Source: Desarmillaria ectypa (lineage: Eukaryota; Basidiomycota; Agaricomycetes; Agaricales; Physalacriaceae). Taken from it: a DNA stretch of 64,000 nt. Numbering within the stretch: the stretch's first letter is position 1; every line of letters starts with the position of its first letter. Location: contig JAUDYN010000007.1 in the NCBI GenBank assembly GCA_030407005.1, positions 2,170,001-2,234,000 of the forward strand, read 5' to 3'. The notes under the pieces were generated by a model. That model had not been told where the DNA came from and did no database searches. It was given only the letters and a program-made list of their open reading frames with translations. Of the stretch, positions 1-64,000 are shown one piece after another. A program made the translations under genes and the position numbers.

Positions 1-952
<952 letters not shown>

Positions 953-1316
953 GATAGCTCGTCGCTACCGTGTTTCAAGATACAGCAGGTACTGATGAGA
1001 CGTAAAGGTAGCAAAGGTAGTGATTTCGCGGAAACCGGCCTTTGGAAAGAAATAAAGGGAGTTCCTCGACAAATGAAGGGTGGCCTAAGAAGAATCGAGG
1101 ATGGCGGGAATGGAGAAAGAGCAAGGTGACGATAGAGCGTCGTAGGCGGGGAAGGTAAAGGAGGGGGACAGGAGAAGAAGAGAGTGATACACATTGATGC
1201 AAGTCACATTCATCACAGCAGCGTGACAGCGGAATGTGACACGTGACATCAGAATTGTCAGAATTCTATCTTTGATTCCAAGTGCCCCGAGCTCATCGTA
1301 CCTCATCTACACTTCG
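953..1316. promoter_or_regulatory. Divergent intergenic region between kinase and guanylate kinase
   Basis: This 364-bp stretch separates the two start codons and holds no supportable ORF; the minus-strand open frames across it are shadows. A palindromic CACGTG (E-box, the Cbf1/USF-type bHLH site) lies at 1240-1245 inside GTGACACGTGACATCA, 72 bp upstream of the guanylate kinase ATG. Function of the site is inferred from the motif only. Confidence 0.4.
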
Positions 1317-2028
1317 ATGCTCCCGGATTTCCTCCGTCCTCTCATTCTCTCTGGCCCTTCTGGTGTCGGCAAAAGCACTCTTTTACAACGGCTATTTGCA
1401 GAATATCCGGATAGATTTGGCTTTAGCGTTTCTCGTGGGTGCCTCCTGTTGTCCATAATCGCTGAAAAGAAGGCTTGAACGGGCCCAGACACTACTCGTG
1501 ACCCCCGACCAGGCGAGGTCAATGGAAAGCAGTACCACTTTGTAACAGTGGACAAGTTCCAGGAACTCCTTGGTCAAGGTGCCTTTATCGAACACGCGCA
1601 GTTCTCTGGAAATCTTTACGGAACGAGCTTTCAGACTGTCAGGGAGGTAGAGAAGGAAGGGCGGCGGTGTATTCTCGACATCGAGGCGCAGGTATGTGGC
1701 TGGGATGCTGGGATCGTAGCTTGCATCGAACCTCTGCTAGGGTGTCCGACAAATCAAAGCGACATCGCTGAATCCGGTGTACTGCTTCATCTCTCCCCCT
1801 ACGATGGCATCGCTGCGCGAGCGGTTGAATGGACGGGGCACGGAAACTGAGGCGTCAGTGGCGAAGCGGCTGGCGACGGCGCTTAGGGAGATTGAATACG
1901 CCAAGGAGCCGAATGTGCACGACTATGTTATCGTGAACGACGACCTGGAGAGGGCATATATGCTGTTCAAGCAGCTAGCACTGGGAGAAAAGATTGCATC
2001 GGACGTTCTGCCAAGATTAGATGACTAG
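1317..2028 (+). CDS. GUK1: Guanylate kinase
   Basis: Catalyses ATP + GMP to ADP + GDP, the essential step from GMP to GTP in the cytosol. Exons 1317-1434, 1489-1691 and 1741-2028 give 202 residues, close to yeast Guk1 (187). The P-loop GPSGVGKST lies at residues 13-21. The GMP-binding part contains RDPRPGE, the hallmark [13 protein letters not shown] stretch and CILDIEAQG; the lid region has [10 protein letters not shown], and the end has [11 protein letters not shown]. The ATG at 1317 ([11 protein letters not shown]) fits the usual start just before the first beta strand. An in-frame upstream ATG at 1236 would add 27 residues and cannot be excluded. The first intron removes a stop, so splicing is required. 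The arginyl-tRNA synthetase gene follows 120 bp downstream on the same strand. Confidence 0.93.
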
Positions 2029-2148
2029 GGTAGTGGCTGTGCTAATGACTCCATCGATATCATCATGTTTTTGATTTTTCTTGAATAAATACCAGTTGTG
2101 GCTTTTTTCAACGCGGTCCGACTGCGGCCTCTTCGTCTCTTTTCCACC

Positions 2149-4125
2149 ATGACTTCCTCTCTTCCCTCTATACCCGGCACGGATCCCTCTCGATGTGCCC
2201 TCGATACCTTCAGGACAGCCATTGCAAAGCGGGTGGCCGATGCTCTACCCCCGTTGACCATAGAGCAGGCATATTCGGGCGTCGACTACGGCAAAAAAGG
2301 CGTCGATTTCACCATCGCGCTTCCCCGATTCCGTCTCCCAGGAAAGGTCGATGAACTCGCTGCAAAAGTCATCGCTCAGGTTTGCGGTCCTTTTATATTT
2401 TCTCTGCAAGTCTGATCTTCTCCAGTTTCAACCAGACGAATATGTTGCCTCTGTTACACACGACAAAGCCTTTCTTCACTTCCAGCTGACAACTTCCACC
2501 GTTATCCGAGATATCCTTACTCAAATTCATACCCTCACTCACAATACGCCCTCTGGACAGCCTGAGTACGGCACAAACATCTCTGGCAAAGGAAAAACGC
2601 TCGTTATTGAATACTCCTCACCCAACATCGCAAAGTCCTTTCATGTTGGACATTTACGAAGTACAATCATTGGCGCATTTCTTGCCAATCTGTACAGAAG
2701 CTGTGGCTGGGACGTTATTTCTATGAATTATCTCGGAGACTGGGGTACCCAGGTCAGTTCAATTCGTATGCCACACCTCACACTGTTCAACAAGGCTCCC
2801 AGTTTGGTCTTATCGCAGTAGGCTTCGAGAAATATGGATCTCAGGAAGAACTCGAAAAAGACGCGATCAAGCATCTCTTCGACATATACGTCAAGATTAA
2901 CAAAGATGCCGAATTCAACCCTGAGGTTAAGGCCGAGGCAGGCAAATGGTTCAAAAGGATGGAGGACGGTGACGAGGCTGCACTCACAAATTGGCGGGTT
3001 TGGCGAGAGTTAAGCGTCAAGAAATACGCTGAGGAATATGACCGACTGAATGTCAAGTTTGACGTATACACGGGCGAGAGTATGGTAGGAAAAGAATGGC
3101 AAGACAAGGCACAGGCACGCCTAGAGGACATGGGTCTTATCACTGATGCTGATGGTGCAAAAATTGTCGATTTGGAGAAATGGAAGCTCGGAAAAGCTGT
3201 TCTCCGCAAAAAAGGTACATCATTCCTTCGCATTATTTACCTGGTGTTTATGATTACTTCGCAGATGGGACTTCGATATATCTCACTCGGGATATTGGAG
3301 GTGCCATTGAACGTTACGAAAAGTACAAGTTCGACAAAATGATTTACGTCATATCGTCGCAGCAAGACCTTCATGTTCAGCAGTTCTTCAAAATTCTTCA
3401 ACTTCTGGAGTTCCCCTGGGCCAAATCTCTGGAGCATGTCAACTACGGACTCGTTCAGGGCATGAGTACACGGAAAGGAACTGTCGTATTCTTGGATCAA
3501 ATCATCAAAGAGGCCGCCCAAGTGATGCATGAGCAGATGCAAAAGAATGAAGACAAGTATGCTGCTATAGAGGACCCAGAAACGACGAGTCGAGAAGTTG
3601 GTATCACTGGTGTGAAAATACAGGACATGGCTGCGAAACGGCAAGTCAATGGACCTTATTGCATTCCGTATGTCTTCTCATGGAATGTACAGAATTAACA
3701 ACTACACCTTCACGTGGGATCGAATGAAATCTTTCGAGGGCGATACAGGCCCCTACCTTCAATACGCGCACGTCCGGCTCGCATCTATTGGCCGGAAAAG
3801 CCCACATCTGCTTCCACTTCCTCTCCCGTCGCAGATCAACATCGAAACATTGACTCAGTCGCAACATGCGCGTGACATCGCTCTACTTTTGGGATCATAT
3901 CCAGATGTGGTGAAGGTCGCTCTGAAAACACATGAGCCTAGTGGGGTGGTAACTTTCGCGTTCAGGCTCAGTCACGCCATCTCCAGTGCGTGGGAGACGG
4001 TGGTGGTGAAAGGAGAAGAAGATATAGAAAAAGCAAGGGCGAGGATGTGGCTGTATGATTCCGCACGAGATGTCCTAGCTGCTGCGATGAGGCTGCTGAG
4101 CATTCGGCCACTTGAAAGGATGTAA
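2149..4125 (+). CDS. RRS1: Arginyl-tRNA synthetase, cytosolic
   Basis: Class I aminoacyl-tRNA synthetase charging tRNA-Arg. Exons 2149-2379, 2426-2752, 2803-3214, 3265-3640 and 3693-4125 give 592 residues (yeast about 607). Visible: an N-terminal additional domain, the HIGH-type signature FHVGHLRST after the SPNIAKS motif, the LGDWGTQFGL segment, LTRDIGGA with [10 protein letters not shown], the KMSKS-equivalent MSTRKGT, and the anticodon-binding region with [23 protein letters not shown] and the terminal LSIRPLERM. The start was chosen at 2149 because it has a CCACC context; the longer open frame begins with GTG. Intron 4 (3641-3692) has a GC donor (CG|GCAAGT) rather than GT; joining it this way restores the conserved KRINNY. 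No mitochondrial presequence is evident, but an alternative upstream start could supply one for a dual-targeted form. Confidence 0.95.
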
Positions 4126-4245
4126 GAAAGAGTAATATGGATTGTGTAATAATTTGCATCCGCTGATAAGATAAGATTTCCCGTTCCGTTCCGAGCCAAT
4201 CCCAACTTCCCACAATCCCTAATTCTTCCCTCTACCTCAACAAAA

Positions 4246-4787
4246 ATGCTACGGGCCCGTATCGTCCAGGTAGCTCGCCACGCTCGACAATACTCGACAA
4301 GGTCGACGCAAGAAAAAGCGCAAGAAGTAGCGGGAAAGGCCTTTGAGCAAGGAAAAGCTGGTGCTGAGAAGATCATTAAGGCCTTAGGGCCCCTGGGAGA
4401 AAGAGCTGGGAGCTTGTTGGGAGGTACGTTACTGGTCCTCATTCTCTGCATCGTGAAGCTGAAGGGAGCGAATTAGCCTACCGGGAACCGATAGTGTACA
4501 ACTTTGCGATTGTACGGTCACTGGCGAAGCAGGTTTACGTTGCGGAGAGCCTGGCACCGCCCAAGTCCATTGCGGAAGTCAAGGCTGCGTACAAGGAGAT
4601 CTGGGAGTCAGCCCTCAAGTGGCGGCAGCTAAACTTTGCCAAGGTCGGCGTGTATGCGCTAGAGGCATATGGTATCTTTAAAGTACGGAATTATGAATTC
4701 TTTATCATGAAGAAACTAAAACGTTTGGCCATTTAGATTGGGGAGATACTGGGAAGGAGAAGTTTGATAGGGTACAATGTTCAATAG
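4246..4787 (+). CDS. ATP20: Mitochondrial F1Fo-ATP synthase subunit g
   Basis: Small inner-membrane subunit that helps dimerise ATP synthase and shape cristae. Exons 4246-4423, 4477-4682 and 4737-4787 yield 144 residues. The N-terminus (MLRARIVQVARHARQYST) is basic and amphipathic, like a mitochondrial import signal. The conserved C-terminal block contains YREPIVYNFAIVRSLAKQVY, then LAPPKSI and the membrane-associated GVYALEAYGIFKIGEILGRRSLIGY with the GxxxG-like small-residue pattern expected for dimer contacts. The last exon is only 51 bp. Tandem with the synthetase gene upstream (120 bp) and the membrane-protein gene downstream (80 bp); no operon is implied. Confidence 0.88.
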
Positions 4788-4867
4788 ATGCTGCGATAGA
4801 GAAAATTGACATTCGCCTTGATTTATTCGTGAGAAAGTACATACATAGCAGCTATACTACGACTACC

Positions 4868-5517
4868 ATGTCTGCTCCACCCCGTAGCCCTCTGTACGTC
4901 TTATACTGGTGACCATCTCACGTATATTCATCGCGAATACTATTAGTTCTGTTGTTTTTCTGCTGCACATTGCAGTCGAGATTCCTCTTGCAATTCAGGG
5001 CGTATGGTCCCCTGCCACGCTGCCCTTTCTGCAGCTGACGAACACCACCTTGGTCCTTCTCAAGGTGAGTATCCATGACCGATCGCTTCTTCCTGCTGCG
5101 ACCTATTGAGTCTCGACAGTTATACGCATCCTTGGCTCTGGCGTCATGTATAGTCGCGCTACTGTGCTTTCCGTTGCCGGGTATGTTTATCTCTCTCCCT
5201 CTCCCGGTACCATGGTTTACATCGTACATGCAGAATTTCTTCCAGGGAAACGAGCTCTAGCAATGGGTCTATGTGTATACCACAGTTCAGCTTCTACCGT
5301 CCTTTACTACGCCCCCCGCTTCATTCCCTACTCGTTCGGACCCTTCTTCGAGCAGTGAGTGTACCAACCCGGTCCGCTTTTCTTTCTCTCATTTGCCTAT
5401 AGGTATCGTATCACCCCAGAAACGGCATGGGGAACAGTCCACGGCCTGGTTGGTCTTGGAATGGTTGTGTGGTGGCAATTAACCCTGCCCTACGTTCAAA
5501 TGGGCCAGACCCACTAG
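4868..5517 (+). CDS. Small four-helix membrane protein, function unknown
   Basis: Five exons join in frame: 4868-4893, 4947-5064, 5120-5180, 5234-5354 and 5403-5517, giving 146 residues. The first exon encodes only MSAPPRSPL; its donor GTACGT and the acceptor at 4945-4946 keep the frame. Four hydrophobic stretches are visible: SVVFLLHIAVEIPLAIQGVW, the LYASLALASCIVALLCFP helix, the AMGLCVYHSSASTVLYY helix and the terminal VHGLVGLGMVVWWQLTLPY. There is no signal peptide beyond the first helix and no catalytic motif I recognise. The size and topology resemble small fungal integral membrane proteins of unknown function; I do not assign a family. Convergent with the remodelling-complex gene, 128 bp between stop codons. 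Confidence 0.72.
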
Positions 5518-5645
5518 CGGAAGTCTCTGCGGCTGTCCTTATCTTCGTCGGCCATTTTAACGAATTTATCTGTTCCGATATGGAGTATAATGTACACGAG
5601 AGCAGAATGGCAATATATAAAAAAAAGGTCAAAACATACACAGAA

Positions 5646-7684
5646 TTAGGTCAGCTGTAACATGCTGCCGTCCTCTACGGGCCCCATGCCACCCTCCATC
5701 GACGTCCCAGACTGCACCTCATTGACAACAGTCCCTTGGCCACTGTTCCCGAGTGACACGTTGCCAAGTCCGTTGACCCCGTTCCCGTTCTTTGCAATGA
5801 GAGATTTGACGTTGTCTACCATCTTTTTCAGCCCTAACCGTTCTTGCACAAGGGCCATCCTCGTACTCTCCAATCCCTTCCGCTCCTCTTCCAAAATATC
5901 CTCCAACTCTTCAAACTGTGACATCTTCAACTCCAGCTTGGTAAGCGTCAACTTGATCATTGAAGCAAGAGTCGACCGGATCTGCGCATCTTCGGCATCG
6001 GCGAGGGACTGAGCGGCTTTGACAGACGACTTAAGGGCCAAGTCAGCTGCCCGGGCAACTTTGGAATGAGGCAGGGTGCGAGATGGCGCCTTGCCTTCTC
6101 CTGTCGTCTTCTCGTCGGCCTTCGCCTGGCTAGTCTCGCCTTCAGGCCGGTCCTGGTCCATCTTGTCATCCTCTTTCCCAGTTTCCGGCTTCGCATCGTC
6201 CGTCAACTCGTGTAAAGCCGTTTTTGCTGCTTCTGCCGCCACTCCTGGTCCCACAACTCCAGCCAGGAAGGCAACGACACTCATGATAGGGTTGTCGGCC
6301 TGCTCGAATGGCATTCTGCTAAACCTCAGAGGACCCATCGCACCCTCGCTATTCAAGTACGGGTCCTCAATCGGCAGTTCCAAGAATTTGCGTATACACT
6401 GCTGGGCCGTCTTGGTCATGACATGTTCTTCAATTTTACTCCAGTCATCATCATACATCTCTACTCCTTCGAGCAGAGAGAGAATTTCTTGATCTGACCA
6501 GCCTTCGTTGCCTTCCCCTGAAGACGGGGTAGCGCTCGTTAGCTTGACAAAATCACCACTGAACATGGTAGAAGGGAAGCGTCCGTTGAGGTAGCACGGG
6601 GCACAAAGATGGAACTTCTTCTCTTTTAGAGAGTGGTAGCGGAGGGGGGTGCAATCAGAACCGCAGGTATCACAAGTATAGAGACCACTGGCAGGTGTGC
6701 TTCCATTGGTCCCGTTTGCGAGCTCCTTGGCCTCCGAGGCACTGAGGGGCCGACTTGATTTGGATGAAGTCTGGTATATGGCTGAACGAAGTTCGAGAGA
6801 GGCAGAATTTGTTGCAGAGTTGGATTTCTGAGCGCCATTGACAGCAGCTGCTCCAGGATTGGGAAGTTTTGAGCCAGGGTGGAGTGACTGAAGACCCCGT
6901 GGCGTGTCAAGTATGACACGGAAGTGACCTGTAAATGGAGGAACAAGGGCGGCAGGACGAGCATCTGGGTCAATCTGCAAAGAAATATTTAACAACACGG
7001 TTGAAAAATGAACTATGTAGTACACACCTGGTAGTTAATCAGACCCCATTGCTCGAGGAACGCGTGGACACGCATAATGGCGCAGACATCGCCTGCAAGA
7101 TTTCTACGACAGGCAGTGACGGTAAGATACTCCGTGGGCCGCAGCCTGTAGGTATTGACCATGAAGTCACGATAGTCCTTGTATATTGCTGGACTTTTGG
7201 ACCGATTCCGGGAGTTGAAAAACTCAGGTAACGCCCGACGCTCGACAGGATGTATCTTTGCCATATCGAACCAGGCAGAATAGGACGGAATGATGACCTC
7301 GTGGGTCTGTGAGGCCAAGTATTTCCTTGCCTGCTCCTCAAGACGAAGGCGCGTAGCTTCCAGTTGCGCCGGGTCTTCATCGTCGTTTTCGTCGCCAGAC
7401 TCGCCGTCGTCCTCACCCATAGACACGTCCCCACCATCCTCATCATCTCCGAGCACCTTCACACGTGCATCGGTCCGAGAAGACGACTCTCCTGCAACAG
7501 CACCCTCCTCGCTGGGGAGGTTCCCAATGTCACCGGACTGGATGGGGTCGAGTTCGCTGCGTTTTCCGGGTGCAGAGTCGGGGTCGACAGCGGAAACACC
7601 CTGATTTTGCTCCGGTACTGAGAGTTTTACACGCTTCGAATCAGAGCCTGGTGAAGGAGACCCCGGCCGCTTGGGCGAGCTCAT
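5646..7684 (-). CDS. SWIRM-ZZ-SANT chromatin remodelling subunit (Swi3/Rsc8/SMARCC family)
   Basis: Core scaffold subunit of SWI/SNF- or RSC-type ATP-dependent nucleosome remodellers, acting in the nucleus. Two exons (7028-7684 and 5646-6974, intron 53 bp) give 661 residues. Order of domains: an acidic, serine-rich N-terminus with a basic SKRVKL patch; SWIRM at about 128-219 ([11 protein letters not shown] to [12 protein letters not shown], where the intron falls); ZZ-type zinc finger at about 316-365 with CDTCGSDC and CAPC; SANT at about 377-425 ([24 protein letters not shown]); and a C-terminal leucine/glutamate coiled coil ([16 protein letters not shown]) for dimerisation. A further ATG at 7753 would add 23 hydrophobic-basic residues; 7684 ([10 protein letters not shown]) is preferred. 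Whether it is the SWI/SNF or the RSC paralogue cannot be told from this window. Confidence 0.92.
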
Positions 7685-7826
7685 CGTTGAATTGTGACGA
7701 AGAACTGGTGGCTGTGCCCTTTCAACCTTGAGTCGTAACAGGAGCAAACACATGATAGGGGTTGATGAGTGGCGATACTAAAGAAAGTATACAGCAAAAA
7801 TCGCAAGAGACTACACAAGGGACATT

Positions 7827-9555
<1,729 letters not shown>

Positions 9556-9680
9556 GGAGGACGTTCAGGACAACGAGCGCAGTGCTTTTTACTTTCCCAC
9601 AGATACGTGACATAAGCAACTAAAACGCGTTACACCGCTCCACACTCACCTTCCTTCTGTCGCCGTCGTTGTCGACCACA

Positions 9681-12600
9681 ATGTCTGCTGCAGACACATC
9701 ATGCTACACGGTCATCTTCGAGTCGGCCACGGAATCTCCTTCGGCGTCTGAATTACGCCAGCTCCTTGAAAAAGGCTCGGATGAAGTCAAAATCGACACG
9801 TTGCGCCGGATCGTCATTGCGACTATCAATGGAAATCCTCAGGTGAGGGTAGCATGGCATCGAGGATGATATAGGACACTCATTTGAGGTCCAGCCGGCA
9901 TTGCTCATGCCTATCATCCAATTCGTCTTGCCGTCGCGAAACAAGCAGCTGAAGAAGCTGTTGCATTTCTACTGGGAAGTCTGTCCAAAGTACGATGAAC
10001 AGGGAAAACTGAAGCAGGAAATGATTCTTGTCGTGTGCGTATACATTCAGTTGTTGTACCCGATGATAGCTGACCTTTGTGTCCAGCAACGCTATCCGAA
10101 ATGACTTGGTATGTCCTCCTCATTTTGCAACCCACCGGCTGTTAGAATCGCCTTTTATTTAGCAACATCCAAACGAGTACATCCGTGGTGCAACTCTGCG
10201 GTTCCTGCAAAAAATCGCCAAAGATTCTGAACTCCTTGAACCTCTTATTCCTACCTGTAGATCCTGTCTGGAGCATCGACACTCCTACGTCCGCAAAAAT
10301 GCAGTTTTCGCCGTCTACTCTATCTATCGTGAATACGAGCATCTTATCCCAGACGCCCCTGAGCTCATGCTTACATTTCTCGCTGCGGAAACCGACTCGA
10401 CATGCAAGCGTAATGCTTTCGTGTTCTTGGCCCATTGCTCTATGCCGAAGGCTGTCGAGTACATTTCGAGCATTTACGACTCCATTCCGTCCCTAGATGA
10501 AGCATTGCAAATGAGCATTATTGAAGTGATACGCATGGATTGCAAGAGTGATTCCTCCCAGCGTGTATGTATATATGCTTCTGTCTTCTACCCTCCCAAT
10601 CTATATCTGAACTTGACAGGGTCGTTACATTCGGTGCATATTCGACCTTCTCAACGTGTCTTCGCACGCTGTTAAATACGAGGCAGCAACAACGCTGACA
10701 GCACTTACACAAAACCCTGCGGCTGTCAAAGGTATCGTTGTATTATCTTGTACATCACCCTTTTACTTTTCTGACGTGACTTGGCAGCGGCTGCATCTTG
10801 CTACATCAACCTCATAATAAAGGAATCAGATAACAACGTTAAGCTCATCGTGTTAGATCGTCTTGACGCCCTTCGTTCAAGGCATGGTCATGTCATGGAT
10901 GGCCTCATAATGGACGTGTTGCAGATCCTGTCTACGTAAGTGAAGTTCTTTGTATACTTATTTCACTAATACGTCTTCAGTGCCGACATGGAGGTCCGTC
11001 GGAAGGCTATCAGTGTGGTTCTCAGCATGACAACTAGTCGTAATGTTGAAGAAGTCGTTCTCTTCCTGAAGAAGCAGCTTCAAAAAACACAAGAAGCCGA
11101 CTTTGACAAGGTAGGGCCACTTTTTTGGCCACTGATTTACATACTCATTTGTATCTTACAGGCTTCGGAGTATAGACAACTCCTCATCCAATCTATCCAT
11201 GTCACGGCTATCAAGTTCTCTGAGGTTGCGGCCAGCGTTGTACACGCGCTGATGGAATTCCTCGGTGACACAAGTAACCCCTCCGCTCTCGACGTTGTTG
11301 CCTTTGTGCGTGAAGTTGTGGAGAAATTCCCCAATCTCAGAGCAGCCATTGGTGAAAGGTTGATACAAACCTTACCAGAGATCAAGTCTGGAAAAGTTTT
11401 CCGTGGAGTGCTATGGATTTTGGGCGAATACGTCGAGACAGCAGCCGATATCCAGGAGGCCATGCAAGCTGTGAGGAAGGTATTGGGCGAGATCCCCATT
11501 CTCGCCTCAGAGCAACGATTGCTGGATGAAGCGGGCGGAGAGGATCTTGAGACGGAGAAGGGAGAACAGGCTGAAGTTATTGGACGACCAAAGGTATTGG
11601 CAGACGGAACATATGCGACAGAAACAGCGTACTCAAGCACAGCTGCATCTCGTTTGGAAGCTGTTAAAGCAGCTGCTAAACCTCCTCTGCGAAGTAAGCA
11701 ATACCTAACTCGATTTTCATGCTTGTTTAATGTTGTAAATGTTAGCACTCATTCTGGGAGGCGATTTCTTCACCGGAGCAGTCCTGGCAGTGGCCCTTTG
11801 CAAACTTGCCCTTCGTTTCGATGATCTGAGTAAAGATACGGTTGCCTCAAATTCGTTCCGCGCCGAGGTATGCCCTCTTCTTTAAACTCTGAGCCTTTTG
11901 ATTAACGTCCTGCAAATAGGCAATGTTGATTATGACTTCAATCATTCGTGTTGGCCAGTCTAAGTTCGTCACGGTTCAAATCGATGAAGACTCCAACGAG
12001 CGTATAATAAATTGTATACAAACTCTCGGCGAGCTTCGGGTACAGCCCGTGGTCCACGAAGTCTTCCTCACCGATTCTAAATTTGCCTTCACCAAGATGC
12101 TCACTGCCCAAGAGGTCTCTTCCAATCTTATTCTGGCGGAGGTAAACTCTGAACCTTTATTTAGAAGCGAGCTCTTGAGAAGAAAGAAACAGAGGCAACG
12201 AAAGCGACAGTTGTTCAGGTTGATGATCTGCTGACATTCAGGCAGTTCTCTAAGAAGACCACTGATGATGCCATTGATGTAAGCATGTGTGCGTGTCTTA
12301 CTTGATAAGTATTCATTTTTCATACAGGATGATGAAGATGTCGGTCGTGCAACGGGCTCGAGCGAAGTACAAGAAGACTTCATTTCCAATCTTAGCCGAA
12401 TTGCTCAACTCACTGGTAAGATTCCTAAACAATGCTTTGGATAACCAACCGTTAATTGCATCTTACCAGGATTTTCTGATCCAATATACGCCGAAGCCTA
12501 TGTCAAAATGCATGGATTTGATATCATGCTTGGTGAGCGTTTAGCATCTTAGGTCCACAAGGCACTAACACTATTTGGTGCAAAAGACGTGCTTCTAGTC

Positions 12601-13473
12601 AACCAAACACCGAACACACTGCAGAATCTTTGCCTAGATTTTGCTACTTTGGGTGATCTCAAAATTGTTGAAAGGCCGTCAGTTTACACCATTGGCCCAC
12701 ATGGATTCCAGAGTATTAAAGCTACTATAAAAGTTTGTTCTCCTATCATAATTTTCGAAAACGATTTTCACTAGTCTGCAGGTGTCATCGACGGAGACTG
12801 GCGTTATCTTCGGAAGTATACTTTGGGAAGGTCACAGTATGTCAGAGGCCTGTGTCATTCTCAACGACATCCACATTGATATCATGGACTACATCAAACC
12901 GGCTTATTGCAATGAGGCACAGGTGAGCCATCGCAACTTTCAGATTAAGATAGAGTACTCAGTTCATCCTTAGTTCCGTAGTATGTGGACCGAATTCGAA
13001 TGGGAGAATCGAGTCAACGTCAACAACTCTATGTCGTATGTGTTGGAAAGTTCATGTCGATGAGGGACTCACGTACTCGTTGTCTAGTGATCCGAGAGTG
13101 TATCTCAAGCATGTCATGAAGGCGACAAATATGTCGTGTTTGACACCTGAAGGCGCCCTTTCAGGAGAGTGCGATTTCCTGTCCGCAAATATGTACGCAA
13201 GAAGCCTGTTTGGTAGGTATCAATCCTCAAAGGGACGTGATTGCATCGCTGATTCCAGGCCTATAGGCGAAGATGCGCTGGCCAATTTAAGTATCGAACG
13301 GACGGAGGCAGGTACCATTACAGGCCATGTGAGAATTCGTAGCAAGACGCAGGGTATAGCTCTTTCATTGGGTGATCGGATTACAATGGGTGAGTCTTGC
13401 TTGTCTTTGGTATCCGCACACCCTGTATTGACTGTATCAAGCACAAAAAGATAGTAAGCCTATATCGCTTTAG
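9681..13473 (+). CDS. SEC26: Coatomer subunit beta (beta-COP)
   Basis: Subunit of the F-subcomplex of COPI, which coats Golgi-to-ER and intra-Golgi vesicles. I read 19 exons with 18 introns of 45-56 bp: 9681-9842, 9895-10034, 10087-10108, 10163-10564, 10620-10731, 10788-10935, 10981-11110, 11162-11693, 11746-11867, 11920-12114, 12165-12278, 12328-12415, 12470-12532, 12587-12732, 12782-12922, 12974-13035, 13088-13212, 13267-13389 and 13442-13473. The product is 952 residues (yeast 973). The N-terminal two thirds is an adaptin-type HEAT solenoid ([50 protein letters not shown]). The C-terminus carries the appendage ([49 protein letters not shown]). The third exon is a 22-nt microexon. Divergent from RVB1. 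Confidence 0.95.
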
Positions 13474-13809
13474 CTCCCTTTTTATTTGGTCATAGAGTAG
13501 TGTCAATAATGTTGCCCTCGGATGTTACACAACGGTATTTAACATCATATCGATTCTCTCGTTTAGAATCTAAGAACCAAACCACTTCGTAGCAAAGGCA
13601 CTTGTCCGTACTTTCATCCCTGCCAATATAAGTATATATGACATGCAATGACTTCTCTCTGGTGGGATACGATAATCTACTTCCATTGCCGAAAACTGGC
13701 TATTCAACAATTATTATACAATATTTTGATCTGTACTACAAATACGATACTGTTGCTCCGAAGCTAGCAATATATAGATGTCGGAAATAAGTGAAATAAG
13801 CGAAGTGCA
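13474..13809. other. Convergent 3' intergenic region, no gene seen
   Basis: The 336 bp between the stop codons of SEC26 and CAF40 are AT-rich and contain no open frame or RNA gene that I can support; they presumably hold the two 3' UTRs and polyadenylation signals. Confidence 0.5.
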
Positions 13810-14973
13810 TCATGGTTCATTCAAATTGTTAAGCAAGGTCGTCAAACATCTTTTCGTCACCATGTCACCCTGTCCGAATGAGATCAGCCGTCGTTTAGAA
13901 GAAGTATGGAAGGCCGACCTTGAGAAGGGTACTGAACGTTTGGTCCCTCAGCGGCTCTGGTAAACAGGCTCTCAGAGCTTCCCGTGCCCGCAAATTGTCA
14001 CTAAGGCGGAGATAGCATCGAACAACATGTTTGAGCAGTCGAACAGCTTGGGTCTCGACGAGTTGGCTGACCATGTTGCTAAGAACAGTCCCGACAGCAT
14101 AGAATCGCTCGTAGGTATGGCATATGTAAGTTAGACCAGTTTCGTCGAGGAGGATCTTTTGGACGATGAAAATAGCCACGGTTTTCGACAGCTCTGAACC
14201 GGTTTCCATGATGCGTAGGCAGAGAGGGATAATTTCGGTAGATAACAAAAAGTGTATGACGGTGTTGTTGTCATTTTGCTGATGCATATGAGATTACAAC
14301 GATTGCAAATGCATGGAAAAGGGCTTACCTTGACAAGTGCCCCAATAACACCCAGAGAAGTAAGCCGAAGGTATTCGAATGGGCGCGTTTTGGAGGTGGT
14401 ATTCAAAAAAGGATATAGAAAAAGAGGTATATGCGCTACGCAAACAAAGCGTGAGTCCACGTCGCGCCGGAGAAAAATGCACGGACCATTCAAGAAGAGT
14501 TGACGCGTGTCAGTATGGGAGGCGACACATTGCAGCAAGGCAAGGGCATTGCAGACCCGGTTAGAGACATGAGCAGTGAGATTCGGTGGCGAAAGCAGCG
14601 GATATACGGATACAATTTCCTGTAGCAAGGCTGGCATGATGCCTGGGAGGGAAATTGGCGTTGAGCTGAGTTCACACTAAAGAATAAGCAGCGCACCAAA
14701 GGAATGCCATAGAACCAGGGCAAGATCATCGTACTGCTCTCTCTTCTTGCTGAGTTCAAGCAATGCTCCTTCTCTCGCCATTGGGTCCATGAGGTCGATG
14801 ACTAGAGCGTAGATTTTACCGTCTTCATATGTGGACAGATGAGCGGGGATGGTGCTATGAGTGCTGGCATTGGGAAGATAAGGCGCAACGGACTGGTGAG
14901 GGACGGGATGGGCGATGTTCGCTGGCGGAGGAGTCTCGGTGGCGTACGAAGGGCGGGAGTAGTACGCCATCAT
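13810..14973 (-). CDS. CAF40: CCR4-NOT complex subunit CAF40 / CNOT9 (Rcd1 family)
   Basis: Armadillo-repeat subunit of the CCR4-NOT deadenylase that docks to NOT1 and recruits RNA-binding partners. Exons 14697-14973, 14487-14642, 14329-14435, 13919-14278 and 13810-13869 give 319 residues. A proline-rich, low-complexity N-terminus (about 45 residues) precedes the very conserved Rcd1 domain: [56 protein letters not shown], then [35 protein letters not shown] and [20 protein letters not shown]. The last exon adds [13 protein letters not shown], matching the family's KDDTTTKRWLAQL end. Two adjacent ATGs (14973 and 14970) could both serve as start. Shares a 60-bp divergent promoter with the p24 gene. 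Confidence 0.94.
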
Positions 14974-15033
14974 CGTAGGAGACAATGAGGAATCCTGTCA
15001 CACTTGTCACAGTCTGTTTGTCTTCCCTCGACC
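14974..15033. promoter_or_regulatory. Sixty-base bidirectional promoter of CAF40 and the p24 gene
   Basis: Only 60 bp separate the CAF40 ATG (minus) from the p24 ATG (plus), so both 5' UTRs and the core promoters must overlap here or extend into each other's coding region. Two GTCACA-like units (14996-15010, TGTCACACTTGTCACAG) are the only repeated motif seen. Confidence 0.45.
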
Positions 15034-15838
15034 ATGCGCCGTCATCTGTTCCTCTCGCTCTGCTTTCTTTCGCTCTCTTTTGCTGTTGCCAATGCTCTAC
15101 ATTTCTATCTCGACGCCAATGAAAAGCGCTGTTTTATTGAGGAGCTGCCAACGGACACTGTCGTCGAGGGTAACGTGTTTTCTTCAGACCCGTCGTTGGT
15201 TTCTCACTGCCGTCCAGGTCATTACCGTGCCCTCGAGTGGTCGGAGCCCCAGCAGATATACATATCTAATGATAAACTTGGAATACACGTCGATGTCGAG
15301 GTACACATCTCAAGTCATTCTGTACCGAACGTATTCATTTACTTTATCCAGGAAGTAGAAAGCGGTGAATCCGTTGTCAGAACAAAAGGCCCCTCCGAAG
15401 GCCGCTTCACGTTCACGTCACACGATGCAGGAGACCATTCTATCTGTCTCTCCACCAACTACACGTCCTGGTTCTCCAGTACCCATATTCGCCTTTACCT
15501 TGACATCGTCGTTGGCAAGACGAAGGGCAACATAGAACAAGATAGATCGCATGTCTCCGAGCTCGCAGCCAAAGTGCGCGACTTGAACCAAAAACTCGAG
15601 GATATCCGACGGGAGCAGCAGTATCAGCGGGAGAGGGAGGCGGATTACAGGAATCTTAGCGAGGGCACCAATTCGCGGGCTGTATGGTACAGTGTGGTCC
15701 AGATAATGGTTTTAATTCTTACTTGTGCATGGCAACTGCGACATCTCAAGGTGGGCGTTCTGCGTTCCATACTAACTTCCTTGTCATTCTGATGTCAAAT
15801 GCCTGCAGCGTTTCTTCGAAGACAGGCAAATGCGATAG
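15034..15838 (+). CDS. p24 (emp24/gp25L) family cargo receptor, Erp1/TMED4-9 alpha-like
   Basis: Type I membrane protein of the early secretory pathway that sorts cargo such as GPI-anchored proteins into COPII and COPI vesicles. Exons 15034-15750 and 15809-15838 encode 248 residues. Visible in order: a signal peptide (LFLSLCFLSLSFAVANA), the GOLD domain with the two conserved cysteines (KRCFIEELP near residue 36 and HSICLS), a coiled coil (HVSELAAKVRDLNQKLEDI), a transmembrane helix (WYSVVQIMVLILTCAWQ) and the cytosolic tail LRHLKRFFEDRQMR. The tail's FF pair is the COPII/COPI binding signal, and it is completed only by the last 30-bp exon. The LHFYLDANEKRCFIEE start and the tail favour the alpha (Erp1/Erp5/Erp6) branch. 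COPI client next to the COPI subunit SEC26, probably by chance. Confidence 0.9.
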
Positions 15839-15892
15839 CATTGTTTACAATAATGACAGATGTTGTTTTCATTTCCATTCCATCTTGTGTAA

Positions 15893-17313
15893 CTACGAGA
15901 AACTCTCCAGCTTGAGCAGGACTTTCTTTCCATAACTCTGCACTGTCTTGAAAACGTTCTTGATTCTCGCGGTCGCTTCTTCATCGGATTCATGAGCAGG
16001 AATAGTCACCACTTCATGCTCAGGTTCCTTGAGCTGTACATTTTTTTAACATCTCACGACATACAATACATGCTTACACACACCTTGCCTTGGCGCGTCA
16101 AGTCAACTAACTTGCGCATTAAATCTTCGCGATCTGCACGGCTCCGTTGCTGGTACCAACTGTGTTGCCAGAAACCGTGGGCTGTGAGATTCTTGAAAAT
16201 GAACAGAGATGTCGGGAATGAGAGTGGCTGCTTCGACATCGCGCCATAGGATACCAAATGGGCGTTGTTGCCCAAGAGCTTTACCATTTGTGTTGTCTCA
16301 GGGCCGCCTGGAGAGCACTGAATGCTTGGTCAAGAAGGTAAGTCCTCATACACACCGACACAGTTCAGTCCCAAGCAGATTTCCTGTCGTCTTGGATTGA
16401 AAACTAGGCCAAAATAATAGCAGTAGACACTTACCGCGTTTCCAGTCAAGGTGGCGATCTTCTTCCGAAGCTCTCGATCTTTGAGGTCGTCATAGGTGAA
16501 CACTTTGTTTGCACCCAAGGCTTCCAGTCTCTGTACTAGATCAGCAATGTCGTCTCTAATGCTTTCGTGAGGTTGACAGCCAAGAGGTAGTGTAAAACAT
16601 ACCGGTTACGGACAAAGTTGATTGTTTTCAATCCTTGAGCGGCCGCTATTTGAATGGCTGCTTGACCGACCTAGTCAAGAGGTAAGCATGAGAAGCGGTA
16701 CGTAAAGTGGTACTGACAGCACTATTGGCGCCATTCTGGATGACCCAGTCACCGGATTTGAGATCGATGAACTCATTGAGCATATTGTATGCTGTAGGGG
16801 GATTGACCTGGAAGAAATTAGAAGGAACCAGAACCTTAATGCTTCGCATACTGTCATGGTTGCCCCATGGACTTCACTGAGTCCTTCCGGGTTGGGTATC
16901 TTGAGGAGCTCTTCAGCAGAGATATTCTTGACTGAGGTCCAGGTGCCAGCCTGAGCCTTTGTTGAAATAGCCCAGTCGTTGGGTTTCACAGAGTCGACGC
17001 CTTCGCCAACTGCTGTGACGATGGCAAGCCCTTCATTTCCTCCAATGTATACACCATCAGATCCTGTTCCCTGCACGAGCTGAGGCTTTGCGGGGTAGAC
17101 GCCCTCGATAACATTGATGTCAGCAGGGTTAATTGCTGAAAGCAGAAACTTGACATTGACGGTGGATGGCCTCGGGGGATCCAGGTTGGGAAAAGTCATG
17201 GCGCTGAGAACCTCTACTGGATTCCCATTCTGACTATACACGATAGCACGGTTTGATCTTGGCCTGGATGTGGAAAACGACCGTGCCCATTGTGCTCGGA
17301 AGGCGGCGTTCAT
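15893..17313 (-). CDS. ETR1: Mitochondrial enoyl-[acyl-carrier-protein] reductase (2-enoyl thioester reductase)
   Basis: NADPH-dependent reductase of mitochondrial type II fatty-acid synthesis, needed for lipoic-acid precursors and respiration (MECR/ETR1, medium-chain dehydrogenase superfamily). Exons: 16852-17313, 16718-16807, 16603-16670, 16435-16555, 16356-16383, 16084-16307 and 15893-16033; 377 residues. The N-terminus MNAAFRAQWARSFSTSRPRS is a typical mitochondrial presequence, the reason to prefer 17313 over the in-frame ATG at 17427. Motifs: SAINPADINVIEGVYP (catalytic tyrosine), GNEGLAIVTAVGE, GDWVIQNGANSAVGQAAIQ nucleotide-binding turn, LGLNCVGGP, HGFWQHSWY and the C-terminal GKKVLLKL. 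Exon 5 is a 28-nt microexon. Convergent with the p24 gene (54 bp between stops), so the 3' UTRs must overlap or abut. Confidence 0.92.
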
Positions 17314-17435
17314 CGCGGTATACCGTTGAAGATCGACATTGCCCGAGCGGCCCGGAAAGCCGATATGCTTGTCTGTGTTTGACTCGAGCGCCTTGCCGCC
17401 ACTGCGGATACCTATCCGTCTTGCCATCCACTACC

Positions 17436-19139
17436 ATGTCCAACCTAGCACCCATTATATGCGATAATGGGACCGGGTACTCGAAAATAGGGTAAATGTA
17501 CTACCTCTCTGTATTCACTGGTTGCTTACGATGATCTGGATGCAAGGTTTGCCGGAAATTCTGATCCATCCTTGTGAGTACCCTGCGGTATCCATTTACG
17601 TTGCTGAGACGCGCAATTCGGCAGTGTATTCCCGACCGCGATTGCCACTCGTGGTACTGCTGCTCAATCGTCTCGTGCGCCAGCTGTTCCGTCCAAACCC
17701 GGCCATCTTGCATCTAAGCGTGGTGTCGAAGACCTCGACTTTTTCATTGGCGACGAAGCCTTAGCAAATACAAAGACGCCCGGATATAGCGTTCACTATC
17801 CCATTCGTCATGGCATGATAGACAACTGGGACTACATGGAGCGTTACTGGGAGCAGACCATCTTCAAATATCTCAGGGCAGAGCCAGAAGACCACTATTT
17901 CCTCCTAGTGAGTGGCTATAGTTAGATGACTGCGCCCCAGTACATGCTTACGCCAAGAGATAGACTGAACCCCCTCTCAATGCTCCAGAAAATCGCGAAC
18001 AAACTGCCGAAATCTTCTTTGAATCATTCAACATCAAGGGCTTGTATATCGCTGTGCAGGCCGTGCTCGCCCTCGCCGCGTCCTGGACATCCAATAGAGT
18101 CACAGACCGTACCCTCACCGGAACCGTCATCGATTCTGGTGATGGCGTTACTCACGTTATTCCCTGCGCAGAAGGATATGTCATCGGAAGTGCTATCAAG
18201 CATATCCCTATCGCAGGAAGGGACATTTCACAGTTCGTGTTGAACCTCCTTCGAGAGCGAGGCGAGATGGCTACTGTCCCTCCAGAGGATCAGCTTAAAG
18301 TCGCTGGCAAGGTGAAAGAGTCATTCAGTTACGTGTGTCAGGATATTGTCAAGGAGTTCCGGAAGTACGACGTCGAGCCATACAAGTACTTTGAGAGGTA
18401 TGAGGGTGAACATACTGTCACCGGAAGGGTATGTGAGATGTGCTTGTTATCGCGTACACCCTCTGACTCTAAACTATAGAAATATGGCATCGACGTTGGT
18501 TATGAACGTTTCCTTGCCCCAGAGATCTTCTTCAACCCTGAAATATACTCTTCGGACTTTTTGACTCCTTTACCGGAGATCGTCGACGATGTCATCCAGC
18601 AATCTCCTATCGATGTCCGTCGAGGCTTGTACAAGGTCAGTCTCATAGTGCGCGTCATAGTGCTAGATAACGAATGCCGACCAGAATATCGTACTTTCTG
18701 GTGGATCGACGATGTTCCAGCACTTTGGAAACCGTTTAAAGCGCGATCTGAAGCTACTCGTCGATCGGCGCTTGGATGCAAGCGTCCTCGCTAGTGGGAG
18801 TGTTTTGAAGGTCTGTATAGTCTTTATATTGCAGATGATTCTCATTATGTCGTAGTCTTCTGGTGTGGAAGTCGATGTTATCTCTCACAAACGACAGAGG
18901 TGCGTGTTAAGACATCCCTATTTCTAGTTTTTGGTTTGATACTGATTCATCAGGTATGCTGTATGGTTTGGTGGCTCTCTATTGGCATCTTTGGTACGAT
19001 ACCCGCTCTTGAAAACTACCGGTTTACTGATGCGTGTTTGTAGCCCGAGTTCTACACCTCTTGCCATACTAAAGCACAGTATGATGAGATTGGACCAAGT
19101 ATTTGTAGGAGATACCAAATTTTCGGAACAGCTACATGA
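17436..19139 (+). CDS. ARP3: Actin-related protein 3 (Arp2/3 complex)
   Basis: One of the two actin-like subunits that nucleate branched actin filaments, at cortical patches and endocytic sites in fungi. Nine exons: 17436-17491, 17547-17573, 17625-17907, 17964-18428, 18480-18635, 18685-18810, 18856-18899, 18954-18993 and 19044-19139; 430 residues (human 418, yeast 449). Visible: phosphate-1 loop [56 protein letters not shown], phosphate-2 loop [20 protein letters not shown], adenosine motif [19 protein letters not shown], and the end [16 protein letters not shown]. An insert rich in Gln/Ser/Pro (residues about 47-63) is typical of fungal Arp3. Exon 2 is a 27-nt microexon with a weak CAAG acceptor. 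Starts 123 bp from ETR1, divergently. Confidence 0.95.
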
Positions 19140-19242
19140 TAGAATATTGTAATCGTGTTCGATGAATAAAATGGATGCAGGAGTAGGTTTTGATAAATTG
19201 TCTACAATAAGGCCCCTGAGGGAACACTGTCACGCGACTCAA

Positions 19243-19248
19243 CACGTG
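19243..19248. promoter_or_regulatory. CACGTG E-box upstream of the mL57-like gene
   Basis: Palindromic CACGTG 77 bp before the ATG at 19326, nearly the same spacing as the E-box 71 bp before guanylate kinase. bHLH binding is inferred from the motif only. Confidence 0.3.
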
Positions 19249-19325
19249 ATGATATTTCTTTTTTCTCATCCACAACCCGACTCCAAAAATCAGCTCGTCG
19301 ACGACGTTTCCGACGGCGCGCTTGA

Positions 19326-20346
19326 ATGTCTCTTTGTCTGCGCCATTGTACAATTTCTTCTTCCCTCTGTGCGTGGCGGTCAGGGAGCAATGTGTCTGGA
19401 CGGAGACTGTATAGCTCAGCAGCGGCAATGCTGAGAAAACCGCCGTCTCATGGGACAAACGCGCCTCGGAAGGAGGTGTATATCGACGATGCCGACGAGG
19501 GTGACGAAAATGTTCCTCACACAGCCAAGCCACAAACATTATTAACTACCCGGAAGCAACCACAAAAGCCTAGACGTCACCCAGCGCCAGCGTCGCCCAA
19601 AAATCCGTTCAGCTCTCATCTAGATTATCTCTTTCCCGGTCTTGCATTCCCTCCCGAGCTGGCGCAGCGGATACTTACGCATGCGAGCCATCCTACTGCT
19701 GTGCAAGGACACAATGGCGGGCTCAGTTTCATCGGTGTGTCTGATTTTCTTTGGAAGAAATGCCTATGTTACTCACTGGACCCACAAGGTCGACGCACGC
19801 TCGAAACATATCTTCTTCTCCTTCTCAGTGCTTCGCCTGAGCTGCAGCCATCGGATGACTTGGAGGTGATAGTCGCACGGACGCTGAATACCTATTTGTT
19901 GGGGGAGCACGTCGGGCGGGAATGGGGAGTTGGGAGTATCATGCGATGGGTTCCTGCTGTGCCAAAATTTGGATCTGTGGAAAGCCCAAGCTCTAGTCTT
20001 GGTCTTTGGAAGGTGCAGGGTGACACCGTCAGTGCTGTAGTTGGTGGGATCTTCAGGCAGTTTGTGCGTCAGACATTTTGCTTTGTTATTAGCTATAGGC
20101 TGATATTGAGGGTAGGGCGCATCGACGGCACATCGTGTATTCCATACGCGACTGTTACCTCATCTGCTAATTGACGAGCAGGTGGGGCTACCAATGCGGT
20201 TCCACGGTGACTCTAAGGCAGCGTGTAATCGGATGGGCGGGATGCAGGGACCCCTGGTAGATGGTCAGTTAAGCGACAGAGTTGTCTCTGAAGAGCTGAG
20301 CGGTCTAGAAGCAGTGGCAGAGGGGAAGGCGACTAAGCTAACGTGA
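19326..20346 (+). CDS. Mitochondrial large-subunit ribosomal protein with RNase III fold, mL57-like (Mrpl15)
   Basis: Exons 19326-19734, 19789-20063 and 20116-20346 give 304 residues. The first about 35 residues (MSLCLRHCTISSSL, then SGRRLYSSAAAML) look like a mitochondrial presequence. The rest follows the RNase III-like mitoribosomal family: FPPELAQRILTHASH, HNGGLSFIGRRTLETYLLL, LGEHVGREWGVGSIMRWVP, then GGIFRQF joined to HRVFHTRLLPHLL, a signature of the fungal mL57 group. Catalytic acidic residues of true RNase III are not seen, so it is probably structural rather than a nuclease. The first intron is 54 bp, a multiple of three, so the unspliced frame is also open. mL44/Mrpl3 is the main alternative. 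Confidence 0.7.
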
Positions 20347-22173
20347 GCTTTGATTTTACCTCGGTTATTTTTCTTCCTTTACTAACCTTGACGCGTAGAA
20401 GCTAATCGAAGGATATAACTAACCTAATATATTTAATTCGACCTGAGACAAATTTCAACAGTTGAACGGGCCAGCTTCAATTATTAGCTTTGGTTTTAGG
20501 GTTTACAACGACTCTCCTTGTGGCCTCGGGGAGCCGGGTTGTATTGTCTGTCCAAAACACATATTCCCCACTAGCTTGGTGTGGACACCGGAGACTCGGG
20601 CGTTGGCTCTCCTGCATCGTGGAGCATCTTTGCAGTAACCATGGGCCAAGGTTTTCTTGTCTGTGATTTCTCCAATGATGAACTTTTGTGCGGAAATAAG
20701 GAAAAGTGCTGCCGAGGGCATGCCCTGGATAGCTACAGTTTTCATATAAGCACCGAAAATGATGGAAGACGTTGCAGAGTAGAGTGTGGGAGTCGATGGT
20801 AATGCGGACACCGTCGCAGTCGCATCCACCTGTAAGTTGGCTGAGAGGCAATGTTTTCGACGTCACGGTGTGTCTGATGTTTCGCAGTTACGTGAAATCA
20901 GTACAATGCATTTGACAGAGAAGTAGTAGGTGGACAGTGGGAATGGAGGCATGTTTTTTATTACGGTTTCATTTAGGTATGGACAATATGTATTGTCTAG
21001 ATGAACGGTCCGATGTCTGGCCTAGATACTAGATTCAGCGTCTATCTTGAAAGAGCTGGATATCTGGAATTCGTCGATGAATGTAGGTCATTGTTTGACG
21101 AATGATCCAGTTCTGTATATATCAATGTGGCTGATATGTTCAGGAACCCCATTGAAAGGGGGGGCACCGAGCGAACGGGAGAGTCTCGATAGGAAAATGA
21201 TCTGGCAGGGTACGATAATCAGGGCTCTGGACAAGTAGGGTCGACGCGGAGAGAGAAGAGACAGGGTTCAAAGAGATTCTCTTCTGTAAGATTTTCATGT
21301 AAATCTTGGATTCCCCTTTCAACATTTTGCGATTGTGCGGGTAGGAAGATAACGTACGAACCGAGGCCTTGAACTTGACGTAGTCTAGACCGTCGGTTGG
21401 GTACTTTCCGGGTTCACGGGGAAAGGCCGCCATCAGTGGGAATGCTCCTTTTGGCCCTATGAAACAGATGGAACAGCCTGTCGCAATGGGAGCTCATCCT
21501 CTGAGACAGACTTGAGTCTTGGGGAGGTATTGATACCTCTCGACATTTTCTTTCTTACAAGGAGAAGTCACTGCAGGTTCGCTCGATCGCAAGCAGGGAG
21601 GACGATGAGAGGCAAGAGCCGAGCCGGCGGCAGACCGAAAATGAAATTTGTCTCCAGAAAGGGCTTAGTTGATAGAAAAACATAGATCTATCCAACGACT
21701 GAAACGCCCCCCTTTTGCATGATAATTGCACGATGCACAGTAATCATGGAGAACAATGTGGGCAAGCTGAATGAAGTAAGAGACCCTGCTGGATGATCCA
21801 ACGGCGACGCTTATCACGAGTCGGTGATTCGGAACAAGGGTGGATTACGTTTTTATGTTGTGCCTGGAGAAGCAAAGAGAAATAAAAATACAATAAAATG
21901 TTCTGCTGGGCGGCGTCTGTCTAGCTTGCTTGTCCATGGGGATGGAGGAAGTATACCTAGAGTATTCGCTAGCGGATACGGCTCCGAAAGGGACGGGGAC
22001 AACAACTAGGTGCATCCTTGAGGTAATTTTCAAGTGATGATATTATTTTATATTTGTATTTCAGAGAAAACAAATTGTGAAGCAAATTGTGATTTACGTA
22101 CAGCAACATAAACGCGTCTTTTCAACCCCCATCTCATCCTGACTCCCATCTCCCACCTTGCAGGGCTTCCCTG
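20347..22173. other. Gene-poor stretch with possible gene relics
   Basis: No convincing gene in 1.8 kb. On the minus strand at about 20,500-20,830 an open frame follows a splice-like TTACAG and begins GGCDCDGVRITI, resembling the first Cys-x-Cys block of GFA/CENP-V-like zinc enzymes; the later cysteine pairs cannot be read in one frame, so it may be a relic or chance. At 21,434 down to about 21,200 on the minus strand an ORF begins MAAFPREPGKYPTDGLDY and can be spliced (donor GTACGT, acceptor TTACAG) to end DPTCPEP after 46 residues; it has no recognisable family. Both are weak. CpG is still normal here, so this is not part of the retroelement block. Confidence 0.3.
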
Positions 22174-23150
22174 ATGCCTAGAGCAATGTCCACAAAGCTT
22201 TCCAGGCCTGAATCTCAGCCATACCAGTCGCCATCACCGTCGCCAACCTTGACTGCCCCAGCATCTACTGCGTCGTCTGGCTCTAAGAAGCGGCACGTTT
22301 GTCCAACATGCGACCGTGCTTTCACGACCAGCGGACATTTGGCACGACACAATCGCGTCCATACAGGTGAGAGGAACCACAAGTGCCCGTTTCCGGGATG
22401 CGAGACGAGGTGCTCGAGGCAGGACAATTTACAACAGCAGTGAGTGGTGACCTGTATACAATATTGATGAGTACTTTACTTAACTCGTACAGTTATCGTA
22501 TTCACCTCGCACCCGGTTCTCGTCGTAATAATCGTGCCGGTTTATCCCGGAGTTCAACATCTAAACGCGCCCCCTCCCCGCCTCCCGCCCCGCCCGCTCT
22601 TGAACCAGCCCGCCTTTACAGTCAGCCCTCCCATTCGCCACCGCCCGACTCGCCCCCACCTCTCACTCAAGCGACTCTCCCCGCAACAGCGACCCTCCGC
22701 TCGTCAGACTCGGCGTCCCCCGAGCTACAATACAACCTCCCTAATTCCTATTCATTCCGGCCTTCCTCTTCCTACCAGGAATATCCACAGACATACGCCA
22801 TTTCCCCGCCTGTGCCCACTTCTTCTCGCCATTCCATCTCCCACATCTCTCCCCCGTCCCCCGATAGCGTCAGCTCCGGTCCATCTACTCCAGCGCCGCC
22901 GTACGTGTACGACAACGAATATCGTAATGGCTACGAGAGTCCTCCTCCCGTTCTGGCTCCCATCAACGTGACGAGGACCGGCCGTGAGTTGGGCTCTGCC
23001 ATCGGTTTGAACGGCGGCGGTATCGGCGTCGAGAGGCACTATATTCATCAACCTCAGCCGTATTACCAACAAGCGCAGGAGGGTCAAGCGGAGGTCAGTC
23101 TTGGCCATGGCGCTTGGAAGGGAAACGTCAAGGGAGGTTTAGTCCAATAG
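22174..23150 (+). CDS. Two-finger C2H2 transcription factor, Nrg1-like
   Basis: Exons 22174-22439 and 22493-23150 encode 307 residues. Finger 1 spans residues 43-63 (CPTCDRAFTTSGHLARH, then the linker HTGERNHK) and finger 2 residues 71-93 (CPFPGCETRCSRQDNLQQH, YRIH); the intron interrupts finger 2 in the codon of its first zinc-binding histidine, and splicing restores canonical spacing. The linker and the RQDNLQQHYRIH helix followed by PGSRR are typical of the fungal Nrg1/Mig-type repressors that bind C-rich sites near sugar- and stress-regulated genes. The C-terminal 200 residues are Pro/Ser-rich and disordered, with tyrosines near NSYSFRPSSSYQEYPQTY. The exact target is unknown. It is the last normal gene before the retrotransposon block. 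Confidence 0.85.
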
Positions 23151-24219
23151 ACGACGATGTCTTTGTATACGTACTAACTTATTTTCTTTCTCACTATCTT
23201 TTCTTGATACCATTATGGGCCTCTTCAGAGCTGTAATTTTACTGTTACTGTATATAGTTATTATCTACATGCTTTCTACTGCACTTTCCGTTTCAACTCA
23301 GATGTATGGACAAGTGCAGTGCTGCATATAAATTGCATGCAAGGACTTCTTCCCATTCTTTCCAATGCCTAAGGCTGTGACATGACTGTGTCATACAGGT
23401 AGCAGCTTTCTATTGATAAAAAGATACAAGTATTGACTAGTATTGGCCTTTTTCTGTTTGTCAGCTCTGGGTTTGGTTATTTGGACTTTACCTACCTTAC
23501 TCCTCAGTTGTCTTTTCCCTGTTCTTGATGCCTGAGGAGATATGTACTCATTATTTTAACTACTTACAGGTTTACATGTGTAGCAGGCCTGAGGCAGAAT
23601 ATTAAGTGTGCAATGATGAGCAAGAGGGTTGTGGGCTGTCAGCCTGACACATTCAGTTGGTTGGTTGAAAAGGTCACTAAAGTAAAGTCACTGGCCTTAG
23701 TAAAATAACATCTGAGCACCCCATATTCAACTATAAATGCTAATTTATATGCCAAAATGACTAAGAATAGCTCCAGAGCCCTAGATAGACATTCTAAAGT
23801 TAAAAAAATGTGAAATTACAATTGATATGCTGCATTATCAACAGATAGGTTTAGAGAAAACCAAGAGTGAAGTGGGTACCAATATGTTAGCAACAAACTT
23901 ATACTGACCAAGAAAGATCAGCTAAGGAGTCACTTCACATTCAGACATTCTGTTAGACCCTGTTGTGAAAAACAGGGGATGAATAGATCAGTTTGTTCCC
24001 AGTTAGTATATGCACAGTGTCAGGCCAATAGTATTGCACTTGGCTGAGCTTTGCAAATGCATGCAGATGTACACTACTGTACCTACTTATATACTAAATA
24101 CTAATTTACTAGAATCTTCTACAACTTTCCTAATATTTCTCTCTTAATCAGCAAGTTTAGCATGATGCCGGATTGCCATCATCTTGGCTCAACTCTCAAA
24201 TCCCAACAGACCCAAACTC
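23151..24219. other. Transition into repeat-rich DNA, no gene seen
   Basis: The first about 150 bp are the 3' UTR of the C2H2 gene. From about 23,300 onward the composition changes abruptly: almost no CpG, many TpG/CpA, frequent short polypyrimidine tracts. No ORF, LTR pair or RNA gene can be supported. A TGTTAGACCCTG string at 23,950-23,961 may be the edge of a very old LTR remnant. Confidence 0.4.
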
Positions 24220-24378
24220 TGTTGGACAACAATGGTAAACACTGGGCTGTATCACTTTCATACAGTCACCCAATGAGTCCACAAATGTTGTCAACTAAGA
24301 GTCAAGACTAAAGGCTAGCTTTAGGTGAGAGGAGGAGTCAACAAGAAAAGTTTGTTATGATTAAACTTAGCTTGAAGC
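24220..24378 (-). repeat. Element D 3' LTR, outer part
   Basis: Begins TGTTGGACAA and is interrupted by element A after GAAGC (24,374-24,378), which is repeated at 32,448-32,452. The LTR resumes at 32,453. Confidence 0.8.
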
Positions 24379-24740
24379 TGTTAGGACCTGCTTTACACAT
24401 GATCTTGGGATCAGGTGCAACTCTTGGGCTGTCTCATGTTCAGACAATCACCTGTATAATAGAGCACAGCATAGATCTTTAGAGGAGTGTAGAAGAGTAT
24501 ATTATTTAAGTTTAGTTAGAAGATGGAGAATATATATGAAAAGTATGATACTTATATACTAAAAGAAGAGAAACTAATAATAGTACCATTCATGTGTTTA
24601 TTGTACATGAACCATGTGTTTGTCATACTACCATAGTCAGGTGATTAGATTGTGGTGATAGTATGAGTGAATTGATGGGGTTATCAATGAATGAGTGATA
24701 AGATGCTGGATTAGATAAGAAAAGTGGATAAATCATAACA
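24379..24740 (-). repeat. Element A 3' LTR
   Basis: Starts TGTTAGGACC and ends ATCATAACA; closely similar to 32,087-32,447. In transcript sense it holds a TATA-like TATATA box and, about 33 nt on, a slightly mutated copy of the predicted transcript start. Confidence 0.93.
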
Positions 24741-24772
24741 TTACCCTCTTGTTAAAGCAGTTGTCCTGACTG

Positions 24773-27700
24773 CTAAGGTTCTTCTTTGGGGGTTTTGAGT
24801 TGTGATTCAGCTTGGTCAATCCAATATTGGTCAACTAGCTTTTTCCATTGTATTTGATCCAGATTAATAATCCATTTCTGGAATCCATCTTTTTGTTGTG
24901 TGAGGTATGTGATGTCACCATTCTCTGAATATTTGTGGTCAAGTATTTTGACCACTACCTTGTTGTTGGTTATGATTTTGGCAGAGTATAGGGTTCAATT
25001 GACATTTTTCTTGTATTCTGTGATCACTTTCTGTGCATTGCCCATCTCGGTGTCTCAAACTCAAGAGTTGTGCTTCCAGGTCCATTCTTTCTACTTGATG
25101 AAGTAGTCCATGACTTCCTTTGATAGTTGTCCTCTTTTTCCTCATACTCGATGGGTTCAAGAATCCAGTACTTCTTTGATTTCATACTCCTCCTGTCTAT
25201 CAACAAGGTTGGGGGGTGGGGGTGGCAGTTGTTGTTGATTGAGAAAAGCAGGTGGAATATACAGTGTCAATAATTTCTTGTTGAACCAGAGGTGGATTTC
25301 AATAGTGTGGTAACTTTAGCTTGTATGCTGAAGCATCAGCTTTTTCAAGGATTATGAATGGTCCCATTCATTTATCATTGAGCTTCTTCTTGGGCCAGGG
25401 AAGGTGAAGGTTGGCTGTATTGAGCCAAACCTGATTGTCCACTTGATATTCTTGTGCCACTTGTTTTCTTTTATTGTATTGACACTTCATTTGCATTGCC
25501 ACTTTTTCTAGTGTATCATACACTTCCTTGTGTACTTGTGCCATGGTTTCAGTGAACTCCATTGCAGCTGGATTTGCAAATGAAGTTATTCAAATTGAAT
25601 TGGGAACAAGTCAGGGATTTTGACCATACATAATCATGAAGGGACTTTTGCCTATGGCAGAATGAATTCAATTGTTATGAGTAAATTCAGCTAATGGTAG
25701 CCATTCATTCTAGTCAGTTTGTTGATGGTTAATGAAGATCCAGAGATATTTTTCAATCTCCTGATTAACCCATTCAGTTTGTCCATCAGTCTGGGGATGA
25801 TATGCCATGGATGTGTTTTGAGTGATATTTAGCATCTGGTATAATTCTTTCATGAAAATGGAGATGAATTGAGATCCCCAGTCCAAAATGACAACTTGAG
25901 ACATTCCATGCTTTATGTATATATGGTCATGGAGGATCTGTGCCCATCCTTCTGCTGACAGTTCTTCATGACAGGTGATAGGAAGAATTGTTTTTGAAAA
26001 TCAGTCTATGATAACTAGTAATGCATCATAGCCATTGGACTCTGAAAGTCCAGTGATCATATCAACTGAAATATGTGTCCAGGGAGAAGTGAGAATGGTG
26101 TTTGGATGCAGTGGGGAGGCTTTAGCCTGGGTAGTGCTCTTTGCTCATTGACAGGTTTTGCATCCTTTGACATATATCTTGATATCCTTTTTCAGCTTTG
26201 GCCATCAGTATTCTCAGAGTACTAGCTCAGTCATCTTGGCTATGCCTGGGTGTCCTGCCATGATATGATCATAGCATTGGGAGATGATTTCCCCTCATAG
26301 AGTGTCATCTCAGAGAATATAGATTCATCTATTATAATAGAAAATCCCATCTTTCTGCATGATTCCTCATTCATGATCAAGGGACTTTGCAATTCCCTGG
26401 TCCCATTGGTTCTTGTGTCACATAATGTCTCTTTTGACTTGTTCATTCATTGTGGGTAGAATAAGTGCTTGGAAGTGTTCAGGGGTAAGGACTATCATAT
26501 TGTGATTATCCTGTTTCCCCTGATCATGGTCATCATGCTGACTGAGTAGGTTGGCTTTCTTATTTGTGGTGCCTGCCTTGTGCTGAAGAGTAAAATAATA
26601 CTCTGCCAGTTTGGTGACCCATCAAGCTTGTTGATGGTTCAGTTTCTGCAGTTTTTGGAAGTATTAGAAATTCTGGTGATCTGTCCAAATCTCAACTTCT
26701 TCCTTTATGCCCATTAGATAATGGTGCCATTCTTCCAATGCAAGCATGATTGCTAGCAACTCTTTGTCATAAATTTCATAGTTGTGTTTGGTGGCTGTTA
26801 ATGCTTTGGACATGAAGGCAACCAGCCTCCATTTCCCATTCTGTTCCTGACTCAGGATAGCACCAATAGCTCCATCACTGGAGTCAGCCTCCACTCAGAA
26901 TTTCCCTTCATCTGAGGGGATAGTCAGGATGACATTCATGATCATTTGTAGTTTGAGTTGAGCAAATGCCTGTTCCTGTTCTATTCTCCAGCTTCATTCT
27001 GCCTTTCCAGTTAATTGCATAAGGGGTTGAATGATCTTGGAGTAATCACATATGAATTTTTAATAGAAATTTGTGAATCCTAGGAATGACTGTAATTTCT
27101 TTTTCTTGGTGGGAGTCAGCTATTCTGCAATTCCTGCTACCTTGACTGGGTCCATGTGAATAGCATCTTCACTGATAATGACTCTTAAGTACTTGGTCTT
27201 GAGTACTTTGAATTCACATTTCTCTGCTTTGAGAAACAGCTTATTCTCCCATAGGCATTGGAGAACTTGTCATACCACATATTGGTATTCTTCTAGGGTC
27301 TTGGTGAAGATTAGAATGTCATTGAGATATATGGTTACTTTTCCTCTGGCAATAAGATCTTTGAAGATGTCATTCATCATCCACTGGAAAGTGGCTGGTG
27401 AGTTCATGAGGCCAAAGAACATAACTGTAGTTTGAACAATCCCCAGTTAGTTCTGAAGGCAGCCTTTTTCTCATCTCCATCATGGATTCAGACATTGTTA
27501 TATCCCCATCAGACATCGAGTTTGGAGAAATATCTTGCTCCTTGTAGCTTGTTGATGAGTTCTGAGATTAGAGGGAGAGGATAATGGTTCTTGATTGTCA
27601 TTTCATTCAATTTTTGATAATCTTGAATGGGTCATAATGAACTGTCTTTCTTTTTGATGAAGAAGAATGGTGAAGCAAAAAGGGATTTTGAAGGTCAGAT

Positions 27701-29512
27701 TCATTCTGAATCTAAGTTCTCATCCAAGAACTTGTCAAGTTGTTCTTGCTCGTTTTGATTGAGTGGATAGACTTTACAGTCTAGGGTAGATTTTGTGTTA
27801 GGGACTAGCTCAATGGTGTGGTCCCAAGGTTTCCATTTGAGGAGTTCATCAAAGCTTTCTTTGGAGAATAAGTCTTTGAAGCTTTGATATTGAGGGGGTA
27901 CCATTTTTTCAAACATCTTCTTTGGTTTTTATACATTGGTGGCTGCAGCTAGTTCATTGACATGATGTATAGCTCTGATGATGAGTTCTTCTTGCATGTT
28001 AACTGTGAGAATGGTTTCACCATCCTCCAGTTCTTCATCCCATCTATTTTCATTGTCAGAGTTAGGGAGTGGAAAGGAATTCTTGATGCATTGACAATGT
28101 CCAAAGATTATCATCCTGGTTTTCCAATTGATTACCAGGTTATGGCATTTAAGCCAGTCATGGCCCAAGTAAATGGTTTTGGAACCCAAGTCAGTGACTG
28201 CTAAGTCAATCTGTTCAGTATGACCACCAATGGTCATTCTGAGTTTGACAAACTCTATGATATTGCCCACCTTATTGCAGATGCTATCTGCATTGTATAT
28301 GGGAATAGGTGCAGCAGCTTTTTGGGTGTCCAACTGATGTTGGAGGACATATGTTCAGTTGATAGAGCTACCTGTGCAGCCACTATCCAGTAAAGCCCTT
28401 GTGGTAAGAGTTTTCTTCCCTATACAAGAAGTGAGCTGGATATCAACTATAAAGTCCCTTCCTGGACTTTTGGTTCCTCAAATGTATCAGATCAGTTCAT
28501 GGAGTTCATAGAGTCATTCTTGAGCTTGACTCTCTCCAGTCTTTAAGCTCATTGCAAGCTTGTTAGTGATCTCTCCAAGTTGTTTGGAATGTACCCAAGT
28601 GGAGAGAGTGGCTTTGGCAGTACAGATAGCATGTAGAGTCCAGTTGACTCTGAATGGCTTGTATCACATGTGATTGGATATTCTCTTGTTAGGAGAATTT
28701 TTGGTTTTGAGTGTCAGAGTTAGTAAACTTGATTGGGACTGTTGTGCTTTCCAGATTAGGAAAGCCATATCATCTTCTTTGTTGGATACTTTGACAATGG
28801 TTACTCTTCTGGAATGCCTCCTTTCTACCACCTGGGCACTAGCAGATCCTCTCTATTCTTCAGCTGTCACCACCTTCAATGAGGTTAGAGTCATAGCACT
28901 GTTCTCTTCAGAGGTGTTGACAGTGTTATCAGGGTCAGGTTCCATTGCAGTCATGGATTCCATCGACACCAATGTTTCAACTGACCTCTTTCCTTTGGCC
29001 AAGTCTGGCAGTGTGTGACTTTTCCTCCAGTCAGTGTGCCCTATACTGCTTGGGTATAGTGGCCCATCCTCAGATCCTTGGAGATCTTGAGAGTCTTGTA
29101 GATCAGCTGACCTTATCTCTTTGGGTCTTTAGGCTTAGTAGGCCTCTCCTTCCCCTAATGGCCCTGGCAAAGCATGACTTGGCTCCCTAAACAGGGGTGC
29201 AGGAGTGTTCAGCTTCAGAGGTCTGAAGACATCCTATCTACTGACCCCAGTCTATAGTTTTACCTGCATATCCAATGCACTCCATATAGTGAGTCCATTG
29301 AACTTTGGTGTAATGTCAGCACCATCTGACAGAACATGTGCTTTGTCAGGGGCTCAGGAGTTACTATAGATAATCATGTCAGCATCTTCTAGCAGGATGA
29401 CATACCTGTTCTTTTTTGATTCTTTAGGTGTTCTTGGCTTCTATGACAAAGGCTGGTATATTTTTTGTTCATTATATAATTGTCTATATGCATATATATC
29501 AGTCCGACCCAT
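24773..29512 (-). pseudogene. Element A pol (protease-RT-RNase H-integrase-chromodomain), disrupted
   Basis: Starts at ATG 29,512 (MGRTDIYAYRQLY), 62 nt after the gag stop, and ends at TAG 24,773-24,775. Protease motif DSGCTGSS at about 28,365-28,387; RT catalytic box mutated to YLND at 27,319-27,330; RNase H ([30 protein letters not shown]) at 26,664-26,894; integrase core about 25,680-26,100 with QTDGQTEWVNQEIEKYL; GPY/F-like module near 25,380; chromodomain about 25,010-25,195 (EYEIKEVLDSR, YFIKWKEW). Numerous in-frame stops, many at positions where arginine CGA is expected, such as the two in the RT motif V*WGYNNV*I. Not functional. Confidence 0.9.
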
Positions 29513-29549
29513 GAAGACTGAGGACTCATCACTGGAGGCTTTGGTTGAG

Positions 29550-29569
29550 CAAGAGGAATTGAACTCTTG
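29550..29569 (-). promoter_or_regulatory. T-arm-like hairpin after gag stop, element A
   Basis: On the minus strand a perfect 6-bp stem CAAGAG/CTCTTG closes the 8-nt loop TTCAATTC, starting exactly 5 nt after the gag TAG (29,577-29,575). Loop and stem fit the tRNA T-arm and B-box pattern. See the finding on this hairpin. Confidence 0.6.
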
Positions 29570-29574
29570 TTGAC

Positions 29575-31835
29575 CTAGTCTTTTGCCTCCTTGATCTTGG
29601 CCATGGGCAGTTCCACTACATTAGTGGGGCCCACTGACTGAATGTCCTTATACTCCCTTCTCTTGGTGCAATCCTTTGCCATATGCCCTTTTTTATTATA
29701 TCTGAAACAGTGACCTTCTGCCTTTCATTGGTCAACTTTCATTGGCTGTCTCAAGCCCCCATACATTGTCTATTGGCTAGTTCCTGAATCCTGATTGGGA
29801 CCAGTGTTGGCCATCAGCTTGGGAGCCGAGGAACTTGTCACTCTAGTGGCAGCTTTGCCACTAGATTGGTGTTGTGGGGGATGAGAGTCTTTTTTCTGTC
29901 CCTCTCTCAGAATGCCAGCCATCTGGTCAAATACCCATTTGTGCTGTCACTCTTCATACATGTGCATAATTTGCTTCTTCCATTCTTGGTAGGTGTGTAG
30001 AATATTAATACCCATATTGGAGATAAAGGTTGTATAGAAGGTTGGTACTCCCAGATAGACAGCCTTCACCAGGGCACCACACTCCTATTCATCACTCCTT
30101 TGACCTGCCAATTTGGCCTCTTCTTCCAGTTTCTGGAAGTAATAGAAGATGGGCTGCATTCCTATATAGAGGTTGAACATCTGTTTTTCATAAACCTCCT
30201 TGATGGCAGGGTCTTAGAACTGGTGGGTGACCATTTCAATGAAATCCTCCCATGAAGAATATTGGAAGTGGACAAGAGTCCCATCATATGCTTCTCCAAC
30301 CCAGAATTCAGGTCTTTTGTAGACTCACCAATCTTTAGTGGCTCTCTCAAAATGAGAAGTCATGAATAGGACCAAGTGTGATGGCAGTTGGAAGTAATGC
30401 CAGAATACTTCAAAATAGATGATACAGTCACCTATGAAGTGTTCAATGTTGTCATGGTCCCTCTTAAATAGTTTTGGGGGTTGTATTAGGATTGGTTTTA
30501 TCCCCATATAAGGGGCATCATTGGGGGCATTTCTGATGAGGTTCAGTAGAGAGTCAGGTGGACCCTTTCTGAGAGGTGGTCTGGGGATCAAAAATTGATC
30601 CAGCCAGTGAGCAGAGTATCCCCTTGGAGGGTCTGTTGGTCTCCTCTGCTCTGGTTCCTTTCCTTTGCTGAGTTTGTATATGTCAATCAGGAGATTTTTC
30701 TCAGCTTCCTCCTTTTCAAGTTCTTTGTGCATCTTCTTGATGCATTGTTCTCTTTTAGCTAGACTGTTTTTAGCCACCTGCTGTTCTTCTGCCATAGGTG
30801 GCAGTGGTCCTTCTGAGGTGGTACTTGATCTGGGATCTTCTCCTGTGCCTGCAAATAGAAGACTGCCACTCTGATAAGGATGATAGCCAGGTTGTCAGGC
30901 CCAACTTATTAGCAGTGAGTCAGATAAGGGTTGTGGCTGTTGAGCCAGAGTGTCAGGAGCATAATGGGGATAATTCATGTATTGGGGCTGAGTGTGTCTC
31001 AGCCCACCATAATAGCCCATGTTATAAGTAAAGCTATCAAAGTTGAACATCAGCCCCATTCTCCTCTGGTCTATTGGCCTTGAGTTGGGCCAGTTCTCAA
31101 AGGGCATAATCCAGCTCCCATTGTTCCTCTAGTGTCTGAGCACATAGCCTGAGTAATAAGTCCTCTAGGGCAGGAGGTATAGCTCCTAAAAGAAGTTGGC
31201 ATGTATATAGGCATAAATAGTGGCACCTGCATTTGGCCCTCAGATTGGATCATCCCTGTTAAGGGCCAACCACTCATCCATGTCTGGATGGATCTGTGGC
31301 CAGTTGCTTCTGGCCTTGATGTCAAGTCATCTGAGTTTCCAGGCAGTGATTCTGAAGGGGCCAAATAGGGTCTGATCAATGTCAGATAGTTTAGGCCACT
31401 CATAATTAGGCCCATCAGGGTTGAAAGGACTTCTGGGAGAGAGAGAAGCAGTCATCAGGAGATGGTGGTTGTCATTGTTGTCATTGTTGGAGAGGGTGAT
31501 GATTGAGAGAGAAGAGGTTGAGTCTGTTCCTTCACTGGGCCAAGATCCCTGCTTTTGGGTGGTGATGGCCTATGGGCTATAGGGATGGGTAGAGGGATGA
31601 TGGGTCAGAGTGTAAGCTGGTGATGGGTCCTCAAATGTAGCCCATATGTTCCTTGCATATTCTTGGGCAAGGGTGGGTCATTCCATCCAGTTGTTTGTAG
31701 AGAAGCCTGAGATTGAGGCCCTCCCTCAGAGAGGAAACTCATCTGAGGAGGACACAAATCAGATACAGAGGCAGGAGAGTTGTTCTTTATCTCCAGTTGC
31801 CAGTCTGGTGGGGGAAGGCCTCCTAGGAAAGACAT
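29575..31835 (-). pseudogene. Element A gag, disrupted
   Basis: Begins MSFLGGLPPPDW at 31,835 and ends at TAG 29,577-29,575. A proline-rich N-terminal part is followed by the conserved MDEWLALNRD region, a coiled-coil stretch (MAEEQQVAKNSLAKREQCI at 30,795), the gag core (DNIEHFIGDCIIYFEVF, HLVLFMTSHFERATKDW) and a damaged zinc knuckle CFRYNKKGHMAKDC in which the second cysteine is now tyrosine. Several stops interrupt it. Confidence 0.85.
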
Positions 31836-31899
31836 GGAGAGGGTGTCAAGGAGGGCAGAGTGGTAGGAGTGGTTGGGGGTGGCAGAGTCACCACTCCTG

Positions 31900-32028
31900 T
31901 TATAGGAGAGTATGGATTTCCTCTTTGTAGGTTAATATGAAAAGGGCAGTAAAGATTATTAGGAGAGCAGCACCACTGATTGCAGTGCTAAGGATGATTG
32001 TTCATTTATTTTCATTTTGTTTGGGCAT
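31900..32028 (-). pseudogene. Element A upstream transmembrane microORF
   Basis: 43 codons starting MPKQNENK with an in-frame TGA as codon 9, followed by TIILSTAIS, then a hydrophobic helix GAALLIIFTALFIL and TYKEEIHTLL. It aligns with the same small ORF in elements B, C, E and F. The TGA replaces an arginine codon (AGA in F), consistent with CGA decay. Confidence 0.6.
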
Positions 32029-32076
32029 GAATTTTGCTACTTTTATAGCTAGCATAGAAGGAGCAGGTGGAGAAAT

Positions 32077-32086
32077 TTCCAACTAA
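32077..32086 (-). other. Self-complementary primer-binding site, element A
   Basis: Directly abuts the 5' LTR. Its 10 nt (TTAGTTGGAA on the minus strand) are the exact reverse complement of the transcript-sense LTR segment at 32,220-32,229, about 33 nt after the TATA box. Confidence 0.7.
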
Positions 32087-32447
32087 TGTTAGGATCTGCT
32101 TTACATATGATCTTGGGATCAGGCACAACTCTTGGGCTGTCTCATGTTCAGACAATCATCTATATAATAGAGCACAGCATAGATCTTTAGAGGAGTGTAG
32201 AAGAGTATATTATTTAAGTTTAGTTGGAAGATAGAGAATATACATGAAATGTATGATACTTATATACTGAAAGAAGAGGAACTAATAATAGTATCATCCA
32301 TGTATTTGTTATACTACTATAGTCAGGTGGTTGGATTGTGGTGACAGCATGAGTGAATCGATAGGGTTATCAATGAACAAGCAATATTCAATGGATAAGA
32401 AGTGATAAGATGCTGGATTAGATAAGAAAAGTGGAAAAATTATAACA
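32087..32447 (-). repeat. Element A 5' LTR
   Basis: TGTTAGGATC to TTATAACA, 361 bp, followed by the GAAGC duplication. In transcript sense TATATAAG precedes TATCTTCCAACTAA by about 33 nt, placing the transcript start at the segment complementary to the primer site. Confidence 0.93.
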
Positions 32448-32452
32448 GAAGC

Positions 32453-32679
32453 TAGAGAATATACAGCAAGAGCTATGTTACTTATATACTAAAGTACAGG
32501 TTTTAATAATAGATGATTATATGTGTGTCCATGTGTGAAACAAATGGAAACAATGGTATAGTAGAATGACTGCAGCAAGCCATAGTTCCATGTCTTTGTG
32601 GGTGCTGAGATTAGATATGATAATCCAGCATCTTTGATAAAAGATAAGATGAACATAAAAAATAGATGAAATCATAACA
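32453..32679 (-). repeat. Element D 3' LTR, inner part
   Basis: Continuation of the LTR begun at 24,220, ending ATCATAACA. The next bases (TTACCCCCTTGTT) are the complement of a polypurine tract. Its transcript-sense start segment TAGCTTCAAGCTAAG spans the insertion point of element A. Confidence 0.8.
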
Positions 32680-34520
32680 TTACCCCCTTGTTAAGACAGT
32701 CATCCTGACTGTCATTATGACCTGACTACTGGTCCTTCCAAAGAGATTCCTCTTGCATTTCTTGCATCATCATCTCCATTCCATTGGTCTTCTCCTCTGT
32801 CACCATCTTGGTTGTTTGCCTTCCAGTAGTCATTGATGAGATTCTTCAGGTCTGTAATCTCCTCTTTGTAGTACCAGTATTTGATGTGGGGATTTTTTTG
32901 ACTAAATATCTCTATTAATCTACAGTTTTCTTTATGTCAATGATGACCATAGATTTTGCAGGAGTGACTACTATTGCTTGGACTTCCACCACTCTCTTCA
33001 CTTTGAGGTATTTGACAATTGCTCCTTTTGCATTTCCTAAGTTTCTTTCTGTGACCCATTGATTTTCTTCCAGCCTGTATCCCTTCCACTTGACTAGATA
33101 GTCTGTCACTGTTCTTGATGGTTGACCTTTTCATCCTCATACTTTTCAGGGTCTATCATCAAGAATTGTCTTAATCTCATATTCTTCTTTGCCATGGATA
33201 ATGTCTGGTGGTGGTGGTGGTGGCTGTTCCTGATTAGGAAAGGCAGGAGGAACATATGCTATGAGAAGGGTTTCATTGAAAACTGGGTATATTTTCCACA
33301 ACAGAGATAGTTTCAGCTTGTAGGCTGAAAGACCTCATCTTTCAAGAATTGTGAAGGGTCTGACCTGTTTGTCATTGAGCTTTTTCTTTGGTTATGGCAA
33401 ATGAAGATTGGTGGTATTGAGCCAAACCTTTTGACTAATTTGGTATTCAACTGCTGTCCTTTTTTTCTTATTATATTGAGTTTTCATTTGTTCTGTGGCT
33501 TTTTGTAGAGTGGTTTAGATTTCTTCATGAATGTGTTTCATCATGTCTGTGAATGATTCTGACACAGGAGTGTGAAGGGGAGAGTGAGTATGTGAATCTA
33601 GAACAACTCAAGAATTTCTGCTATAGTTGACTTGGAATGGACTTTTGCCCATGGCAGAATGTATGCAATTGTTATGTTGGAAGGCTGCTAGCAGTAGCCA
33701 TTCTTCCCAGTCATCTTGTCAATGATTGATGAATATCTGTAGATATTTTTCTATCTCCTGATTGACATATTCTGTCTGTCTATTCATTTGAGGATGGAAT
33801 GCCATGGAAGCATTTCCTTTGATTTGTAACATGTCATATAAGTCTTTCAAGAACTTTGACATGAATTGTGACAGGCATGCTGTGTTTAGCATATACTTCA
33901 TTGCATAGAATTCGAGCTCATCCTTTAGATGAGAGCTCTATGCTGCAAGTGATAAGAATGATTTCTTTTGAAAATTAATCAACAATGACCAAGATTGCAT
34001 TATGGCCATTGGAGAGAGGTAATCCAGTGACCATGTCAATAGAAATATGTATCCATGGTTCTGAAGGAATTTTATTTGGATGGAGGGATGCACACTTGGC
34101 TTGTGTATTAGTTTTGGTTTGGGCACATGTTTCAACATCTTCTTTATCTTAGGCTACCAGTAGTCTCTTAAGACTAACTCTTTCATCTTTTCCACTCCTG
34201 GATATCCTGCCATGATATGGTTATGGCATCTGATGACTACTTCTCCTTGTAATGCATGATCTCATGGGACATAAATTCTTTGATAATAAAAGATGAGTCC
34301 ATCTTCTATCTTTATTCCTCTTTCATGATTAAGCACTTTAGCAATCCCTTAGTCCCATTTCTGGTTATCCCAGATTGCACTCTTGATACACTCTCAGACT
34401 TCTTCTTTGGTGGGCATAATCATGGTATTGAAGAACTCAGCTTTGAGGATGACTACTTCTTTGTTATCATCTTTGCCTCATTCATAGTCTACTCATTGAC
34501 TGAGAAGGTCTGCCTTTTTG
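32680..34520 (-). pseudogene. Element D pol fragment: chromodomain and integrase
   Basis: The chromodomain (32,915-33,109) is the best preserved of the window: TDYLVKWKGYRLEENQWV with the aromatic residues of the methyl-lysine cage pattern, then NLGNAKGAIVKYL. Upstream in pol lie the GPY/F-like module, the integrase core (SMAFHPQMNRQTEYVNQEIEKYL at 33,719-33,830) and the zinc-binding part near 34,130. The fragment ends at TTTTG (34,516-34,520), the left copy of the element B duplication, inside the RNase H-proximal spacer. Confidence 0.85.
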
Positions 34521-34893
34521 TGTTATGACCCAGTTATCATATGATCTTGGGACTGTATACTGATTCTCAGGCTGTCTCATATTCAGACAATCATCCTTGG
34601 TGAGATAGTGGTTCTAGTCTTCAGAAGAGTGAATAATGGTATAGTGATTTAATTTAGTTGGAAGATGCAGAACATACATGAAAACTACATTACTTATATA
34701 TGGAAATATGATGCATGTGTATGTTTGTGTGATATCCACATATTATGGTCAGATGGTCAAAAGAGGGTGACTTCATGGTGGAAAGAGGGTTCTGAATGTG
34801 ACAGCATGAGTGAATCCAGTAGATGAGTGATGCCAGATGACAAAGAATGATAAGATTCTTGATTAGATTAGGGAAAATGAAAAAATTATAACA
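34521..34893 (-). repeat. Element B 3' LTR
   Basis: TGTTATGACC to TTATAACA. Carries TTAGTTGGAAGAT at 34,654-34,666 (plus-strand reading) complementary to the primer site. Polypurine tract complement TTACCCCCTTGTT follows at 34,894. Confidence 0.93.
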
Positions 34894-34925
34894 TTACCCC
34901 CTTGTTAAAGCAGTTGTCCCAACTG

Positions 34926-37900
34926 CTAAGACTCTTCTTGTGGGGTTTCAAGTTGTGCTTTGATTTGGTCAAGCTAATATAGGTCAGTTATCAATTTACA
35001 CTGTTCTCTATCCAGATTAATAATCCATTTCTTGAGTCTGTCTTTCTGTTGGATGAGATACACAATGTCTCCATTGCTCAAATACTCATGGTTGAGTATA
35101 TGGGTTATCACCTTTTTGTTGGTTATGATTTTGGTGGAGTATAGAGTTCAGTTAATGTGTTTCTCATACTCTGTGATTGCTTCCTGTGCATTGCCCATTT
35201 CAGTATCCTGAACCCAAGAATTATATTCTCACATCCATTCTTTCCACTTTATGAAATAGTTGGTGACTTTCTTTGATGGCTGCCCCTTTTTTCCTCATAT
35301 ATAGCGAGTTCTGGAATCCAATATATCTTTGATTTCATATTCTTCTTGTCCCTCCACCAGATCTGGAGGGGGTGGTGGTGGTGGTTGTTGATTGGGGAAT
35401 GTGGGAGGAGTGTACAGGGTTAACAGCTTCTCATTGAACTGAGAATGGATTTTCCAGTGCAGTAGTAATTTCAGTTTATAAGCAGAGGCACCAGCTTTTT
35501 TGAGGATTATAAATGGGCTGGTTCATTTGTTGTCAAGTTTTTTCTTTGGATGCGGGAGATGAAGATTGGCAGTATCAAGCCAAACCTTATTGCTAACCTG
35601 AAATCCTCAGGCTACTTGTTTTCTTTTGTCATACTGCTGTTTCATCTGTATTGCTGCTTTTTCTAATGCATCATGTACTTCTTTGTGTATATTTGCTATG
35701 GCTTCAGTGAATTCCATGGCTGCTGGATTGATGAAGGGAGTCATTCTACTGGATTCAGGAATGATTCTCAGATTTCATCTATATAAAGTCATGAAAAGAG
35801 TCTTGCCTGTGGCCAAGTGAAGGCTATTATTGTGAGCAAATTTGGCCAATGGGAGCCATTCATTCCAATCTGTTTGTTGGTGATTAATGAATATTTGGAG
35901 ATATTTTTCAATCTCCTGATTGACTCATTTGGTTTGTCCATCAGTCTGTGGATGATAGGCAGTGGAGGCATTCTGCATGATGTTCAACATCCAGTATAAT
36001 TCCTTCATGAAGCCTGAAATGAATTGGGGTCCCCTGTCAGAAATAATGATTTGTGGCATTCCATGTTTTGCATAAACATGATCCTGAAGGATTCGAGCTC
36101 ATCCTTCTGTGGACAATTCTTCATGACAGGCAACTGGGATGATCACTTTGGAGAACTGATCTACAATGACTAATAGCACATTATAACTGTCTGATTCAGG
36201 TAGTCCAGTGATCATGTCAACAGAGATATACATCCAAGGGCTAGTGAGGATGGCATTGGGATGAAGGGGAGTGGCTTTGGTATGTGTGTCAGTTTTCATT
36301 TGTTGACAAGTTTCACAGCTCTTGATGTATATTTCAATGTCTTTTCAAAGCCTGGGCCACCAGTAGTTTCAAAGTACTAGTTTGGTGGTTTTGGTGATTC
36401 CTGGATGTCCTGCTATAATGTGGTCATGGTATTGGGAAATAATTTCCCCCCTGAGGGATTTGTTGCATGATACATAGATATGCCCATCATAGTATAGAAT
36501 TTCTTCTTTCTGTGTGATATCTCATTCATGATCAAGGGATTTGGAAATGCCTTAGTCTCATTGATTCTTGTGTCACATAGCATCTTTGATATGCACAGTT
36601 TGTTTATCCACTGTGGGTAGGATGAGTGCTTGGAAGTGTTCGGGAGAAAGTACCATTACATTGTGGTTGTCTTCCTTTCCTTGATCATGATTATCATGTC
36701 AGCTGAGGAGGTCAGCCTTCTTATTGGCAACTCCAGCTTTGTGTTGGAGGGTAAAATGATATTCAGCCAACTTGGTAACCCATTGGGCTTGTTGATGATT
36801 CAGTTTTTGCAGTTTTTAGAAGTACTGGAGGTTCTGATGATCTATCCAGATTTCAACTTCTTCTTTGATGCCATTCTTCCAGCATGAGCATTATTGCCAA
36901 CAATTCTTTGTCATAGATTTCATAATTGCATTTAGTGGCAGTTAATACTTTGGACATGAAAGCAACTGGCCTCTATTTACCATTCTGTTTCTGACTGAGT
37001 ATGGCTCCAATTGCTCTATCACTGGAGTTGGCCTCTACTCAGAATTTTCCTTCATCAGAAAGAATTGTTAGGATGATGTTGGTGATCATTAAGTGTTTGA
37101 GCTGAACAAATGCTTGTTTCTGTTCCAGTCCCCATGTCCATTTGGCTTTTCCTGTTAACTGTGTGAGGGGTCAAATGATTTTGGAATAGCCACAAATAAA
37201 CTTTCAATAGAAGTTGGTGAATCTAAGAAAAGGTTGTAATTCTTTTTTCTTGGTAGAGGTTGGCCATTCTGCAATTCCAGCTACTTTGACTGGGTCCATG
37301 TGAATAGTATCTTCACTGATGATAACTCCCAGATATTCTGTTTCAAGTACCTTGAACTCACATTTCTCAGCTTTGAGGAACAACTTGTTTTCTTGTAGAT
37401 GCTGGAGAACTTATCATACTACTCATTGATGTTCCTCTAATCCTTTGGTGAAGATGAGAATATCATCGAGGTATATCATGACTTTTCCTCCCGCAATTTG
37501 AATATGTCATTCATCATCCACTGAAAAGTGGCTGGTGAGTTCATAAGACTGAAGAACATTACAGTAGGTTTGAAAAGTCCTTGATTGGTGTGGAAGGTAG
37601 CTTTTTCTTCATCTCCATCCCAGATACATACATTGTTGTACCCCCATTGGACATCAAGCTTGGAGAAATACTTTGCTCCTTGAAGTTTATCTATAAGCTC
37701 AGATATCAGTGGGAGAGAGTACTGATTTTTAATCATCATTTCATTTAGCTTGCAATAATCCTGTATGGGTCATAGTGAGCCATCTTTCTTTTTGACAAAG
37801 AAGAATAGTGATGTGAAGGGGGATTTAGATGGATGAATGTGCCCAGAGTCTAAGTTCTTGTCTAGAAACTTATCGAGTTGGTCTTGCTCATTTCGATTGA

Positions 37901-39635
37901 GCAGATAGACCTTGCAGTCGAGGGTGGATTTTGCATTGAGGACCAGCTCAATAGCATGGTCCCAGGGTTTTCAGGGGGGTAGCTCATCAAAACTGTCCTT
38001 TGAGAACAGATCCCTAAAGCTCTGATACTGAGGAGATACTAGCTCCTCAAATGTTTTCTTTTGCTTTTCTGCATTAGTGGCCATGGCCAGTTCATTTGCA
38101 TGATGAATGGAGCATAAGAGAAGTTCTTGCATATTGACTGTGAGGATGGTGTCTCCCTCCTCAAGTTCTTCATCCCACTGGTCTTCTTCATCAGAGTCGG
38201 AGAGTGGGATAGGGTTTTTTATGCATTGACAATGTGCAAAAATCATCATTCCAGTTTTCCAATTGATAACCAGATTGTGTTGCTTAAGCCAGTCATGGCC
38301 TAAGTATATCATTTTGGAACCTAAGTTAGTTATTGCTAAGTCAATTCATTCAACATGTCCACCAATGGTCATTCAGAGTTCTACGAACTCAGTGACATTA
38401 TCTGCCTTGTTGTGGGTTCCATCTGTATTATACATGAGGATGGAGGTGATGGATTTTTGAGTGTCTAGTTCATGTTCTTGAATATAAGACCAATTGATAG
38501 AGCTGCCAGTGCAGCCACTATCAAGCAATGCTCTGGTAGTCAGGACTTTCTTCCCTGTGCAGGGAGCCAACTGTATGTCCACCAAAAAGTCTCTTCCTGG
38601 GCTTTTGGTTCCTTAGATATACTGAATGGGTTTGTGGAGTTCGTAGAGTTGCTCTTGAGCCTGACTCACTCCAGTCTGTAAGCTCATGGTGAGCTCATTG
38701 GTTATCTCTCTGAGTCATTTAGGGTGTATTCACATGGAGAGAGCTGCTTTGGCAATTGCCAAATTCTTGGCAGTACAGATAGTTCATAGAATCCAGTCAA
38801 CTTTGAAGGGTTTGTACCACATGTGATCAGGTTTTCTCATGACCAGTGGGATTTTGAAAATTGGTATCCCCTTGTTAGGCAGGGTTTTGAGTGTCAGGGT
38901 GTTGGCTTTGGACTGTTTTGTCTGCCATAACAGGAAGGCCATATCATCCTCTTCATTGGGTATTTTGATGATGGTGGTGTTTCTACTGAAGTGCCCCCTT
39001 TTTACCACCTGGGTGCTAGTGGCTTCCCCCACTTCTTCAGCCTGCACTTGCTCAGAAATGCACATAGAGTCAGGAGGATTCTGTGCCCATCTTAATGAGG
39101 CTGGGGTTCCCACACTATCCATCCTAGCAGAGTACTCAGAACTGGGACCAGTCACTAATATGGATGCCATCATCACTGTCAGTTCACCAATTGGTTTCTC
39201 CCAACCAGACTAGATAGCAGGTGGCCCATCAGCTGTCGCCTTCAGCCTTGGTAGGTGCTTGTTTTTCTCCAATAGCCCTGGTGAGACTGGGTTTGGACTT
39301 GGCTTCCTAAATGGAGGCACAGGGGTTTTCAGCTTTAGAGGCCCTAGGGTGTCCCATCTACTCACCCTAGTCTGCAGTTTTACCTGCATATCTGGTGAGT
39401 CTACTGAAGTAGACTTAGTGGACTTTGTGGCAGTGCCAGCACTGCCTGGCAAATCCTGCACCTCATTGGGGGCTTGAGATGAATTTCTATACATAATCAT
39501 ATCAGCATAATCTAAGAGTGTGATGTACCTGTTATTATTTGATTCTTTGGTGATTTTTGGCTTTGGGATGGATGACAGAGGTGTATTTTTATTCAGATAT
39601 AAATGTCTGTATTTGTAGTAATCAGTCTGACCCAT
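34926..39635 (-). pseudogene. Element B pol, disrupted
   Basis: Opens with ATG 39,635 (MGQTDYYKYRHLY), 62 nt after the gag stop, and ends at TAG 34,926-34,928. Protease ALLDSGCTGSSIN (DSG at 38,514-38,522); RT with YLDD at 37,462-37,473; RNase H, integrase (GLPESDSYNVLLVIVDQFSK near 36,200) and a C-terminal module follow. Decay signature: at the RT motif D-R-W-G-Y-N-N-V-R-I the arginines read Q and C here, both single CpG transitions of CGN codons. Confidence 0.9.
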
Positions 39636-39672
39636 GGAAGCCAAGAACTCACTGGTTGAGGCACTGGTTAAG

Positions 39673-39692
39673 CAAGGGGAATTGAACTCTTG
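39673..39692 (-). promoter_or_regulatory. T-arm-like hairpin after gag stop, element B
   Basis: Stem CAAGAG/CCCTTG with one A-C mismatch, loop TTCAATTC, 5 nt after the gag TAG at 39,700-39,698. Confidence 0.55.
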
Positions 39693-39697
39693 TCGAC

Positions 39698-42010
39698 CTA
39701 CTCTTTTGCCTTCTCAATTGTGGCCATAGGAGGCACCACTATGTTAGTGGGCCCTACTGATCTGATGTTCCTGTACTCTTTTCTCTTAGGGCATTCCTTT
39801 GCCATGTGACTCTTTTTATTGCATCTAAAGCATCAACCTTCCACTTTTCATCAGTCAACTTCCATTGGCTGTCCCGATCCTCTGTATGTTGTCCATCAGC
39901 CCATACCTGTATCCTGACTGAGACTGGTATTAGCTATCAGCTTTGGGGCTAGGGAACTTATCACCCCAGTGGCAGTTTTGCCATTGGGTTTATGTTGGGG
40001 GCAGGATTCCTTCTTCTGGCCCTCTCTTGGGATTCTGATGGTTTGATTGAATACCCACTTGCATTGATGCTTCTCATACATGTGCATGATCTGCTCTTTC
40101 CATTCTAGATAAGTGTGAGGAATGTTTACACCCATGTTAGAAATGAACATGGTGTAGGAAGAGGGAACACCCAGACAAACTGCCTGAACCATTGCACTAT
40201 GATCATGTTCATCAGCCTAGCATCCAGCCAACTTGGCCTCTTCTTCCAGCTTCTGAAAGTAATAGGAGGCCAGTTGGGTTCCCATGCACAGGTCAAACAT
40301 GTGCTTCTCATAGACTTTCTCAATGGCAGGGTCCCAGAATTGTTGAGAGAGCATTTCGATGAACTTCTCCCACAAGAGGTATCAGAAGTGGGCAGCAGTG
40401 CTATCCCAGGCATCATCAACCCAAAATTCAGGTCTCTTATAGACCCACCAGTCCTTGGCAGCCTCTTCAAAGTGGGAGGTCATGAATAGCACCAGGTGTG
40501 ATAGCACCTGGAAATAGTGTCAAAACACTTCAAAGTAGGTGATGCAATTGCCTACAAAGTATTCAATATCATCATGTTCCCCTTTATATAGCTTTGGGGG
40601 TTGGACAAGTATGGGCTTGATACCCAGATAGAGGGCACTGTCAGAGGCATTTCTAATGGGATTGGGGATTGGATCAGGAGATCCTTTTTCAGGGGGTGGT
40701 CACAGGATCAAATATTGATCTGGTTGAGGAGTGGGATATTCTTTTGGCAGTTCAGTCAGCCTTTCTTGATCTGGTTCCTTACCCTTCTCCTTTTGGAGAT
40801 ATTCTGTCATCTCATTCCTGATAGCTTCTTCCTTTGCTAGCTCCTCACACATGTTGGCAATATGCTGTTCTTTTTTGGCTAGTGTGGCCTTTGTCTATTG
40901 CTGCTGTTCTTTGGCAGCAGTAGATGTGGGTTCTGCAGGGGTGGAGGAACTCACTTCAGGTTCCTCTCCTGTGCCTGCAAATAGAGTACTATCACCCTGA
41001 TAAGAGTGATAGCTGGATTATTAAACTCATGTTGGTGGCAAGTCCAGAAGGGGTTGTGGTAATAGGGCAGGAATATTGGGCAGGTAGTATGGATATGATA
41101 TATTTTGGGACTGGAATGTTTCCAGCCCACTGTAGTAGTCTGTAAAACTACTAAAATCAGGTTCTGTGCCTCATCTACTCCCTTCAATTGGTCTCCCTCC
41201 TCACCAGGTCTTTGAAAGCATGTCCCAGTATGCGCCACTCCTCAGCTGTCCTTGCTCATAGACCTGGGGCCAGGTCTTCAGCTGTGGGTGGGTAAAGCTT
41301 ATGAAATTAGTTTGCCCATATGCAGGCATAAATGTTGGGTCCCAGATTGGGTCCCCATATGAGGTCACCCCTGTTAAGGGCCAACCACTTGTCTATTTCT
41401 GGATGGATTCTGGGCCAAGAGGTTCAGGCTTCCACATCAGCATGTCAAAGCTCCCAGGTGGCAGTCCTGAAGAGGCCAAATAGGCCTCTGTCCACATCAG
41501 ATAACTTGGGCCACTTATAGTCAGCTCCATCAATGTTGAACAGGCAGTCAGCAGTGTAGGGAGTGGTCAGGGCTTTGCTATCAGAGGAGTTGTCATTCTG
41601 GATCTCAATGAGAGGGAGGGAGAAGGAGGAATTTGTTTCTCCACTGGGCTAAGAGCCTTGCTCTTGAGTTTCAATGGCCCAGGGGTCATTGGGATGGGTG
41701 CAGGGATGAGGATCTTAAATCCTGGTATGGTGATTGTGTCCCAGTGTATGGGTGGAATGTGCAGGTGGAGTGTAGGAAGGGGGGGGGGACTCTCATTGCT
41801 AGATCATAGCCTGTATGTTCTATAGATGTTCTAGCATGGGGGAGAAGGGTCATTCCACCCTCTTGTTGATGCCAGTGGAGGACCCATTATGTATCAGGAA
41901 CTCCTCAGAGAAATTCACAAAGTGAGCCCAGAGGCAGGGGAGGTTTTTTTGGACTTCAATGTCCAAACTTGTGGCTGCCACTCAGGTGACTTTGGGTCAG
42001 AGAAGGTCAT
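39698..42010 (-). pseudogene. Element B gag, disrupted
   Basis: From MTFSDPKSPEWQPQ at 42,010 to TAG 39,698. Recognisable parts: LFGLFRTATWELDMLMWKPE, a coiled coil, the gag core around 40,126-40,560 and a zinc knuckle near 39,800-39,845. Interrupted by stops. Confidence 0.8.
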
Positions 42011-42062
42011 GTAGAGGGTCTCAGGGTGGGTAAGGTGTGAGTTGAGGTTGGGGGTTTCTTTG

Positions 42063-42194
42063 TCAGCATAGACATGCTTTAATTTCTTCCTCATAAGCTA
42101 GTACAAAGAGTGTGATGAATGTCATCAATAGTATTGCATCACTGATGGTGGTGCTAAGAGTTATTGTTTGTTGTTTTTCTCATTCTTTGGGCAT
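42063..42194 (-). pseudogene. Element B upstream transmembrane microORF
   Basis: MPKE, then a TGA, then EKQQTITLSTTISDAILL and a hydrophobic FITLFVLAYEEEIKACLC ending at TGA 42,065-42,063. Homologous to the microORF of A, C, E and F. Confidence 0.6.
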
Positions 42195-42241
42195 ATGTTC
42201 TGTGCTTTGTTATGTCGAGCAGAGATGAAGCAGTTTGAAAA

Positions 42242-42254
42242 ATCTTCCAACTAA
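42242..42254 (-). other. Self-complementary primer-binding site, element B
   Basis: Thirteen nt (TTAGTTGGAAGAT on the minus strand) abut the 5' LTR and are the perfect reverse complement of the transcript-sense LTR segment at 42,388-42,400. Confidence 0.75.
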
Positions 42255-42627
42255 TATTATGACTCAGTTATCATGTGATCTTGGGACTGTACACTGATTC
42301 CTGAGCTGTCTCATGTTTGGACAATCACCCTTGATAGGATAGTGGTTCTAGTCTTCAGAAGAGTGGATAATGGTATAGTGATTTAATTTAGTTGGAAGAT
42401 GCAGAACATATATGAAAACTACATTACTTATATACAGAAATATGATGCATGTGTATGTTTGTGCAATATCCATATGTTATGGTCAGATGGTCAAAAGAGG
42501 GTGACTTCGTGATGGAAAGAGAGTTCTGAATGTGATGGCATGAGTGAATCTGGTGGATGAGTGATGCCAGATGACAAAGGACAATAAGATTCTTGATTAG
42601 ATTAGGGAAAATGGAAAAATTGTAATA
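42255..42627 (-). repeat. Element B 5' LTR
   Basis: 373 bp; terminal TG has become TA (TATTATGACT) and the end reads TTGTAATA instead of TTATAACA, both G/C-to-A/T changes. Followed by duplication TTTTG. Confidence 0.9.
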
Positions 42628-43192
42628 TTTTGTTAACAGTTCCTGGTTTTTGATGAAGTGTGAAGTGATACTCCACAAGTTCTATAACTCATCATGCTTA
42701 TCAACAATTGAGTTTTTGTGGTTTTTAAAAATATTGTAGGTTTTGATGATCTATTCAGATCTCAAAGTCTACTGTGGCTCCCATAAGGTAATGTCTCCAT
42801 TTATCAAGGGCAAGCATGATTGCAAGTAATTTCTTATCATATATCTCATAGTTTCACTCAGTGATGGTTAAGGCTTTTGATAAAAATGCCACTGGTCTCT
42901 ATTTTCCATCATGTTCTTGGCTTAAAACAGCACCAATCATCGCCTCACTAGAATCCACTTCTATGCAGAATTGTCCTTTCTCTGTTAGTATAGCTAGGAC
43001 TACATCTGTTGCCAATTGTGCCTTAAGTTGCTGAAATGCAACTTGCTGTGCCATCCCCCATATCTATGGCTCCTTTCCTGTGAGTCATGTTATCAGTCTT
43101 ACCATATTGCTATATTCTTTGATAAAGCATTTATAGAAGTTGGTGAATCCTAAAAATGACTGGCCATTCCATGATTTCAGCAATCTTGACTG
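42628..43192 (-). pseudogene. Element D pol fragment: RNase H and RT C-terminal part
   Basis: Continues pol of D beyond element B. RNase H residues are readable around 42,780-42,980 in broken frames; the RT thumb part ends at GACTG (43,188-43,192), the left duplication of the solo LTR. Confidence 0.75.
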
Positions 43193-43585
43193 TATTATGA
43201 TTTTTCTGTTTTTCATTATCTTATCTGAGATCTTATCACTATTCTCATTCAACATTGCTCATCCATTGATAACATTATCAATTTTCTCATGCTGTTGCCA
43301 TATTCCCAACCATCTGACCATGATCATCTTACAAACACATGGTCTTATGAGTTTCATACATGACATACACATAGACTACTCTATTATTAGTTCTCCAGTT
43401 TTAGTATATAAGTAGTGTACTTTTCATGTATATTCTCCATCTTCCAACTAAACTTAATATCATATACTATTCTTCACCCATCTAAAGACCTATACTGCTC
43501 TTCTATTCAGAGTGATTGTCCAAATGCAAGACAGCCCAGGAGTTAGTGTCTGGTCCCAAGATCATGTGAGAACTGGGTCCTAACA
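43193..43585 (+). repeat. Solo LTR, plus orientation
   Basis: 393 bp from TATTATGATT (TG changed to TA) to GGTCCTAACA, flanked by GACTG on both sides (43,188-43,192 and 43,586-43,590). It contains TATATAAG and, about 33 nt on, CATCTTCCAACTAAA, so it belongs to the same class as the A/B LTRs. The internal part was lost by LTR-LTR recombination. Confidence 0.88.
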
Positions 43586-43702
43586 GACTGGGTCCATGCA
43601 GATAGATCCTTCACTGATGATGACTCCTAAGTACTCTGTTTCAAGCACTTCAAACTTGCATTTCTCTGCTTTCAAAAACAATTTATGTTTTCTGAGAAGT
43701 TT
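43586..43702 (-). pseudogene. Element D pol fragment: RT, short piece
   Basis: 117 bp of RT between the solo LTR and element C; it ends at AGTTT (43,698-43,702), the left duplication of element C, and reads on at 51,842. Confidence 0.75.
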
Positions 43703-44135
43703 TGTTAGACTCATAGTCCATGTGATCTGCAGACATGCATAATCCAAAGGGCTGTCTCATATTCAGACAGTCATTCTAAGGTTATGGCTATGGTCTTCCA
43801 ATCTTAGTGTGAAGGATGTGTGATATGAAGAAACTTTAGTTGAAAGATAGAGAGTGTACAGCATAAACTACCCAGCTTATATACTAGAAAGAATCTAAAT
43901 ATATGTCTATAACTATAAGGTGTTTATATGAGATACAAAGAAAATGGCATGCTTATTATGTGAGTATGGCAAGATTATTGTGCAGCATTACAACAGGTAG
44001 CCATGAGTATTGGAGGCCTGATTGATAGATAAGAGATCTGATAAGAGAGCTGATAAGATGGCTGAGTGAATAAGATAGAGGATCAGATAAGATAAGATAG
44101 GATGAGATAAAATGAAAAATGGCAAAATCATAACA
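43703..44135 (-). repeat. Element C 3' LTR
   Basis: TGTTAGACTC to ATCATAACA. Contains TTAGTTGAAAGAT at 43,836-43,848, a perfect match to the primer site. Near its 3' border are repeated GATAAGATAA units (44,070-44,110). Confidence 0.92.
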
Positions 44136-44167
44136 TTACCCTCTTGTTAAAGCAGTCATCCCAACTG

Positions 44168-47100
44168 CTAAGATTCATCTTTGGGGGTGTCATATTATAC
44201 CAATGCTTGCATGTTCCAGTAAGCATCTAGTAACAATTTCTATTGGTTTTCATCTGGATCCTTTATCTATTGTTTGACTCCATCTTTTCATAGCATAAGA
44301 TAGGCTACATTTTCTCCTTCCAAATTCTCATGGTTAAGAATTGTGGTTACTATCTTATTTGATGTTATAATTTTGACAATATTTATAACTCATCCTTGCT
44401 GTATGTTTTTCTTGTATTTAGTGATTGCCTCTTGCACATTTGTCATTTCAGTCTCTCTGGCCCAGGAATTATGCTCCTGAGTCCAGCCCTTCCATTTGAC
44501 TAGATAGTCCATTACTGTCTTAGACTGTTGTCCCTTCTTGGCTTGTACATAGCATATCTAGGAGTTGAGTATCTCTTCAACTTCATATTCTTCCTATCCA
44601 TCCACTAGGTCTGGAGGTGGTGGTGGTGGTAACTGTTGATTAGGGAAGGCAGGCACATGATAGGGCATTAATAATTTCTCATTAAAGTGGGGTGAATTTT
44701 CCAGTGTGGTGATAGTTTCAATTTATATACTGCTGCATTGGCTTTTTTGAGAATTTTGAACAGCCCAGTTTATTTGTCATCAAGCTTCTTTTTTGGTTTT
44801 GGTAGGTGCAGGTTACTGGTGTCCAACCAGACTTTATCACCAATATAGTAATCTTGTGCTGTTCATTTTTTTTATTATACTGTCTCTTTATTTGACTTGC
44901 TGCCTTTTCTAATGCATTATATACCTCCTTGTAGACTTGTGCCATAGTTTTGGTAAATTTTATGGCTGTTGGGTTGGCAAATGGGGTGTCTCATATTGTG
45001 CCTAGCATAAGTTGGGGGTTTCTTCCATAGAGGGCCATAAATGGGCTTTTTCTCATGGCCGAGTGAATATGATTGTTATAGACTAATTCTGCCATTGGTA
45101 GCCAATCAGCCTAATCATCTTGTCAGGGGTTGATGAAAATCTGGAGATACTTTTTGATCTCCTGATTTACCTATTCTATTTGTCTGTCTGTCTGTGGATG
45201 GTAAATGGTGGAAGCATTGGCAGTGATGTTTAACATCTGGTAGAGGTCTTTCATAAAGGTTGATACAAATTGAGGCCCACATTCTGAGATGACCACTTGA
45301 GGTATTTTATATTTGGAGTAGACATAGTCACAAAGAATTCATGCCCATCCTTCCACTGAAAGTTTCTCATGACAGGTGACCACTATAATAGTCTTGGAAA
45401 ATCTGTCCACTATAACTAATAGTGTATTATAGCCATTGGACTCTGGGAGTCCAGTGACCATGTCAACAGAAATATGGGTCTATAGGGTGTTGGAAACAAT
45501 GTTTGGGTGTAGGGGCATGGCCTTGGCCTGTGTACTACTCTTGGTGCATTGGCACATTTCACATCCTTTGATGTACTGTTCTACATCTTTTTTCAGTTTT
45601 AGCCACCAATACTCATGAAGAATGAGTTCAGTGGTTTTTGCAATCTCTGGATGTTCTGCAGTGATATGGTCATGGTGGTGGGTGATGATTTCACCCTGTA
45701 GTACTTCATCTTTGGGAAGATAGATATGCCCATCATAGTAAAGGATTCTCTGATCCTGGGTGATTTCTTGTTCATAGTCTAGAAGTTGGAAATCTCATGA
45801 TCCCACTGATCCTTCTGTCATGTCACATCTCAGATTTTCTCTTGTTCCTCAGGGATGGAGAGTAGAATTAATGCCTGAAAGTGTTCTGGGAGAAAGACTA
45901 TCATGTTATGATTGTCTTCCTTCCCTTGATCATGATCATCTTATCGACTAAGTAGGTCAGCCTTCTTGTTGATCATGCCAGATTTATATTGTAGGACAAA
46001 ATAATACTTAGCAAGTTCTGTTACCCACCAGGCTTATCATTGATTTAGCTTTTGCAGTTTTTGGAAGTATTGGAGATTTTAGTGATCTGTCCAGATCTTA
46101 ATTTCTTCTTTTGTACCCATCAGGTTATACCACTATTCTTTGAGGGCAAGCATGATTGCCAACAACTTCTTGTTGTATATCTTGTAATTTTGTTCAGTGA
46201 CTGTTAAGGTCTTGAATATGAAGGCAATGGGCCTCCATTTGTCATTTTGGTTCTGGCTGAGTACTGCACCTATAGCTCCATTGCTAGTGTCAGCTTTAAT
46301 CCAGAATTTCCCATCATCTGATAGAATAGTCAGGACTATGTTTGTCATTATCTATAGTTTAAGTTGTTGAAAGGCTTGGTCTTATTCCTCCCCCCACTTC
46401 CATTTGGCATTCTCAGTTAATTGCATTAGGGGTCAAATGATTTTGGAATAATCCTGTATAAACTTTTGGTGAAAGTTTGTGAACTCTAGAAAGGATTGTA
46501 ACTCCTTTTTCTTTGTCAGGACTAGCCATTCAGCTATTCCTGCAATCTTCACAGGGTTTATTCATATGGTATCTTCACTGATGATAAAGCCAAGATATTC
46601 TGTTTCCAGTATTTCAAACTTGTATTTTTCCACTTTGAGGAAAAGTTTATTTTCCCACAACCATTGAAGTACTTGTCAAACAATTTGGTGATACTCCTCT
46701 GAGGTTTTGGTGAAGATGAGAATGTCATCTAGATAAATTGTGACTTTTTCTCCTGCGATGAGATCTTTAAAAATATTATTCATCATGCATTGGAATGTGG
46801 TAGGGGAGTTGGTTAATCCAAAAAGCATAACCATGGGCTCAAACAGCCCTCAGTTAGTGCAAAATGTCACCTTTTCTTCATCACCATCTCAAATTCAGAT
46901 GTTATTATACCTCCAATAGACATCTAGTTTGGAAGAACATTTTGCACCATATAGTTTGTCAATCAACTCTGCAATTAAGGGGAGTGGGTATCAGTTTATA
47001 ATAGTCCTGAACAGGATAGAGGGATCCATCCTTCTTTTTTACAAAGAAGAAAGAGAAAGGAAAAGAGGATTTTGATGGATGAATGCATCCAGAGCTTAGG

Positions 47101-48830
47101 TTTTCATCCAGGAACTTGTTGAGTTGTTCTTGTTCAATTTGATTCAAAGGATAGACTTTACAGTCTAAGGTGGATTTAATGTTGGGTATCAATTTGATGG
47201 CATGGTCCCATGGCTTTCACTCAGGTAGTTTGTCAAAGCTTTCCTTTGAGAACAAGTCTCAAAAGCTTTAATACTGAGAGAATACTAGCTTCTCAAAGGT
47301 TTTCTTAGGTTTCTCAGTGTGAGCAGCTGCCACTAGGTCATTGGCATGGTGTATAGACTGAATCACCATTTCCTCCTATATATTGATGGTGAGGATAGTT
47401 TTGCCATCCTCTAGTTCTTTGTCCCATTTGTCTTCATCATCTGCATCAGGAAGAGGAATGGGATTTTTTATGCATTGATAGTATCTAAAGATTATTTTTC
47501 CAGTTTCCCAGTTGATGGTTGGGTTGTGGCACTTTAGCCAGTCATGGCCTAAATAGATTGCCTTGGACCCTAAGTCAGTGACTGTGAGGTCAATTCATTC
47601 CGTATGCCCACCTATTGTCATTCTGAATTCAGTAATATTACTGGCTTTATTATAGGTTCCATCTGCATTATATACAAGGATTGGGGCAGTGGCTTGTCAG
47701 GTGTCTAGGCCATAGTCATAGATGTAGGCATGGTTAATTGAACTGCCAGTATAGCCACTATTGAGTAGGGATCTGATAGTGAGGATCTTCTTCCCCATAC
47801 ATGAGGTGATCTGTACATTGACCATGAAGTCTCTTTCAGAACTCTTGATGCCACAGATATATTGGATAGGTTTCCATAATTTGTAGAGATGCTTGTGGAC
47901 ATTATCTCCTTCATACTGTAAGCTTTTTATGAGCTCATCAGTGATTTCTCCAAGTTGTTTGGGATGAACTCAGATAGGGAGGACAGCTTTGGCAATAGTC
48001 ATGATCTTGGCTGTTCAGATAGTGCATAGAATCCAATCTACTCTGAATGGTTTGTACCAGTGCTGGTTAGGAACCTTCTTGTTAGGTTGTGCTTCAGGTT
48101 TAGGGGTCAGGAATTTTTTTTCTTGTTGCATCTTCTAGAGGAGGAAAGCTATGTCATCTTCTTCATCAGATATCTTAATGATAGTAACCTTCTGCCTCCT
48201 TTTTACCATCTGAGCACTAGAAGATTCTACCTGTTCTTTGGCTTTCTTGTCATCTGATGGAGTGTTAGTGCCTGATGGAGGAATAGAGAAATTTGGGTCA
48301 TATTCCTTGCAGGTGCTATTCTCCATATCAAAGGGTTGATCAAGGACAGTGGGGTTGTCTCAGGTTGTTGGTGCCAACAGTTCAGGCTTCCCCTTTTCCT
48401 GCAGGTCATATGACTCACTCCTCCTGGGGTTGCCAACTCAGAAAATGGCCACTCTTGAGATATCATCAAGAGATCTCATTATTGTTTGGCCTTGGTAGGT
48501 GCTTGAAGTATCCTCCACTGACCCTGGCAAAGCATAACTTGACCCCTCTAGGGTGCTGAGATGTTTGGCTTCAGAAGCCCAAAGGCATCTCATCAACTTG
48601 TCTCATTCCTGGGCATAGCCCATATTACAATGCCAGCACCACCTGGCAAATCCTGCACTTCATTGGAGGCTCAGGATTTGGTATAGATCATTGTGTTATC
48701 ACATGTCATTAACTTGTGATATCAGTTTTTTGATTCTTTCAGTGGGTCTGTGATAAAAGCAGAAAAAACAGAGTCATATTAGAGATTGCATACAGGTATA
48801 GATTATTCTACAAATAAATAAGACCATCCA
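44168..48830 (-). pseudogene. Element C pol, disrupted
   Basis: Ends TPKDES at TAG 44,168-44,170; the 5' border is approximate because the start codon context has decayed. RT box YLDD intact at 46,724-46,735; RNase H (SNGAIGAVLSQNQNDKWRP, 46,133-46,348); integrase 45,000-45,560; a GPY/F-like region near 44,760. Interrupted by many stops. Confidence 0.88.
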
Positions 48831-48869
48831 GCAGAAGTCAGAGACACACCAATTGAGTTCTTGGTCATG

Positions 48870-48889
48870 CAAGAGGAATCAAGCTCTTG
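48870..48889 (-). promoter_or_regulatory. T-arm-like hairpin after gag stop, element C
   Basis: Perfect 6-bp stem CAAGAG/CTCTTG with loop CTTGATTC, 5 nt after the gag TAG at 48,897-48,895. Confidence 0.6.
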
Positions 48890-48894
48890 GCAAC

Positions 48895-51160
48895 CTATGC
48901 TTTTACCTCCTTGATCTTGGCATCACTCTTTTCTTCTTCCTTGGTGACTGCCACCAATTGAATGTCTCTGTACTCCTTCTTTTTTGGATAATCCTTTGTC
49001 ATATGCCTCTTCTCATTGCAGTGGAAGCATTGTCCTTCCATCTTTCATCAATCAACTTCCATAGATTGATCTGATCCTCTGTATGTTGTCCATCAACCTG
49101 TAGATGTGTTCTATCCAGAACCCATGCTGGTTGCTGATTTTAAGGCCATCAAACTTATCACCTCAGCAGATTGCTTGCCACTAGAGTGTAGTTAGGGTCG
49201 CAACCCATTCTTCTTGACATTGTCATGAGAGATGCTAGAGGTCTGATCAAAGACCTACTTTCACTGATATTCCTCATACATTTGGAGGATTCTCTCTTTC
49301 CACTCTGGGTAAGTTCAGGGAATATTGATGCTCATATTAGAAATGAATGTGGTATATGAAGAGGGAACTCCAATTCACATGGCTTTCACCATTGTGCCAC
49401 ACTCACTCTTGTCAGTTTATCATCTGGCTAGTTTAGCCTCTTTTTTCAGTTTCTGGAAGTAGTGGCTGGCCAGTTGAGTTCCTATTTAGAGATCAAACAT
49501 TTTCTTCTCATGTATCTCCTCAATCACAGGATCCTGGAATTGTTACATAACTAGCTCAACAAATTCTTTCCAACTCAGGTACTAGAAATGAGTGGCGACT
49601 CTAGTGAGGTCATTCATTATTCAGTATTCAGATCGCTTGTAAACCCACCAATCTTTAGCAGGGCCTTTGAAATAGAATGTTATAAATAAGATGAGATGAG
49701 ATAGTAATTGAAAGTAATGTTGGAAGACTTCAAAGTAGATGATACAATTGCCTATAAACTATTCAATATCATCATAGTCACCTTTGAATGATTTTAGTGG
49801 CTGAATGAGAATGGGCTTGATACCCAAGTAGGAGGCCTCATTAGATGCATTCCCAACAGAGTTTGGGTATGGGTCCAGAGGAGCTTGTCCTGAGGGTGGT
49901 CATGGAATTGAATACCAATCTGGTTGGGGAACAGGTTTTTTCAGGGGTTCCCATAGTTGGCCTCATTCTGACTGTTTTCCTTTGTTTGGGAGCTGCCAGA
50001 ATGCAGTGTGTAAATCTCAGGCCCCCTCTGCTTCTTCTAGTTCTTGATGAAGCTTTATTATCCACTGTTCCTTTTCAGCCAATTGGTCCTTGGCTAATTG
50101 CATTTGTTCTTCAATCATTGGTTGTGTGGGTTCTGCAGAACCTGAACTCAGTCCAGAATCTTCTCTCACACCTGCAAATAGAAGGCTTCCTTTCTGATAG
50201 GGATAAAAGTCTGATCAGTGAAGTTGACTTGCCAGTGGGGAGTTGGGAAGGAATCAGGATTGGTGGATTGGCATGTTGGAGGGGTAGTTCAGGTAAGGCA
50301 TGTATTGGGGCTGGAATGTTTCCAGTCTGGCATAAAATCCAGTATTGTAGGTAAAATTATCAAAATTAGGCCTCCCTCCCATTGAGGTCTGGCCTGTCAC
50401 TCTCCCTTTGGGCTAGTATCCAAAGGGCATATTCCAACTCCTACTGCTCATCTGCAATTCTTGCTCATAACCTAGATATTCTAGCCCTTGCAGATAGGGG
50501 GTATAGTTTTCAGTTCTAGTTTGCATAAATTTGGGCATGTATGATGGCACTGGCCCTGGGCCCTCTAATTGGTTCCTCTCAGTTGAGGGTGAGGTATTCA
50601 TCCATGTCAGGACAAATCCTGAGCCATGCTATTCTGGTCTTGATATCCCTTCTTTGAAGCTCCCATACTTTGCTTCAGAAGAGACTAAGGAGGGCTCATT
50701 CAGTATTTGAGAGATCTGGCCACTTGAAGTCAGGCCCCTCAGCATTGAGGGGAGTGGCTGGAGGTGGGGGGTCACTGGAAATATCAATAAGGGGAAGGGA
50801 GAATGTGGAGTCACTTCTCTCTCCAGTATTGGGCCAAGATTCTCACTTCTGAGTGGTGGTCCAGAGACTGTATGAGTAGTTGGGATGGAGTAAACCCATC
50901 CCAGAGTCATTTGTGTGTTGTATCCATGCACAAGCTAGGCAGACAGAGGTGTACAGAGGGGAGGAGTTGCTGGGGGTTCAGAATCTAGCCTGTAGATCCC
51001 ATGCATATTCCTCTGTAGTGGAGGGTCATTCCAGCCTGTGCTGGGTGTGTTGATCAGTCTCTCAGCATATGGGGAACTCATTGGAAGATTGTGGGATGAA
51101 TATGATATGGTGGTGGGGGAGGCCTTCCTCCTGAGAGGATGCCAAATCTGTGAGATTCAT
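48895..51160 (-). pseudogene. Element C gag, disrupted
   Basis: Ends at TAG 48,895; start is taken at ATG 51,160 by position and is uncertain. Proline-rich N-terminal part, coiled coil near 50,050, gag core about 49,500-49,830 and a zinc-knuckle remnant near 49,000 are recognisable. Broken by stops and frameshifts. Confidence 0.75.
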
Positions 51161-51235
51161 CCTGGCAGAGATTGGTCTCTGAGAGAGGACATAGTAAAAT
51201 AAAAAAGATGGGGGTCTTTGTGGTCACAAGATCTG

Positions 51236-51370
51236 TCATCTGTGTAGATAATTGTAAATTTGTTCTCCCCACATTAAGAATATGAGCATAGTGAAGAATA
51301 CAAGTAGAAAAGCATCACTGATGGTGGTGCTTAGGGCAATTGTTCATTTTTGTCAAGATTCATTTATCAT
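51236..51370 (-). pseudogene. Element C upstream transmembrane microORF
   Basis: Frame MINES, TGA, QK, TGA, then TIALSTTISDAFLLVFFTM and LIFLMWGEQIYNYLHR ending TGA. The second TGA lies just before TI.LST, as in element A. Confidence 0.55.
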
Positions 51371-51399
51371 GCAATTTGTCTCTTCACAGCTGGCAGTGA

Positions 51400-51412
51400 A
51401 TCTTTCAACTAA
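51400..51412 (-). other. Self-complementary primer-binding site, element C
   Basis: Thirteen nt (TTAGTTGAAAGAT on the minus strand) complementary to the LTR segment at 43,836-43,848; one base separates it from the 5' LTR. The copy in the 5' LTR itself has one mismatch. Confidence 0.7.
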
Positions 51413-51413
51413 T

Positions 51414-51836
51414 TGTTAGACTCATAGTCTATATAATCTGCAGATATGCATAATCCAAAGGGCTGTTTCACATTCAGACAGTCATCCTAAGATTATGACT
51501 ATAGTCTTCTAATCTTAGTGTGGAGAATGTGTGGTATGAAGAAACTTTAGTTGACAGATAGGGAGTGTACAGTGTAAACTACCCAGCTTATATACTAGAA
51601 GAAATCTAAATATATGTCCATAACCATGAGATATCCATGTAAGATACAAAAAAATGGTGTGCTTATTGTGTGAGTATGATGAGGTTATTGTGCAGCATTA
51701 CAACAGGTAGCTATGAGTATTGGAGGCTTGATTGATGGATAAGAGATTAGATAAGAGGGCTGATAAGATAGCTGAGTGGATAAGATAGAGGATCAGATAA
51801 GATAAGATAAGATAAAAAAATAGCAAAATCATAACA
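51414..51836 (-). repeat. Element C 5' LTR
   Basis: 423 bp, TGTTAGACTC to ATCATAACA, followed by AGTTT. Ten bp shorter than its partner, mainly in the GATAAGATAA repeat. Confidence 0.92.
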
Positions 51837-52294
51837 AGTTTCAACACTCATCAGATGATACATTGATGTTCTTTCAGATTCTTGGAGAAGATAAGGATAT
51901 CATCAAGGTATACCATAACTTTTCCAGTGATGATGAGATTCTTAAAAATATCATTCATCATCCATTGAAAGATGGCAGGTGAATTGGTGAGTCCAAAGAA
52001 TATTACTGTGAGTTTAAATAACCTTTGGTTTATTCTAAATGCTGCTTTCTATTCATCATCCTCCTTGATGCATACATTATTGTATCCCCATCATATGTCC
52101 AGCTTGGTAAAGTATTTGGCACTTCCCAGCTTGTCCATTAGTTCAGCTATGAGTGATAGCAGATATCAATTTTTAATGGTCATCTCATTGAGTTTACAAT
52201 AATCCTGAATAGGATAAAATTTTCCATTCTTCTTTTTGACAAAGAAGAATAGTGAAGCCATCAGTGATTTGGAGAGTCAAATTTGACCTGAGGT
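51837..52294 (-). pseudogene. Element D pol fragment: RT
   Basis: RT with intact YLDD at 51,899-51,910, followed (leftward in protein) by the DWGYNNV-type segment and [17 protein letters not shown] near 52,230. Breaks off at 52,294 where the element E LTR starts. Confidence 0.85.
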
Positions 52295-52718
52295 TGTTAT
52301 GATTTTTCCATTATCTCATCTTATCCGAGTTATATCAATGACTCAGCCATCTAATCTATACAAAGAATCTGACTCGTATCCAGCTATTCGCTGGCTACAA
52401 CCCTCGTTCTCACCATCTGTCACCCCAGATGCTTTCTATTGGTTCTATGACCCTCCCAGATCATCCTACTTCAACACTGTTTATGCATGGACTCTAGCAT
52501 TTCAGCTATATATAATGCCATAGAAATACTATATAAACAGAGTAAACTAGACAGTTGTACTCTATCTCTTGTTTAAATTACAACCATATACCTCTTGTCT
52601 GCACAACACCAAAGACTCTAAGCTTCTATCTCTTGTATTGGGTGATCGTTCGAACATGTAATGGCCCAGAGAGATCAGCTGATGGTCCCAAGTCATGTGC
52701 CCAAGTCAGTACCTAACA
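52295..52718 (+). repeat. Element E 5' LTR
   Basis: 424 bp, TGTTATGATT to GTACCTAACA. TATATAAA at 52,530-52,537 precedes TATCTCTTGTTTAA (52,563-52,576) by 33 nt. The LTR is related to the F LTR (same 5' 20 bases) but differs at the transcript start. Confidence 0.88.
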
Positions 52719-52732
52719 TTAAACAAGAGATA
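52719..52732 (+). other. Self-complementary primer-binding site, element E
   Basis: TTAAACAAGAGATA, immediately after the LTR, is the perfect 14-nt reverse complement of LTR positions 52,563-52,576. Confidence 0.8.
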
Positions 52733-52772
52733 CCTTTCCTTCTCCAATGCTAGCTGTAGAGAAAACTTCTTC

Positions 52773-52919
52773 ATGCCTGAAGAAGAGAACAACTACTCCG
52801 AACCCTGAACTGTTTCTCTTGGTGTCACCATCAGTGGCACCATATTGTTAACCTTCTTTATGGTCCTTGCCATTTTAATCTATGAGGAAGAAATCTGGGC
52901 TTTGCTTCAGCAAAGGTGA
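52773..52919 (+). pseudogene. Element E upstream transmembrane microORF
   Basis: 49 codons with one in-frame TGA at codon 12: MPEEENNYSEP, stop, TVSLGVTISGTILLTFFMV, LAILIYEEEIWALLQQR. It overlaps a second frame opening at ATG 52,882 that runs into gag. Confidence 0.65.
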
Positions 52920-52965
52920 GCCCGACAACCCGCACCACTCCTCCGACCTCCCCGACATCCGGACC

Positions 52966-53633
52966 ATGTCATTCCCTGGGAGTTACCCTCTGCAAGACTG
53001 GGAGAATGAACAGCAATACCACTCGTCCATCCCCAGGCCCGCTTCACGATTGCCTCCTCCTCCAAGGGGAGTGCAGATTCGAGGCCCCCGACTCCTGGGC
53101 CCTCCTCTGCCCATGCACATAATGCGTGAGCAGTTCTACTCTGGTACTGGATGGAATGACCCTCCACCGCCTACACAGCAGCCCAAGAATATGTGTGGGA
53201 TGTTTGGCTTGCACTCAACGACCCCCCGCCCACTTACCCTGGCCCCCCCCCTCGTCCACCAACCCCCGCCCTCCACCAGCAACACTGGAGGGTACGATCA
53301 CATTCCCTGTCGCCTGACAGCGGCAACAGCACCAGGTCTGTCCACCTCAGACCCCGAAACCCCAACAATCCCGCCATGGATCGAAACCACCCCTACGGCC
53401 CCTGGGGCCATGAAACCTGGCCCAAGGAAGGAGAGTCCATCTCTCTCTCCTCTCTCCCTGTCATCGAAATCTCCGATGACTTCGTCATCAGACTCAACAC
53501 CCTGATCCCAGCCCCTCCCCATGCCCCCGATGACCCCTTCAACCCGAATGGGGGGGACTTCATCTGGCCTGACCTCTCTGAGGTCAACCGAAGACTTTTT
53601 GGTCTCTTCTGGACCACAGCCTGGGAAGTTTGA
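52966..53633 (+). pseudogene. Element E gag N-terminal part, frameshifted
   Basis: Starts MSFPGSYPLQDWENEQQYHS; an open frame already begins at 52,882 (MRKKSGLCFSKGEP). Proline-rich. The coding frame changes after a run of nine C (53,243-53,251) and then stops at 53,631-53,633, before the conserved MDEWLALN segment. The C-run shift may be real or a sequencing or assembly slip. Confidence 0.7.
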
Positions 53634-53681
53634 TGAAGAGACGTCGAAGCCCATGATCTCTAGAATGAACCCAGGATCAAG

Positions 53682-55415
53682 ATGGACGAGTGGCTGGCCC
53701 TCAACAGAGGGGACCCCATTCAAGTCCCAATAAGGCTGATATTGTCACCGCCTGGATTCACACCAACCGTGACCAGAGCATATTCTGCCCCTCTGCAGGG
53801 GATCTATTTCCAGGGCTTCGGCCCTGAGATCCAGAGGAGCAGCGGGAATTGGAGAGAACCCTCCAACACTTATGGAGGCTGGAGGTGGCAAGAGAGGAGT
53901 GATTGGGGGCAAAGGGCCCCATACGATACTTTAACCTATGATACAGGTTATTATGGCAGGCTGGACTACCACCAGCCCCGATATGAAATATATCCAGATC
54001 ACCCACCAGATACACTGGTCGCAAACCCACGACCACTTCCTGACTTGCCCCCACATCACTGGGTGCATCACCAAGAATACCATCCTTATCAGGGTGGTAG
54101 TCTTCTCTTCACAGGGGCGGGAGAAGAAATGGAAGCCGAAGGAGTCCCTGCAGGAAACACCACTGCAGGGACATCAAGAACTCCTGCTATGGCAGAGGAA
54201 ATCCATCAACAGACAAAAACTGCATTGATGGAGAAGGAGCAGTGCATAGCAGAAATGCGTGAAGAACTTGACAGGGAGGAGTCTGCCCGCAAAATGATGA
54301 CAGACTACCTCCAGGATCAAGAAAAGGGGAAGGAGCTGGAGAGGGGAAGACTGTCGGGTGAGCTGTCAAGAGGCTACCTGGGTCCAAGGCCAGATCAATA
54401 TTCGATCCCAAGACCACTCCCTGATGAGGGTCCTCCCGACCCTATCCCAAATCCTGTCAGACATGCCACCAATGATGCCCCCTATTTGGGCATCAAACTA
54501 ACTCTTGTCAAGGTCCCCGCCCCATTCAAAGGGGATCATGATGACATCGAACACTTCATAGGTGATTGCATTGCCTATTTTGAAGTGTTCTATCACTATT
54601 TCCAGGTGCCGTCGCACCTGGTACTATTCGTGACATCCCACTTTGAGGGCGCCACCAAGGACTGGTGGGTCTACAAGAGACCTGAATACTGGGTTGGTGA
54701 TGCCTTTGATGGCACTGCCACCCACTTCAGATACCCTGACTGGGCTGACTTCGTTGACCTAGTCACACGACAATTTTGGGATCCCACCATCAAGGAGATC
54801 CATGAAAAGCACATGTTCGACTTGCGCATGGGAGCACAGCCCACCTCTCATTATTTCCAGAAGCTTGAGGAAGAAGCCAAGCTAGCGGGCCAAAGGACCG
54901 ATGAAGCCGAACGCGGCACAATGGTGAAGGCGGTGAGACTGGGAGTTCCCAGTTCTTACATGACCTTTATATCCAACATGGGCATGAACATTCCACGTTC
55001 ATATCTGGAATGGAAGGAATGCATCCTCCAGATACATGAAGAGAGACAGTGGAAGTGGGTCTTTGATCAGACCATCAGTACGCCTTGGGACGGCCAGAAG
55101 CAGGGCCAGCATCCCCAACAACAGCAGCCCAGTGGCAAAAACACCACTGGGGCGACAAGTTCCTCAGCCACAAAGCTGACTGCTGGCAGGAACACCAGTC
55201 ACGATGCTGGAACTGGTAAGTGGATGACATACAGAGGGGCGGGAAAGCCCATGGACCTAGACTGGCAACGAGCCAAGGGACGCTGTTTCAGATGCAATGA
55301 GAAAGGACATCTGAGCAGGAACTGCCCTATGAAAGAGAAGAATGTGGTGCGATATGTGGAGCCCACTGACACAGTGGTGCCGAGCGCCTCCAAGGTTGAG
55401 GAGGTAAAAGAGTAG
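53682..55415 (+). CDS. Element E gag, main intact ORF
   Basis: 577 codons from ATG 53,682 (MDEWLALNRGDPIQ) to TAG 55,415. Order: Pro/Tyr-rich region (about 1-150); coiled coil from MAEEIHQQTKTALMEKEQC (about 170-225); retrotransposon gag core (about 285-450) with DDIEHFIGDCIAYFEVFYHY, then HLVLFVTSHFEGATKDWW and QFWDPTIKEIHEKHM; a Gln/Ser/Thr-rich linker; and the CCHC zinc knuckle CFRCNEKGHLSRNC at about 535-548, which packages RNA. It is the only intact long ORF of the retroelement block. The genuine gag probably begins further upstream (see the frameshifted N-terminal part). Confidence 0.88.
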   Translation: MDEWLALNRGDPIQVPIRLILSPPGFTPTVTRAYSAPLQGIYFQGFGPEIQRSSGNWREPSNTYGGWRWQERSDWGQRAPYDTLTYDTGYYGRLDYHQPRYEIYPDHPPDTLVANPRPLPDLPPHHWVHHQEYHPYQGGSLLFTGAGEEMEAEGVPAGNTTAGTSRTPAMAEEIHQQTKTALMEKEQCIAEMREELDREESARKMMTDYLQDQEKGKELERGRLSGELSRGYLGPRPDQYSIPRPLPDEGPPDPIPNPVRHATNDAPYLGIKLTLVKVPAPFKGDHDDIEHFIGDCIAYFEVFYHYFQVPSHLVLFVTSHFEGATKDWWVYKRPEYWVGDAFDGTATHFRYPDWADFVDLVTRQFWDPTIKEIHEKHMFDLRMGAQPTSHYFQKLEEEAKLAGQRTDEAERGTMVKAVRLGVPSSYMTFISNMGMNIPRSYLEWKECILQIHEERQWKWVFDQTISTPWDGQKQGQHPQQQQPSGKNTTGATSSSATKLTAGRNTSHDAGTGKWMTYRGAGKPMDLDWQRAKGRCFRCNEKGHLSRNCPMKEKNVVRYVEPTDTVVPSASKVEEVKE

Positions 55416-55420
55416 GGTGT

Positions 55421-55440
55421 CAAGGGTTCAATTCCCCTTG
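55421..55440 (+). promoter_or_regulatory. T-arm-like hairpin after gag stop, element E
   Basis: Perfect 6-bp stem CAAGGG/CCCTTG with loop TTCAATTC, beginning 5 nt after the gag TAG (55,413-55,415). Compared with A and C the fifth stem pair changed from A-T to G-C on both sides. Confidence 0.65.
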
Positions 55441-55925
55441 CTTGCCCAAATCTCAAGGTGTGTCCTCGGTTTCCACAGGTTGGACTGATTACTATGAAAA
55501 CAGACTATTACATATGAAAACGAATATATCTATGACTTCACAGAAGCTGAAGACCAAAAAGAATCAACAAACAAAAACAGGTATGTCATCCTTCTAGAAG
55601 ACGCTGACACAAGTATCTGTAGTGACAAATCCTGAACCTCCAATGGACTGGGGCGGGACTTGCCAGATGGTGCTGGCACTGCGACAAAGTCCAATGAGCT
55701 GAGCTCACCGGATACGCCGCTGAGTGCTCAGCGATGGGCAGGGACCAGTAGGTGGGACTCCCTTGGTGTCCCAGTACCCTCCTCGAGTGGAGGGGCAAGC
55801 CCACCAGTTTTGCCAGGGTCAGCGGAGGACCAGGAAAGTGCCTCTAACCAAGGCCAGGACCGATGCCCCAGACAAACCGGTCCGGGGAGTAGAAAACCTG
55901 ATGAGGCTGAGTATCAAACCAGACT
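55441..55925 (+). pseudogene. Element E pol N-terminal fragment
   Basis: The conserved pol start (GQTDYYKY in B) reads GLITMK here after a lost ATG (about 55,475). NRYVILLEDADTSI and then LPDGAGTATKSNELSSPDT match the pol N-terminal region of F (NRYVILLKEADMKI, STATKSNELSSPDM). Protease, RT and the rest are absent. Confidence 0.75.
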
Positions 55926-58900
55926 GGTGAGTCACAGGATCATGGTTGAGGGATTTCTCGATCCCTTGGTCCCATTGGCTCTTTTGTCAGGTTGCATCTC
56001 TTATATGCGTAATTTGTTCTTCAGTGGTGGACAATATTAATGCCCAGAAATGTTCAGGGGAGAGGACGACTATGTCTTCATTGTCTTCTTTTCCTTGATC
56101 ATGATCATCTTGTCGGCTGAGGAGATCTGCCTTCTTGTTAGCGATTCCAGCTTTGTGTTGAAGGACAAAGTGGTATTTGGCTAATTCTGTGACCCACCAA
56201 GCTTGTCAGTGATTCAGCTTCTGAGACTTTCAGAAGTATTGAAGATTTTGATGATCTGTCCAGATCTCAATAGTCTCTTTTGCACCCATGAGGTAATGGC
56301 ACCACTCTTCCAGAGCTAGCATGATAGCTAGCAATTTCTTGTCATAGATCTTGTAGTTGCATTCAGTGACTGTTAATGCTTTTGATATGAAAGCGACAGG
56401 CCTCCATTTGCCATTCTGTTCTTGGCTTAAAACAGCACCGATGGCTCTGTCACTGGCATCGGCCTCTACTCAGAATTTTCCATCATCCAAGGGAATCATT
56501 ACAACTACATTCATTGTCATCAACTTCTTGAGTTGTGTGAATGCCTGTTCCTGGTCTGGTCCCCATGTCCAGTCTACCTTTCTGGTTAACTGGTTAAGGG
56601 GTCATATGATCTTGGAATAATCGCAGATGAATTTGCGATAGAAATTCATGAATCCTAGGAATGATTGGAGTTCCTTTTTCTTCATAGGAGTGGGCCATTC
56701 CGCGATTCCTGCGATTTTGACTGGATCCATGCGAATAGCATCTTTGCTGATGATTACTCTTAAGTATTTGGTTTTGAATACTTCGAACTCGCATTTTTCT
56801 GCTTTGAGAAATAACTTGTTTTCTTGTAGGCATTGTAATACTTGTCGGACAATGATTCAATGTTTGGACAAGGATTTCATAAAGATGAGGATATCATCAA
56901 GATAGATTGTGACTTTTCCTCTGGTGATCAAATCTTTAAAGATGTCGTTCATCATCCACTGGAATGTGGCTGGTGAATTGGTAAGGCCAAAGAACATGAC
57001 TGTAGGCTCAAAGAGCCCTCAGTTGATTCTGAATGCAGCCTTTTCTTCATCTCCATCTTGGATGCATACATTGTTATATCCCCATCTAATGTCCAGCTTG
57101 GAGAAGTACTTTGCTCCACATAGCTTGTCGATGAGTTCAGAGATCAAGGGAAGTGGATATCGATTCTTGATCATCATTTTGTTCAGTTTTCAGTAATCCT
57201 GAACAGGTCATAGTGAGCCATCCTTTTTCTTGACAAAGAAGAAAGGAGAGGCAAAAGGGGATTTGGAAGGTTGGATCCTTTCTGAGTCGAGATTTTCATC
57301 TAGGAACTTGTTGAGCTGTTCCTGTTCATTTTGGTTGAGTGGATAGACTTTACAGTCTAATGTGGATTTCACATTGGGAGTTAGCTCGATGGTGTGGTCC
57401 CAGGGTCTTCGTTCTGGTAAATTGTCAAAGCTTTCTTTTGAGAATAAATCCCTAAAGCTTTGATACTGAGGAAGCATGAGCTCCTCAAAAGTTTGTTTTG
57501 GTTTTTCTGCATTTGCGGCTGCCGCCAGTTCATTTGCATGATGGACCACTCGAAGAATGATTTCTTCTTGCATATTGACTGCAAGAATACTTTTGCCTTC
57601 TTCTAATTCTTCATCCCACCTGTCTTCTTCATCGGAATCAGGGAGAGTAAAATGGGTTTTTATGCAATAACATCATCCGAATATCATGGTTCCCACTTTC
57701 CAGTTGACAAAGAGATTGTGGTGTTTAAGTCAGTCATGTCTCAAGTACACTGTTATGGAGCCTAGGTCTGTGACCACAAGGTCAATTCATTTGACATGGT
57801 CTCCAATGATCATTCAGAGTTCCATGAATTCTGTTACATTGCCTGCCTTGTTATGGGTTCCATCTGTATTGTATACAGGTATGGGAGAGGTGGCTTTTTG
57901 GGTATCCAACTGGTGTTGTTGGATGTAGGTTTGATTAATAGAACTGCCTGTGCAGCCACTATCCAACAATGCTCAGGTTGTCAATGTCTTCTTTCCTGTA
58001 CAAGGAGAGAGTTGGATATCCACCAAGAAGTCTTATCCTGAGCTCTTGGTTCTGTGGATATACTGAATTGGTTCATGAAGTTCATAGAGCTGCTTGCATG
58101 CAAGACTCTCTTTGGTGTTTAAGCTCTGAATGAGCTTATCGGTTATCTCTCCAAGTCTTTTGGGATGAACTCAAGTGGAGAGAATGGCTTTGGTGACTGC
58201 CAAGTTCTTGGAACTGCAAATGGCGCACAGAGTCCAGTTGATCCCAAATGGTTTGTACCATATGTGATCATGTGCCCCTGTAATCGGCAGGACTTTGAAT
58301 TTTGGTACCCCCTTGTTAGGCATGATTTCGGGTTTTGATGCCTCCGGGATTGGCAGGACTTTGGTTTGGGACTGTTTTGTTTGCCACAGTTTAAAGGCAG
58401 TGTCATCTTCTTCATCAGGTACTTCAACGATGGTGGTAATTCTGTTACCATGCCCCCTTTTTACCACCTGGGCACTAGTGGCTTCCCCCTATTCTTTGGC
58501 TTGAGTCTGCTCAGAGACTTGAACAATTCTGAGAGAGGATTGAACTCAGCTTGAGGCTTCTGAGGTTCCACTTCTACTATCAGTTCCAGCAGAGTACTGA
58601 GCTTTCACATCCAGGGCAAATCTAATCAGCATTGCCTGCAGCTCCACTACCAGCTGTTCTCCCACTGGTCCAGATAGTGCATGGCCCCGATCCTGGACTT
58701 GGTGAAAGGCGCTCTCCTGGTCCCCCACCAACCCTGGCAAGGTTGTTGGACTTGGCCCTCTGTTCGAGGAGTACACTGAGGTGTTCAGACTTCTGGGAGG
58801 CCTGAAGAAGTCCTGCCTACTACCCTCTGTCCACGGCTGATCACTCAGCAGCATATCTGGTGAGCTGAGCTCATTGGACTTCGTGGCAGTGCTAGCACCA

Positions 58901-59034
58901 CCTGGCAAATCCTGCACCTCATCGGGGGTTTGGGATTTACTGTAGATCTTCATGTCAGCTTCTTTTAGGAGTATGACATACCTGTTTGTTGTCGATTCTT
59001 TGGAGGTCTTTGGCTTCAGGGTCTGTGAAGTCAT
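55926..59034 (-). pseudogene. Element F pol, truncated (N-terminal region, protease, RT, RNase H)
   Basis: Begins near 59,034 (NRYVILLKEADMKIYSKSQT just inside), with an earlier start possible. The protease region lies at about 57,800-58,060; RT has an intact YLDD at 56,893-56,904; FFFVKKKDGSL at 57,208-57,240; RNase H is readable in broken frames at 56,220-56,480. It ends at the fusion with E. Stops and frameshifts are present. Confidence 0.85.
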
Positions 59035-59131
59035 AGAGGATATATTTGTATTTGTTCATAATTGTCTATGGTTATAGTAATTAGTCCAACCCACAGAAGC
59101 CTAGGACTCACCTTCAAGAGACTTGGTTGAG

Positions 59132-59151
59132 CAAGGGGAATCAAACTCTTG
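59132..59151 (-). promoter_or_regulatory. T-arm-like hairpin after gag stop, element F
   Basis: Stem CAAGAG/CCCTTG with one A-C mismatch, loop TTTGATTC, 5 nt after the gag TAG at 59,159-59,157. Confidence 0.55.
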
Positions 59152-59156
59152 TCAAC

Positions 59157-61271
59157 CTACTCTTTTGCCTCTTCGATTTTAGTTGTAGGCGGTACCACTT
59201 TGTTAGTGGGCCCTACTGACCAAATGTCCCTCATCTCTTTTCTCTTGGGGCAATCCTTGCTCAGATGACCTTTCTTGTTGCACCTGAAGCATCTGCCCTC
59301 AGCTCATCACCGATCGATGTCCATGGGCTTCCCTGCCCCTCCATATGTCATCCACCTACCAGTTCCAGCATCCTGACTGACCCCCATATTAGCAGTTGGC
59401 TTTGGAGCTGAGGAACTTGTCACCCCAGCAGCAGCCTTGCCGCTGGGGTGCTGTTGGGGTTGGGGATGGGAATCCTTCTTCTGCCCATCCTGGGGCATGC
59501 CAGTGGTCTGGTCGAAGACCCACTTGCATTGTCACTCCTCATACATTCAGAGGATGCACTCCTTCCATTCTGGATAAGAGCATGGGATGTTGATGTTTGA
59601 AATGAAGGTCATATAGGAGGAAGGTACTCCTAGATGAATGGCCTTCACTATGGCACCATGCTCATTCTTGTCGGTTCATCGGCCTGCTAACTTGGCTTCT
59701 TCTTTTAGCTTCTGAAAGTAATGGGATGTGGGCTGCATTCTCATTCAGAGGTCAAACATCTGCTTTTCATGGATTTTCTTGATGGTGGGATCTCAGAATT
59801 GTCGAGAGACTATATTGATGAAATCTGCCCAGTCGGGATAGCAGAAGTGAGCAGTGGTCCCATCATAGGAGTCGCCAACCTAGATTTTGGGTCTCTTGTA
59901 GACCCACCAGTCCTTGGCAGCCCCCTTGAAGTGGGAGGTCATGAATAGTACCAAGTGTGATGGTACCTGGAAGTAGTGTCAGAACACCTCAAAGTAGATG
60001 ATGCAATCGCCTATAAAGCATTCAATATCGTCATGGTCCCCTTTGAATGGGGAAGGGACCTTGATGAGAGTGGGTTTGATGCCCAGATATGGGGCATCGG
60101 TGGCAGCATTCCCAACTGGGTTGGGGATCGGGTCAGAGGGTCCTTTGCCGGGGGGTGGTCTTGGGATTGAATATTGATCCGGCCTTGGCCCTGGGTAGCC
60201 TCTTGGTGGCTCCAAGGGTCTTCCCCTATCTGGCTCTTTCCCCTTCTCCTAGTCTTGGAGGTAGTCCATCATCATCCTTCTGGCAAACTCCTCTCTTTTG
60301 AGCTCTTCACACATCTCTGTAATGTGCTTCTCCTTCTTGGCCAATGTGGTTTTCACCTGTTGCTGAATTTCTTCTGCCATGGCTGGGGTTCTTGATGCCC
60401 CTGCAGTGGCAGAACCTGCAGGGATGGTTTCGGCTTCTATGTCTTCTCCCATGCCTGCAAAGAGAAGACTACCACTCTGGTAAGGGTGGTAACCTTGTTG
60501 ACATGCCTGACTATGTCATGGTGAGTCAGGCATGGGTCTGGGTCTTGTGACTGGGGTGTCTGGTTAGTAGTCCGGGATTGTCTCATATTGGGGCTGGTGG
60601 TATCCCAGCCCACTGTAGTAACCTGTATCATAGGTAAATGTATTGTATTCGGGCCCTTGGCCTCATCTATTCTTCTCTTGTGACCTCCAGTCACCATAGC
60701 TGTTGTAGGGAGCATTCCAGCGGCCAGAGTTGGGGCATCGAGCTCCCCATCAGACTTGTTGGAGAGTTCGATAATGGGGAGGGAGGATGTGGAGTTGGTC
60801 CCTCTTTGAGGCCAGTTGTTTTCATGGGCCCAGGGCCAATAAGAGTGGTTTCGATCCATACTGGGATCGTCGCGGTGTCAGGGTCCATTGTAGGACCCAT
60901 TGGACTTGCTAGAGTCGTCAGGGGAGGGAGAGCGTGAGTGGGGAGGTATCTGCCAATTGTGCAGGTGGAGGGTGGGGGTTGCGGAATGAGGGGGAGGACC
61001 AGTGTATGGGGTGGGGTGTCATCAATCTCAGCCTGAACATGCCATGTGTATTCCTGGGCCAGGGTGGGGGTGGGTCATTCCATCTGGTACTGGAGTAGAA
61101 CTGCCCTTGCATTGTGTGCATGGGCATTGGAGGGCCCTGGGGTCTGGGGCCTCTCATCATCGGTTGTCCTCTCAGAGGAGGAGGCAATCGTGAAGCAGGC
61201 TCGGGAGTGGACGAGTGGTATTGCCTCTTGTTCTCCCAGTCTGGTGGGGGGTAGCTCTCAGGGAAGGACAT
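59157..61271 (-). pseudogene. Element F gag, disrupted
   Basis: From MSFPESYPPPDWENKRQYHS at 61,271 to TAG 59,157. Parts align with gag of E: the proline-rich N-terminus, MDRNHSYWPWAHE (60,859), coiled coil MAEEIQQQVKTTLAKKEKHI (about 60,380), core DDIECFIGDCIIYFEVF (about 60,000) and a zinc knuckle near 59,260-59,300. Interrupted by a few stops and frameshifts. An overlapping frame from ATG 61,349 (MRKTSEPSSTKGEP) also leads into it, as in E. Confidence 0.82.
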
Positions 61272-61317
61272 TTTCGGGGTGTTGGGGTGGTCAGGGTGGT
61301 AGTTGGGGACAGCGGGT

Positions 61318-61461
61318 TCACCTTTGGTAGAGGAGGGTTCTGATGTCTTCCTCATATAATAATACCACAAGGATGGTAAAGAATGTAAGAAGTATGGCAC
61401 TGCCGATTGCGACACCAAGAGACATGGTTCTTGGTTGTTGGCAGTTTTCTTCATTGGTCAT
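61318..61461 (-). CDS. Element F upstream transmembrane microORF (intact)
   Basis: 47 residues: MTNEENCQQPRTMSLGVAI, then a hydrophobic helix (about 15-36, GSAILLTFFTILVVLLYEE) and DIRTLLYQR. It lies between the primer site and gag; its stop is 46 nt before the MSFPES start of gag. It is the only copy among five without an internal stop. No similarity to known Gag, Env or matrix domains is recognised; a membrane-anchoring role is inferred from the helix only. Confidence 0.6.
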   Translation of the reverse strand: MTNEENCQQPRTMSLGVAIGSAILLTFFTILVVLLYEEDIRTLLYQR

Positions 61462-61505
61462 GAGATATGCTTCTTTAAGGCTAGCATTGAGAGAAGCAGA
61501 AGGGA

Positions 61506-61518
61506 ATCTTTCAACTAA
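61506..61518 (-). other. Self-complementary primer-binding site, element F
   Basis: TTAGTTGAAAGAT on the minus strand, abutting the 5' LTR, pairs with the LTR transcript-start segment at 61,655-61,667 over 13 nt; the single difference gives a G-U pair in RNA. Confidence 0.7.
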
Positions 61519-61935
61519 TGTTATGGCCTTGCTTAAGCATGTGACTTGGGACATAAGCTAATCTCTTTGGGCTGTTATGTGTTTGAACAGTCACCCAGTT
61601 AGAGACTAAAGCCTGGTCTTTAGTAAGTGTGAGTAAGAGGTGTATCATTGTAATTTAGTCGAAAGATAGAGTACAATGGTATGGTTTACTCTACTTATAT
61701 ACTGTAAGTATGGCAGTTATATTTAGATGAAACAATATGGTCCATGCTGGAACAGTGTTGAAGAAGGATGGTCCAAAAGGATCATGGTCCAATAGAAAGG
61801 GTCTGGGGTGACTGTGGGTGAGAACAAGGGTAACGGTCAGTGAGTATGTCAATACACAGTGAAAATGATGGTTGATTAGATGGATGTGTCATGGATATGA
61901 CTCAGATAAGATAAGATAATGGAAAAATCATAACA
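61519..61935 (-). repeat. Element F 5' LTR
   Basis: 417 bp, TGTTATGGCC to ATCATAACA. In transcript sense TATATAAG is followed after 33 nt by TATCTTTCGACTAA. The LTR abuts integrase sequence of element G with no visible duplication partner. Confidence 0.9.
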
Positions 61936-64000
61936 CACCATTGTTTTGGTGAATTCCATGGTGGTGGGATTTGTGAATGGAGTTGTTCGAAGAGAATCAG
62001 GAAGAAGTTGGGGATTTCAGCCATATAATATCATGAAAGAAATTTTGCCCATTGAGAAGTGGATTTGATTGTTATGAGCAAATTTGGCTAGTGATAACCA
62101 CTCATTTCAGTCTGTTTGTCAATGGTTAATGAAGATTTGAAGGGATTTTTCAATCTCCTGATTAACTCATTCTGTTTGACCATCAGTCTGGGGATGATAA
62201 GCAGTGGATGCATTTTGAGAGATATTGAGCATCTGGTATAATTTCTTCATGAAAATTGAGACAAATTGTGGACCTCAATCTGAAATGACTACTTGCAGCA
62301 TCCTATATTTCACATATATGTGATCATAAAGGATGTGGGCCCATCCTTTCACCAATAGTTCTTTGTGACAAGCTACTGGGATAATAGCTTTAGAAAACTG
62401 ATCTATGATGACCAACAGGGCATCATAGCCATCTGATTCTGGGAGTCCTGTGACCATATCAACTGAGATATAGATCCAGGGAGAGGTCAGTATTGCATGT
62501 GGATGGAGGAGAGCAGCTTTTGCTTGCATATCATCTTTGATGCATTAACAGGTTTTGCATCCTTTAATGTAGACTTCAACATCTTTCTTCAACTTGGGCC
62601 ACCAGTATTCTTGAAGTATCAACTCAGAGATCTTTGCTATGCCTGGGTGTCCCACTGTAACATGATCATGATATCAGGAGATGATACCTTCTTGAAGAGT
62701 GTCATATCAAGGAATATAAATGCATCCATTATAGTATAACACTCTATCTTCTTGGGTGATTCCCCTCTTATGATTAAGGGACTTGGCTATTCCTTGGTCT
62801 CATTGATCTTTATGTCAAGTAATGTCTTTTATATATTTGACTTGTTCATCCATTGTGGGTAGAATGAGCACTTGGAAATATTCAGGGTTGAGGACAACCA
62901 CATCATGATTGTCCTGTTTCTCTTGGTTGTGGTCATTATGCTGACTGAGTAAGTCAGCTTTCTTGTTTGCAGTTTCTGTCTTGTGCTAGAGAGTAAAATG
63001 ATACTCCACTAATTCAGTGACCCATTGAGCTTGTTAGCAGTTAAGCTTTTATGGTTTCCAGAAGTATTGGAGATTCTGGTGGTCCATCCAGATCTTGACT
63101 TTCTCCTTTGCACTCATCAAATAGTGATGCCATTCTTCCAATGCAAGCATGATCACCAGCAACTCCTTATTGTAGATTTCATAGTTGCATTTGATGGCAG
63201 TCAATGCCTTGGATATAAAGGTGACCAGTCTCCATTTCCCATTCTGTTTCTGACTTAGGACAGTGCCAATGGCTCCATCACTTGAGTCAGCCTCCACTCA
63301 GAATTTTCCTTCATCTGAGGAAATTATTAGAATGATGTTCATTGTCATCTGTGACTTGAGCTGTGTTAATGCTTGCTCTTGTTCCTTTCCCCAAGACTAT
63401 TCAGCTTTTCTGGTCAATTGTGTAAGAGGCTAGACAATTTTGGAATAATCATATATGAACTTTTGATAAAAGTTTGTGAACCTCAAGAATGATTGAAGTT
63501 CCTTTTTCTTGGTCAGGGTCTGCTATTCTGCTATTCCAGCCACTTTGACTGGATTCATGCAGATAGCATCTTCACTGATGATAACTCCCAAGTATTCAGT
63601 TTTGAGTACTTCAAACTCATATTTCTCCACTTTGAGGAATAATTTATTCTCTTGAAGCCATTGGAGAACTTGTCACACTACTTGTCAGTGTTCATCTAGG
63701 GTTTTCATAAAGATAAGAATATTATCAAGATAGATGGTTACTTTTCCTCTGGTGATCAAATCTTTGAAAATATTGTTCATCATCCACTGGAAGGTGGCTG
63801 GTGAATTCATAAGACCAAAGAACATTATCATGGGCTCAAAGAGTCCTTGGTTAGTCCAGAATGTGGCTTTTTCTTCCTCTCCTTTGTGGATACATATATT
63901 ATTGTATCCCTAGCAGATATTCAGTTTAGAGAAGTACTTGGCTCCTCATAATTTGTTGATGAGTTCAGATATTAGGGGAAGGGGATAGCAATTCTTTATC
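61936..64000 (-). pseudogene. Element G pol fragment (integrase, RNase H, RT), runs off the right edge
   Basis: Minus-strand pol of a further chromovirus. Integrase core at about 62,000-62,530 (GLPESDGYDALLVIIDQFSK), its zinc-binding part to about 62,700, RNase H at 63,049-63,297 (SSDGAIGTVLSQKQNGKWRL, IYNKELLVIMLALEEW), RT from about 63,400 with the catalytic box mutated to YLDN at 63,721-63,732. It starts abruptly next to the F LTR. CpG-poor with in-frame stops. It is a separate copy from D, since D already has integrase at 32,680-34,520. Confidence 0.85.

What the first reader, a model, noticed from the sequence alone, without database searches (positions are those of the whole stretch)
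29550..59159. Conserved T-arm-like hairpin exactly 5 nt after the gag stop in all five elements
Elements A, B, C, E and F all place a hairpin of 6-bp stem and 8-nt loop 5 nt after the gag TAG. Loops are TTCAATTC (A, B, E), TTTGATTC (F) and CTTGATTC (C), close to the tRNA T-loop/B-box pattern TTCRANNC. Stem pair five is A-T in A and C, G-C in E, and A-C (intermediate) in B and F: a compensatory change. It is non-coding for gag and lies before the pol ATG. It could be a recoding or termination-reinitiation signal, a tRNA mimic, or an RNA-processing site.
Basis: partly seen in the sequence, partly recalled or inferred. Interest (0 to 1): 0.75.

Follow-up and report, generated by a model that had tools for sequence, protein, structure and literature searches.

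The report
Frameshift pseudoknot joining gag to pol
The hairpin after the gag stop looks like the visible half of an RNA pseudoknot that makes some ribosomes slip back one base just before the stop, so that a mushroom-forming fungus's jumping gene can make its Gag and Pol proteins fused from one message.

Summary
In 179 genomic copies it belongs to a 12-bp stem with one bulged base, whose outer half starts at the G of the gag TAG. The stem is not in a non-coding spacer: it lies inside the pol frame, which is -1 to gag and, in one copy, open for 1604 codons with reverse transcriptase, RNase H, integrase and chromodomain. Before it stands A_AAA_GNN_UAG (A_AAA in 177 of 179). The loop core UCGAUUC is the exact complement of GAAUCGA about 120 nt downstream, present with its CpG-decayed forms in 153 of 179. 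Best reading: a -1 frameshift signal with a long-range pseudoknot (spacer 5, stems 12 and 7, loops 1 and ~120), close to the published HCoV-229E geometry (5/12/7/1/164; PMC3835772) and, for slip site and stop, to pea enation mosaic virus. The T-arm likeness is probably coincidental. No frameshifting was measured.

The parts
29581..29584 (-). element A: candidate slip tetramer A_AAA (gag codons GCA AAA GAC TAG)
   Evidence: read directly; A_AAA at this place in 177 of 179 copies
29543..29575 (-). element A: stem 1 (12-bp bulged hairpin, partly decayed) from the G of the gag TAG
29416..29422 (-). element A: GAATCAA, proposed 3' strand of pseudoknot stem 2
   Evidence: 5 of 7 pairs with its own decayed loop (inspection)
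39704..39707 (-). element B: candidate slip tetramer A_AAA
39666..39698 (-). element B: stem 1 (decayed; folds no better than many shuffles)
39539..39545 (-). element B: GAATCAA, proposed stem 2 strand (5 of 7 pairs with its own loop, inspection)
48901..48904 (-). element C: candidate slip tetramer A_AAA
48863..48895 (-). element C: stem 1
48730..48736 (-). element C: GAATCAA, proposed stem 2 strand (7 of 7 pairs with its loop, inspection)
53682..55415 (+). element E: gag ORF (577 aa) with CCHC knuckle, ending in TAG
55406..55409 (+). element E: candidate slip tetramer A_AAA (GTA AAA GAG TAG)
55415..55447 (+). element E: stem 1
55561..55567 (+). element E: GAATCAA, proposed stem 2 strand (5 of 7 pairs with its own loop, inspection)
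59163..59166 (-). element F: candidate slip tetramer A_AAA
59125..59157 (-). element F: stem 1
58992..58998 (-). element F: GAATCGA, proposed stem 2 strand (7 of 7 pairs with its loop, one G-U, inspection)
58546..59055 (-). element F: open stretch of the pol (-1) frame containing the NRYVILL motif

Best explanation
It is a programmed -1 ribosomal frameshift signal between gag and pol of a Ty3-type chromovirus family. Shown by sequence: gag ends in NNA AAA GNN UAG; pol lies in the -1 frame and is open through the hairpin in well-kept copies; a 12-bp stem with one bulged base starts at the G of the UAG, 5 nt (GNNUA) after the A_AAA tetramer; the loop core UCGAUUC is the exact complement of GAAUCGA, found mostly 111-126 nt past the stem. 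Inferred: the ribosome meets this pseudoknot with lysine codon AAA in its decoding centre, the lysine tRNA slips back from AAA to the overlapping AAA, and translation goes on in the -1 frame (AGN NUA GGN CGN CAA...), past the gag stop, giving a Gag-Pol fusion; other ribosomes stop at UAG and give Gag. The stem 2 pairing is inferred from complementarity and conservation, without covariation.
For: Frame: in 129 of 137 copies with a recognisable pol N-terminal motif (of 179) it lies in the -1 frame. First downstream stop is at or beyond 158 nt in 99 of 179 copies in the -1 frame, 4 of 179 in the gag frame, 3 of 179 in +1. Between offsets 36 and 110 the -1 frame holds 31 stops (26 copies), gag 150 (112), +1 433 (157); the length from offset 35 to 89 is in phase in 174 of 179. 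One copy (L187, the pol side of L056) has its -1 frame open for 1604 codons, against 71 stops in the gag frame and 82 in +1, with RVT_1, RNase H, integrase and Chromo domains. Need for a shift: in all 7 copies with gag open 300 nt upstream and the -1 frame open to the end of the fetched locus, the -1 frame is closed upstream at -46 (6) or -16 (1). Slip site: A_AAA at -7 in 177 of 179; the next most frequent in-frame Z_ZZN tetramer occurs in 22; its two gag third positions have 0 substitutions against 9-55 at the other 33 A/T third positions; 345 of 363 genome-wide hairpin matches have AAAAGNN before the TAG. Stem 1: 85 of 179 keep all 12 pairs, 133 keep 11 or more; transversions per site 0.94 vs 3.34 in gag and 5.59 just downstream; pair 4-32 is T-A 135, G-C 39, C-G 1, T-G 1, unpaired 3; of 11 genome pattern hits with C at column 4, 10 have G at 32; three shared-branch changes vs 0.13 expected, p about 5e-4. 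The 5' partners (columns 4, 7) are synonymous third positions of Gly and Arg codons in the pol frame while the 3' partners (32, 29) change the amino acid. Stem 2: GAAT(CG|TG|CA)A in 153 of 179, 141 of 153 in pol phase; 1 of 3000 random patterns of that type reaches 153; third positions 145 and 148 have 1 substitution each, where 64 of 71 pol third positions have 5 or more.
Against: No frameshifting was measured. A_AAA_GNN is not the canonical X_XXY_YYZ heptamer; only the lysine tRNA can re-pair. An R-scape-like test with a tree null found no significant stem pair (4-32 rank 10 of 54285, E 1.3; 7-29 rank 170, E 100). In the branch test 7-29 is not significant (p 0.11-0.13), pairs 2-34, 3-33, 5-31, 6-30, 8-27, 12-23 and 13-22 show no excess, and 3 of 10 off-pair controls (4-7, 7-32, 7-31) also co-change, so part of the 4-32 signal may be one long subfamily branch. 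In the 179 copies C at column 4 faces G once and A twice. All substitutions together are only slightly fewer in the stem-loop than in gag (16.3 vs 19.8 per site); the deficit is in transversions. Stem 2 has no covariation, only 81 of 153 copies form all 7 pairs, and three other pol third positions (46, 73, 256) are as quiet as its own without an explanation. Only 44 of 179 copies keep the whole cassette by my criteria; I take the rest as dead, CpG-decayed copies. Codon-position bias is absent between offsets 36 and 110, so that stretch is at most a weakly constrained linker.
Confidence: 0.85

Rival explanations
1. Termination-reinitiation or internal initiation: ribosomes stop at the gag UAG, the hairpin helps to hold or recruit them, and Pol starts at an ATG about 116 nt downstream (MTSP...).
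For: Pol would need no fusion; an in-frame ATG is present in several young copies; codon-position bias appears only downstream of offset 110.
Against: The stretch before the ATG is kept open and in phase with pol (174 of 179 in phase; 31 vs 150 and 433 stops), which reinitiation does not need; two copies with both frames open differ in having that ATG (L062 lacks it, L056 has it); A_AAA upstream of the stop would have no role.
Confidence: 0.07
2. Read-through of the gag UAG stimulated by the hairpin, as in murine leukaemia virus.
For: UAG followed by a structure a few nt on; TAG kept in 176 of 179.
Against: Pol is in the -1 frame, and the gag frame is closed soon after the stop (175 of 179 have a further stop before 158 nt; 71 stops in L187).
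Confidence: 0.02
3. tRNA T-arm mimic, RNA-processing site or Pol III B-box: the loop and its closing pairs (GGTTCGATTCC) match the B-box consensus (recalled), bringing in tRNA-binding or processing proteins or TFIIIC.
For: Loop letters TTCRATTC; 19 of 19 fetched host tRNA genes have GTTCRA in the T-arm.
Against: 12-bp bulged stem and 8-nt loop; no tRNA found, no tRNA family listed by Rfam; the position at the end of gag in the right frame, A_AAA and the downstream complement of the loop are left unexplained.
Confidence: 0.03
4. Ribosome bypassing (hopping) or splicing across the gag stop.
For: Conserved stem-loops or inverted repeats at gag/pol boundaries have been discussed for sireviruses, in one paper for a bypass (PMC2829016 passage; PMC5009743 passage).
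Against: The -1 frame is open through the hairpin itself in well-kept copies, so nothing needs to be skipped. A splice donor at GTAAAAG is not kept: many copies read GCAAAAG.
Confidence: 0.03

Closest known systems
HCoV-229E -1 frameshift pseudoknot as listed in Table 1 of PMC3835772 (table section read)
   Same: Spacer 5, stem 1 of 12 bp, stem 2 of 7 bp, loop 1 of 1 nt, no loop 3, and a very long loop 2 (164 nt there; 105-141, median 120, in 152 copies here).
   Different: Slip site UUUAAAC there, A_AAA_GNN here; one bulged base in stem 1 and a stop codon built into its base here; retrotransposon versus coronavirus, so convergent.
Pea enation mosaic virus RNA2 -1 frameshift element (PMC4737148, passages and section 22 read)
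   Same: A non-heptamer slip site where only the A-site tRNA fully re-pairs, lying 3 nt before an amber stop, 5-nt spacer, UAG at the base of the stimulating stem, long-range pairing.
   Different: G_GAU_UUU versus A_AAA; PEMV's structure is larger and its long-range partner is a 3'-terminal hairpin; there the other two stop codons worked as well, so the G that closes the stem was judged unimportant.
Sirevirus (plant Ty1/copia) gag-end stem-loop (PMC5009743 and PMC2829016 passages)
   Same: Retrotransposon; conserved covarying 11-bp stem with separate gag and pol frames.
   Different: Pol is in the +1 frame, 4-nt loop, mechanism unsolved; a different superfamily.
Candida Tca2 gag-UGA-pol junction (PMC2194720, abstract read)
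   Same: Fungal LTR element with a potential pseudoknot 3' of the gag stop.
   Different: Described as gag and pol separated by a UGA, with stop-codon bypass as the question; its junction did not direct read-through in S. cerevisiae.
Potato virus M AAAAUGA shift (cited in PMC4737148; PMC5009743 advises caution)
   Same: Single-tRNA slip on AAAA.
   Different: The stop follows AAAA directly; no pseudoknot was mentioned in the passages I saw.

Membership tests
Programmed -1 ribosomal frameshift signal | downstream ORF in the -1 frame overlapping the upstream ORF | tested here: met
   129 of 137 copies; 1604 codons open in L187; -1 frame open back to -46 or -16 in 7 of 7 copies with both frames open
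Programmed -1 ribosomal frameshift signal | canonical heptamer X_XXY_YYZ | tested here: not met
   2 of 179 copies have any in-frame heptamer between -46 and +2, at differing places
Programmed -1 ribosomal frameshift signal | minimal Z_ZZN tetramer (PMC5009743 passage; PMC4066793 abstract, on E. coli) | tested here: met
   A_AAA at -7 in 177 of 179
Programmed -1 ribosomal frameshift signal | stable structure about 5-9 nt after the slip site | tested here: met
   stem 1 starts 5 nt after A_AAA; -16.8 to -21.9 kcal/mol in three well-paired copies, 0 of 200 shuffles as good
Programmed -1 ribosomal frameshift signal | measured frameshift product | not testable with these tools
   no expression data
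H-type pseudoknot with long stem 1 | loop of stem 1 pairs with a downstream strand | tested here: inconclusive
   exact 7-nt complement, conserved and quiet at two synonymous sites, but no covariation
Ty3 chromovirus | RT - RNase H - integrase - chromodomain order | tested here: met
   Pfam on four pieces of the L187 pol frame: RVT_1, RT_RNaseH, Integrase_H2C2, SH3_Tf2-1 and Chromo over their cut-offs; rve below its cut-off (21.3 of 32.6 bits); nothing in the first 400 aa
tRNA-like T-arm | 5-bp stem with 7-nt T-loop (recalled) | tested here: not met
   12-bp bulged stem, 8-nt loop
Stop-codon read-through signal | pol in the same frame as gag | tested here: not met

The most novel reading that the evidence does not exclude
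A fungal Ty3 chromovirus family has converged on a coronavirus-type long-range frameshift pseudoknot (5/12/7/1/~120), but drives it with a one-tRNA A_AAA slip and builds the gag UAG into the base of stem 1, so that termination and frameshifting share one RNA device. The hundreds of copies in one genome (463 pattern matches with up to 2 mismatches) would form a natural mutational library of it.
Probability: 0.6. Interest if true: 0.72.

Novelty: new variant of a known kind. Interest (0 to 1): 0.63.

Why it matters
I saw no account of how Agaricomycete Ty3 elements express Pol in the listings of eight literature searches (of the listed papers I opened seven, in part). This gives a testable signal, present in hundreds of copies, with an unusual one-tRNA slip site and a stop codon inside the stimulating stem. 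[quoted passage not shown] It also warns that gene models in such fungi may cover a frameshift with an invented intron.

Tried and rejected
Variable pol frame: from element E alone I first thought that pol's frame relative to gag varied, which would have meant reinitiation; one search showed that E is degraded and that 129 of 137 copies share the -1 frame. tRNA mimic and RNase P or Z processing: rejected for shape and because the loop has a downstream complement. Splicing: rejected because the GT of GTAAAAG is not kept. Read-through: rejected by frame. Covariation: my R-scape-like test (own script, not R-scape) gave no significant stem pair; kept in the report as evidence against. Other structure within 210 nt: RNAalifold on 88 sequences found only stem 1 (these came from the 133 copies already having 11 or more pairs, so the call tests for further structure, not for stem 1). 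Cross-species DNA: a scan of viral contigs found no relative; protein searches gave proteins, where named of Armillaria, and no DNA.

Selections: of 206 listed hit rows I left out 5 (the window's own), 6 short second pieces and 6 repeats before merging. Alignment A1 used 50 of the 73 diverse fetched copies listed; I left out 23 with shifted bulges or poorer pairing, so A1 and the model R1 lean towards paired copies. The counts I rely on use all 179. The genome searches return only the best hits per query, so the 179 copies are not a random sample; pattern searches gave whole counts but listed only the first 100 or so places.


Full report
Setting. The window is base 2,170,001-2,234,000 of contig C30 of a 40.6-Mb, 32-contig genome. 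Elements A, B, C and F lie on the minus strand and E on the plus strand.

The observation. To test them I searched the host genome with about 500 nt around each hairpin (206 rows listed). Leaving out 5 rows for the window's own copies, 6 short second pieces and 6 repeats, 189 rows merged to 174 loci, which were fetched and joined by the five window copies: 179 in all. No copy has a gap in the 36 hairpin columns; TAG is kept in 176, with TAA in 2 and CAG in 1.

The stem is longer than reported. Counting from the T of TAG as 0, columns 2-7 pair with 29-34 and columns 8-13 with 22-27; column 28 is bulged (C 146, T 29, G 3, A 1). Young copies read TA[GGGCGT][CAAGGG]TTCGATTC[CCCTTG]C[ACGCCC]A. Copies paired, of 179: 177, 170, 176, 152, 147 and 151 for the outer six pairs; 167, 178, 179, 174, 147 and 174 for the inner six. 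85 copies keep all 12 pairs and 133 keep at least 11. A well-paired young copy folds at -21.9 kcal/mol (z -5.7, 0 of 200 shuffles as good). On 88 varied sequences, taken from those 133, over 292 columns the consensus fold contains this stem and nothing else.

Covariation, told both ways. Pair 4-32 is T-A in 135, G-C in 39 and C-G in 1; pair 7-29 is A-T in 100, T-A in 29 and C-G in 19. A genome pattern search for A or C at column 4 gave 13 hits: 11 with C, of which 10 have G at column 32, and 2 with A, both opposite C; among the 179 aligned copies, however, C at column 4 faces G once and A twice. So GGT/ACC, GGG/CCC and GGC/GCC all occur. In the pol frame column 4 is the third base of a Gly codon and column 7 the third base of an Arg codon, both synonymous, while partners 32 and 29 change the amino acid; coding alone does not explain that. 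Against this: a G-test with an APC correction and a tree-based null (own script) gave no significant stem pair (4-32: E 1.3; 7-29: E 100). A branch test supports 4-32 (3 shared branches vs 0.13, p about 5e-4) but not 7-29 (p 0.11-0.13) and no other pair tested, and 3 of 10 off-pair controls (4-7, 7-32, 7-31) also co-change.

The hairpin is coding, in the other frame. In 137 of 179 copies a pol N-terminal motif could be recognised; [quoted passage not shown] The -1 frame has its first stop at or beyond 158 nt in 99 of 179 copies against 4 in the gag frame and 3 in +1; 42 copies have a stop at offset 5, where TGA could come from decay of a CGA. Between offsets 36 and 110 the -1 frame has 31 stops (26 copies) against 150 (112) and 433 (157), and the distance from 35 to 89 is in phase in 174 of 179. 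Codon-position bias is clear in gag and from offset 110 on, absent between 36 and 110, as in a loose linker. In one copy the -1 frame runs from the G of TAG for 1604 codons, while gag and +1 frames have 71 and 82 stops; its pieces match RVT_1, RNase H, Integrase_H2C2, a Tf2-1 SH3 domain and Chromo, with rve below its cut-off. In all 7 copies with gag open for 300 nt upstream and the -1 frame open to the end of the locus, the -1 frame is closed upstream at -46 (6) or -16 (1). A shift into the -1 frame just before the gag stop is therefore required for a fusion.

Where the shift happens. Between -46 and +2 only one in-frame slippery tetramer is general: A_AAA at -7, in 177 of 179; the next is AAAG at -34 in 22; an X_XXY_YYZ heptamer is present in 2 of 179. 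AAAAG (columns -7 to -3) has no substitution on internal branches and 6 at tips; its two synonymous gag positions have 0 substitutions while the other 33 A/T third positions in gag have 9-55. In pattern searches that do not use the alignment, 345 of 363 hairpin matches in the genome have AAAAGNN before the TAG; reversed patterns give 0. The order is NNA AAA GNN UAG, so the stem starts 5 nt after A_AAA.

Constraint on the stem. Transversions per site are 0.94 in the stem-loop against 3.34 in gag, 5.59 between 36 and 110 and 3.96 beyond; all substitutions together differ little (16.3 vs 19.8 in gag), because CpG-type transitions go on in the stem as elsewhere.

The loop has a partner. The loop core TCGATTC is the exact complement of GAATCGA. 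GAATCGA or its CpG-decayed forms (GAATCAA, GAATTGA) occur in 153 of 179 copies, 141 of 153 in pol phase. Of 3000 random 7-mers of the same type 1 reaches 153 copies (its count, 163, is that of a pattern overlapping the same site); of 120 permuted patterns one ranks higher (163), and it overlaps the same site. The distance from the stem is 111-126 nt in 146 of 152 copies (range 105-141, median 120). The third positions at offsets 145 and 148 around this site have 1 substitution each, where 64 of 71 pol third positions have 5 or more; but positions 46, 73 and 256 are equally quiet. With the actual, decayed letters 81 of 153 form 7 pairs, 36 form 6 and 36 form 5. There is no covariation in this stem, so it is inferred.

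How it most likely works. Inference: the ribosome meets stem 1 with AAA in the decoding site, the lysine tRNA slips to the overlapping AAA, and decoding continues AGN NUA GGN CGN CAA GGN, through the stem, into Pol. Ribosomes that do not slip read one more codon and stop at the UAG. This gives much Gag and some Gag-Pol from one RNA, the usual need of retroelements (established knowledge).

Compared with what is known. Table 1 of PMC3835772 (table section read) gives HCoV-229E spacer 5, stems 12 and 7, loops 1, 164 and 0; here it is 5, 12 (with a bulge), 7, 1, about 120 and 0. PMC4737148 (passages and section 22) describes PEMV: slip site G_GAU_UUU 3 nt before the amber stop with only the A-site tRNA re-pairing fully, a 5-nt spacer, and a stop at the base of the structure whose replacement by a sense codon cut frameshifting by 72% in vitro, while the other two stop codons worked as well. 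PMC5009743 (passages) gives Z_ZZN as the minimal site for nearly all -1 shifts, and describes the sirevirus stem, whose pol is in +1. Potato virus M's AAAA is cited as a P-site slip in PMC4737148, while PMC5009743 advises caution. Eight answered literature searches listed nothing that I recognised as such a signal in a basidiomycete retrotransposon; I judged most papers by title and start of abstract, and one survey of fungal chromoviruses (PMC2864245) does not contain the words frameshift or stop codon in its main text. Subscription papers are mostly not in that library.

Verdict. I file it as a new variant of a known kind: the geometry is known from RNA viruses, while the combination with a one-tRNA A_AAA slip and an embedded gag stop in a fungal chromovirus was not found in the searches named above.

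Noticed in passing
offsets 46-50 and 70-75 after the gag TAG in the 179 copies (in element E about 55459-55463 and 55483-55488): Third positions 46 and 73 have no substitutions at all and several neighbours are very quiet; there may be a small GTCC/GGAC hairpin inside the long pseudoknot loop, but the consensus fold did not show it.
   Followed up: partly
protein P0007 (Armillaria ostoyae ARMOST_07498): Annotated as one 986-aa protein joining a Gag C-terminus (SKVEE) to a Pol N-terminal region (EVPDEEDD): perhaps a gene model with an invented intron over a gag/pol frame change.
   Followed up: partly
   Followed up: no
window 24379-32314, 34523-42556, 43702-51828: Candidate LTR pairs of elements A, B and C are about 93%, 90% and 87-88% identical over the 181-300 nt compared, so these are old copies.
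   Followed up: no
window 19326-20174 (+): 282-aa ORF with a sub-threshold Ribonuclease III-like match (31.5 bits, cut-off 35).
   Followed up: no
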